A stretch of 64,000 nucleotides of DNA from Diphasiastrum complanatum (Eukaryota > Streptophyta > Lycopodiopsida > Lycopodiales > Lycopodiaceae): assembly GCA_029204225.1 (NCBI GenBank), contig CM055093.1:46546338-46610337 (forward strand), in the 5' to 3' direction. The notes under the pieces are model-generated. The model saw only the letters and a list, made by a program, of their open reading frames with translations. It made no database searches and was not told where the DNA came from. The position numbers and the translations under genes were made by a program. Positions 1-64,000 of the stretch are shown piece after piece (position 1 is the stretch's first letter; every line of letters begins with the position of its first letter).

Positions 1-2779
1 AATAGAGGAAAACAAACAAGAAGGAAAAACAGCAGAAGAAGCACGCAATGCCCGAAAGTTCGCCAATCTGATACCATCAGCAGACGGGATAACTGAAACA
101 CCACTTGAGCGAGAAGCATGACTGAAATATAGAAGCGCATCTATGGAATAAAAAGAGCGAACAAACGGGATGAGCTGAGTGAGAGGACCGTGAGCCGCAC
201 GAAGTTCTTGGAAAATGGCCCCTTGTTTTTCAATCCCAATACCCCCTTTCCGAGTTTGAACAGGCGAGACCAACTCATGGTGGGCTTGCATTTATTGCAA
301 CCATGACAACATCCCAGCATGCAGCAAGAGTGGAGGAGTGGCAACGCACTCAATGGTTGCTCCATACATAGCTCACATGTCTTTAGGCCGCTTGCTATTG
401 AGGAATATTATATGGAAGAAAGGACTTTCAAACTTTGACTAGTTGAATCCAATCTTAAAATGCTCATTTTCAAAAGCCAAAATTTTGAGTGGCACATTAT
501 GCATTATCGTATGACACAGTGAAATATGCACCCATAAAACTCTATAGGTTTTGACTTTTTAAGTGCTCAAAGTCTTTCTTGAAAGTGCCCATCATCATCC
601 TTCTTTGCTATAACTATTGCATATCTACAATGAAGCACATCAACATGGTGCTCCTACATAGAGTCATGGGTTGAAGGAAACATTGTGAAATCATAATTAC
701 AGATACAAAATTATCACAACAACATGTAGGTCCACCACATGTAAAATTAACATTGATGGACTTCAATTATATGCTTGATACAACTTTTCCTTGGGGAATG
801 TGAAATAAATAGTCCTTAATCACATTCTATATTCGTTCAATTAATGATTCAAGAAAGATTGGGCAAAAACCTAGAAAGACATTATTTCTTGACTCAATTG
901 ATTCTTTAGACACTATATCAAGAGCTACTTTGAATTGATGAACTTTATAAGAATGGCATGCACATGCAAAATAATTCAAGGAGAGCTAGCATGGTTTATA
1001 TCTAGAATTGTTGGTCAAGTAAATGCAATCATACAAGATGGAAAGTGCAAAAACAATGGCCAAATATAAATGAGTTTATGAAATTTCTTTGAACACAACA
1101 TCCTCTTTGCTAAACCGCTTGAGTTTAATGATAACAAAAACAATGTACGCAATATTGCATTTAATGCATTCTTCTATCATTTCATTTTTAAAATAAGAAA
1201 TTTTCTTTTATACTAAGAAACAATAATCTATCTAGACTTTTCTTTCAATTTTTATATTGGCATATTCTATATTGTCATATGGCACTACTTTTTAGCATGA
1301 CATGATTACAACAAACAAAGAGCATAATAAGTATTTGTGGAAATACTTTTGATGAGAGTAAATGTTGCAATATGTTGCATGGCATCTATCTAACTTTTTT
1401 GGATTGATAACATGTGCATGAACGTCCTGACCTCATATTTATTGTAAATTTTTCAGAGGTATATGACCAATTGACAATGAATCTAGTGGCTCATCATACC
1501 AACAAAGATAATCCCAAAGCCAATAATGGAAAATCACATGATACCCTGTAACTAGTCTTGCTAGTTTTGCTCCCTTTGTAAATATGTTCTCAGTTCTTAC
1601 TTCCAAGACAGGTTGTCTATATCTTTTCTACATGAAGAATAAGTGAAGTTTTTTCACCATCTTAATTCATGGATTCAATTAATGGCGGTCACAACGATGA
1701 ATTAGGGTACTTATTTATATCAGTCTAAAATGTATACATATAGTAATATTTCTTGAAGCATAAAGTAGTTTAGATTTTGCATGTGGCATGCATGGTCGCG
1801 TCATATCAATATGTGGTGTGCATGTGTGTCCATGAACCTATTAGGTGTGTTTGTGTGCAAGGGATTGGGTAGGTGCAAGCAGCTTGCATGTGAGGACATC
1901 ACTCAACAAAACTAGTGCACATGAATTGGTTGAAGTTGAACAAGGCTGACATGGCTATGTACCCGATGTCAATAAGAAACATCTGTTAATATCAGATAAT
2001 CAGGTTCTTGCTCTCAAAATTCTTGACATCACGGCTTGAGTATATGTATTGTCTCCATGGTTAAGAGTAAACATTACCATGCTTTATATAGGAAGCTGGA
2101 TTGTCAAAAGTCAAGTTTGTTAAGAAGCCTTGATACATGCTCAACTTATTCGTGTTACTTGTCAAATTGAAGTAACTTTCGCTCTACTTCCTTACCTTGA
2201 ATTTATTGTGAACCTTATTCTAAATAGAGCTCAAAACTGCTGATTGCAGCCTTTATGTCACTAATGTGGCAATATCAGAACAGCGCTTTTTTCTAAGTCC
2301 ATAAGTAACAAAAAGACGCTCGATCCATGCAACTATGACCTCCGATGTCTCAACTAAACCCAATAACATTACTACCCCCTTTCAAATAAAATGAAACAAG
2401 AGCTTAGCTCCATGAACTGATTCAAAATAGTGAAACCTAGAGATAGACGCATGTATCTTAAGCGTGTAATTTGCAATCGATAGACGCATGTATCTTAAAA
2501 AGTGGGTGTAATTTGCAATCTTCTGAATCAGAACATTGTCGGTGGTGAGTCATGATGAACATAACCCGAGTTAGTTTGAAATTTGTCCACAAATGCACAT
2601 AGCATACATTAAAATATCTCCGACTGATAAGAGTCCTGCATGTAACGTCATTCAGATGAGTATACTAAGATCCACCCACTAGTAATGGCATTTGGTTGAA
2701 GGTGCATTTGAACTTGTTGCAAAGGTTACATTGCAGAGCTGCTCTCAGCACGTGAAGAATGGCAATATTTGTTTTCCGA
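1..2779. other. 3' flank of the ZML gene, no recognisable gene
   Basis: This is AT-rich sequence with scattered stops in all frames. Bases 2-118 are open on the plus strand but match nothing I recognise, and stops follow. A short direct repeat of about 40 bp containing 'atagacgcatgtatctta' occurs at about 2443 and 2482. The 3' UTR of the ZML transcript should lie just left of 2780; I could not fix a polyadenylation site. Confidence 0.6.
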
Positions 2780-2875
2780 CTAGCCTGCTGCGCTAACTTG
2801 GGCTGCTCCATTTGCTGATATACCAAGAACCTCCCTTTCATGTTCCAACTGGTGGTGAGATCCTGTTGAATCATT
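2780..2875 (-). CDS. ZML: ZML exon 7: C-terminus and stop
   Basis: This exon has 96 nt: 31 codons and TAG at 2782-2780. The acceptor TGTTTCAG|AATGATTC is good and the phase (0) fits exon 6. The encoded tail ([18 protein letters not shown], then [13 protein letters not shown]) is not recognisable by itself, because ZML C-termini vary. It is accepted on phase, position 251 nt after exon 6, and the open frame ending in a stop. Another terminal exon to the left of the window cannot be fully excluded. Confidence 0.72.
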   Translation of the reverse strand, partial: NDSTGSHHQLEHEREVLGISANGAAQVSAAG

Positions 2876-3217
2876 CTGAAACATCCACCATCTTCAGAAA
2901 TAGAAGTTGACTATGAAAGCCATTACAACAAACTTCCAAAACAATGGGCCAGAATAGAACGTGTAAACCAAGAGCTAGCTTGATGGCCATTCTAAAACGA
3001 CATAAAAAGTTGAGCTCGTAAGCAAATTTATTGTGTAAGGCAAGTGAAGCAAAATAAATCACAGCAGATCTTCAAAAGATATTTATAGAAGATATGTCAT
3101 AGGCTACATAGAGAGAAAAAACTTACATGGGGAATGGCATGAGATTGTTGCAAAGTTATGAATGGAGCTTTGGAAAGATCCCTAAGAACTCCCTGTGATC
3201 AAATGATGACTGAAATT

Positions 3218-3280
<63 letters not shown>

Positions 3281-6200
3281 ATGAGGTTTGTTCATATAAT
3301 AACCACACCTCTTAAACCATTGAAACTAGTGCTAACTTGTGGATGACTCAACAAAGGGACTTTAATGTCGAGGTAATATGATACACATGCAAGCCTATAT
3401 GCCTATGAGAACTTGATGAATGTCATGCAAAAAGTTGGAGTTTCAACTCGGATGGAGATGGGAGGAGGCCAAGTGGGGGAAAGAGGAAGGCTGGGCGGAG
3501 GAGAGAGGAGGGCCAGCATTAGAGGAGATTTCAATTCCAAAAGGGCTTTATACGAATTCGAGCCATAGTAATAGAATGTTAGAGAAAGACGTTTAATTTG
3601 TGTGGTTGGCTCATTTTTTGAAGTATATTAATAACGCACATGAAACAAAGCACGTGCCACAAGCAAAAGAATATGCCCTCCAAAATTTCATGTGTAAAGG
3701 AGTACACAACTCCTAAAGCCCATGCTCAATATTTGTGATCAAAGTTTTACATAAATAGAACCTCTAGTCTTTTAGATTTCGTCACACTAATTTGCATTGC
3801 ACTTTCTCGATTACTTGTGAGTCTTCTTGAGAATGACATTCAAGAGCTTTGTGAGGAAATTTTAACAACGTGGGCTCTCTTTGCAACTTCTTATTGATGT
3901 TATATGTCTTGTTCTTGTAGGTGCTGATAGCTTCTTGTAAAGTTCAAGTTTGTTGTTATTCTATTTCCCCTTTAATTACTAGATGATATTGTTGTAGATT
4001 ACAATGTAGTTGATGTTTGTAGCTTCTCGGCTACAATGTTCCCTCTAAAATTAAAAGTAATAATGTTACCTTTTTACTTTGTCAGATTGTTATATGAGAT
4101 TTGAGCAATAGAGAGTACTCTAAATTTTCAAACAAAAGCAAGCTCACATATTTTATTTTATCTTGGTACTGATACCTATAGACAATTGTTGATGTGGCAT
4201 ATTGCTATCACGAGAGGAATTGTATTTTTGGCAAGAGAACTTGCCAATTCTTGTGTGATTCCAATATGTAAGGATATTTGATGTGTCAAATTTCCATCAC
4301 ACAAGCATCTACATTTTGGTAAGAAAACTTGCATTTTGGTAAAAAAGAATAGTATTATGAAATAAAAATGCAAGCTCTAGATTTTCATAGAATCATGCAA
4401 AGATATGAACATTCCATCATATTCTATGCAAAGAGAAGATCAATTTTGCTCTCCATCAGAGTTCAAATAAGAAAGTTATGATAAATCAAAGATTTATACC
4501 ATACTAGCACAAGATAAACATGTGATGACGTGGCATATCTCCACCACGTGAGGATCTACATCCTGGTAAAGAGAACTTGTCTATTCTCGCGTTATGGCGA
4601 TGTACGACATCCTCAAAATCTTTGATTTACCATAATTTTCTTATTTGAACTCAGATCGAGATGAGGTAAAAAGCAATAATGATCTACTCTTGGCATAGAA
4701 TCCGATGGAATGATCATATCTTACATGTGATTCTATAAAAATATCGATAATTTTTAGGAAAGTTCTACTCATCCTTAGATTAATGGTTAATGTTGTTGTA
4801 GATGATGTTTTGCAGCTTCTTGCCGGCTGGCTCATGTATATAGATGAACGGCTATTGTTGTTGAAGATTGGTCTACTTGTATAATATATCTCTGCAAAAC
4901 TTGTTATGTTTCACAGTTCACTTCGTTACAAATGATTAGATATCATATTGATCACCTTTTTGTGTAAAAGTTAGGGCTTGGAAGTCGAGGCTAAACCTTG
5001 TAGAGGTTCAAGTCCTCTTCCCTTAAACTGTAGAAATCAAAATTGGAAGCTGGATTTGCATTTTGCTTTTATGCTTCTTTCATATTTGAAAATGCAAATT
5101 CAAAAAATGCAGTTTCACTACATTTGGCGTAACCATATGGAATCCAAACTGCTCCAGAATTGAACCAAATAAAAGATAAATAATAGCTTTTCAAATTTGC
5201 AATGATAGATCCTACCAAAGATAATATAAAACAAAGTTTAATTTAGTTTAAAAAGTGCTGAGAAATCTGCAATGAAAAATCACCAATCAAAGACGGTTGA
5301 ACTAAATAAAACTAGAAAACTTCAATCCAAAGATGGTCTCAAAACTTAAGAGAGACCAAAAACTGCCTAAAAACTTTGAAAAAAAAATTTTGGACAATGG
5401 CCCAAGAACAGTAAAAAATGGCTGAATATGGCATTTGCCACCATATGTGGGGTCAAAATTGTTATGTTTGCATTGTTTAGCCTAGTAACTCCTTGAAAAG
5501 GTTTAAACAACGTATTCAATGGAATACGACATCTTCTAGTGACTAATCCAAATCTTTGCTCCTCACACGCGCACACACCCAACAATGGAGACCCAATTTC
5601 CAAAAGAAGAGAATGAAGGCACTTGTCCCGTAACTGGCTACTTGGACTAGCCGGGTAGCCACACGTAGGAAAAATCAGATGTACGGTGTTATTTATAGCA
5701 TTTGTTATATTCAAGGGCATGTCTCAAGTTTGTCAGTCAAATTTGGCCATACTAGGCCTAACTGTAGTTTGAGGAAGGATGACTTCATTGGCATGTACAG
5801 CCCTTGTAGGGATAAGATGATGTAGGGTTAAAAAGAGTTTAGAGAGAGAGGGAGGTATAAGACACTCTTTGTTAACGAAGTCATTAATCTCTAATGTCCA
5901 CCAAAGGGAGACATCCTTTTTCCAAGTGCCCCAATGGAGTGATCAGTTCCATGATCCATCCATGTAAGCAAATCTTTGTTCCTTAGTGTAAACATCTTCA
6001 ACAATTTAGTTAAACCATGTGCTGCTTTGTCATAAAGTGTCTTGAGACTTGAGTAGTGGAGATGTCCAAACATCTCATGCCAAAGATGACTTTGCTCAGC
6101 TTTTTGTAGCATGAACACTTGATGATCCGTCCGACACAACTTGCAACTCGCACACTTGCCATCACTTCAAATTCCTTCTTCCACCAGTTTGAGATTGTTC

Positions 6201-7262
6201 TTGATGTCTTTCACTAGAAACTTATCTTTGAGAACTCAACCCACAATTCTTGATCAGTTATGGATCCCGCCAATAACAAGTTTCTTTGACGTTTTGGGAT
6301 GCGGATGCATTATATGACTCCCTTTTATTTCTTCATCAAGCTCAATTAAGATATCACCACATCCCTCAATATCTTGTGTGCAATCATCGCAAATCTGTTT
6401 CTGGTATGAGGAGAACCACCCTCTATGTGAAATCATATGAGAAGATGCACCCCAAATCTGCATACTACTCAATCTCACTTGAATTAGTTTCGTTTGTTAT
6501 GAATAGGAACAAGCTTTTCTTCATCTTGGCTCAACAAAATTCGTAAATTGGCTGTGGGATCAGTTGGAAAATCTACTACAAATTCCTCTCCCTCTTCCTC
6601 CATGCTTTGTGCATATTGTATAGCACAGCAATTTTACAACAGTAAAAACAGCCTCCTCTCTTTGATTTGCATTTAAGACATGCTAGAATCTACACTCAAA
6701 TTCAACATGCCCAGATTTTCCAGAATAAAAATGATTTCCCCCTCTTTTGTTATTTATTGAATGTGCTTCTTTCTTGTCAATTAGTGGAGACCTGTGAATA
6801 TAATCCTTCCTCTACCTCTGCCTCTTGGAAATGAAATTATAGAGAATGCACAACTCATCAATTTGACACTAGAACCATGTCCACCTTGCAGTAGAATTCT
6901 GGAAACTTCATTAAAGGAGGGTGGTTCAGATTTGTTAGAAATAAATGACTATGCTGAAGTTAATCCATAGGTTACTTTGACTCAAAAGGTCGAGATTTGT
7001 GTAACCATGGGTATTTAGTTATTTAGGCCATCTTAAGTTCAGTTGGACCCAGTTTTGGTCATGTACTGATTCGTGGGTCCTTAGGGGTCTAATTTGGTTT
7101 AGGGGCCCTATCTTGACTTTTGGGGGTGCCCTACATTTACTAAGTGGTTAACCTTAGGGTTTGGTGGCATCTGGCGACATCCAGGTAGAGTACTTAGATG
7201 CTCATTGTGTATTCCATTTTGGACAGTTTGGCTAAGCATTGCTCTCCATTGCTCTTGTTGTT

Positions 7263-7338
<76 letters not shown>

Positions 7339-10300
7339 AGTTGGGCGCCCAGCCTCTTCTCTCTTGTTTCTTGTGGAGATTGATTGATAACTAGATCTTG
7401 GTGACTTGACTCTTGCTTTCCTACATGGTATCAGAGCTACCGGATCTGCAGCAAGCTTGTTTGTTGGCGCTCTACCAGAAGAGGAGCTTCTCTGCTTTTT
7501 GTTGTGAAATTTCAGCATCCTGCTGATCTTTCCAAGTGGAGTTTGGATCAGCTTCTGTCTCTCTTTACAGGTTGGAGGAGGGCGCCCATCAGAGATCTTG
7601 GAGGAGCAATTTGTGGCACCCAAAAATCAGAATCTCAAATCTGATTTTTAAGCAACCAGTTTTCAACAAGTTTTGTTTGGAGGAGGGCGCCCAGAAATCT
7701 GCTACTGATTTTTGGTTGTGGTGTCTCCTTATCTTGCTGTTTTTGTTTTCAGGTTTGCATTTGTGTAGGAGGGTGCCCAAAATTCAGCCAACCCTATTCA
7801 GGGTTAGGTCAACTTGTGGCTGGAAATTTGCAGATTCTCAGCAAGCAGTAGGGCACTTTCAATAGCCCTATTGGAGTGTGTGTTGATCACGCTATTTGGC
7901 TTCTTAATTGGGTTTCGGTGTAGGCTTCAATCAAAGCTAACCTAATTTTCAAGAAGCTGGTTTTTTTGTGCAGAAAGATAGCCATCTATCCATTATCTTT
8001 TGGGCACTTTGGTTGCAGATTGAAAGACATCTCGTGCTCCTACTTTCAGCTCTTTGTTTGCTGCAAAGTTTGTGAGTAGATGTGGTTGTGGAAAGGCTCT
8101 CTTTCCTATCTACTACAAGCTGAAATTCTGTTGGAGGTAATGGCTAAAGAATCGGAAGCTATCGGTTCTTTGTTTAGTGAAGATCGGTTGGATGGCACAA
8201 CTACTCCTTGGGGAGTTACATGATGAAGAATCTTCTCATAGCGAAAGGGCTGTAAGATTTCGTCAATGGTGATGAGGAAAGGCCTTTGTCTTTGGCACCT
8301 CCTACACCTCGTGGATCATCATCAACATCATCTTCTCCATTTCGGAAGAACAAAAGAACTGGGATAGAAGGGATGCACAAGCACATTCTATGGTTGCTCT
8401 TGTTGTGAAAAGAACTATTTTACCTCATATTAGGTCTTGTAAGACATCTAAAAGTGCGTGGGATACACTTTATACTATGTATAGAGTCAAAAATCCAGCA
8501 AGAGTGGTGTATCTCAGAATCAACTTTCTTTGTTGAAGATGCAAGAAGGGGATCAAGTGACCAATCACTTGACGAAGATCAAGGATCTTCGTGAGGAGCT
8601 TCTCAATATTGATGAGATAATTGAGGATGCTCAATTTGTTTCCATTACTCTCAACTCATTACCTTCATCTTATCTTCCATTCGTTTCATCTTTGAATATC
8701 TCTCTTAGGGGACAGCAACTCTCCTTTGATGAACTTGTTGGGCTGCTTCTTCAAGAGGAGCAAACGAGGCAAAATTTTGCGGGTGACACTCAACAAGATC
8801 AAGCTTTCTTCACGAAAGGCAAGGGCAAAGGCAAGTCAAAAGGAAAGGGAAAGTCTCCCTCCAAGGATGAGCAAAAGTCTGTTGGAGGTCAAAATGTCAA
8901 CACTCAAAAGAAGAAAGGGAAGTGCCATTATTGCAAGAAGTATGGGCACTTCATCAAGGATTGTAAGAAGAAGCTTGCAAAAGAGGAGAGTAAAGGAATT
9001 GATACTAGTGCTTCACTTGTTACTTTGGGGCAAGAGCTTGAAGCTAGTGGTGATCTCTTCAACCAAGACTATGCTTTTGTGTCTAATATTGCTTCTACTA
9101 GTACTTCTACATCTATGAGGAATTCAGGTTCTGTTTTGCAAGTTGCTGATTTTCAGCCCATTGAGTGGGTGATTGATAGTGGTGCTACTCGTCCATATGA
9201 CTTCTCGCAAAGAAGCATTCACTAAATTAGTGAAAGTGCAAAATGGAAGTAAGGTACAATGTGCGGATGATGCATCTTATTCTATTCATGGAATTGGAAT
9301 TGTAGCCATCATTCTGCCTAATGGTGAAGAAAAGTACATTAAAACAGAGAAGATAAGTGTCTTGTCAAGGATCCTAAAAGATCACTCTTGATTATTGTTT
9401 CGGGAACAATGCATGTTGGCTTACTCATTATGGATACCTATGAGTGTCGAATTTCCTCTACATGTCTTGTTGCTTCTACATCACAATCATTGGAGTTGGC
9501 TAAATTGTGGCACGCAAGGTTTGGACATCTCAACTTTGCAAGTTTAAAGAAGCTGAAGACATTTAATATGGTAGAAGACATTCCTACTATTGAGCAGCCG
9601 GAAGGGCATGTATGCGAGGGGTGCATACTTGGAAAGTTTCAAAAGAAACCTTTTCCAATTGATGGAACTATAAGGGTTCTTGATAAATTTGATTTGGTCC
9701 ATAGTGATGTTTGTGGTCCAATGAGGACCGAATCCATTGGAAAGTGCATCTATTTTGTGACTTTTATTGATGACTTTTCCCGTTTTACATGGGTCTATCC
9801 TATGAAGGCTAAATCGGAAGTTTTTCAACATTTCAAAGATTTTCTAGCAATGGTGGAAAATCGTTTTGGGCATTCTTTGAAGACCCTACGCACCGATCGA
9901 GGAGGGGAATACATTCAGAACACGTTCGGTGCATTTCTTTGAGAGAAGGGAATTCTACATCAAATGACAACTCCCTATACGCCTCAACAAAATGGTGTTG
10001 CCAAGCGAAAGAATCGCACACTTATGGAGATCGCCTGTTGCTTGCTCAAAGCAAAGGGGCTGCCTCACAAGTTTTGGGCTGAAGCGGTTATAACGGCAAC
10101 ATACATAAGCAATCATTGTCCTACTAAAGCATTGAAAGTATTAACTCCTTATGAAGTTTGGTATGGGAAGAAGCCTTCAATCTCTCACTTTTGCATTTTT
10201 GGTTGTACGGCTTATGCTTTTGTTCCGGATAAACTTCGTACAAAGCTTGAGGATAAAGGAGTTAAATGCATTTTTGTTGGCTATAGTAGTGAAAGCAAAG

Positions 10301-12326
10301 GCTATAGGCTGTTCAATTTGAGCACTAAAGAGATTACTATTAGTCATGATGTGCATTTTGATGAAAAGAATTCATTGGATGTGGCCCCAACTCATATCTT
10401 GAAGTGAATGTTTAAGTTTTTCCAGATTTGGTACCATCTATTGCTGGAGATAAGGGGCAGCAATCAACCAGTTTCGACTGCCCAACACCTCATCAAGTTT
10501 AAAGCCTAATGTTCATCAAGAACCACCCATTGTTGCTCATAATCAGCCTGCAGGAACTGTTGGACAGCAAGGACCAGTTTTGGAAGATCTTGGACAGCCA
10601 ATTGCGGTGTCGGGGGATCTTGGACAGCAATTTGTAAGAGACATGGCTGTTGGACAGCCCAAAACAGTCCCACGATGGCTGTTATCGACTTTGCGGGACA
10701 GCAAAGTAAGTTCATTTTATGATGGAAAGACACGTGCCTCTACAAAATCAGTGGACTATGCTGATTTTTCATATTTTGCTCTTACATCTCATGGAGATAT
10801 TGTGGAAGAACCTGATTTTTATGAGCAGGCCAAGGGAGTAAAATGTTGGGAAGATGCGATGCAAGATGTGTATGACTCACTTATGAAGAACCAGATTTGG
10901 GTTCTTGTTGATCTTCCTCATGGGAAGAAGGCAATTGGTTCTAAATGGGTATACAAAATCAAGTATAAGGCAGATGGTACCATTGAAAGGTACAAGGCAA
11001 GGCTCGTTGCCAAAGGGGATTGATTATGAGGAGATTTTTTCTCCTACTGCTCGGATGACTACCGTGAGGATAGTAACCTCTTTGGCTGCACATTTTGGTG
11101 GGCGTTTGCGGCAACTTGACATAAAGACAGCATTCCTCAATGGTGATCTCAATGAGGAAGTGTACCTTCAACAACCTGCTGGTTTTTTGGTTGAAGGCCA
11201 AGAAGATAAAGTTTGTCTTCTCAAGAAGGCACTTTATGGACTGAAGCAAGCCCCGAGGATGTGGTATCAAAAGATACATGCCTACTTTTGTGATCGTGGG
11301 TTTACTAATAGTCCTAGCGAATCTACTCTTTATGTCAAGCATACTTCAAATTATATCATTATTACGGGAAGTAATGAGCAGCAGATTGATGCCGTAATAC
11401 TTGATCTTGGTATGGTTTTTGAAACCTCAGATTTAGGCCTATTGCACTTTTATCTTGGTCTTGAATTTGTACAAGAAGGGGTTGGAATTTTCATCTCTCA
11501 AGAACGTTACATTGGGCAGATTTTGAAGCGGTTCAAGATGGAAGATTGCAAGCCGGTTGCTACACCTATGGAGACAGGCCTGAAATTAAGTAGTCAAGGT
11601 GATGAAGCTCTCATTTACCTATGTAATTCAAGACCGGACATTTCTTATAGTGTCTCACTCATGAGTCAATTCATGCATGCCCCGATGACATCACAAAGCA
11701 TTGAAGAGGATCTTTCGATATCTTCAAGGAACAAGAAGTCATGGACTTGCTTGTGATGATGCATGTTTGGTTGGTTTTAGTGACTCGGATTGGGGTGGAG
11801 ATCAAGACACTAGACGCTCTACAAGTGGACATTGCTTTTTCCATGGAAATTCTGCAATTTCGTGGTCAAGTAAAAAGCAGCCCACTGTTGCTACTTCTTC
11901 TAGTGAGGCAGAATATAGAGCGATATTTTCAGCCACAACGGAGTGTTTATGGCTGAGAAGACTACTTGTTGACATAAAGTTTGGCGAGCCCTCAGCCACT
12001 CTTATCTTGAGTGATAGTCAAAGTGCTATTGCCATTGCACGGAATCCTGTTTTTCATGCGAGAACGAAGCACATTGAGATCCATTATCACTTTGTTCGGG
12101 AGAGACTTCATGATGGCGACATTTTATTTGAGTATTGTCCTACAGAGGATAATATTGCGGACCTTTTCAATAAGGCATTGCCTAGAGTCAGATCTGAAGC
12201 TTTATGCAAAGCTTTAAATTTCATACCACCTGTTGGTTTAATTACATAGTGAAGATTTCAGTTTTTGCATTGTCATTTAAGAAGGGTGTTAGAAATAAAT
12301 GACTATGCTGAAGTTAATCCATAGGT

Positions 12327-12388
<62 letters not shown>

Positions 12389-15300
12389 TGGGCACCCAGC
12401 CTCTTCTCTCTTGTTTTTTGTGGAGATTGATTGATAACTAGATCTTGGTGACTTGACTCTTGCTTTCCTACAAGATTTTCTTACCATGAGTGTTGTCTCT
12501 TATCTTTCATGGCTAGCCTTGCAACAAACCAGCCTTGTTTGTGCTAGATGTACATGGAGTTCACCATCTTTCTCCACGTGCTCTTGTTCTATAGCACAGC
12601 CCTAACCAGAAAAGGCTATTGCTAACCATTTGAATCTAACCATTGTGGTTCTCCTTTACAAGTGAGGATTACCATACACTTTCGACGTCATTCTTCGATA
12701 TCCTTGTGGAAAATACACAACAAACCGTCTCTTCTGCCCCTTACGAAGCTTCATGGAAGCCGAACAAATCGAATCACTGGACTTACAATGTCCTAGCCTA
12801 TGTAATGAGCAAATCATCGACTGATATCTTTGAAGCAAACAACAGAAACATGGATATTTCATTTCTCTTGTGCGTCCTTTTTGTGCAGCTGAGTAGAGTC
12901 AAATTCCAAACTACTGGGAGAGGAAATGTCGTCTTCACCAACATGCCACTCATTGGAGGCTTAGTTGCCCATTCTGGAGTTATGTTTAATAAATCGTTCC
13001 GACCCCGAAACGTACGGAACGGAACGTTCCAACCCATTTTGGTCGGAACGGGCTTCTAAGATTGGAGGACAAAAGCTACAAATATTGACTGCTGCTATGA
13101 TAAGAACATATCCGCCATTCCAGTAAAGTTAATAACTATGACTGCAAAAGTTGTATATTAAGAAACATCTGTAGCAAGAATACACCTGTTAGTGTGAAGG
13201 TTTTCTTTGGGATTGGCGAATAGGTGTTAACACTCCAGGAAAGCCCAAGACTTCAAGTGAGCTGAAGTCATACCAATGTCAGGACATCACCAAAGAAGGA
13301 CCATGGAGGAAGCAGCAATAAAGTTCCTATAGATATGTCTGGAGAACAGATTACAAGATTCCAAGAATTTGATGCTCCAAAGCATGATTCTACCTTACCA
13401 AGGTCTGATAAACCCCATCATTAGGAATAAGAAGAAAAGAACCGCCTAAATCTGTGGAACTAACTTTTAACACAAAGGCATATTCAGCAGCAAGATATTC
13501 CTCTGACAAGAAATTTAAACAACATAGTAGCTCAGGGTCCCCTTCCTTGATCCAAGACCTAGCTACTCTACACTTACCAGAACCTACCAAAAGGTGCTAG
13601 TGGTCAATAGGAATACGCAACAAGTTAGTGGGCTAGCTTAGGATCTTCCAAATGGAAGGCCTTTCAAGGGGTATGGATATACACAGTTAAGAGCTTAAAA
13701 GCTTAGCAAAAACTTAATATTCAGTTCATTTAAAGATAACCAGCCGGTGACAAATACGTACTCCTCACACTTATCGCTTATAACTACCATGTTCCTAGAC
13801 TAACTAAGTTCCTCTCAAACTTGGTATGATAGCTTGGTCATCCACTATTGGGTCCCATGACTGACTCCTTCCAAGTAACCCCTCTCCTGCTGAACCTGCA
13901 CAGTCACCTGGCCCCTCTGTACCCCAGCATAGAAAGTGATTTGCTTGAATCACTCCCAGTAGCTTGACTGCTAGCAGATAATGCATGTGTTCTCCCTTGG
14001 CCCACTGGTTTACCCATATGAAGCATACCCTATGCCAATTTTCCTATTCAAATTAATTGCTCTAAGTACTTCATACACTAGTCCATCGTGCCACTACTCA
14101 TGACAAAGATCACACTTGGCAAAGTGAACAACTCAAATGGTAGAAACTTCTCGTGCTGGAAATACTACTTGTAAGTCGCTTGTAACAGGCTGATCATATT
14201 TGCAGAAGAAGAGAAAATTTAGCCCCAAGTAGGTGTCATCCTGGCTGTAGTTTATTAAGCAGAAAGCCATCAATTTCTATCACTGGATGAGTTCCTTCTT
14301 TTGAATAGGATTATTGTCCTGTGTATGAAGACAAAGCATGAGCTCTCGTTCTAATGCATATAGTTGCAGAATCCTCGATATTGAGCTCATTCAGGATATA
14401 ATGAACTGTCCCTAACCCAAGCCACCAAGAAAACAAAAAGAATATGAAAAGTATGGGAATTGATTCTTACTGCAGCAAGGTATTTTGTATTAACATAGTG
14501 GTGCTCGCTCTGAGCTTCACCTACCAAAGCATAGATATTTGCACTATCTTCATGATCCTTGGTCTCCAGAAACAAAAGCTGACAATATCAACACAATTCA
14601 CAATCTCCGAGTGAAAATGAAACTTCGACTCATATTTACAAGACTACTCTACATATCTAACTTCACAAAACAAGAAAGACAAAATATTGTGAGTTGATTT
14701 CAGTGGGATGAGCAGACTTAGGGGAGGCTCAGATAGTTCTAACTTTTAATGATCTTACTTTGCTACTTAACTATATCATCTTCAGCCACAGATTAAAGGA
14801 TAGGAACAACTTGCTTCCAATACCTTCATAAGAAGGGATATTCACATGCATCTGCTCTCCTTAGATAGTAGGTCAATATTGACTAGTCGTCTGGATTAGC
14901 TGATAGTGGTATAATCTAACAGGTACTACTAATGTAAACTCCGCATTTGTACTTAACTAAAGAGCTTTTAAACCCATAATGAATAGCCTTTGATGCAACA
15001 AGGTTTCACCTACACACACATAGCCCACACACGCAACACCCTCACTCTATTATTAGCAGCTTACAAGAGAATCCCTGCTAGGTTTATGTAAGGAGGCTGA
15101 ACCCCATATCAGATATTCTTTTCAATATATATCACATGAGTAGTGCAGTTTAATGAAGAATATCTTAAGATTCACATTCTCCTTGAAAAAGTCACTCCTT
15201 CCACTGCAGTCTTCAGGTGACACCATAGTTCTGTAGCATATGATATGGGCAAGCATGAAACGTAATCTGTACGTGTTTCATATGAATTTTAGTTTTTCAA

Positions 15301-17562
15301 AAAGTAAGTTAGAGAGATTTTTCTTTTGGAAATAACCCCAAATACACTCCTTGTAGCCGGGAAACCCTACACATGCTCAACATAGTTCAAAAAAATGTAG
15401 CTGGAAAACCCGATAACATGAAACATAATTGGAACATCCAACAGCTGAGAAACCCAATAGTTTGAAAATGAAGCTAGGAGAACGGTGGTGGGAAAGGGCA
15501 TTTTAGAATTCAGACAAATGTAGCTGGAAAGATGTAGAAACCCGATAGCTTGAAAATGCAGCTGGGAAACCCGATAGTTTCAAAACACAACTGGGGAAGG
15601 CACACATTCAGGGCTCAAAGTCAATATTTCATTCCGTAAGAACATGGTACATTCTGTACCTTTTGCTACGGAACGGGCTTCCATGCGTGACACTCTAGAA
15701 AGATGCAAGTATTCTAAGGCAGGCTTTAAGAGCACTAACAAATAGCTATCAACCAAGTGGAAAGAAAGTCCATGAACACCATACAGAACTTTGGAGGGTG
15801 CTTTTGAATCTGCCAAAAAAACTGTAATATGCTAATTTTCATAAGAACGACTTAACTTCTTCAACAAGCATTGCTCTCATACAAAGAAGAGCTCTGAACT
15901 TGACATACACATCACATACAATACAAAGAGAAACCAAAGGATGACCAGAACCTTATTAGCCCACATTAGTCCACAAGCATTGCAAAGTGTTCTTGGACCA
16001 GCTGGCCCACGCCTCATCATTGGGGTAGTCCTTTCTCCAATGCCGCAATGTGCACATCTGCATTTGAAGAAAGTTGAAGGGTTTACGTACTAAAAATTAA
16101 AGCAAAGAAATCAAATCGTAGGCTTCTCAACGCTGGCATTAGACGCAGTGCGCACACAGTTGATACCACTCATTCAACTTCTTTAACAGTAAAAGCTGAA
16201 AGCTGAAAACTTTCTGAGATAGATTTGATAGCTAAATTCAGGATACTATAATTACAATTGACAATCCTTCCCTGGTAGTACAACAACAGACAAAATAGAA
16301 ATTAAGAAGAAAATACCAGGCAAAAGAATACAATTGACTCAGAAGAAGAAAATCGAATTCAAAATGAGCCAAAATTACACCTAAAAACTCTCATAATGCT
16401 GCCATAAGACAGGAACTTACAGCTCATTCATAGGAGTACATCTTTCACATACTTTGCATAGCTTCCATCACCACTATAAGTGGTTCAACCTTTTTTTTAT
16501 AAGTAGCAACATATGCGAACTGAAAACAGTTTCAGTAAAAAGAGTGATAAAGTGAAGTCATCATATCCCAAAGACAATATAGACTCTTTGAGTACTGACT
16601 AAACTATAGTTTCAAGCAAAAATATCATGTACAACGACACATACATGGACAATGGGTTCTCAATAAATCATAAAATGTTTAATGAACCATATAATAAGGG
16701 GCCTTATCAGGACATTGATGGTTTGGCTATTTGCCTAAAATAGGCCCTGGAACGGCAGAGCCTATGGTACAAATAATAGGACCACAAGCCTCTGTATTTG
16801 AAGGTTGATTGTTCAAAGACTAGTCTTAGACAAGCCTTCAATATTATAGTAGCTTAGATTTAGCTTCTTCCTATCAGCTTACTAGGTCGAGATAGTCATT
16901 CAGTTGTCATTCCTCATTGATTGATCTATGAATTTGCAACATTCTCTCTATGCTCTGTGTTAAATGGATGCTTTAATTGAAACATGGTATTAAGGCATCC
17001 TTCCTGACAAAAAGGTGGGCGGGGTGGCTTTCAAGAGGCTTCATTGATCCATCTACAATGGGAGCTACAGTTCGGCTCCATCTTGCAGGGTTTTGGAAGC
17101 AAATTTTTCCTTTTTCTTTACATTTTTTGTTGCAATCATCCAACTTTCCACATATATTCCTTTGCGTTTACCTTTTGTCACCTTTTTTGTTGCTATTGTT
17201 TTAAAGTTCCAGTGACACGTACTTCTATGTCTATCTTCTTCTACCCCTGAAGATGAGGACCATTTAATTTTGTGTTTTTCATGCTCCACTTACTTCATAG
17301 TTAGTATTGTGACTTGCAACATCCTTTTGCTCTACTATCATGCCGTCTTCACGTTGAGGTTTGAGCAGTCACGCACAGCAGGACACAAGGCAGTAGAGAG
17401 AGAAGGAAAATCAGAACATCAAGAAATTACAATCTGGATCGAATCACGATTCCTGTTCGAATCGGAACGGGCTGCTTCGAACCTTCAAATCGGATTTGCC
17501 TAGAATCTTTCTCACGGGACCTCTGGCTACAGAGGGGTCATGGTTTTTTTTGGTTAGTTCTT

Positions 17563-17618
<56 letters not shown>

Positions 17619-20600
17619 TTATTAATGTCTTTTCCATGTCAAAAGGCATATAAGATATATATAGGAGCATGAGTGCTACTAAATGCCAAAAATGAGGTAT
17701 ATCACTACCATCATGTCCTGCTATTGCTATAGAAGGATGTGATACGAGCTGCAACATGTGGTAACTCTAGTAGCCGTTGATGTCGTCTAGGAGGGTGAGA
17801 TGTGTGTCTCCTCATGATAAGTCAGATAACTCGAGCTGCAACATGACTATGAGTGGTGCACTGTCTCTGATCTCTATGAATAGGCAGGTCGTCGTCGTCG
17901 TCATCATCATCACTAGACTCTGAGTCTTGTCATGGTCTTCTCCTAGAGAAGAAACAAGTAATTTGAGGCTGAGAGCTAAGATCACTCTGCTAGGCTATCT
18001 AACATAGATCTCGTCGTAGTAGGAACATCTCTCGTATCATAAGTGCAACACAATGAGAGTCTCGCAGTGAGGTGGGCGTGTCACGAAACAAGCAGTAGTA
18101 TCTCCCTTGAATCTCATAGTATATAGGGCACCTGAAGATAAAATGCTCCTTAGACTCCACCTCATCCAAAGAGTGTCGTCTCCATGTGCGATCAAGATAT
18201 GCCCTATATAAAAAGCGTCTGATATACTAGTAAGCACTCAAAGGAAGAGCTGGGGAGATAACGAATGACTCAAGGAAGTTACGAATAGAGCCACAGTTGA
18301 TCTAGAATTAAGCTATGAAAGCATCACATAAGCAAGACTTAACCCTAGAAAGCAGGAAAGAGAGAGATTAAGGAGGCTAAAGAGAGAGATCAATATCATC
18401 AGCTGAATGACAAATGACACAGTCCCTACTTATAGCCAAGAGGAAGCCCTAAAAGGAAGCTTCCAGTGGCTAGGGCCCAACTGGGAAGGATAATAGTGCG
18501 CCCTCCAAGAAGGCCCCCACTCTCCAGTAATATGTCCAAATGGCCTAATAATGAATAATAAGGCCAAAGGCCAACCATATAGTCTGAATGTCACTAATGA
18601 ATAAAAAAGGGCCCAAGGCCTGCTTATGCATAAAGTAAAGTAACTGTAAATGTAAATGGACGCGGCGAATGTAATGAGCCGAGTCCATAACTCTCCCCGA
18701 CACAAAAAAAAGACCCAACTGCCGAAAAGATAACCGGATCAAGTAGCAGCAAGCCCTGGTGCATCAACAGCTAGAGGAACATTTGATGTAGAGGAATCAA
18801 CAAGTGCAGCAAGGGCACGAGCCTGATCCGCAAGTAATGGTGTATGATAAAACACATCAATAGGCTCCCATGTAGCCTCCTCAATAGGATGACCATCCCA
18901 CTGGACCAAAAACTGAATCTGCCGGCGGCGTCGACTATGGTATAGACGGACCTGTAATATAGCAGCAGGTAAAAATGGAAATAACTCTGGAGCAGTAGGA
19001 AACTCAGCATCACAAGGAGCGTCATCCTCAATAGCAGCACGTAATAAACTGACATGGAATACATCACAGGCGCGTGTGGAAGCAGGAAGCTGTAAGCGAT
19101 ATGTAACTGGACTAAGAACCTCCACAATGCGATAAGGCCCATAATAACGTGGTGCAAGCTTCTCAGTAGAAGCATGGCCCTGGACAAAATGATGACGTGC
19201 AAACCGTAAGCGTAGATAAACCATATCTCCAAGCTGAAACTCAACATGGCGGCGGTGACGATCAACTGAGGTCTGATAACGCTGCTGAACATGCTGTAAA
19301 TGAGAACTGGCCTGAGTAATAAGCTCTCGAGCACCTGATAGAAAAGATGCAAGTGTAACAGGTGTATTCTCAGGAGGAAGAGGAATGCCAGGTAAAAGAG
19401 GTGCATAGCCATGAGATAATAAAAATGGAGAGACACCTGTGCTGGTACTAACAGAGCTATTATAGCTATACTCTGCCAAGCATAAATGCTGATCCCAATC
19501 CTTCCCTGAAGGAGTAACAAAATGGCATAAATAATCCTCAAGGATCCTGTTAAGGACCTCAGACTGCCCATCAGAAGTAGAATGATAAGCAGAACCCTTA
19601 AAAAGCTGAACATCCAAAATATGCATAAGCTCTATCCAGAATATAGATGTAAACTTACTATCCCGATCAGAAAGGATAGTACCATGCAGGCGGAAAATCT
19701 CTGATAGGAACAAACGTGCACACTGCTCGGCTGTGATAGTACTGCGAACTGGGATAAAATGTGCATGTTTCGAGAACCTGTCAACTACCACCATACATGA
19801 ATCGTGACCACGCTGGGTATGGGGAAGGCCAAGGATAAAGTCCATAGATATATCAGTCCACTGGCGATGAGGAATAGCCCAACTCTGGAGCAAACCAGCA
19901 GATTTAGAACGGGAGTACTTATTACGAAGACAAAAAGGGCAGGTACGAATAAGTACAGCAAGCTCAGATCGAAGAGAGGGCCAATAGAAATGGTCTTTGA
20001 GACGAGCATAAGACTTCTGAAAACCAAAGTGACCGCCAACAGGAGAGGAATGAGCATCCGACAACAACTGGGAACGGATACCCAAAGAACTAGGGATACA
20101 AAGAGAATCATAATGATAAAGACGATTGTCAATAATGGAGTAAACCTGATGAGGACTGGACGAAACAGGTGGGGCAAAACTATAAACATCACGAAAATCA
20201 GAACATGTAAGGTATGTTGCAGGTAGAGCATCAAACCATGGAGGAATAGTAGAAACGAGTGTATTTAACAAAGCTGGAAGACGAGATAATGCATCAGCAG
20301 CAGTGTTAGCACGACTAGGACGATACAATATGGAGAAATTAAAAGACTGTAAAAACTGCAACCAACGAAATTGACGATCACTAAGGTCACGTTGAGAAAA
20401 CAGATAACGTAAAGACTGGTGATCAGTAATAATGTCAAATGGGACTCGATACAGATAATGACGCCACTTCTTAAGAGCATAGATAATAGCAAGAAGCTCT
20501 TTCTCATGCACAGAATAACGTTGCTCATAAGAGCGAAGACGACGCGACTCATAAGCAATAATACATTGTGACTGGCGAAGTAAAGCACCCAAACCAACAT

Positions 20601-23600
20601 TACTAGCATCAGTCTCAACAAGAAACTTCTGATCAAACTGTGGTAAACACATAACGGCAGCATCAACAACAGCACGACGAAGAGTATCAAACGTTGTCTG
20701 ACAATCAGGAGTCCACAGAAAAGTACTAGACTTCTTCAAAAGTGCATGAAGAGGAGCTGCGATAGTGGCAAAATGAGGAACTGGACGACGAAGGTGAGTG
20801 GCTAACCCAAGATGTTGAAGAGTAATGCCTATTTTACCCCTTTTGGCTAAGCATTAGTTAAGTTGTACATAACTCATGGGGCATGTTTTAATTAAATGCA
20901 TGACCCCCCCTTTTGTTAAGTTATGTAAATTAGTGCAAGTGGCCCACTTGGCCAAGTAGCTCACTCCTATGGTTGACACCTAGACTTTCCATGCATGTAA
21001 AGGAGGTGCTTGCCTCACAAGGGATTTGGAGGACCCACGCCCTCCTCTCTCTCTCAAGCAATTCATTTCTTCTTGTGACTTTTGAGTTTGTGAGATGCTC
21101 ATGCAATTCTCCTTGTGTGTGATATTTCCATAGCCAAGTTTTCTCAAGCTTTCATAGTTGATCTAGCATCTGAGTTAAGATACTCCATAGCTAGGTCTCA
21201 TAATTCTTCATGGTATCAGAGCAGGTTGTCTAGCCTGTGAGTCTGAGAGTGAGAGAAACTTCAGTGCTTAGATTCTTGAGAAGATTCTTATCTTCTACAA
21301 GCACCTCAATCTTGAAAGAGGGAGCATTTGATCTACAGGTGTCAGATCAGGTGGAGTCTTGCACTGTTGGTGAGCTATTGGCTAGGGGAGTGGGATGATC
21401 CAAAAACTTTCTAAATCTGGCTAAGTTTTGGAGAGTTTTTCTGGAGGAGCTTACACAAAAGTAGGGCGCACTTTCTGTAGGGGCTTCTGGTTTCTGTTCC
21501 AGTGGAGCCTAGTGCTTGTGCTAGTGAGGCCACACCAAGTGGCAAAGACAAAAGCAGGAGCTGAAGGGTTGCCTTGAAGTGGCTACATACCCTAGTTTGG
21601 GGTTAAACCCTTGTTGCTGGAAGCTGTTCTTTTCTGATCTCTTTCAAGTTGAGCTTCTGTTTTAAGCACAGATTTTAGCATGGCAAGTCTTGGGGAGAGT
21701 TTGCTGGGTGAATCTAGCAAACTAGATGGCACAAACTACAGAGTGTGGAAGTTCAAGATAGCCAATATCTTGATGGATAAGAATTGCTGGGAGGTCATGA
21801 CAGGTACAGAACCTGTACCAACATCTGATCCTGAATTGAAGGACTACATGAACAGGAGACATAAAGCTCATAGGATAATCAATCTTTCTGTCAAGGACAA
21901 TATTATTCCTCACATTTGCAATGCAAGGGATGCAGCTGATGCTTGGACAATTCTGAAGTCTATGTTTGAAACAGTGGATTCAGCCAAGCTGGTGTATTTG
22001 CAAAACAGGTTACATACTCTCAAGATGGAAGCAGGTGCAACAATTGGTGATCATATTACAAAGGTCAAGGACCTATTGGATCAGCTTGCTTCAGTTGGAG
22101 AGAAAGTAAGTGACAGGAGTATTGTTCCCATAGTCTTGAACAGCTTGTCATTCAACTATCAAGACTATGTGATGTCCCTTTCTGCTAGGGAGAAACTCCC
22201 AACCTTTGGGGAGTTATGTGGTCTTCTTTTACAGGAGGAGATGAGAAGGAAGAATCTTTCTGAAAGGGAAGATAATCCAGAGCTTGCATTTGCTTCTAAG
22301 AAGAAGCAAAACTTTCAGAAGAAAGGCAAAGGCAAAAAGAAGAACTCAAAGCAAAGCTTGGAGCAGCAGGTGTCCAAGTTACAGGTTGGAGAGGAGTCAA
22401 GCACCAATTCCTCATCTACACCCAAGAGGAAGGGCAACTGCAACTATTGTGGTAAGTATGGGCATTTTGCTTTTGAATGCAGGAAGAAGCAAAGTGATCA
22501 GAAGAAGGGAAAGAACCAGCAGAGTCACTTTGTTGACAAGTTGCAGAGGAGGAGCAATCTGGTGTGCTTGAGCTATTCACCGCAGCCCTATCATCTGAAT
22601 CCACATTTGGTGGATGGTACATTGATTCTGGAGCCTCAAAGCACATGACACCTCATAGAGATTGGTTCAGCACCTATGAGGAGACAGAAGATAGCCAGCA
22701 TGTTTGCCTTGGAGATAATTCTACACGTATGGTGAGGGGCAAAGGTACAGTTGCAATACAGCTATCATCAGGTGAGGTGAAGGAAATTAAAAGTGTGTTG
22801 CATGTACCAGGGTTACAAGCTTTTCACAACCATTCCTAGCCAAGAGGCCTTGTCTGCAAGAGATACTAATCGGGACAAGCTTTGGCATGAGAGATATGGT
22901 CATTTGAGTTACAAAAGTTTGCAAGTTTTGAACAGGCACAAAATGGTAGTAGATCTTCCTAGCATTAAGTCTTCTTCAGATACATGTGAGGCTTGTGCAT
23001 TAGGGAAGCAACAGAGGAAAAAGTTTCCAAAGGAGAAAGCTACCAGGGCCAAGGGCATTCTTGAACTTGTGCATTCAGATTTATGTGGTCCCATGCAGCT
23101 CAAATCAGCAGGGGGGGCATACTATCTCATGACCTTCGTAGATGATTTCTCTCGGAAGGTATGGGTCTATTTTCTGAAATTGAAATCTGAAGCGTTCAAA
23201 TACTTCAAACAGTGGAAAGTTATGGTGGAAAACCACACAGGAAAGAGGTTAAAGACTCTCAGGTCAGATAAGGGTGGTGAGTATATTTCTGATGAGTTCA
23301 AAGATCTTTGCAAAGCATGTGGGATAAAGAGACAGTTTACTGCTCCACATACACCGCAGCAAAACGGCGTGGCTGAGCGGAAAAACAGGTCTATAGTTGA
23401 GTGTGCGAGGAGCATGCTCAAGGCAAAGGGGTTGCCAAATTCTTTTTGGGCAGAAGCGGTAGCAACTGCTGTTTTTCTATTGAATAGAAGTCCAACCAAA
23501 GCAGTTGAAGGAATCACGCCAGAAGAGGCATATAGTGGCAAGAAGCCCAAAGTGGGCAGCCTTCGAGTATTTGGGTGTACAGCATATGCACATATACCAA

Positions 23601-26600
23601 AGGACTTGCGGAAGAAACTTGATGCAAAATCCGTAAAGTGTGTCTTTCTTGGGTATAGTGAAGGTGAGAAAGCTTATGTGCTATATGATCTCGAAAACAG
23701 GAGGAAGATCCTAAGTCGAGATGTCATCTTTGATGAAGAGCATGCACCCAAGATACAGGAGCAGGAGAAGGAAGGAATTACTGAGTTCATACCCTTGATT
23801 GATTCCACGGATGAGGATCCTAGTCAAGAGTCCTGTAAGCCTCAAGTGCAGGAGCAACAACAGGAAATCGAACCTACTAGTTCGAGACCTCTTTTTGGCC
23901 AAGTACCAGAAGCAGAAGTTGGGGACAAACGGAAGACTAAAACAGTACCATGGGATACGTGGTCACCATCCACATCACCTACTGCTAGGAAGAAGCTACC
24001 TAGGTGGTATTGGGAAACAATCAAAGAAGGTCAAATGATTTAAGAAGGAGAGAGCAGTGAACAGGGTGTCAGAAGATCTCTTAGGTCTCATGAGAGACAA
24101 GAGACTAACTTTGCTCTTATGTCCACTATTCTGAATGCAGATGAGCCACAATTCTTTCACGAAGTCGTGAGAGAAAAGGTATGGCAACATGCCATGCAGG
24201 AGGAGTACGACTCCATTGTCAAGAATGACACATGGGAGCTCACTACATTGCCAGAAGGGAAGCAACCAATAGGTTGCAAGTGGGTCTATAAGACCAAGTT
24301 TCATGCCAATGGAACAGTGGACAAGTACAAGGCAAGGTTGGTGGCGAAAGGCTATGCTTAGCAAGAGGGGCTAGACTATGATGAGACATTCGCACCTGTT
24401 GCTAAAATGACATCTATCAGGACCGTTTTGGCTATAGCCTCATATTTTGATTGGGATGTCCATCAAATGGATGTCAAGAGTGCCTTTCTTAATGGGCACC
24501 TACAGGAGGAGGTTTACATGGAACAACCGCAGGGATTTGAAATAACAGGCAAGGAGAATCTGGTTTGCAGGCTTAGGAAAGCCTTGTATGGGCTCAAACA
24601 GGCGCCAAGGGCTTGGTATAGCCGAATTGATGAGTACTTTGCAAGGCAAGGATTTGAGAAGAGTAAGTCTGATTGCAATCTTTATGTCTTCAGGGAAGGA
24701 GAAGACTTTGTGGTTGTTGTGCTCTATGTGGATGATCTACTCGTCACGGGAAGCAATAAGAAGCTTATTGCTTGTGTTAAGAAGAATCTTTCTAATGAGT
24801 TTGAAATGAAAGATTTGGGTTTGCTACACTATTGCCTAGGAGTTGAAGTTTGGAAAGGAAAGCGTTGTCTTTTTATCTCACAGGCAAAGTATGCACAGAA
24901 ATTATTGAAGAAGTTTAACATGCAAGAAAGCAAACCAATCAGCACACCCATGGATGCAAGCAACAAGCCATCAAAAGATGATGGTCCAGCATTTGCAGAT
25001 GAGACGCTCTATCGTCAGTTAGTGGGCAGCCTGATTTACCTTACTACCACCAGGCCAGATATTGCTTATGCGGTTGGAATCGCAAGTCAATACATGTGTA
25101 AGCCTACCGAAGCACATTGGAAGGCAGCCAAGCGGATCCTATGATATGTGAGAGGGACAGTGACTTATGGGATTGGATACACGGATGACGGGAACCTTCA
25201 GCTGGAAGGTTATTCAGATTCTGATTGGGCAGGTGATAGAGACGATCGGAGATCGACGACAGGCTATTGCTTCAGCCTAGGTTCAGGGGCTATATCGTGG
25301 TGCAGTAAGAAGCAGCCTACTATTGCTCTATCGTCTACCGAAGCTGAGTACAGGGCGACTAAGAGATCCGCCTGTGAAGCCATTTGGTTACGCCGTCTAC
25401 TTGAGGACATGCAGATTGCTCAAGTAAGACCTACATTGTTACATTGTGATAACCAAAGCTGCATTCAGCTTGCAAGGAATCCAGTCTATCATGCACGGAC
25501 AAAACATATAGAGGTGGACCAGCATTTTATACGAGAGAAAGTGCACAGTGGGGAGATCGAGCTAGTTTATTGCGACACCAACGATCAGACAGCTGATATT
25601 TTTACTAAACCACTTAGTAAAGATAAGTTTGAAAAGTTTAGAACTTTGTTGGGTGTCAGTTTGAATAAAATTGCCATTAAGGGGGGGTGTTGAAGAGTAA
25701 TGCCTATTTTACCCCTTTTGGCTAAGCATTAGTTAAGTTGTACATAACTCATGGGGCATGTTTTAATTAAATGCATGACCCCCCCTTTTGTTAAGTTATG
25801 TAAATTAGTGCAAGTGGCCCACTTGGCCAAGTAGCTCACTCCTATGGTTGACACCTAGACTTTCCATGCATGTAAAGGAGGTGCTTGCCTCACAAGGGAT
25901 TTGGAGGACCCACGCCCTCCTCTCTCTCTCAAGCAATTCATTTCTTCTTGTGACTTTTGAGTTTGTGAGATGCTCATGCAATTCTCCTTGTGTGTGATAT
26001 TTCCATAGCCAAGTTTTCTCAAGCTTTCATAGTTGATCTAGCATCTGAGTTAAGATACTCCATAGCTAGGTCTCATAATTCTTCACAAGAAACATACGAA
26101 CATGATGAATATCAGTAGGTATAGGCTAATCCTGGATGGCCTGAACCTTATGAGGGTCCAGACGAATGTGACCATTACAAATAAGAAAACCAAGAAACTC
26201 GATCTCAGAAACAGCAAAAGAACATTTAGACAACTTAGCAAATAACTGGTGGTGTACAAGTAACTAAAAAACCGAGGAAAGATGGGCAACATGCTCAGCA
26301 AGAGACTGACTAAAAATAAGAATATCATCAAAATAAACCAAGACACAATGACCAAGAAGCGGACGTAAGACGTTATTCATCACATTCTGGAATGTAGGAG
26401 GGCCATTAGTAACACCAAAAGGAAGCACACGAAATTCATATAAACCAAGATGAGTACGGAAAGCAGTCTTATGTTCGTCAGAAGGGTGCATCCTGATTTG
26501 GTAATATCCAGAACAAAGGTCTATCTTGGAAAAGATTTTAGAGGTACCGAGCTGGTCAAAGAGGTCATCCATGTGTGGAATAGGGTACTGATTACGAATA

Positions 26601-29600
26601 GTCAACTTATTTAAAGCACGGTAATCAATACAAAGGCGTTTGGTACCATCTTTCTTATTAATAAGGAGAACAGGAGCACCAAAAGGGCTGTGACTAGGAA
26701 CAATGAGACCCTGATCTAACAAGGCAATAATATGGAGCTCATGCTCATCACGCTCAGATCGAGACATACGATAAGGGGAACGGGAGGGAGGAGCAGAACC
26801 AGGACGCAAATCAATATGATGGTTCACGTCACGTAATGGTGGTAGCGTCGTAGGTTCTGAAAAGACAAAAGCATACTGATGTAATAAGTCAGAAATCACC
26901 TGAGGAACAGCTGCTGGTGTAGAAACTGGAGGAACTGGTACTGCCCGCTGAACACATAATAAGGCAGCACAATGAGCCTTCGGCAGGCTGCGAATAAACT
27001 GCTTCCCAGTAATCAACTGGAAGTCTCCCTGAGAATCAATGCCCACAAGTGAGTGTGTAACTGCATCATGTACAAATGTCAATGTCTGCTGTGTCAAGTC
27101 AAGTGTAACGGCTCCAAGAGATGCAAACCAATCAGCACCAAGGATAAGATCATAACACTCCATAGGGATAATGTAAAGATCTGCCTGTCCAGAGAAATCT
27201 CCAAAGCGGTATGGTAAACGCTGAAACATCTGAGAACTAGGAAAAGAATGAGAACCGGCAACCTCAACTGTGAGAGGCTGGGAAGCAGGAACAGGTGAAG
27301 CACGGATCCGACTAGTGATATAACTGCTAATAAAAGAATGAGTGCTACCAGTATCAACTAAAGCAATATACTCTCGACCTGTAATACGCACACGTAACCG
27401 AATGGAGTGAGGACCAGGACGCCCTGTCCAAGTAGCATAGGCAAGCTGAGCATGGCAAGTAGCAGGAAGTAAATCAGGGGAAGGCTTAGAGGATAAGTCA
27501 GGCTCATCAGAAATATGAATGTAGATATCGGAATCATCTGGAGTAGTGCCCTCATGGTAAAAAACAGCAGTAGTAGTAGGGAGAGGCTGGCGGCAATCAC
27601 GGGCAAGATGGTCAGGACTCTTACAACGAAAGCAAAGACGCTTCTGCTGAAGATCAGCGAACTCTGCAGACGTGTAACGTCGGACAAAAGCAGGTCGAGG
27701 AGTCGGAGGACGAGGAGGCGAAGGGGCAATGGAGAGAGCTGGAACAGAAGGGGCCGATGTAGGGGTGAACGTAGCGGGAAAAGATGAAGCAGAAGGACGG
27801 GGTCGGGAGAAGCGGGAAGGAAGGGTGTCAGAGTACTTATGTTGTAAAGTACTGGCAAGAGACATCGCCTCAACAAGTGTGGTAGGACGGAAGGAAGAAA
27901 CATCATAACGTAAAGCACCACGAAGCCCAACAATGTAACGAGAAATAAGCTCAGTGGGCTGTAGATCTGTGAAAAGATAAGAAAGCTCCATAAACTGATC
28001 TGTATAAGAAGCAAGATCACTGGTCTGAGTGAGACTACGGAATGTATCACGTTGGCGGTCAAGCCACTGAGGATCAATCATAGCATGGCGGAGGTCACGG
28101 CGAAAAGTATGCCATACATGGAGCCCTTCTCGATCAGGATCAACTCTATAAACTCGCCACCACGTGCTTGCACGTCCATCTAAATGTAAAGCAGCCAACT
28201 GGATCTTCTGAGGATCAGTCTTGGGGTAAATCTGAAAATATGTGTCAAGCTTAGCAAACCAATTCTCTAATAAGTTCCCGTCGAAGGAACCGGAATAGGT
28301 AGCAAGTTGTACCCTATCACGAAAGTCTCGAGCAAAGTGTGGCTCAGGAAGGGGGGGACGAGGAAAGAAACCAGGAGGTGGGTTCGATGGAATGAACGGT
28401 CCACCACCAGGCTGACTAGCAGAAGAAGATGGAAATCCAAATGGAGGGGGAGTCCCAAATGTAGGAAAAACAGGAGCTTTACCAGGACCATGAGGCTGTA
28501 AAGAATCAATCTGTGACTGCATAGTAGCAAAGCCGGTCATAACTGAATCGAAGCGAAGAACGAGGCCAGAAAGGGTCTCATCCATGCGACGAAACTGATC
28601 GGATAAGGTTTCTTGAGTAGTCTCACTCGGGGTAGGTGAATGTGCCATAATGATAGTGGAAGGAATAGACGAAAACTTGAGGGAGCGGACTCTTGTCTAC
28701 ACCCCAAATTAGCCTATTACAACCAGTATTATCACAACTGATAAAAACAGACAGCAATGAACAATGGAGAAGCTGTAAAAATGCGCTGGACAGCCAGGGA
28801 TACAATGTGAATTTGAAAGAAAATGTGGTGGAGAATGAGCGCGCGACAGCCTTTTGATAAGCTGTAAAAGATGGCTGGAATTGGAGAGAAAAAAAAGGCA
28901 AAAGTGACAAGTTGGGAGTGCTGAAGCAGCGATTTACAGGTTGAAGAATTTTAGCTGTTTGGAATAGCAAATGATGTCGGAATTGGGTAGTTTTTGGATG
29001 AGGATGGGCGCTGGACAGTCAGGGAACTAACTGTGGAAGATGGCTGCAAACTGGAAAAATATCAGACGAAAGTGATAGGTCGGAAGGCAGGGACAGCGAT
29101 GGAAAGGAAGAGGAGGAGCGCTGGGCAGCAAAGAAAAGAGGGGACAAAACAGGGGGAACGTTGGGCAGGAAGGAGTGGAAGGAGCAGCGATGGAACAGGG
29201 CTGTCAAAACGGTAATGGAGCTGTAGGAACAGCGATGGAGGAGCAAGGCAAGGCAGCAAAGAAAAAATTCCAGATTGTGCTCAGAAAAGTGCTCTGATAC
29301 CAAGTTACGAATAGAGCCACAGCTGATCTAGAATTAAGCTATGAAAGCATCACATAAGCAAGACTTAACCCTAGAAAGCAGGAAAGAGAGAGATTAAGGA
29401 GGCTAAAGAGAGAGATCAATATCATCAGCTGAATGACAAATGACACAGTTTCCCTACTTATAGCCAAGAGGAAGCCCTAAAAGGAAGCTTCCAATGGCTA
29501 GGGCCCAACTGGGAGGGATAATAGTGCGCCCTCCAAGAAGGCCCCCACTCTCCAGTAATATGTCCAAATGGCCTTATAATGAATAATAAGGCCAAAGGCC

Positions 29601-32600
29601 AACCATATAGTTTGAATGTCACTAATGAATAAAAAAGAGCCCAAGGCCTACTTATGCATAAAGTAAAGTAACTGTAAATGTAAATGGACGCGGCGAATGT
29701 AATGAGCCGAGTCCATAACTAAGGAGGAGGTGGGATGCTTGAGAAAACCATGACAACCTGTAGCCCTGAAAATGACGAGAATGTGAGGAAGCAAGTGCTA
29801 TTTGTTTATATCTCCTCTCTGCATTTGGAAGTGCCTAAACTCTTGAATATATGAGTTAAGATGGAAAGCTGCATTTATCTATATAGGTGGAACAACAAAC
29901 TCGGCAAGGAGGATCTCGTGTGGAACAAAGGGCTTCCCCCGATCATACGAGCTAACATGGTAGTCTATAACCTCGAAATATTGGCCCAGCATGCATGTCT
30001 CTGCTGCATATAAGGCTGTGGGGGTGATTATGGTGTCAAAAAGTCTACCCTTATTCTAAACATCCCGAATGGACATCCGGAATCAAAACAGCTCTAGCTG
30101 AACAAGGGAGGCATGTCCCTTCCCAAGTCGAGTGGTAGCTACTTGTCGCATGCTAAATGTAGGACTAGAAAAAAGTATCCCCAAGTAAGTGTATGAAGAA
30201 ACCACCTCTAGGGGCTGTCCATGAAGAATGAATCTGTGATGACATTGTTCCATCTAGTTACCATCTTATTTGATGTATTGCTTTGTCTTATATGCCTTTC
30301 ATGGAAAATACGTTAATCAAGCTTTCTTTCTTTGCCATGCCTCCACGGAAGAGCCCTCCCCCACTTGCTTCCTGTTGGACCAAACCCAACCCCCCCCCCC
30401 CCCCCCCCCCCCCCGCGCGCGCTTCTCTTCCTATCAGATCTTCTATTGATGCTCCTCCTATTCCCCCTACTGGACTCCTTCATATTTCCATCTCTTGTGT
30501 TCGATTTTAATGCTCAAGTCCAAAATCCATTCGGTAATGAGCATCCTGAAAATCTGTCAAAGTTCGACTCCATCGACTTTGAAGTCTCCGAAGTCTGAAG
30601 TCCGACTTCGACTTCCCCATGTATATACACCAACTTACTCCATTCGACTTCTTCATCAACTCACTCAACTGACTCCATCGACTTCGACTTCTCCATGTAT
30701 ATACTTGACATCATCGACTAACTCGACATTCCATCACTCACTCGACATCGACTCCATCACCTCATCCAACTTTGTCGACTTACCCGACATCATCGACATC
30801 TCCATCAACTCCATCGACTTACTCGACTTTGTCGACTTACCCGACTTCATCGACAATCCATCAAACTCTCGACTAACTCGACATCGACATTCTCTCATCA
30901 ATAAAGGTCGATCCAAGTACTGTCAAAAGACTTTATGGCAGTTCACCTACTTGTACATAGTCTTGAATACTTAAAAGGCGGTTACCAACTACAAGGCGGC
31001 AATAATTAATTAAGTAGGTAGAAAGTACTGACCTAAAAGACTTGTAAATAAAATATTTCAATTAGTTATCTATAAAAGAGATAGTTGATTAAGCAACGAA
31101 TAGATGGAAGCTCAAAAATATTTGCGCCTCTTCACACCCATGTACTCACTTTCTGACTTTTATTCAAGAGTACATTTTTGTCCACACTACTGATTTGTTC
31201 TATTGAGCATTACTATTGTTTATTCATCTTGATTATTGCTGGTAGCTAACGCACTTCCGATCCGCAACCGTCCGTTGTTAAACTTCCGCTGCTATTTAGC
31301 ATTACCGACTTGATATCAGAGTTTTGATTCTATCAGTTCTCTACTAATCCGATATCAATCCGATACTTCCACCAGTATCCCACAGTTTTTCGACATGGTA
31401 TCAGAGCCAGTGGTTCAGTAATCTGCAATTTTATTGCAGGTTATCTGTCTTGTTTCTACCAAGACATTGTTTCAGCAAGCCAACAGTATTCCGATATCAT
31501 TGTTTCTACCAACGATCTCGCTCTCTACACTAGAATGGATCCATCTTCTTTCTAGTTCATCTCTGATTGACAAACTCGACGGGCCAATGTGAATATGAGG
31601 GTATGTGATAATCCTGAGACTAAATATTGTGGAAAAACTGGGAACCTAGCTATGTCTAGCTCAATGAAATGAGTCTACACGGACTCCGAGCATCCCGAAT
31701 GGGCTTCCGGAAGCAAAACCTCTTTAGATAAACAAAGGAAGCATGTCCCTTTCCAAGTCGAGTGGTAGCTGCCTATCACATATTCTCCATTTGGTGATGC
31801 TGGTTGCATCGACCTTTGGCTCGACCTCTGTGCCATCAATGATGTCCTACAGTTCTTTGGCAAGTAGTACTACCTTCATCTTGAACTTCCAGAGATGGTA
31901 GTTCATCAGCTGGCTATAGAGATTGGGAGGTTCCACGGGATAGATATGCCAATTATGCTCTTTGGGGGAGGTGGCATTTGAGGAACACTTTATCGCCATG
32001 CTGGTGCACATTTCTCCATTTTAGCTATCCTTTGTCAGGATGATCTCTTTATAATCCATGTTTCCTGGCATATCGCTTGCTTTTCCATGCTACTACAATG
32101 TGTCTGTCATCCTGCTTATGTTCCTACTCCTTGGTGCTGGTCTTCCGATGCTGCTATCTTTTCTTGGGGCACCTATATCACTGAGTTTGCACATATGGTT
32201 GATTGTTACGTGTATGATGCGACTATTCGCGATGAATGTCCATCTCTTTTCCAGTTTCCTTATTGGCTTCCCATTGCTGATGCAGTTCTACCTTCTCGGG
32301 CTTTTTGGATACCTTGGTATGATGTCCCTATCTTTTGGGCTGATCCTCTACTATCTTGGGCATTACGGATACCTTGGCATTCCTGTTGCTGCTTGATCTT
32401 CTTCTGGTTCCTTGGCATTCTTCGTTGTTCCATATTGCTAGGTTTCAGATGACGCGGCCGAGATGTTCCCTTCGTTGCCATGATGTTGATCCCTAGGTTC
32501 GCCTTCACCATAGTCGATGCTGCCGGCAGATTCAGTTTTTGGTCCAGTTCGATGGTCGTCCTGTTGAGGAGGCCACATGGGAGCCTATTGATGTCTTTTA

Positions 32601-35600
32601 TCATACACCATCACTTGCGGATCAGGATCGTGCTCCTCCTGCACTTGTTGATTCCTCTACATCAGATGCTGCTCTAGTTGTTGATGCACCAGGGCTTGCT
32701 GTTGTTTGATCCAGTTTCTTTTTGGCAGTTGGGCCTTTTTTTTTGTGCCGGGGAGAGTTATGGACTCGGCTCATTACCGTCGTCGCGTCCATTTACATTT
32801 ACTTTACTTTATGCATAAGCAGGCCTTGGGCCCTTTTTTATTCATTAATGACACTTAGACTTATGGTTGTCCTTTGGCCTTATTATTTATTATTAGGCCA
32901 TTTGGACATGTTACTGGAGAGTGGGGGCCTTCTTGGAGGACACACTATTATCCCTCCCAGTTGGGCCCTAGCCACCAGAAGCTTCCTTTTAGGGCTTCCT
33001 CTTGGCTATAAGTAGGGAAACTGTGTCATTTGTTATTCAGCCGATGATATTGATCTCTCTCTTTAGTCTCCTTAATCTCTCTCTTTCCTGCTTTCTAGGG
33101 TTAAGTCTTGCTTATGTGATGCTTTCATAGCTTAAGTCTTGCTTATGCTTTCATAGCTTAGCTCTAGATCAGTTGTGGCTCTATTCTTAACTCTAGTCAA
33201 CTCTCCTACTTTTTAGGAGGTTAGTCTAGCCACTCCTAATAGATGACCCAGTACCACCCCATGCCAAAGCTAAGCACGACTCTCTGAGGTCCAATGTCAA
33301 CTAATTACAGTTTATTTACAATTTTCTTACAAAGGTCACCATAGGCCCCGATGACTTAGCCATTTCAGTAATTACAATAATTACAAAATGTACATCTATC
33401 TAGAGAAACTGTACAAATTGGGACAGGGAGTAAAGGCTCTAACATATCTCCCTCTGATCTCATAGCATATCGGGGTCACTCTAGATACTCGGATTGGCGT
33501 AGGCGATACATGTACGATTTAGGCTCCTATAATTACTTGTCACACAATATAGGGATTCCTCCATCTTGATTCCTATCATAAGGCATCTTTGTATTTTTAG
33601 AGTTGCCTTGCATTCGTACTTATGATGACTTTCTTACCCTCCAAGTCATACAACCTCTATCCCTTCTCTTGACTATCATATCCAAGAAATAAACACTTGG
33701 TCGCCTTAGAATCCAATTTGCTCTTGGAATTCTTAGGTGTGTGAGCATAAGCAATCCTACCAAACACTCTCAAATGACTTACATCTGGTTAATAACCCGT
33801 GTGATTCAAAAGATAAATTGCCGTCTTAACTGCTTCACCCCAAAACATATTTGGGAGATTTTTACTCTTGAGCATACTCCTTTCAGTTTCCACTATAGAC
33901 CGGTTCTGTCTTTCCGCAACTCCATTTTGTTGAGGGGTGTCCTTGTTTGCAAATTGTCTCTTTATACCAGTAACCATGATCCTTTCAAAACACTTGAAAT
34001 TTCATAGAAATATATTCTTCCCCTTTGTCCAAGTGGAGTATCTTGATTTGTCTATCTGTTTCTTTCTCCACTCGTGTCTTAAACCATGTGAAATACTTGA
34101 ATGCTTCACCCTTATTCTTGAGAAGATAGATCCACGTCTTCCTAGAATAGTCATCCACAAACACCATGAAGTAACTTGCTCCCCCACAAAATTGAGTTCT
34201 CATAGGATGACACAAATCTGTATGAACAAGTTCTAGAACATTTTTCACCATGTACTAGACGAAATTTCTTCATATGATGCTTGCCTAAGACATAGCCTTC
34301 ACACCTTGTGATCAGAAACAACTTGAGGTAAACCTATAACCATGTTGTATTTCCTCAAGACTTGTAGACTTTTGTGATTCAGATGTCCAAACCTTTCGTG
34401 CCATAACTTACTCACTGATCCAATATCTGCAACACTTGCATGATGATCCACCACCTGAGCCTGAAGTTTGTAAAACCGCCCTCAACTACTATTTCATTAT
34501 CTTTCTTCTTGATGAGACACCGCTCTTCATCAAACTGCACCGCCATGTGTTGCTTTGCAATAGCTGATACTGAGAGTAGTTTTTCTTAATTCCTGGAACA
34601 TAAAACACATTCTTTATGTCTCCACTCTTCCCCAAAGGTAGTTGAACTTGTACTTTTCCAACTCCCTTTATATCATATGTGTAGTTGTCTCCCAACTTCA
34701 CATTTGACCCATCATCTAATTTTTGAAAATTAGAGAGCCACTCCCGCCTAGGTGTCATATGCTTCGAAGCTCTTGAATCAATAAACCAATAGTCTTTCTA
34801 CATCATTTCTCTGAAGCACTATGACATTATTTTTGGTGCAGCCTGGTTCTCTTCACTTGGTATTGTTGTTGTGGATATCTCTCAGCAGACACTTTCCTTT
34901 ACTCATGCTGGTCAACATCATTCACTTGCTGGTATTGATTCCCAGGGTGACTATCAGTTGGTTACCGGGAAGCCGTTTATGTGTAGCCTGCCAAAGGCTT
35001 AGGATGCAGCTCTTCTTTCCATTCAGAGTACATCAGTTGCTGCTTCACTTTCACCATTCGTGGGTCCTCTTCCTTAGGTTGATGCTCCTTTGGATTTACA
35101 GGTTGTTGCTGTGTGGCTTGTGCCTATATTCACAGATATTGTATTCAGTGGTCATTCCTGGTTTCATTGATATTTAGGCCGTATACCTTGGTGGTATTTC
35201 TACTATTGCTTTTGCGCATACCTCAGATAGCCCTCCTGGTTCGGTGGTTGGTGCAGTATCTTCTCCATTGGTCTCTATATCTCCATCTCTTGAGTCCGTT
35301 ATGGCCGATGTTCCTGCTGATTTCTATGGGGTTCTTCACGGGTCCACGTTTGATGGTTCCCTCGCTATTGGTGATCATTCATGCGCCTTTGGCCCTTACC
35401 GTTACACATTTTCCATCTGAGGATATTTGCCAGATGGTCACTATTACTTATCTAGGGTATTTATATGCTGGGATCTTTCTAGATGAGTATACGGGCATCC
35501 TTCAGTCTCCTTGTGTTTCTACATATAGGTTTGTTGCATTCCATGCCGATGCTGTGGATATATGGCATTCCTGGTTATACGTATAGCTTGGTTTCCATTT

Positions 35601-38600
35601 GGACCTGTTGATTGGTGCTGGTTTTTCCATATTACTGATCGCCTATGGTGCGGATATCTCTATGATTATGCATGTGGCTCTCTATCTGTTCCTTGGATTG
35701 TTGCTCATTGTCAGGCTTGGCATATCCTGATGGCTTGGGTTATTGCCTCCTTTCCAGCTACTGTCTGTCCAGGTGATCTTCAGATTCCCCGTCATTTCAG
35801 GTTGCTCCATATCGCTTGGTCTCTGATGCTGAGTTGCCACTTTGTTCTGGTTTTCCGAGACCATCAGAGTACCTTGAGAGAGTTCCTTCTCCTCTCTTGG
35901 ATAGTTTGTGGGGATGTTGTCGCCATATACTTCAGTATTGCTCATATGTGCTTTGATACTAATTCCCAGCTACACGTGGATATTGATCCGCTGCTTGCTA
36001 CTGATGTTGGGGATCCTGTTCCGCGTTCCAGTGCATTTCTTCTATTCCTCACTTGTGCGCCTGGTGTGTACTTTGGGATTACACTTGCGGCCAGTTCCGA
36101 TGGGTCATCTGATTCTCCATCCGTTTCCGGTGTATCCTATGATGGATTGGTATGTCCATATCAGGTTTTTCTGGATGAGTTTTTCAGTTGAGGCCTTTAC
36201 TACTTCTAGATTTGTTGCTATTGTTTTTATGCATCATGTCTTTTTAGATGATGCATTGATTTCTTGGACCTTTTGGAGCTTTTGGCATGCTGCTTTTCTC
36301 GTGATACGGGCCTTGAAGGTACCGTGTGCCAGTGCTACTTCTCATTCATGGGCCTTATGGATACCTTGGGCTGATTGAGAAAGGAAGCATAGTATCATTA
36401 TGGAACAAGGAGAGTCCAGTATGCATGGAACTAGGAGATCGGCTAGGCTTGCAAAGCAACATGAAGATTAGGACAGGAGGAATCACATGAAGATCAAGAT
36501 CGACAGGAAGATCATCACGAAGATGGGGATGTACATTTTGCATATATGGCCACAGTATTGGAAACCAAGGATCCATCTACTTTCAGAGAGGCTGAAAAAG
36601 AGGATATTTGGAGGAAAGCTATGGATGAGAAATACGACTCAATCATGAAGAACAAGACTTGGAGACTTGTATGGTTACCTACAGGGCAAAAGGCCATTGG
36701 ATGCAAGTGGGTCTACAGATCTAAGTACAAATCAAATGGTTCTATAGATAAACATAAGGCAAGATTGGCAGCAAAAGGCTATGCTCAACAGGAAGGGACT
36801 GACATGAAGAAACTTTTGCACCAGTTGCTAAGTCTAATACTATGAGGACGGTGTTATCATTTGGCAGCGCAGTTTGGATGGGATATTCAACAAATGGATG
36901 TGGAGAGTGCATTCTTGAATGGATTTCTAGAGGAGGAAGTCTACATGGAGCAGCCAGAGGGACACATAGGAGCAGGACATGAAGACAAGGTTTGCAAGTT
37001 GGACAAGGCACTAAATGGACTTAAGCAGGCACCCAGGGCATGATACACAAGGATTGACACATACTTTGAGGAGCTTGGCTTTCAGAGGAGTAGTTCGGAG
37101 CATACACTTTATGTTTTGATCAGGGATGGTCATATTGTGATTGTAGTGATGTATGTGGATGACCTTGTTATTACAGGATCAGATCATGGTGTGATTCAGG
37201 GTATCAAGAAAGATCTCTCATCGGAGTTTGACATGAAAGATCTTGGTTCACTACAATATTTTCTTGGGATTGAGGTATGGAGTAGCACAGGTGCTATTTA
37301 TTTCTCAATCTAAGTATGCTCATGAACTTCTTGAAAAGTTCAAATGTCAGAGTGCAAATCTATTTCTACACCATATGATAGTGGTGTAAGCTTACTAAAG
37401 CTGAGGAGGATTAGAATTAGATGAGACTTTATATAGAAAGCTTGCTAGAAGCTTAATCTATCTAACTACTACAAGACCATATATTGCTTATACTGTGAGT
37501 ATGGTTAGTCAATTTATGGCTAAGCCTAAGCAGATTCATTGGAGAGCTGCTAAGCGGATACTCATATATATCCAGGGTACATTGAGGTCTAATATTCTCT
37601 ATGGGAGACAGGATGATTTGAAGTTATGGGGTGGATGCTGATTGGGCTGGAGATGCGGAAGATCGAAGATCTACTACAAGTTACGTTTTTAGGCTTGGTT
37701 CAGGTGCTATCGCTTGGAGTTCAAAGAAGCATCATATTATTGCATTATCATCCACAGAGGTAGAATATCGAGCTCCTACGAGTGCGGCAAGTGAAACAAT
37801 GTGGTTACGAAGGATTTTACATGATCTACATATGGATTCACCTACAGTACTTCAGTGTGACAATCAGAGTTGTATTAAACTGGCGAAAAATCCAGTTTTT
37901 CACAACAGGACAAAGCACATTGAAATACAAAAATACTTCATCAGAGAGAAGATTCAAAGTGGTGAAGTGGAGCTCCATTATTTTGAAATACACCCGACAT
38001 GTCCTTCAGTCTTATGTGCCCCTTGGGACCTAAAAAGAACTTTCTAACTTTCTTTCTCTACCGAATAACAATGACTGACACATACAATTATAACCAAAAA
38101 CCATTCCTTCATTAACTCCTAGCTCACTGTAACATGGGTTTCATGTTTGAGCAAGTTCCACAGGTAAATATGTTTTAAATTGGTACAACGATTTAAATTG
38201 GGGCAAAATGTTTTAGGCACAGAAATGCTAGGGATGTCCTTGTCTCCTAAGCCACATATCTCTGATTTCCCAATCAATTGAGAACAATAAGCAGGTTTTC
38301 TTTGGAAAATACGCTTCTAAAGAATTTTGACAAAATTTAAAAATCTATACAAAACATCATTCTATAGGTGCTCATATCATACTCTACAGAACTATGGAAC
38401 ACTATTATTAATTGGTTACTTTTTCAGGTTAGAAAATAACTTTGAAAGGGATGTTCTGTTGGAAATGTGAGAATCTTTTCCCAAATTCACTATAGAGCTC
38501 ATCCCGTATGCCATACGGAACAAGCTCATTCCTTACGGCTAAGAACTACAATACGGACCTACAAAGTCCAACTCCCACATGTTAATAGGTTATGGGCAAG

Positions 38601-41600
38601 TATAAATTGTGAGGCTAGGGTACATTCTCAAGTTTGCAGTTTCTTAAGTCTATATCAAGTATACTAGAATAAGTTCCTTCAAGTGTGTCAGATGTGTTTG
38701 TATAAGCTCAGAACCAGAAAATAGTTTTTGTCTACAATTCCATCTCAATTTTGCAACCACTTGTAGAACGTAATTTGGAAACAAAAGACCAGTTAGCAAT
38801 GTTCTCAAATCAACAGATGGTTTCCAGCTAACCACACACATACCAGGTGCACTTTTTTTTTAAAACAATCATCAATTAAACGAGGCAAACTCACGAATGG
38901 GCAGAGAAATGAGGCAAACTCAACCCAAGCACACAACACTACTACACTTAACCTTTGTTTTGCTAGGAAGAACATGATATTAGTATGAAACCAATGCAAA
39001 AGCCTCAGAGACTAAACATTGATGATTGAGATTTTCAAAGTGAAGACAACGAATTACACTTACATAACTTCCTGTAGAGAGCCCACTGATCCTGCTTGCT
39101 GTCCCTGTGCTTGAGAACTCTCACCATTTAAGTTCATCACTCCTTCCTCTGCAGCTTTTGAAGAGGCAAATTGACCCTTGTTGCGATGCATCCTAAAATT
39201 TAAATAGCATGAAAAACATGCACAAACTCACACAAGAATGCCTACTCAAGTATGATGAAAGAATAAGCAAATATGACTTTTACTCTAATTCAAAATCCAA
39301 GCACAGCTCTGTAAGCCCAAGGCTAGCTCTAAACAGACCAGCCGTTGCATGAAGGTCATTCTTCCTCATTCAACCATCAAAATATTCCTAAAAGTTATAG
39401 GAATTTCTCTCATACTTGGCCAAAATTTGATAGCCAGTAAATTCAATATCAGCACACTCCATATGAGCCAATAAATACACATCCAAAATATGTAACGAAA
39501 GGATTGCAGACAGACTCTTGAATTCATGACACCATAGGTGGAACAAATGTGGATTACAAAGGTGCAATGTTTGTAACTTATTTCTTGAAAAAACCAACTA
39601 AGCAAGCAATCTTGTCAATCATTATATGAAGTTATTGACAGAATTTATCCATTCCCATGGTTCTGTAATGTTTAGCTATCTCAATTATCACATGAGAGTC
39701 AGTTTTTGTGACTTAATCCTTGCACAAACCAAGCAAGAAGTCTTATCATTTGTTACGTAAAGTAATTAAAACAAGAAGTCCATTGTGGCATGATAAGTTA
39801 CATTTGCTAGTAATTGTTGCAAGCATCAATTGAGAAAAACATTGACGACACTTGGATTATAAGACAGCTATAATTGCTATTTCAGTAGAAGCTAGAGGGT
39901 AGCTCTATCTGTTTGCTGAATACTTCTGCTATTTAAAAGTTTCAGGTTTCTAGGCAGCAATTTGTAGACCCAAATACTTAATCTAGTTCTGTGAATGGCA
40001 TACTGCTGTTATACATTTTTCCAAGCAAGCTAGCGCCTGATCCTTCTGAGATACAATGTTAAATCCTAACCTACTGAAGTCCATTCAGCTACAAGAATCT
40101 AAGACTAGTCATCCATGCTACAAGGGCTGCCTTAACCTGTAGAGTTGAAGTCAGGATTTCTGCAAAAGAAAAATGTTTGGAATCAACCTGGCAGGTATAG
40201 TCATTGGTCGATGTAGGATGCCTGTGAATCTCCGTCAAAGATGTTGGAGTTTTGAAGACTGAAACTGGTTTTTAAAAAGATGAAATATGCAACACTGTAC
40301 AAATGTAGGATCCAACTTATGCTAAATCAGACATTATAGATGACGAACGTTTATGGGACCAGCATACTACGTTAGCTGTATGAACAATTGAAATGTGCTT
40401 GAAGTCAATTTCTATTTACAAAGTTGTGCACAGAGATTTTACCTCTGAGCAACTTCTTTTCGAACAGTATACCGAATTTTCTTATCAAAGCAACGCTCCT
40501 TTCGCTTCTCACGAAACCTTGTCAATGAAGCAAGTCTCTGTGGCATATTCATTCGCACCGGAAGATCTGACAGGATCTGCTCATTTTAACACAACTTTTC
40601 TACTTATCTCATGGATGATTATTTCGTCCCATTATCTCTGAATCTTTTCTAGAAGATACAATACCATGAGAAGAGGTGTGATATGAACTCAAAGGACATG
40701 CTAGAGCTCTAATGAATACAAGCAATGTAACAGCAAGAATGAAAAGTTCAAAAACCACCACATTGCCTACACCAAACTATGCTAAATAGAAATGTCAGCA
40801 TCCAAAACACCATCTAAAGAAACAAATAAGTTTAACTCCTCTATGTTGTACCTTATGATGATGATGACCAGGTATACCCATTCCAGTTATTCCTTGAGGG
40901 ATTTCGCGTCCTCCTAACAGGAGCAGTACTGCTTGCACCTTGATTCAGCAAGCACACAACGTTTGTAAAATGGACAACAACCTGGAATACGTTCTCAAAG
41001 ACATCTAACCTGTAACACAATCCCAAAAACATAACTTTTCCAGAGGATAGTCATTGCTTGCACATTAATCCAGCAAAAACGAGAGATTCATATGAAGATA
41101 TATGAAAAAAGAATACCCTGTAGATAATGAGTGCCTTTCCATATTGGAGAAAACTGATAACAGGTGAAACTAAGAAACCATTGTCACTTACAGTTACTCC
41201 CACCCTTCATCCAAAACATACAAAACCACAACATAAGCACGCTCGTCCTCTCTCTATCCCCCAAGAAAAGAGCAAAACATTTGTACGGTCCAGATAATGA
41301 GTTAACTATCTACAACATGTCAAACTTCACTTACACAGCCGAAGGCTAAAGCACATACACCTCTACATGAATCGTTCTCAGTAAGTGCTCCCCATAAGGA
41401 AGCTTCTGAGAACAAATAGCATCTCGATCCAAAAGTTTTAAAATGTCAAATGCCAGCAATCCACCAAACATGATTCACAACATAAGCAGCTCAGAAATTA
41501 TCTTAAGATAATTGGGTTGTGCTTTAATTCACACCAAATATGCTCTAAAACCCATAAACCAGACCCAGAACAAAAGCTGAAGGATTATATACACCCCACC

Positions 41601-42240
41601 AGCAATAGTTGACAATAAATAATTCTATCTGAACAAAAACAAACAGCTGAAGCAAAAGCTTGCATATCAAACTGAACTAGATCAATCATACCCTTGCATA
41701 TAAAAAGATCAACAAGGCAATGGCTGGTGCAGAAAAATTGGTTACCTTCTCTGGTGGTACAGTATCGAAGACATATACCTCCCCTTGATAGGAGAGTGTC
41801 AGCTGTGTCATCCCATGTGATCGCCCAGTAAGAGCTGTCGGTTGGTCTCCCGGATGGCCTCCATCAGAGTGCATCTCACCCTCATCCAATCCTCCATCAT
41901 CATCACCTTGATCGTCCTGATGATCCTCAAGGTCTATTGCACTCTGTTCAGTATAATGTAATCTGCCATGAATGTGAGTAGGATGCATTTGAAGATGGCT
42001 GTGGATCTGAGCATGCAAATGCTCAGCTTCAATGTGCCCATGTGCCTGGACTTCATCTGCTTGTCCAGTCTCAGCCCCAACTTGGACCTGGGCATGCATG
42101 TCGTTCACATGGGACGGACGCCCATGGATTGGAACAGTTGGCATCATTCCATGCACATGAGATACAACATGAGAATGGAAGCCATGACGTGTGTGATGGC
42201 CATTGAGTCCTTCAGAATGGTTATTATCCCCTTCTGACAT
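2780..42240 (-). CDS. ZML: GATA-type transcription factor with TIFY and CCT domains (ZIM/ZML class), 7 coding exons
   Basis: This is a spliced nuclear gene for a DNA-binding transcription factor of the TIFY-CCT-GATA class (Arabidopsis ZIM/ZML1/ZML2, i.e. GATA24/25/28). Coding exons on the minus strand are 42240-41746, 40938-40852, 40576-40443, 39192-39064, 16057-15952, 3192-3127 and 2875-2780. All junctions have GT-AG borders with compatible phases (0,0,2,2,0,0), and the sum is 1113 nt, giving 370 residues and TAG. Residues 1-140 are His- and acid-rich. The TIFY motif ([11 protein letters not shown], then [14 protein letters not shown]) falls at about 150-185, the CCT domain ([20 protein letters not shown]) at about 205-245, and the GATA finger C-x2-C-x20-C-x2-C at about 283-310, followed by VLRDLSKAP. 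The start is the ATG at 42240; an upstream ATG is closed at once by TGA. Introns 4 and 5 measure 23.0 and 12.8 kb and are packed with transposons. No lesion was found in the exons, so the gene is probably functional. The exons are read directly; the family is established knowledge; splicing itself is inferred. Confidence 0.93.
2876..3126 (-). other. ZML intron 6
   Basis: This is a 251-bp intron with GTAAGT donor and TTTCAG acceptor, without recognisable features. It is one of only two short introns in the gene. Confidence 0.85.
3127..3192 (-). CDS. ZML: ZML exon 6: post-finger basic motif
   Basis: This exon has 66 nt (22 codons), phase 0 at both ends. The acceptor is GATCACAG|GG and the donor is CAT|GTAAGT. 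It encodes [20 protein letters not shown]. In family members the finger is followed directly by NKGTLRDLSK; here exon 5 ends in NK and exon 6 begins GVLRDLSK, so the match spans the 12.8-kb intron. A (GA)28 tract on the coding strand ends about 30 nt upstream of the acceptor. Confidence 0.9.
3222..3277. repeat. (CT)28 microsatellite in ZML intron 5
   Basis: This is an uninterrupted CT tract on the plus strand, so GA on the coding strand. It ends about 30 nt upstream of the exon 6 acceptor, in the zone where branch point and polypyrimidine tract are expected. Confidence 0.97.
3278..5884. other. ZML intron 5, left part, no recognisable gene
   Basis: No coding similarity was recognised on either strand. 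A related pair of about 70-bp stretches occurs near 4190-4330 and 4500-4620: both contain 'gatgtggcat/gacgtggcat', 'tttggcaagagaacttg/ggtaaagagaacttg' and a following cis-like order. This suggests an old diverged repeat. Confidence 0.5.
5885..6932 (-). mobile_element. Degraded Ty1/copia fragment J, left piece (gag end, protease, gag-pre-integrase)
   Basis: Read on the minus strand, the piece gives the end of gag ([15 protein letters not shown] near 6920), a zinc-knuckle remnant with one Cys changed to Ser ([10 protein letters not shown] near 6700), a protease remnant ([16 protein letters not shown] near 6420) and the pre-integrase HHCC region ([19 protein letters not shown] near 6090). Several stops and frameshifts make it a pseudogene. 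Copia A (6933-12472) is inserted inside its gag, and the other piece continues at 12478. Confidence 0.8.
6933..7425 (+). repeat. 5' LTR of copia A (493 bp)
   Basis: The LTR starts TGTTAGAAAT and ends TTTCCTACA, bounded by the agatt duplication and the primer site. It contains a (CT)36 tract at 7265-7336. It is about 300 bp longer than the 3' LTR. Confidence 0.95.
7426..7437 (+). other. Primer binding site of copia A
   Basis: TGGTATCAGAGC follows the LTR without spacing. It is complementary to the 3' end of initiator-Met tRNA, the usual primer of plant copia elements. Confidence 0.93.
7438..8139 (+). other. Untranslated leader of copia A
   Basis: This is about 700 bp between the primer site and gag. 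The motif 'ggaggagggcgcccag/atc' recurs at about 7570, 7680 and 7770, and the same GGGCGCCCA word occurs in the LTR at about 7345. No coding function is seen. Confidence 0.6.
8140..12249 (+). pseudogene. gag-pol polyprotein of copia A, disrupted
   Basis: Gag starts at the ATG at 8140 ([20 protein letters not shown]) and meets tandem stops near 8220. A long gag stretch (8530-9160) carries the zinc knuckle [14 protein letters not shown]. The protease motif VIDSGAT is near 9171. Integrase follows with [44 protein letters not shown] and [13 protein letters not shown] (9500-10400). RT is present with [12 protein letters not shown] and [17 protein letters not shown] (10840-11580), but where the catalytic YVDD should lie the frame reads straight from [12 protein letters not shown] (about 11347): the box is deleted. 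RNase H runs 11760-12200 ([35 protein letters not shown]). It cannot be autonomous. Confidence 0.93.
12287..12472 (+). repeat. 3' LTR of copia A (186 bp, internally deleted)
   Basis: It has the same first 42 bases and the same last 90 or so as the 5' LTR, with only a few substitutions, but the intervening stretch of about 300 bp is gone. The deletion joins 'ggttact' directly to the CT tract (12329-12384), so it probably used CT microhomology. Confidence 0.93.
12478..12870 (-). mobile_element. Degraded copia fragment J, right piece (gag)
   Basis: Removing copia A and one agatt copy joins this piece to 6932 on the minus strand. The minus-strand reading includes gag-like [20 protein letters not shown] near 12700. 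The right edge is uncertain. Confidence 0.5.
12871..15951. other. ZML intron 5, right part, no recognisable gene
   Basis: No protein similarity was recognised. Around 12990-13050 there is a palindrome-rich patch built from GGAACG/CGTTCC, and similar words recur at 15655-15680 and 17440-17470. A short open stretch at 14471-14575 (minus, [20 protein letters not shown]) looks exon-like but has no family match and is not needed by the ZML frame. Confidence 0.5.
15340..15600. repeat. Imperfect tandem repeats around an 'agctggaaacccgatag' core
   Basis: At least five diverged copies of 'agctgg(g/a)aaacccgata(g/a)' followed by '(t)tgaaaatg/catgaaac' occur at about 15355, 15396, 15445, 15522 and 15562. 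Spacing is about 30-75 bp. Confidence 0.65.
15952..16057 (-). CDS. ZML: ZML exon 5: GATA zinc finger
   Basis: This exon has 106 nt. The acceptor is AAATGCAG|A; the first base completes Ile, then 35 codons begin [18 protein letters not shown] and end with [12 protein letters not shown]. The four Cys form C-x2-C-x20-C-x2-C, the long-loop plant GATA finger typical of the ZML subfamily. It lies 23 kb downstream of exon 4. The phase match and the family-specific sequence [16 protein letters not shown] tie it to the same gene. The donor AAG|GTTCTG is weaker than the others. Confidence 0.93.
16058..17564. other. ZML intron 4, stretch nearest exon 5
   Basis: No recognisable gene or element was seen. 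The short ORFs here have no coding signature that I recognise. Confidence 0.6.
17565..17615. repeat. (GA)25 microsatellite
   Basis: This is an uninterrupted GA tract on the plus strand. It abuts the 3' end of the minus-strand LINE remnant, where it reads as CT. Confidence 0.96.
17616..18276 (-). mobile_element. LINE (non-LTR retrotransposon) remnant, 3' part
   Basis: On the minus strand the sequence gives the C-terminal region of a plant LINE-like ORF2: [20 protein letters not shown] followed by FRDTPTSL and an acidic Asp run, then a tail reading [14 protein letters not shown]. Several stops are present. The gypsy element B inserted at 18276/18277 splits it from its upstream part at 29726. 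Assignment rests on the 'cysteine-his RCPxYYEIR' type C-terminal motif and the upstream part. Confidence 0.6.
18277..18692 (-). repeat. 3' LTR of gypsy B
   Basis: This is a 416-bp LTR; in plus orientation it runs from AGTTACGAATAG to GTCCATAACT. It is bounded by aagga on the outside and by the purine tract on the inside (18693-18702). Confidence 0.95.
20813..21210 (+). repeat. 5' LTR of copia C (398 bp)
   Basis: It starts TGTTGAAGAGTAATG and ends CATAATTCTTCA. No difference to the 3' LTR was found in a base-by-base reading. Confidence 0.96.
21211..21222 (+). other. Primer binding site of copia C
   Basis: TGGTATCAGAGC is adjacent to the LTR and complementary to initiator-Met tRNA. Confidence 0.94.
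21680..25693 (+). pseudogene. gag-pol of copia C, two frame changes and three stops
   Basis: Gag starts [20 protein letters not shown], and the zinc knuckle [14 protein letters not shown] is near 22438. Near 22545 the frame changes, so the protease ([17 protein letters not shown], 22617) is in frame 1. Near 22800, after VLHVPG, a small deletion returns it to frame 2 for integrase ([55 protein letters not shown]). In-frame stops lie at 24041 (TAA), 24359 (TAG in KGYA*QEG, where CAG/CAA is usual) and 25142 (TGA in RIL*YVRG). RT has [11 protein letters not shown] near 24726. RNase H ends at 25693. Confidence 0.94.
25688..26085 (+). repeat. 3' LTR of copia C (398 bp)
   Basis: Same length and sequence as the 5' LTR; bounded by the G-rich purine tract on the left and by caaga on the right. 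The end of the RNase H frame overlaps it by a few bases. Confidence 0.96.
29291..29302 (-). other. Primer binding site of gypsy B
   Basis: On the minus strand it reads TGGTATCAGAGC directly after the 5' LTR. The 640 bp between it and the gag start at 28648 is an untranslated leader. Confidence 0.94.
29303..29720 (-). repeat. 5' LTR of gypsy B
   Basis: This is a 418-bp LTR between the primer site and the aagga duplication. Relative to the other LTR it has about seven substitutions and a 2-bp insertion (acagtttccc versus acagtccc). Confidence 0.95.
29726..30260 (-). mobile_element. LINE remnant, upstream part, split from 17616-18276 by gypsy B
   Basis: The minus strand gives decayed LINE ORF2 text: [20 protein letters not shown], then [18 protein letters not shown] and [15 protein letters not shown]. 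These fit the conserved 'TRLGKG..ALVQLE ... LFDTLVTPTLLYGVEVW' stretch of plant LINE-like reverse transcriptases. There are several stops and shifts. Continuity with the left piece follows from removing gypsy B and one aagga copy. Confidence 0.6.
30262..30330 (+). mobile_element. Tail piece of a second LINE copy, opposite strand
   Basis: The plus strand reads [16 protein letters not shown], matching the minus-strand LINE tail [13 protein letters not shown] at 17616-17660. The two copies therefore lie in opposite orientation, and the strand switches at about 30260. Confidence 0.55.
30390..30414. repeat. Poly-C tract followed by CGCGCGC
   Basis: About 25 consecutive C are followed by alternating CG to 30421. 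The minus strand is a G-run able to form quadruplexes. Length is unreliable in any assembly. Confidence 0.9.
30555..30900. repeat. Degenerate TCGAC-rich short repeats
   Basis: The stretch is built from words such as tcgacttcgactt, ccatcgact and gtcgacttacccgac(a/t)tcatcgaca; the last occurs twice, about 56 bp apart. It has no coding sense that I recognise. Confidence 0.7.
30950..31680 (+). mobile_element. Copia 5' remnant F (LTR end, primer site, start of gag)
   Basis: TGGTATCAGAGCC at 31396-31408 follows an LTR-like end (TTTTTCGACA). A TATA-like ctataaaagag lies at 31070-31080. Downstream, ATGGATCC at about 31533 opens a gag-like frame ([11 protein letters not shown] near 31558), broken by stops. 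The LTR start is not defined and no 3' LTR was found. Confidence 0.6.
31665..31790 (-). mobile_element. Short LINE fragment
   Basis: This fragment aligns with 30050-30160: both contain 'catcccgaatgg', 'ttccggaa(g/t)caaaac' or a close form, 'ggcatgtccctt' type words and 'caagtcgagtggtagct'. It is a second diverged copy of the TRLGKGHAS region. Confidence 0.6.
32040..33192 (+). mobile_element. 3' end of a gypsy element E related to B (chromodomain tail and LTR)
   Basis: From about 32480 the plus strand matches the C-terminus of gypsy B pol: RQIQFLVQ, then [20 protein letters not shown] and VDAPGLAVV with a stop at about 32707. A purine tract (cggggag) and an LTR follow. Upstream, 32040-32470 is a T-rich stretch repeating words like 'ggataccttgg' and 'ggcattc'. 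It has no clear domain, but its last 100 bases still align with gypsy B upstream of the chromodomain. Confidence 0.8.
32756..33192 (+). repeat. 3' LTR of gypsy E (437 bp)
   Basis: It begins AGTTATGGACTCGG and ends TTCTTAACT, the same terminal words as gypsy B LTRs. It differs by an internal tandem duplication of about 30 bp (two copies of 'cttaagtcttgcttatg', about 33105 and 33134). No matching target duplication was found next to it. Confidence 0.88.
33193..33594. other. Spacer without recognisable feature
   Basis: No domain or repeat was recognised in this stretch. Confidence 0.5.
33595..34800 (-). mobile_element. Degraded copia fragment D (protease to integrase)
   Basis: Read on the minus strand from 34800: protease remnant [18 protein letters not shown] (the DSG triad has become DSR), KNVFYVPG, pre-integrase [15 protein letters not shown], and integrase [46 protein letters not shown] and [15 protein letters not shown] near 33740. 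The frame changes at several points. No LTRs are attached. Confidence 0.85.
34815..35040 (+). mobile_element. Gypsy E/B-family protease-region fragment
   Basis: The plus-strand reading [18 protein letters not shown] followed by SLPKA and a stop matches gypsy B ([23 protein letters not shown]). The element continues into 35040-36384 without recognisable RT. Confidence 0.75.
35040..36384 (+). other. T-rich stretch resembling 32040-32470, possibly gypsy-derived
   Basis: No RT or integrase motif was found. The sequence repeats words such as 'ggcattcctgg', 'ggatat' and 'ccttatggataccttggg'. Its character and the word ggataccttgg are shared with 32040-32470, which precedes the chromodomain piece. 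Short open frames here look non-coding. Confidence 0.4.
36385..37992 (+). mobile_element. Degraded copia fragment K (RT and RNase H)
   Basis: The piece begins in the linker before RT ([15 protein letters not shown]). RT has [47 protein letters not shown] with a TGA for the Trp codon, and an intact [13 protein letters not shown] box (37146). RNase H has [25 protein letters not shown] and [11 protein letters not shown], and is cut off at about 37992, where unrelated sequence begins. At least five stops or shifts are present. Confidence 0.9.
37993..39063. other. ZML intron 4, stretch nearest exon 4
   Basis: No gene was recognised. A TGTTGGAAATGTGAGAATC start at about 38457, followed by stretches like those of copia LTRs, could be a solo LTR, but no right border or target duplication could be set. 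Confidence 0.4.
39064..39192 (-). CDS. ZML: ZML exon 4: CCT tail and Gln/Ser-rich linker
   Basis: This exon has 129 nt. The acceptor TTTTAG|G completes the Arg codon left by exon 3, and then [12 protein letters not shown] closes the CCT domain. A linker ending SVGSLQEV follows. The donor is AT|GTAAGT in phase 2 and exon 5 supplies the third base (ATA, Ile). The donor overlaps an in-frame TAA, so any transcript that reads into intron 4 stops one residue later. Confidence 0.9.
39193..40442 (-). other. ZML intron 3
   Basis: This is 1250 bp with GTAAAA donor and TTTTAG acceptor; no recognisable insert. Confidence 0.8.
40443..40576 (-). CDS. ZML: ZML exon 3: CCT domain
   Basis: This exon has 134 nt and begins in phase 0 at the ATC after acceptor GAGCAG; a site 3 nt upstream would add one Gln. 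It encodes [18 protein letters not shown] and then the basic CCT core [25 protein letters not shown]. It ends in phase 2 at CAGAG|GTAAAA. The CCT domain (CONSTANS, CO-like, TOC1) is characteristic of ZML proteins between the TIFY motif and the GATA finger. Confidence 0.93.
40577..40851 (-). other. ZML intron 2
   Basis: This is 275 bp with GTACAA donor and GAGCAG acceptor; nothing else seen. Confidence 0.8.
40852..40938 (-). CDS. ZML: ZML exon 2: end of the TIFY domain
   Basis: This exon has 87 nt (29 codons), phase 0 at both ends. It encodes [16 protein letters not shown] and then [14 protein letters not shown]. The acceptor is ATCAAG|GTG and the donor is AAG|GTACAA. The LLLLGGRE stretch is the second half of the TIFY domain of ZML proteins, which in JAZ/TIFY relatives mediates protein-protein contacts. 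Confidence 0.92.
40939..41745 (-). other. ZML intron 1
   Basis: This is 807 bp with GTAACC donor and ATCAAG acceptor; nothing else seen. Retention would add 22 residues after PPEK before a stop. Confidence 0.8.
41746..42240 (-). CDS. ZML: ZML exon 1: His-rich N-terminus and start of the TIFY motif
   Basis: This exon has 495 nt (165 codons) starting at the [11 protein letters not shown] methionine. The first 110 or so residues are unusually rich in His, with clusters such as [13 protein letters not shown] and [17 protein letters not shown]. An acidic stretch ([20 protein letters not shown]) follows, then the TIFY core [11 protein letters not shown]. The exon ends in PPEK with donor AAG|GTAACC, phase 0. 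Splitting the TIFY/ZIM domain just after PEK and resuming with [10 protein letters not shown] fits the known ZML domain sequence. Confidence 0.9.
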
Positions 42241-42380
42241 TCTTCTCACATCCCCCAGCTCCTTTCCCCCTCTATCCCAAAAAGAGATTCAACGGTAAGA
42301 TTGATATCGCAGCTGGTCCAGCTTACAACTATGAACCAAATTCTACACTAGGTCCATAATCAAATCTTGCAGAGAAACAA

Positions 42381-42383
<3 letters not shown>

Positions 42384-42445
<62 letters not shown>
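42384..42445. repeat. (CT)31 microsatellite upstream of the ZML start
   Basis: On the coding strand this is (GA)31, about 145 bp upstream of the ATG, in the 5' UTR or proximal promoter. GA repeats are known binding sites of plant BBR/BPC factors; whether they act here is unknown. Confidence 0.95.
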
Positions 42446-42448
<3 letters not shown>

Positions 42449-42702
42449 GTACAGCTGTTTTGTGCAATTGCTCTAAGAGGGATGAAAAGATACAAGTAAT
42501 GTCCCTAACCTCAATCAAACCATTTAACCATTTTCCACTTCATGAAGTAGTGTCATTCCACTTGGTGCATGAAATATCACAAAGCCGTGGCCAACAAGAC
42601 CTTGCATCAACATTTTACACCTTCTGTATCCCAAAAGAACTCCTTGGGAAGATCTTGCTCCTCAATAAATATTAGTGTCTGCCCAGCAGAAAAAAAAGAT
42701 GT

Positions 42703-42707
<5 letters not shown>

Positions 42708-42774
<67 letters not shown>
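42708..42774. repeat. (CT)25 followed by (AC)8
   Basis: This is a compound microsatellite about 470-530 bp upstream of the ZML ATG. Confidence 0.95.
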
Positions 42775-44320
42775 GAGTTGCTGTACAGCATGACTGCAAA
42801 TAACTTGCTACCAACCTCAAATCTTTTGCTTTCTTTTAAGGGTTTCAGCCAGTAGATGAAAAATCCACTGCCTAAGATGTTCTTCTTTTGGCAGAAGTAA
42901 CCATAGATCAATAACCAATAATACATAATGTGGAAACATCAGAAAAGATGGAGTCTGAAAAGCTGAGGCTCAAAATAGTGAAAACTATATCAGCAAAATA
43001 CAGGGATGATGGACAAGTGAAGGAAAAAGAACACCATTTCAGGTTGTTGATCATCAAAGAAAAGTTTCCAAAATCAGCTTAATTCTCATTAATCCATAAA
43101 TTGGTTGTTTTCCTTGTTGGTTTCATGATTTGGATTTGAACTCCTGACCTCAAGGAGAAGAAAGGAAGTCCTCAACCAAATCACCACTTATTGAAGGGCA
43201 ACAAAAATCAGATTACAGACTGAAATTATCAAATGTACGCAGTAGCTTCGAAGTCCAAGCAACATGTACTACAGGAGATAAAGATATATCAAATGTCCCG
43301 ACTCCCAAGTAAATCCTTAGCAACCAAGAATGTCTAGCACCAGCAGCTAAACATGTTGTGACTGCATCCTATGCTAGTTGTCTAGACCAAGAATGCCAAA
43401 TAGCAGTGTCATGAACAAGTGGTTATGGTAGCGTACAGGTACCCCGAGTTTTCCATAAGGTCCATAAATGGGAATGACTGTCCTCAAAAACTGGCTCCAT
43501 TGTCATAGAAGAGAGCAATAAGAATAGCACCACATAAAGTACCATGTAACCTAAATCATAATGAATCGCCTTTTACTAATAAGATGTAGCATAAAGAGGT
43601 AGAAAAGGTTGTAGAACGGAAAGGACACTGGAACACAAATCTCTCACAAAAACCACAAGAACATCGCATGCGTCTAACAAAACTAGAGGAAGAAAAGGAG
43701 GAACCCGACAGACGTGTCTCATCACACAAACCATGAACCTCAACTGAAGCAACCTCATCTAATTGTTCTCGATATGCATGTAGTACATCTGAACTCCATC
43801 TAGATTCTATAGTACCTAGAAGAATAGCAAGAATGGATGAAGACTAATGAAATGATGATCCAAACATTAGGTGGCCAAATGGGTAGTGTGAGCACTCTAT
43901 GTGAAGGCCATGATGAATGGAAGGTGATTGTAGCACTGAGAAGAGGGCAGCAATGACTATGTGGAGATTTGCAAGCAAAGCAACTTGTTTTCCTTGCTTT
44001 GTTTGGAGGCTATAGTGCATCATTTTGAGTGATTCATGTTGCTAAGATTGGTCATAGGGTTGCTAGGGAGAGAGTGATTACATGTTCCCAAGCTTCTTTA
44101 TGCATAGGTGGTCACTAGGAGCATTCATGTGGTTTGGTGTGCATGAGGCATTTTGCATTGTTTTTTTTCTAGGTGTAGGGGTTAGGGTTTAGTGATTTAG
44201 GGTAGGTCTTAGGTGCCCGTTGGCATTACAGTTTAGGTCTTAGGCGGCTCTAGGCTTGTTTTAGCTCCCTTTTTCCACCTATCCACTTTCCATTGAGTTT
44301 TTGACCTTTTTTATAGCATC

Positions 44321-44623
44321 TTGAGGGTTTCTATAGTCATGTCTGTGGCAAGACGAGGCGTGTGGTCGGAGGTGGATCTCTTGGAGGGAGACACCGTAGT
44401 CTTTACAGGTTCAAGTGCACACAGATGGCGTTGCTTGTTTTGCGGTGCCACCTTTTGCAGCATAACGACGAGGATCATAGCACACTTGCTTGGTTTGACC
44501 AGGCCAAATGGGCGGACCATGGGCATTACCCCATGCGTTGCAATTCCTGCACATGGGGCAAGAGCGCCTACTGAGCACATATGGAGGAGCAGCAACAACG
44601 ACTGGGCCCAGGGTACAGATTAG
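44321..44623 (+). pseudogene. BED-type zinc finger fragment of a hAT-like protein
   Basis: The frame reads HRWRCLFCGATFCSITTRIIAHLLG followed after 14 residues by C-VAIPAH. This is the C-x2-C...H...C pattern of BED fingers at the N-terminus of hAT-like transposases and their host relatives ('W.C.FC......RI..HL.G......C..VP'). No dimerisation or catalytic region follows within reach. A His-run and Ser/Pro-rich linker follow in another frame (GLHHHHHHGPSPSVAGPS, about 44700-44760), so the piece is probably frameshifted and truncated. Confidence 0.6.
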
Positions 44624-44836
44624 TGGGCAATTGGGTTCTATTGGCATAGGATCAAGGGTCGGAACAAGATCAAGAGCTGGCATGGCGGCGCAGGGCCATT
44701 ACGGCCTCCATCATCATCACCATCACGGGCCTAGTCCATCAGTAGCAGGGCCATCACGGACTTCATCGGCAAAGTCAAGCCCATCACGGCCACCATCAGC
44801 AGCAGCAGTAGGGCCATCATCTACATGAGAGGCTTC

Positions 44837-45262
44837 TCAGTTGGGGGAGGGCCTACTAAGGGTAGTGGCCCGAGGTTCAACAAACCCCAAAGGAACCATG
44901 ATAGGCAACGATAGAACTAAGACTTGATGGACATGCCATAAATAGCTTTTCATGGTGTTGGAGAGTCGCTGCCAAAAACTCTTTAGCTTCTTTAAGGGCA
45001 TCCTAAGAATTTGGAATGCCTTTGACACAAACATGAGGGCCTTTTGCTCTCGCAACCACCTCTCAATAAGTGTATCGGAAATGAAAGGAGCTAGAGCATC
45101 CGGTGTACTTGGACCTTTGATAATCGCTACCCAGGATTGGACAATAGCATAGTGTTGCACCACTTTACTTTCGAGGTCTTGAATCATTGAAGTGGCTAAG
45201 TGGGATGGTACTACACATTTGATGGTCGTAATTTCCTGTCTGAGTTCTTTAGTGATAAACAT
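44837..45262 (-). pseudogene. Unassigned open frame, probably internal part of the LTR element with primer site at 45844
   Basis: This is a 141-codon frame (contains VQHYAIVQSWVAIIKGPSTP and FVSKAFQILRMPLKKLKSFW) with no family match that I recognise. It lies 580 bp downstream of a primer-site-like sequence on the same strand, where gag would be expected. Confidence 0.35.
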
Positions 45263-45843
45263 GTCCTCCGGCTTGCATTGATTTGATCATCTCATAGTGA
45301 GAGTGTATTTCTTTTCAGTGGCTAGAAAGAAGTCCGAAGACTCTTCCAAATTCCTCACTAAATGCAAAGAGCATTCAAGAGGTTGACAGAAGCACATCTA
45401 GAGATGGAGTCACAGGAAGAGCAAGAACAGGTTCGATATTGGTCGAATTGGAACTTGGAGAAAGAGAAAAAGGCATGAGGTAGATCATGAATAGACAAAG
45501 AAGGCGATGGAGAAGCAGAGTTACAGGCAACAAACACTGCCTGCCTATTCGAGCAGCGATGCTGAATGGGCAGGCAGCATTGCCTGCACAGCTGCCATTG
45601 CAACCCAGACAGGCAACATGGTTGCCTGCGCAGGCAGCGCTTCTACCTGCATGGGGGAAGGTGAAACCCCCACCTCCTCCCCACCCCCCAACATTTCTTT
45701 TCCTGTCCATCTCTGGGGGTGTGGAGTAGCGCACAGTGGATCAGGGAGAGAATGGCTACAGAGAATATTGGCTAGAGAATAGAAAATCTAGAGAAAGAGT
45801 GTAGGGAGAGGAAAAAAAGTTGGCATCTAAATAAGGCAAAAAA

Positions 45844-45857
45844 GTGCTTTGATGCCA
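45844..45857 (-). other. Diverged LTR-element primer site
   Basis: On the minus strand it reads TGGCATCAAAGCAC directly after CTCATAACA, a TG...CA-type LTR end. It differs from TGGTATCAGAGC at two positions. The LTR would extend right from 45858, but I could not define its far end or find its partner. Confidence 0.5.
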
Positions 45858-46381
45858 TGTTATGAGCTCAATAACAGATATTGGCATCAAATGAAGTATA
45901 AAGACAACAAATAATAGTCACAAAACATTTTCCAACTAAGGAAACTCAATAGACGACAATGGGTGCCAACAACTCATGCAAATCTCCAACTAAGATCTCC
46001 AAAAACATATAACTCCCTTACAAGAAGCTCAAGACACTAAACTTAATAATCTAAGAAATTAGAGTTTGTGGCTCCTAGTTATGCTTAGTCAAGAGCATTC
46101 TAGAAGGTTCCAGAAGGGTCCTATCTTGTTTAAGCAGGCCTAAAATAGTTGTAGCTTGTGAGGCATGCGTATAGAGAAGTATGGAACCGTGTGTCTATAA
46201 CAGCTCTAGCAAACTCAATGTCTACTTGCGCAACCTATATTTTCTTATGAAATTACACTTGCTTGCACATCGTTCTTTGTTGTCTTCTCAAGGTGGAGTT
46301 CATCCTCTTTGCCTTGGGTAGACTCCATCCTCTTGGCCAAAAAACATCTTTCTCCAGACCTTGAGGATTGGAAGGCTCAAA

Positions 46382-46801
46382 CTAAGTCTTTATGTACATG
46401 GTCTTAAGTTCATTGATTAGATACCTCACTTGCATCGTTGTTAGCAAATCAAGTATAAGACCATAAAGTCCCCAAGGCTCTGTAACATATTCGTTGAGTG
46501 CACCTTGTTGCACAAAACTCCTAAGCTTAGCTCTTGCCTTGGTATCATGCATGGCCACAAACTTGTTCAAGAACACCTCCTTGAACTTAGCCCATGTATC
46601 CACGATAGGAACATTGCCAGCCTTTTGCTGCAACCTCAACCTTGACCACCATTTGTGAGCCAAATCCCTAGACACTGCGCTTTTATTTCCTTCCATCTCT
46701 TGGAGATATTTTGTAGAGATTAGAAACGAGACTGGCATTTTTTGTCCACTAAGTATCAACAACAATTGTATCAGATTCTGAAATGTCTTTGGACTGGACA
46801 T
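46382..46801 (-). pseudogene. Gypsy gag fragment
   Basis: The frame contains LAHKWWSRLRLQQKAG, TWAKFKEVFLNKFVAMHD and RAKLRSFVQQGALNEYV, the W...L...W..F...F..KF pattern of Ty3/gypsy gag. It has no zinc knuckle or pol. It lies beyond the LTR end at 45858, so it belongs to another element than 44837-45857. Confidence 0.65.
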
Positions 46802-49077
<2,276 letters not shown>

Positions 49078-49486
49078 CTGACATTCTCTCACTCTCTATG
49101 TGGATGTGGCTGCTACGCTGACAACAATTCCAGTTCTCTGTAACAGCCTCTCACACACTCACGCACACATAGACTACATCTAATATGTTGTAGTCATGTC
49201 TGATGGCCTCACTCCACCTCCTGATACCATATTTGGATTACGATCACAGTTTGATTGATGGTTAGACTTAGTAACAAGCTAAACTTCTCAATGATACCAC
49301 TGAAGGCAGATTGTAGCATATCCCAGTCATCGCGACGTTCTTGCTCTTCTAAGTTGAAGTACGAATCTCTAGCCATTGTGAATAAAGCTTTTTGCTTTTA
49401 TTAGACTGGTCAGAAACAGATATTCACTATACACAGATACAGCCATCTATTGGCATTCATCAAACATAAACAAAAGAGCAGATACA

Positions 49487-49665
<179 letters not shown>

Positions 49666-50018
49666 CAAGAGTATCCTTGGCAACAAATCAACGTCTTCCT
49701 GGCAACGAAGGCAGCACCACGTTTCCTTCCATGCAGCTCCAAGCTCACCACGTTTCCTCCACGCAGCTCGACGCTCTAACAAGAATGGCAATGGCAAAGT
49801 CTACCTCCACGCATTGCAATGACAATGGCAACAACTTTGTCCAGCAACGTCCACAACATTCCAGCGACCTCGAGAAATTTCCACCAACATGCTCTTTCAC
49901 GTCACCTTCAATGCACGTCGCATCATCACTTAATGCAACAATAATTGCAATGTGACTGGTCCTAGGGCTACGTGGCCCAATCAAAATGCACAAAGCGCTT
50001 TTTCTCCATCACTGCTGA

Positions 50019-53130
<3,112 letters not shown>

Positions 53131-53139
53131 AAATACAGA

Positions 53140-55310
53140 TATCTGACCTGATGGCATGACATCAACAGATACACTCTAGGTCGTGGCTAATATGCCACTC
53201 TTGTAATCTCTTGATTAGTTGTAGATGCTTAATTACTCTAATTTTAAAAGTTACACATAGCGACTATATACTTACTAGATGATACTTGACAGACAACAGA
53301 GTATGAAGTAGTCTGATGCTAGTAAGCAATCAAGACAAAATACAGAGAAGAAGTCCGCCTGCGTGCGAGACCAGTTCTGTGATCTAGATCCATAGAGATC
53401 CACAAGTCTGCTAGTAAGCGAGACATCTATTCGTGAGAGAACTGTATTTCTGTCACGCCAACGCACTGCGTGGATCTGCATGTAGTGCTTGAAGAATCAA
53501 AGAAAATCAATAGATGATCTTGTAGCCATTGAGCACATGTCTTCTTTTATGTTGTATGATCTCAAATGCAAATGTGTCTGTTGTTATTTGTGTGTCTGAT
53601 TCTACCATTCATTTTAATTCTACACATTCATTGAATTTGTTGAATGTTGCATTAATTTATAAACGTAGATCAGTAGTGCCTAACTACATTATGGAGAAAT
53701 GTAGGAGTGATTCAGTTGGCAGTGTCCAGCGACCACATCTGAACTCCATCCGAATCGCATTGGGTTGTGGTTGCTTCGCTTTCGCGATGGTTTCGCGATC
53801 GCGGACCATTCTCATCAGTGGTATCAGAGCCATGCCTATCTTGTCATAATCTAACATAGCCAAAGAAACTATCAGATCCAGGAGGCCAAGCATTCAGACA
53901 AACAACCATCAACAAGGGAACAGACTCCAAGAAGCAATGGCTTCAATCAGCAACATGCAGAGCAAGATCTACACAGATTTTGATTCTACAGGACTTAACT
54001 TTCTAGCCTAGAAAGTTAAGACATCACTCATACTCAAGGGCGAAGGACTCTTCCCCTGGGTGGATGGCACAGAAGAGATGCCTATGACATCATGAAAGGA
54101 ACTACGCGAATGGAGGGAGAAAAACGACAAGGTAGTAGCCTTGCTATCATCTTCCATCGAAGATAGTCTCACACTTGACCTGGCTACACTCTCCAAAGCT
54201 AAGGAGATGTGGGATGCGTTGCTCACCAGATTTCAGACAAAATCAAGAAGTCAAATCATGATGCTAGAAGATCAGCTGACGAATCTACAGCATGTTTGAA
54301 GGGCAAGATGTCACGCACTCCATTCATCAAAGACTCTTACAGAATGACTAAGATTATGGAGTTAGTGCATTCTGACATCTGCGGACCATTCAATGTGATC
54401 TCAGTATGAGGTTCAAAATATTAAATAACCTTCATTGATGACTATAGTAAATTCAAAATAGTATATTTTATTCTGAATAAATCTAAAGCACTTGACAAAT
54501 TCACAGAATATGTGAATTGGGATGAGAGATGTACATGCAACAAGGTTAAGCAGATTAGGATAGATCGAGGTGGCGAATACATCTCGAATCGCTTCACTGA
54601 CTTCTGCAATGATCGTGGCATCATTCACATAAGGACTGCAGCCTACACACCGCAGCACAATGGTGTTGCAGAAAGAAAGAACAAGACCTTGATGGAAGCA
54701 GCCAGATGCATGATGGCCTACTCGAAGGCTCCAAGGGCACTGTGGGCTGAAGCAGTAGCTACAGCCGCATACATCCAGAATAGGACAGACAAGTCTAGTG
54801 TCCCTCACACGACACCACACGAGCTATGGTGGGGTAGAAAGCCCAACCTGTCTCACGTCAGAATCTTTGGCTGTGCAGCTTATGCACATATTCCTGATAA
54901 GCTTCGAAAGAAGCTTGATGAGAAAGCCGAACAGGGATTTCTAGTAGGTTATGACAACAATTCGTCATACTATAGGGTCTACATGCCAGACACGAACACT
55001 ATGAAAACAGTGAGAGATGTCATATTTGATGAGAGCAGGACAATGACCAATGACGATCATGTCAGCTACGAAGTTCTGGAGAGACAGTACTATGACCTGC
55101 CGCCAACGACAGAAGGAGCAGAGGAGGAACACGAAAACATAAATTTTTGAGTCGTCTCCCATTCGAGCGACGAATCTAAAGAAGAAAGATTCGAAAGGCA
55201 GCCTGCTGTCGCAGTTTCTGTAAACCAAGATGGTTTCGGACCGAGCAGAGCATACAAAGGCAAAGTCATTGTTGTCCCATGAAGATCTCCTAGAACGTCG
55301 ACAAGACCAC
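53140..55310 (+). mobile_element. Copia remnant H (5' LTR end, gag, integrase), internally deleted
   Basis: TGGTATCAGAGCC at 53819-53831 follows an LTR end CATCA (53817). The LTR start near 53140 is a guess. Gag begins at the ATG at 53938 (MASISNMQSKIYTDFDSTGL). The element then jumps from gag into integrase, and RT and RNase H are absent; no 3' LTR was found. Confidence 0.75.
53938..55150 (+). pseudogene. gag joined to integrase in copia H
   Basis: Gag text (LLSSSIEDSLTLDLATLSKA, MWDALLTRFQTKSRSQIMML) reaches 54290. At about 54300 it is followed by integrase text ([62 protein letters not shown]) without zinc knuckle or protease. Stops lie in gag and near 54410. The integrase core from 54512 to 55150 is open for 212 codons. 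Confidence 0.85.
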
Positions 55311-55739
55311 GAAAAACGCTAGCAAGATATGTGCCAGGCAGTTGGTAAGCCTCAACTGGTCGGATGTGCTTGTGATCGTAACTCTAGTCAAACAGCTCCT
55401 TAGCCTTGATATTGTGGTTTGTGTGCAACTGTAAAATCACTTCTAAAGTTGTCTTAAAACTCATTGATTATTTGATTGTCTGTGTGATTGAATAATTGAT
55501 TGTTTGGAACTTAATCGTGATGACAACATTCGGAATCACCGTTTCATTACACTGACGTATATATGTTCTTACACATCCTAAATATGCTTTGTGTTGTTGT
55601 GAATCGATACTTTGAATCTGGCACATGGATACTCATGCAATTTAAATCTATAGTCGATCGTTCACTTGAATGAGAGACAATTCGTTGCCTGGTGATGGCA
55701 ATCGTGTTCAGAGATCACTATTGCGAAATGAAAGGTCGG

Positions 55740-55930
55740 ATAGAGTCGACTTAGCAGGAAAGGAGAAAAACGCGAAGGTAGGTCTGAAAATGATTTTTAA
55801 GGCATTTTAAAGACAGTGCCGCTTTTTTCGAAAAGGCGAAAAATGCAATAGGACAATGTCCCTTTTTCTAAGGGTCTAAACCTTTCTAAGGCATTTTAGG
55901 GACAATGTCCCCTTTTTCGCAAAAATGCAA
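55740..55930. repeat. Short direct repeats around 'aaggcatttta'
   Basis: 'aaggcattttaaagacagtg' (about 55800) and 'aaggcattttagggacaatg' (about 55890) recur together with 'gacaatgtccctttttc' words. The patch lies between copia H and the gypsy fragment I. Confidence 0.6.
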
Positions 55931-55974
55931 AAAATGCGACAGTGTCGAAAAAAAGTTCTTAAAATATTATTTGC

Positions 55975-57517
55975 TATGCCAGACCTTTGCATCATACACC
56001 GACCATCAAGCCCTATTATATATTGTTAATAAATCCTGTAAAACGGGATGTGTAGCTCGATGGTTGTTGATATTAGAGGAATTTAATTTTCGCGTAGTCG
56101 TTCGGAAAGGGACCCAACATTTTATGGGGGATCACCTTTCTCGACTACCGAATGCTGAAAAAGCAACCGCACCAGTCAACGATGATCTTCCTGATGCATG
56201 CCTTTTTGAGATTGATGTTACACCCTTATGGGCTGAGGAGATCACTGAGTTCCTAACAACAGGCAGACTCAAAAAAGGCTTGAGTACGACGGCAAAAAGA
56301 ATTTTTTTGCTAAAAGCAGCACTCTTTTAGTTAATAGCGGGACAACTTTACAAAAGGGGTGTTGACGGTATCATTCGACGATGTGCTTGTGAATTTGAGA
56401 TACGACCAATCATATCTCAGGCTCATGAGGGCATTGGCGGTGGCCACTTTTCTGCTAAAGCAACCGCAAAGATTATCCTTCAAGCAGGACTGTGGTGGCC
56501 ATCTTTATTTAAGGACACATTTGCTGTTATTAAAACGTGCGATGTATGTCAACGAGCTAAGAAAAATACCAAAGCTGACTTCACACCACTGACTCCCATT
56601 ATAGAAGGCGAAGCCTTCCATAAGTGGGAAATTGACTTTGTCGGACTCATCAGTCCAGCATCAAAACATACCCATTCCCGTTACATCCTCATAACCACAG
56701 ATTATGCCACTAAGTGGGTTGAAGCTCGAGCAACAAAGGACGCCAATGCAAAAACTGTCGTGCATTTTCTTTACAAAAACATTATTACACGTTTTGGCTG
56801 TCCCATAGAGCTAGTTAGTGATCGCGGCATGCATTTTTTAAATGTTGTTGTCGACAATTTACTACACCATTACCTTGTCGTTCACAGAAAAAGTACACCG
56901 TACTATCCTAGATGTAATGGCCAGGCCGAATCAACTAACAAGATGATATGTAAGATTTTGACAAAGATAGTTGAAAACAGTTGCTCTGATTGGGAAACAA
57001 AACTTTTTTCAGCTATCTGGGCTTACCGCACCACCCCAAAGAAAGCCACTGGGTGGATTACCCCTTTCCACTTAGTATATGGTCAAGAGGCGGTAATGCC
57101 CATTGAATTATAAGTCCATTCGCTAAGAGTCATGAAAGCTTTTTCTAAAGATCTATGTGAAAAAGCTACAATAGAGCAACAAGTCAAACCAAACTATTTA
57201 TGTTAGCCCAATTATGCGAGACAAGACTAATATCTTACCACGCACAACTGGTTAACAAACGACGCCAAAAGGCCTGGCATGATTGTTGCTTACGAAATAA
57301 AGATCTACACTTAGGTGACCATGTGCTTCTTTATACATCAAAGAAGCACCCCGACAAATTGAAATTCAGAAGTGAGGGACCGTATGTTATTAATAAAATC
57401 TTTCCTAATGGTGCAGTCCAACTGCAAACACTTGACAAAATACTCCTAGACATTGTCATCAACGGCGATTGTCTACGGCGGTATTACAAAGAGTTGTTTT
57501 TTGTTGACCCAATTTAA
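55975..57517 (+). pseudogene. RNase H and integrase of gypsy I
   Basis: RNase H is partial (YTDHQALLYIVNKS, HLSRLPNAEK). The integrase zinc region near 56400-56560 is frameshifted (CDVCQRAKKNTK). The core has WEIDFVGLISPASK, YILITTDYATKWVEA, LVSDRGMHFLN and YYPRCNGQAESTNK, then WAYRTTPKKATGWITPF. The tail ends in a GPYVINKIFPNGAVQL GPY/F-like module at about 57380, with a stop at 57517. Stops at about 56330, 57111 and 57203 and several shifts break it. Confidence 0.88.
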
Positions 57518-57920
57518 CACCCTTTTCCTAGTGTCTATTTTACATCTTTATTATTATTATTTTTTATTTTATTTTCTTACTTCCTTGTTTGTTCTACTCA
57601 TTTTGCATGCCTATTTTTAACCTCATATCTTGTTTATAATTAATACATATACTTATTTACTTTCTATGCATTTTTTTTTTCTATAAATACCCATTTGTCA
57701 GGATTGTTCTAGGTCAACAAATGTTAGGCTACCCATATGAAAAAGATTCTGACACTTTTCCCCACCTCATTTCTGTCTGTTTGATGTCTCAATATTCCCA
57801 ATTACGCATACACTCATTTATTGAGATATTTCTTTTCCATAAGAACTTCTACTTTGAGCCATAGTCATATTTTCACCCTTGAAGTTCTTCACTTGCATCA
57901 CACAGTTCCATATAGGACTC
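57518..57920. other. Spacer after integrase of gypsy I
   Basis: This is T-rich sequence without coding signature, between the pol stop and the minisatellite. Confidence 0.55.
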
Positions 57921-58395
57921 CTGTAAAATCTCAACCGATGAGTTCTGTTAAATCTCAACTGACGGATTTGTCTCAGATCTCAACCGAAGCGCAACGTCTA
58001 GTTCAATCTTGACCGAAGCGTCCAGTTGAATCGACCGAAGCGTCCAGTTAAATCTCGACCAAAGCATCCAGTTAAATCTCGACCAAAGCATCCAGTTCAA
58101 TCTCGACCGAAGCGTCCAGATAAATCTCGACTGATGCGTTCCTGTCAGATCTCAACCGAAGCACCTGTCAGATCTCAACCGAAGAACCTATCAGATCTCA
58201 ACTGAACAACCTGTCAGATCTCAACCGAAGCACCTGTCAAATCTCGACCAAAGCACCTGTCAAATCTTGACTGAAGCACCTGTCATATCTCAACTGGAGT
58301 GCTTATATCAAAACTCAACCGGAGCGACCTCTTCGATCTGGACTGGCACATACTGTTAAAACTCGACTGAAGTACACATTAAATCTTGGCCGACG
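57920..58395 (+). repeat. Minisatellite of 23-24-bp units
   Basis: There are about twenty diverged units of the type 'tgtcagatctcaaccgaagcacc' split into two subtypes ('cagttaaatctcgaccaaagc' in the first half, 'ctgtcagatctcaaccgaag' in the second). The repeats are most regular at 58030-58270. Confidence 0.88.
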
Positions 58396-59110
58396 GTTCC
58401 AAATTCAAAATTTAACAAACCGGCACATGCCATCTTGTCTGAAACTAGACAACGGCGCCCATAAATGCCACCACCTCGACGTCATTGGCACCTCAGTGAA
58501 GTGCGAATTCTGGCGTATTCTTGCGACGATCTGTTGGCGATTTCCTTGCTACTGTGTCCGATTCTAGCGCTCTGTTGTTTAACATTTTTGTCATCGTCTC
58601 CACACCATCTCCACCGACTATCAACCATCCTTGTTCGCATACCATTGAGAGCAGCATCACCAAACACCTTCGAACCTAACATCGCCAGTAGACAACACAT
58701 CATCTTGCAATTTTTCGCATGTTGAGGGGTAGTGTCACACGAGCATCCACCAAGCTCCCGTTACACTATTGATTATACTATCAACAACATCACACAACCC
58801 GTTGTTTACATCCAGTTCATTTCCAACCTCCATACATCCATTTCCACACATCTTCATCCTTGCCCAACACCCTCATCTTTTTCGTTTCTCGAACTTCTAC
58901 CTCCCATCTTCTTACCCAACCACATTCCGTCCCAATCCTTTATTCCATGACATACTTCTAATTTCTCCTTGCAAACACACATCCACCTTACAACACTTTA
59001 CCTTTCGTTCTTATTTTCCCAACATCCATCTTTCACAAACCCTCTCTTCCCGCACCATACCTTGCTCCACACACATCTTCCAATCCCTTCTACACCGCCA
59101 CTTTCACCTT
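58396..59110. other. Spacer between minisatellite clusters
   Basis: This is C- and A-rich pyrimidine-biased sequence with open frames that are low complexity (Pro/Ser/His-rich) and have no domain. Confidence 0.5.
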
Positions 59111-59320
59111 CCATCTCGACCGACGCTCCTCTCTCAAATCTCGACCGATGCTAGTCCATCAAATCTCAACCAACGACAGTCCATCAACTCTCCATCGACA
59201 TCCCTTAACCCTGCATGAAATCTCAACCGACGTCAGTCCATCAAATCTCAACCGACGCCAGTCCATCAACTCTCAACCGATGCCCATTAACCTTGTCTGA
59301 AATCTCAACTGACAATTTTT
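59110..59320 (+). repeat. Second cluster of the same minisatellite
   Basis: About seven units of the type 'aaatctcaaccgacgccagtcc' share the core 'aatctcaaccga' with the cluster at 57920-58395. Confidence 0.8.
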
Positions 59321-59350
59321 TCAGAACCTTCTTCCTTCCATTTTTTCAAC

Positions 59351-61407
59351 ATGTCATCCAACCCTAGTTCCAGTTCTAAATACCTCGAGGCAAATAAGCT
59401 CGACATCCAGCTATGCAAGTTAGATCTTACAGAGATGCAGACCTGGTACCAGCAGACAAATTTATTCTTCAAGACCATTGAGTTTCAAATCCCTGTCTTG
59501 ACGGGATATCAAAGCCCGTACATGGTACATATGGCGTATGCCAATTATAATGCAACGATAAGGTCATGTCAACTCATAGTTCCCCCTATAAGGAACTATG
59601 TTTATAATGTATCTTTTGCGACAGCCGATTTGCAACCTTTTGGATTTCCTCGAGGACCAAATGTTGTCACAAGGACACTCCAGAAGATAGAGCAAACAAC
59701 ATATTTCAAGTACATCGATCCCTCAGTGGATAAATGGAAGAATAAGGACGGGTATAGAGTTGAGGCCATCAACGATCAGCAGCTGCAAGCGGCATGTGCA
59801 TATCTCACCATGCACACAATGTCCAAGGACAAAAGTGATGCGGGTACCCATGTTCCTGTTTCACATGTTGGCAGATTCACGACTGCATGCCCAGAACCTC
59901 TATGATTGGGCACAGTTTGCTTCGAACTGCCTTCATGAGTGCCTTAAGAACAAGCAGCCACTAACTGTACTGGGATATCTCCTGACAGACATCACACTCC
60001 AACAAGTATAGAATGGGCCAAAGTTTCAACAACACCTACTGATTGCGGACAAAGCATGGGACATTTCCATTGAGTCAAAAAATTCCAAGTGCATTCCCGG
60101 GCTACTTCAACATCAGGATTCCAACCCAGAAGAGTCAACATCAGTATTCTTCCACTGGTACAGAAGCAAAAAAGCCCACAGCCAGACCCACAAGTAGCAG
60201 CATCCTCGGGAGCTCAAGAGGCCAATACTTCCAAGGCCCAATTGCCAGACACAAGTCAACAAAAGATACAAAGGAAGCTGTAGGCTAGGAGGACATCACC
60301 AGTGGGAACAACGTCAAATGGTTCAGCTTCCGATGATGGAAGCTCAACCTCAGCCTCTCAACAACACTCATCACCCTCACACATCATCGACGGGGGTGAT
60401 CGAGCAATGACATCTACAACAACCCCAGATACGACAACATCACAAGTCACTGCTCAACCAGACAAGGTCACCACCCCACCCACATTGGTTACCACACCCA
60501 CGCCACCAACCTCACCACATGAAACCTGTTTTTTGGGGGGGAGGAGTGGGGATGTCCAGTCCTCGGGACACGGAAGCAGCCAAGCAACCACAAGATCAAC
60601 AACCACAGGCCCAGCAAGTCCACACATTGGAAACATCGCAATATTTTGATGTTGCAGACCTGATGAAAATAAGCGATGATGAGCTAGAGAAGGTGGATCA
60701 GTCCAGAAGAAGTCTGATCCCTCCAATACCCACCACCACCACCACAATAACCACCATTGCTACTAACATCATTCCTCCACTCCCTCCACCTCCATCTTCA
60801 TTTCTAACACAATGCCTATTTTTTGGATTAGCTTCACCATCCCTGAGAAGCTCTCCAAGGCGGCCAAACGCTCAATAATCGGCCTATCCGAAGCGAGCTA
60901 CCATATGCATGGTTGGTAAGCCAATATCAAATGCTCAAGAACAAGGTTCAGTTCCAGGACCAAGAAATTGTGCAACATCAGAGGCTAGCCAAAGAGAAAG
61001 AAAAAGAGACAATGGAAATCAGATCCGTGATGGCCAGGCAAAAGACCACTCTGGAAGAGGTCCAACAGCAACTAAAGCACTAGATGGTCCAGATCGACCA
61101 AGTACGAGACAGATCATCGGATGCAATGATAGTGGATGCCCCTCTAGTTAAGCTCGAGGATATACAATTCCAGGCCCCACAGGCCTCAGCCATCCGGATG
61201 GAAAAGTACGTGCGGCTGATCCAAAAATGGGAAGCCGAGAAAAAGAATTTTGAAAATATTGTGGCCAAGCTAGAAAAGATCATCTCGGAGTTCCAGAAGC
61301 AGCTAGAAGACACAACGAAGGCCTTGCAACAAGTCTTGGACAAGGTGAACAAGTTGTGGGACATGGCGTGCAAGGCCCAAGCAGACGCTCATTTGAAGAA
61401 ACCATGA
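59351..61407 (+). pseudogene. Unassigned extra ORF downstream of gypsy I pol, C-terminal coiled coil
   Basis: The first frame starts MSSNPSSSSKYLEANKLDIQ and is coherent for about 160 codons (YQQTNLFFKTIEFQIPVLTG, FATADLQPFGFPRGP). It then shifts at about 59840 and continues as MFLFHMLADSRLHAQNLYDW to a stop at 60009. A low-complexity Thr/Pro/Gln middle follows. From 60920 to 61407 a charged heptad-rich part (SAIRMEKYVRLIQKWEAEKK, LEKIISEFQKQLEDTTKALQ) predicts a coiled coil. I recognise no domain for certain; the N-terminal half faintly resembles plant-transposon proteins found with Tat elements. It could also be an old host pseudogene. Confidence 0.5.
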
Positions 61408-61799
61408 GACGATGATGGGAATGATGGAGCAGGAAATCAGGACGGACAAACCTGACCATCAGATGGTAGTTCGGGATCGGGTGGCTAGTGAGCCGAAGCT
61501 GCTTACAAGACTTTTTTCCATCTCCCTCCCTCTTTTAACCCCTCCTCCTACTCTGCTTTTAATTTTTCCGAAACATTCATTCCAACTTACCCTATTTATT
61601 CATCTTCCCTCTCTCCACCACCTCCTAGCAGAATAATGGGCCTATCGAAAGGTCTAGTTGACACATACAAAGCCCGACAGGACGAGTTCTTTCAACAACT
61701 CCACTCCCCCGATTTATGAATCCAAGAGTGTTGACTCTAAAAAGGCAAAAAAATTTCTTGTTTGCAAAAGAACGAAGAAAGTCCAAGTACTTTTGTTTT

Positions 61800-62060
61800 G
61801 AGGACGAAGTCATTGAATGATGAGTTGGCTTGCATTGATGAGAGTATTTAGGAATGAGAGCTTGTTCTAGTGATTCTTAATGGCTTGTTGGATGCTCGTG
61901 CTAACATTGTTCAAAGTATTGCTATTCAAAAGACTTTTCCAATCTTCAAGAGATCTTGATCAATGAGGAATATAGGCTTCAAGCAAGAGGTGGATCTACA
62001 TCGACATTTCAAGAGGATGCTATTATTAGGGCCCTTTTTGAACTCAAAAAGGGCCTCTTC
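61800..62060 (+). mobile_element. Copia gag fragment
   Basis: Frames near 61860-62040 read LVLVILNGLLDARANIVQSI and NEEYRLQARGGSTSTFQED, which fit the UBN2-type gag of copia elements. It has stops and no attached pol. Confidence 0.5.
62030..62055. repeat. Perfect 12-bp inverted repeat with 2-nt loop
   Basis: ggccctttttga and its reverse complement are separated by 'ac'. The following T-run is absent, so it is not a typical terminator. Confidence 0.85.
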
Positions 62061-62310
62061 CTTGCCTAAACATGTTTGATAATCTGGATTAATTAACCTG
62101 CTAATAGTCCTATGTGGCAGTTCACCTTGGGTTTAGCTTGAGTTAAAACCTAGTCTCATAGGTTGCACTTGAACTTAGTATATTAAATGAAGACGTACTT
62201 AAATTCAATGTTTGTAAATATATTGATTTATTTTTGAATTTGCGAAGGGCTTAAATTTTTTTGCACTTCATTGGTCTTCTTTTGAGCTTTATTTTGGTAT
62301 AAAATAAGCT

Positions 62311-62890
62311 GTAAATTTTTTTCATTCTTCATGGTGAAACTTTAAAGGTGGGGGGGAGGGGGGGGGGGGGGGGGGGGGGGGGGGTTTGGATGTTAACACC
62401 TTGTAAAAAAAATTTTAAAAATGAAGGGATAGGGGGTAGGGGGTACCCAAACCCCCCCCCCCCCCCCTTAATGCGGTCGTGTAGGGCCCTCCTACTGCTC
62501 ACAGCCACACCTCGGACTGCTGGCCCGGTTCGCTGCCCAACCACCCATATCGGCCCACAAGTCTGCCAACTGGCGGTGTGGCTAGTTGGGAGCCGTGCAG
62601 GGGAGAGTGGGAGGTTGCGGCAGGTTGGGTGGCGAACTGGGCCAGTGGCCCGGGTTGTCTTCAAGTAGCATGCAAGGGAGCGAGGTGATGGGAGGGACGG
62701 CCGTGCAGGGGAGCGAAGTGAGGGGAGGCGCGGCCATGCAGAGGAGCTTTGTGAGGGGGGCGGGGGGGAGGGTGTACCCTCTCCCTCCTTTCATTTTCAC
62801 TTTTTTTTTTAAGTACAATGTGTTAACACGACCCCCCTCCCCCCAATTTTTTTTTTCAAAGTTTCAATATGAAGAATTAAAATTTAAAAA
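62311..62890. mobile_element. Foldback/MITE-like element with G-rich terminal inverted repeats
   Basis: The left arm (62311-62470) and the right arm (62755-62890) are inverted copies. Both share, from outside in, 'attcttcat', 'gaaacttt', a run of G, 'gttaacac.ttgta', an A-rich stretch, 'aatgaa.gga', 'ggg.gtac' and a run of C. The inside (62470-62755) is GC-rich with three imperfect copies of about 33 bp containing 'gtgca(g)ggggagcgaagtgaggggaggc'. No transposase is present. Confidence 0.75.
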
Positions 62891-64000
62891 TGTCCTATGT
62901 TCGTCAGAAATCTGTAGTCATGTTAGAATCCGACACTGGAAAAATACGTCGGTTTTTGACATCCACAAAGACTATCATTTTCCACGTGACATCCCCAAAT
63001 GACTGCCATGTGGCAACATCTAATATGAATTACAATCTAGTAGTCATCCATCCGTTTCTATACCACAATTGGTTCTCTTCCAAAACTATGCAATCTATAG
63101 ATTTCCAAATGGAAATTTATTCCACCACTTCACCCCTCCTTTTAAAGAAATTATAAATTTCAATAAAAGCTAACTGGAGATATATGAAAATATCTAAATT
63201 CAAGAAAAGTCAGTAATAAATGCATTCAAATAAAGGATTCACTCTATTACAAACATGACTTTTCCTTCAAATATTTTCAACCCGAGTGATAGTACAATCA
63301 TTCCATTGAAACCTATTTATGCAAAAAGAGATATTCTAGGTTTAAGAAATTGAAACATGTTAATCTTAGAATTTATCTAAATTCTAAGTCTATTCGCACA
63401 AGTAGTAATTCATATGACATAACAGTCTTTCACAAGAATAACTTCATGTTGGAAAGAATCATATAAACCAATCTGATGTCTTATATTCAAGAAATTACTA
63501 CGAAGTAAAGGATTAATTAAGAAAGTGAGAAATAGATTTGAGGGTCTCAGATTTTGTAAATAATGAGATACCACATTGGGATCTAGATTAAACCTCAAAA
63601 TTTTCCAAAATACCCCACATTTGATCAAACGGTTTTATTTTTCCCATATCGCGACTAAGTACTAAAACACACCATTGATCATCAGGTCTTTATAGTCCTA
63701 GAATTTCCTTTCCAAAATTACTGATGTCCCATACCATCAGCTTCTCCCTCTAAAAAATCCTTAACCGTCTTATCTGATATTCTAGACATCCACTGATCTT
63801 CTAGCTGTCCTATAATCACTATAGAATATTATCTCTTGTTCTCAAATACTAGAGAATCCATTTATTTGAATGGCTGACATGCCTATCAGATGGATACCAC
63901 AAATCCACACCTGATTATGTGATTTAGATAGAAGAATTAACATGGTTCAACACTACATTTTGATCCTTACAGGTTAATGATAAGCTTCAAATCCCCCTGG
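62891..64000. other. AT-rich stretch without recognisable feature
   Basis: Short frames on both strands have no family signature. Nothing else was seen to the end of the window. Confidence 0.5.

Follow-up and report, generated by a model that had tools for sequence, protein, structure and literature searches.

A probably functional ZML-type TIFY-CCT-GATA gene of Diphasiastrum complanatum with seven exons set among introns swollen by LTR retrotransposons

We analyzed a 64-kb stretch of the genome of the clubmoss D. complanatum, family Lycopodiaceae (C2:46546338-46610337; genome size, 1.74 Gb), which we refer to as the window. Its reverse strand contains seven coding exons distributed over 39,461 bp, with exons making up 2.8% of this span (Table 1). 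The exons total 1,113 nt, equal to 370 codons plus a stop, and the 370 codons are free of stops and frameshifts. All six introns (807, 275, 1,250, 23,006, 12,759, and 251 bp for introns 1 to 6) have GT-AG ends with phases that are consistent across the seven exons, and each exon end string occurred only once when the 64-kb window was searched. An earlier note on this DNA had proposed these seven exons and their in-phase joining into a 370-residue product, and the sequence confirms this proposal. Reading back from the ATG, an in-frame stop is reached before any further ATG, so the N terminus of the protein appears to be complete.

Table 1. Exons, major introns, and transposable elements of the ZML gene in the window (window coordinates)
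Feature	Position	Strand	Description
Exon 1	41746..42240	-	495 nt; His-rich N terminus and most of TIFY domain, up to ..PPEK; donor GTAACC
Exon 2	40852..40938	-	87 nt; end of TIFY domain
Exon 3	40443..40576	-	134 nt; first part of CCT; acceptor ..GAGCAG, donor GTAAAA
Exon 4	39064..39192	-	129 nt; end of CCT and linker; donor GTAAGT
Exon 5	15952..16057	-	106 nt, not a multiple of 3; all four cysteines of GATA finger CX2CX20CX2C
Exon 6	3127..3192	-	66 nt; post-finger tail GVLRDLSK
Exon 7	2780..2875	-	96 nt including stop TAG
Intron 4	16058..39063	-	23,006 bp
Intron 5	3193..15951	-	12,759 bp
Cassette exon (putative)	14525..14578	-	Intron 5; 54 nt, in frame, 18 residues, AG/GT ends; in O6H91_02G087400
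Gypsy element	18277..29720	-	Intron 4, on the gene's strand; LTRs 18277-18692 and 29303-29720; Pfam domains
Copia element	20813..26085	+	Nested in intron-4 Gypsy, opposite orientation; Pfam domains
Copia remains	7282..12472	+	Intron 5; frames 8485-12249; LTR pieces 7282-7425 and 12329-12472

Four Pfam models matched the predicted protein above their cut-offs: tify (48.4 bits, cut-off of 27; residues 145-174), CCT on its C-terminal side (61.1 bits, cut-off of 28.4; residues 208-250), Jas within the CCT region (34.2 bits; residues 207-230), and GATA (48.0 bits; residues 283-319). A separate GATA family match was found at the position of exon 5. The protein has a single GATA finger near its C terminus, CX2CX20CX2C, with a spacing of 20, and residues 1-140 contain 24 histidines. 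A finger of this form is described as type IVc (PMC8153473), a type that is frequent in GATA subfamily III (PMC8367991). The TIFY and CCT domains, the finger type, and the grouping with land-plant ZML proteins in the tree described below together identify the predicted protein as a member of the ZML group, or GATA subfamily III, in agreement with the earlier reading of a complete ZML-class gene. We rejected an identity as a JAZ protein; the Jas match exceeded its cut-off, but the protein also contains a GATA finger. Matches to solved structures involved nine distinct sequences, all of them weak: five chains of GATA factors (plant GATA18, AreA, and GATA-3), three CCT-domain chains, and one chromatin-remodelling protein.

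The best protein match of the window product was O6H91_02G087400, a hypothetical protein of D. complanatum with 388 amino acids (E of 1.8e-241, 95% identity, 100% coverage), and the full-length relatives anticipated for a protein search were thus recovered. Because four Pfam models scored above their cut-offs, the best protein match was of this quality, and two paralogues retain the exon plan, the predicted gene is not a product of chance. O6H91_02G087400 contains all 370 residues of the window product in order plus 18 extra residues. The earlier note had supposed that automatic annotation would miss the gene, which is incorrect, as this entry covers all of it. The exon set stood in that all seven proposed exons are right, but the deposited model has one further exon (14578-14525). 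This ZML gene is ordinary and has already been deposited, and the only leads that it offers are splice forms.

Exon-by-exon matches of the window gene were found on C4 and C11 of the same genome. The C4 gene (O6H91_04G085700) has exons of 465, 84, 137, 129, 106, 69, and 15 nt that encode 334 residues, and its translation agreed with the deposited protein when the two were compared by eye. The C11 gene (O6H91_11G018000) has exons of 465, 84, 134, 129, 106, 68, and 80 nt, the last measured up to where the deposited model stops; the finger-bearing frame stops earlier within exon 7. Exon order and splice phases are common to all three genes except at the last C11 junction, and exons 4 and 5 are equal in length across the three, with the remaining exons differing somewhat. 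Intron 4, at 4,951 bp in the C4 gene and 17,727 bp in the C11 gene, is the longest intron in these paralogues too.

Within exon 5, the window gene differs from the C4 gene at 13 codons (9 of the 13 changes synonymous) and from the C11 gene also at 13 (8 synonymous), and the C4 and C11 genes differ from each other at 8 of 35 codons, with 6 of these 8 changes silent. Because most codon changes among the three paralogues are silent, the finger exon looks maintained. A tree was built from 22 chosen proteins, all of them TIFY-CCT-GATA proteins with no outgroup family. It placed the window, C4, and C11 proteins of D. complanatum in one clade (support of 100/98) in which the C4 and C11 proteins were paired (100/100). 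Selaginella was sister to this clade (84/84), and the window protein had the shorter branch among the three paralogues.

Most of the gene's span had been likened in the earlier note to a transposon graveyard. This description fits only in part, given the Gypsy element of intron 4 and the Copia element nested in it. The two LTRs of the Gypsy element align over 18276-18692/29302-29720 with 97.9% identity, and the element is flanked by the 5-bp repeat AAGGA when the LTR start is read one base in; a chromodomain match in this element fell below the Pfam cut-off. The nested Copia element has identical 398-bp LTRs with TG..CA ends and the flank repeat CAAGA. This degree of LTR identity in both elements points to recent insertions. 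We estimated insertion ages with substitution rates for plants other than clubmosses (1.3e-8 to 2.2e-9 per site per year). At these rates, the age of the Gypsy copy would be about 0.65-3.9 million years, and the nested Copia element, for which we took three changes as the upper bound, would be younger than about 0.3-1.7 million years. The Gypsy span with its nested Copia element accounts for 11.4 of the 23.0 kb of intron 4, so that half of this intron would be recent.

Intron 4 of the C11 gene contains two LTRs of the same Gypsy family that are 89-93% like those of the window and lie in the orientation opposite to the C11 gene; no clear flank repeat was found for this LTR pair. The simplest reading is that members of this family inserted independently into intron 4 of the window gene and of the C11 gene. 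Pieces related to the family also occur on the forward strand of the window at 32062-36366, where two of them enclose an LTR-like stretch (about 32750-33140), and these pieces match C11 intron 4 at 90-94%. When one set of open frames from the window was compared with Pfam, 9 of 10 belonged to retroelement families and the frame at 11689-12246 had no match. In a second set, 8 of 10 frames were without a family and both frames in the intron-5 Copia remains matched. The frame at 25145-25690 in the intron-4 Copia element gave no Pfam match.

Several other features of the window were recorded. Beyond the gene, further retroelement integrase frames are present at 54425-55150 and 56331-57113, which are probably Copia-like and Gypsy-like, respectively. 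Long (CT)n/(GA)n tracts occur at 42343-42793, 48826-50300, 3205-3290, 7242-7377, and 12310-12398; two of these five tracts lie a short way upstream of the start codon, and another two fall within the LTRs of the intron-5 Copia remains. A forward-strand open frame of 204 residues at 59291-59905 matched no Pfam family. Searches of the window yielded no Rfam match at the gathering score, no ARAGORN match, and no match to a plasmid collection.

Considering the intact reading frame, the domain content, and the paralogues, we are highly confident that the window contains a functional D. complanatum gene for a transcription factor of the ZML class (GATA subfamily III, TIFY group), whose transcript would be spliced across two introns that LTR retrotransposons have enlarged. 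The size of these introns (23 kb and 12.8 kb) and their recent insertions might instead suggest a decaying copy, in which intron inflation blocks production of a full-length mRNA, leaving the work to the C4 and C11 genes. We rejected this reading as very improbable, given 370 codons without a stop or frameshift, a protein with the shorter branch of the three paralogues, and a C11 paralogue that also has a 17.7-kb intron 4. Assigning exons 1-4 and exons 5-7 to two different genes, a concern raised in the earlier note, is more improbable still, to the point of being negligible, and was likewise rejected. The sole observation in its favor is the 23-kb gap, against which stand the same exon order and splice positions in two paralogues with shorter gaps and a deposited protein, O6H91_02G087400, that spans both exon sets. 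Exons 5-7 thus belong with exons 1-4.

Within the reading of a single functional gene, a further issue is whether the 54-nt cassette forms part of the main mRNA, so that the true product would be the 388-residue form with 18 residues between the GATA finger and the tail. The deposited model splices exon 5 to the cassette and then to exon 6, with no direct join of exons 5 and 6. The cassette is in frame with AG and GT ends and lies outside all LTR pairs found within the window; no repeat match overlapped it among matches longer than 100 bp in the window or in comparisons with two 100-kb paralogue stretches. We scored splice sites with a small matrix built from the 18 donors and 18 acceptors of the three paralogous D. 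complanatum ZML genes. The cassette acceptor, at 5.9, fell inside the range of these same acceptors (3.9-13.6), but the donor, at 1.6, scored below all 18 donors (3.1-10.2) from which the matrix itself was made. Furthermore, 13 in-frame candidate exons in intron 5, the cassette included, were equal to or better than the cassette at both ends, and 36 were at least as good by summed score. The sequence alone therefore does not single out the cassette, and we rejected it as a self-evident exon.

Comparisons with other proteins also argue against the cassette as part of the main product. The LMWANK motif is present in 106 of the 120 listed relatives, and among those 106 the cassette insert follows the motif only in O6H91_02G087400; one relative (P0033) has a different insert at this position. 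A search with the cassette region, which returned three proteins at E 1e-8, likewise found the cassette in no protein other than O6H91_02G087400. The protein database holds one representative per 90% cluster (n = 3 for the cluster of O6H91_02G087400 and n = 7 for that of P0038), and other splice forms may already be deposited within the cluster members not displayed. Variation near the cassette position has precedent in Arabidopsis, since the sixth exon of AtGATA25 is 60 bp long in some forms and 84 bp in others (PMC8153473). On balance, we consider it unlikely, although with a real chance, that the main mRNA includes the cassette.

Another lead on splice forms came from the C11 paralogue. In the deposited O6H91_11G018000, exon 4 runs directly into exon 6 and the zinc finger is missing, yet an intact GATA-finger exon lies between the two at C11:9754699-9754804 on the reverse strand, separated from exon 4 by 17.7 kb and from exon 6 by 337 bp. 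Translation of the C11 gene without exon 5 reproduced the deposited protein exactly (319 amino acids, compared by script), and translation with exon 5 gave an uninterrupted TIFY-CCT-GATA protein of 334 residues. This finger-bearing protein was not a representative among the best 120 of 229 proteins matched at E 1e-60 or better, and when it was used as a query the best match was the finger-less model at 81% coverage. The missing C11 finger is either an annotation error over a short exon in a huge intron or a true exon skip. The earlier claim that short exons of this kind are easily missed does not apply to the window gene but fits the C11 entry, where a true skip is also possible.

Among the 120 listed relatives of the window protein, inspection by eye found only one other entry besides O6H91_11G018000 without a precomputed GATA domain: P0040 of Marchantia polymorpha, which is named a jasmonate ZIM domain protein in the database. 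The tail of P0040 was compared with the exon-6 region of the liverwort Calypogeia in a frame shifted by one base. The compatible run started at the first residue and extended for 20 residues, and the longest run in 200 shuffles was 10. The longest runs with Riccia (further down the tail), Physcomitrium, and Selaginella were 17, 10, and 10, with control maxima of 10, 7, and 9, respectively, so that the Selaginella run hardly exceeds its control. Runs in the other frame were 5-6 and not above controls. In the same test, the clubmoss C11 pair, for which the DNA is known, gave a run of 27. Judged from the protein tail, P0040 is consistent with direct splicing of exon 4 to exon 6 and omission of the finger exon.

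Since exon 5 alone encodes the finger cysteines and its length is not a multiple of 3, skipping it would produce a TIFY-CCT protein unable to bind DNA through the finger. Loss of a GATA domain by splicing would not be new in kind, as PMC8367991 reports such loss through alternative splicing in Populus, where subfamily III has the highest mean number of splice forms. Among the papers covered by the literature searches, none was found on skipping of the ZML finger exon. We regard it as doubtful that finger-exon skipping is a real and ancient ZML switch, with the C11 and Marchantia entries as such isoforms and transposon growth in intron 4 tuning their ratio. If skipping does occur, the finger-less TIFY-CCT form may compete with full-length ZML in the manner of a JAZ-type partner, and a real C11 skip would provide a testable regulatory isoform. 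Clubmoss GATA/ZML counts based on the deposited O6H91_11G018000 would misclassify that gene.

Our results favor a model where a 39.5-kb pre-mRNA would be spliced across two introns enlarged by LTR retrotransposons. The TIFY domain of the resulting protein would make protein contacts, and the exon-5 GATA finger would bind DNA together with the exon-6 tail. By analogy with Arabidopsis GATA24, 25, and 28, for which light- or growth-related regulation is reported in PMC8153473, the protein may regulate light- or growth-related genes. In a possible isoform, the 18-residue cassette between finger and tail would alter DNA binding. No functional test of any clubmoss ZML was found in the literature searched. 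As a gene, the locus adds little, being of a known family with its D. complanatum protein already deposited. It illustrates how short coding exons can persist amid transposon-filled introns, and its analysis exposed a paralogue entry, O6H91_11G018000, that is without its DNA-binding domain despite an intact exon.

The nearest known system is O6H91_02G087400, which represents the same gene with all 370 residues and differs in that a cassette of 18 residues separates exons 5 and 6. The C4 and C11 paralogues share the seven-exon plan, TIFY, and CCT, but their intron 5 is 418 and 337 bp, respectively, compared to 12.8 kb in the window gene, and the deposited C11 protein, unlike the window protein, has no GATA finger. 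A cluster of A. thaliana GATA factors (P0096), which we take to be GATA28, matched the window protein with 53% identity over 66% of the query. The His-rich N terminus of the clubmoss protein is longer than that of P0096, and the clubmoss gene has giant introns relative to the Arabidopsis genes. According to PMC8153473, the subfamily III members of Arabidopsis, GATA24/ZML1, GATA28/ZML2, and GATA25/ZIM, combine TIFY, CCT, and a GATA finger as in the clubmoss protein; AtGATA25 has seven exons in two of its three forms and eight in one, and its sixth coding exon is 60 or 84 bp versus 66 bp in the window gene.
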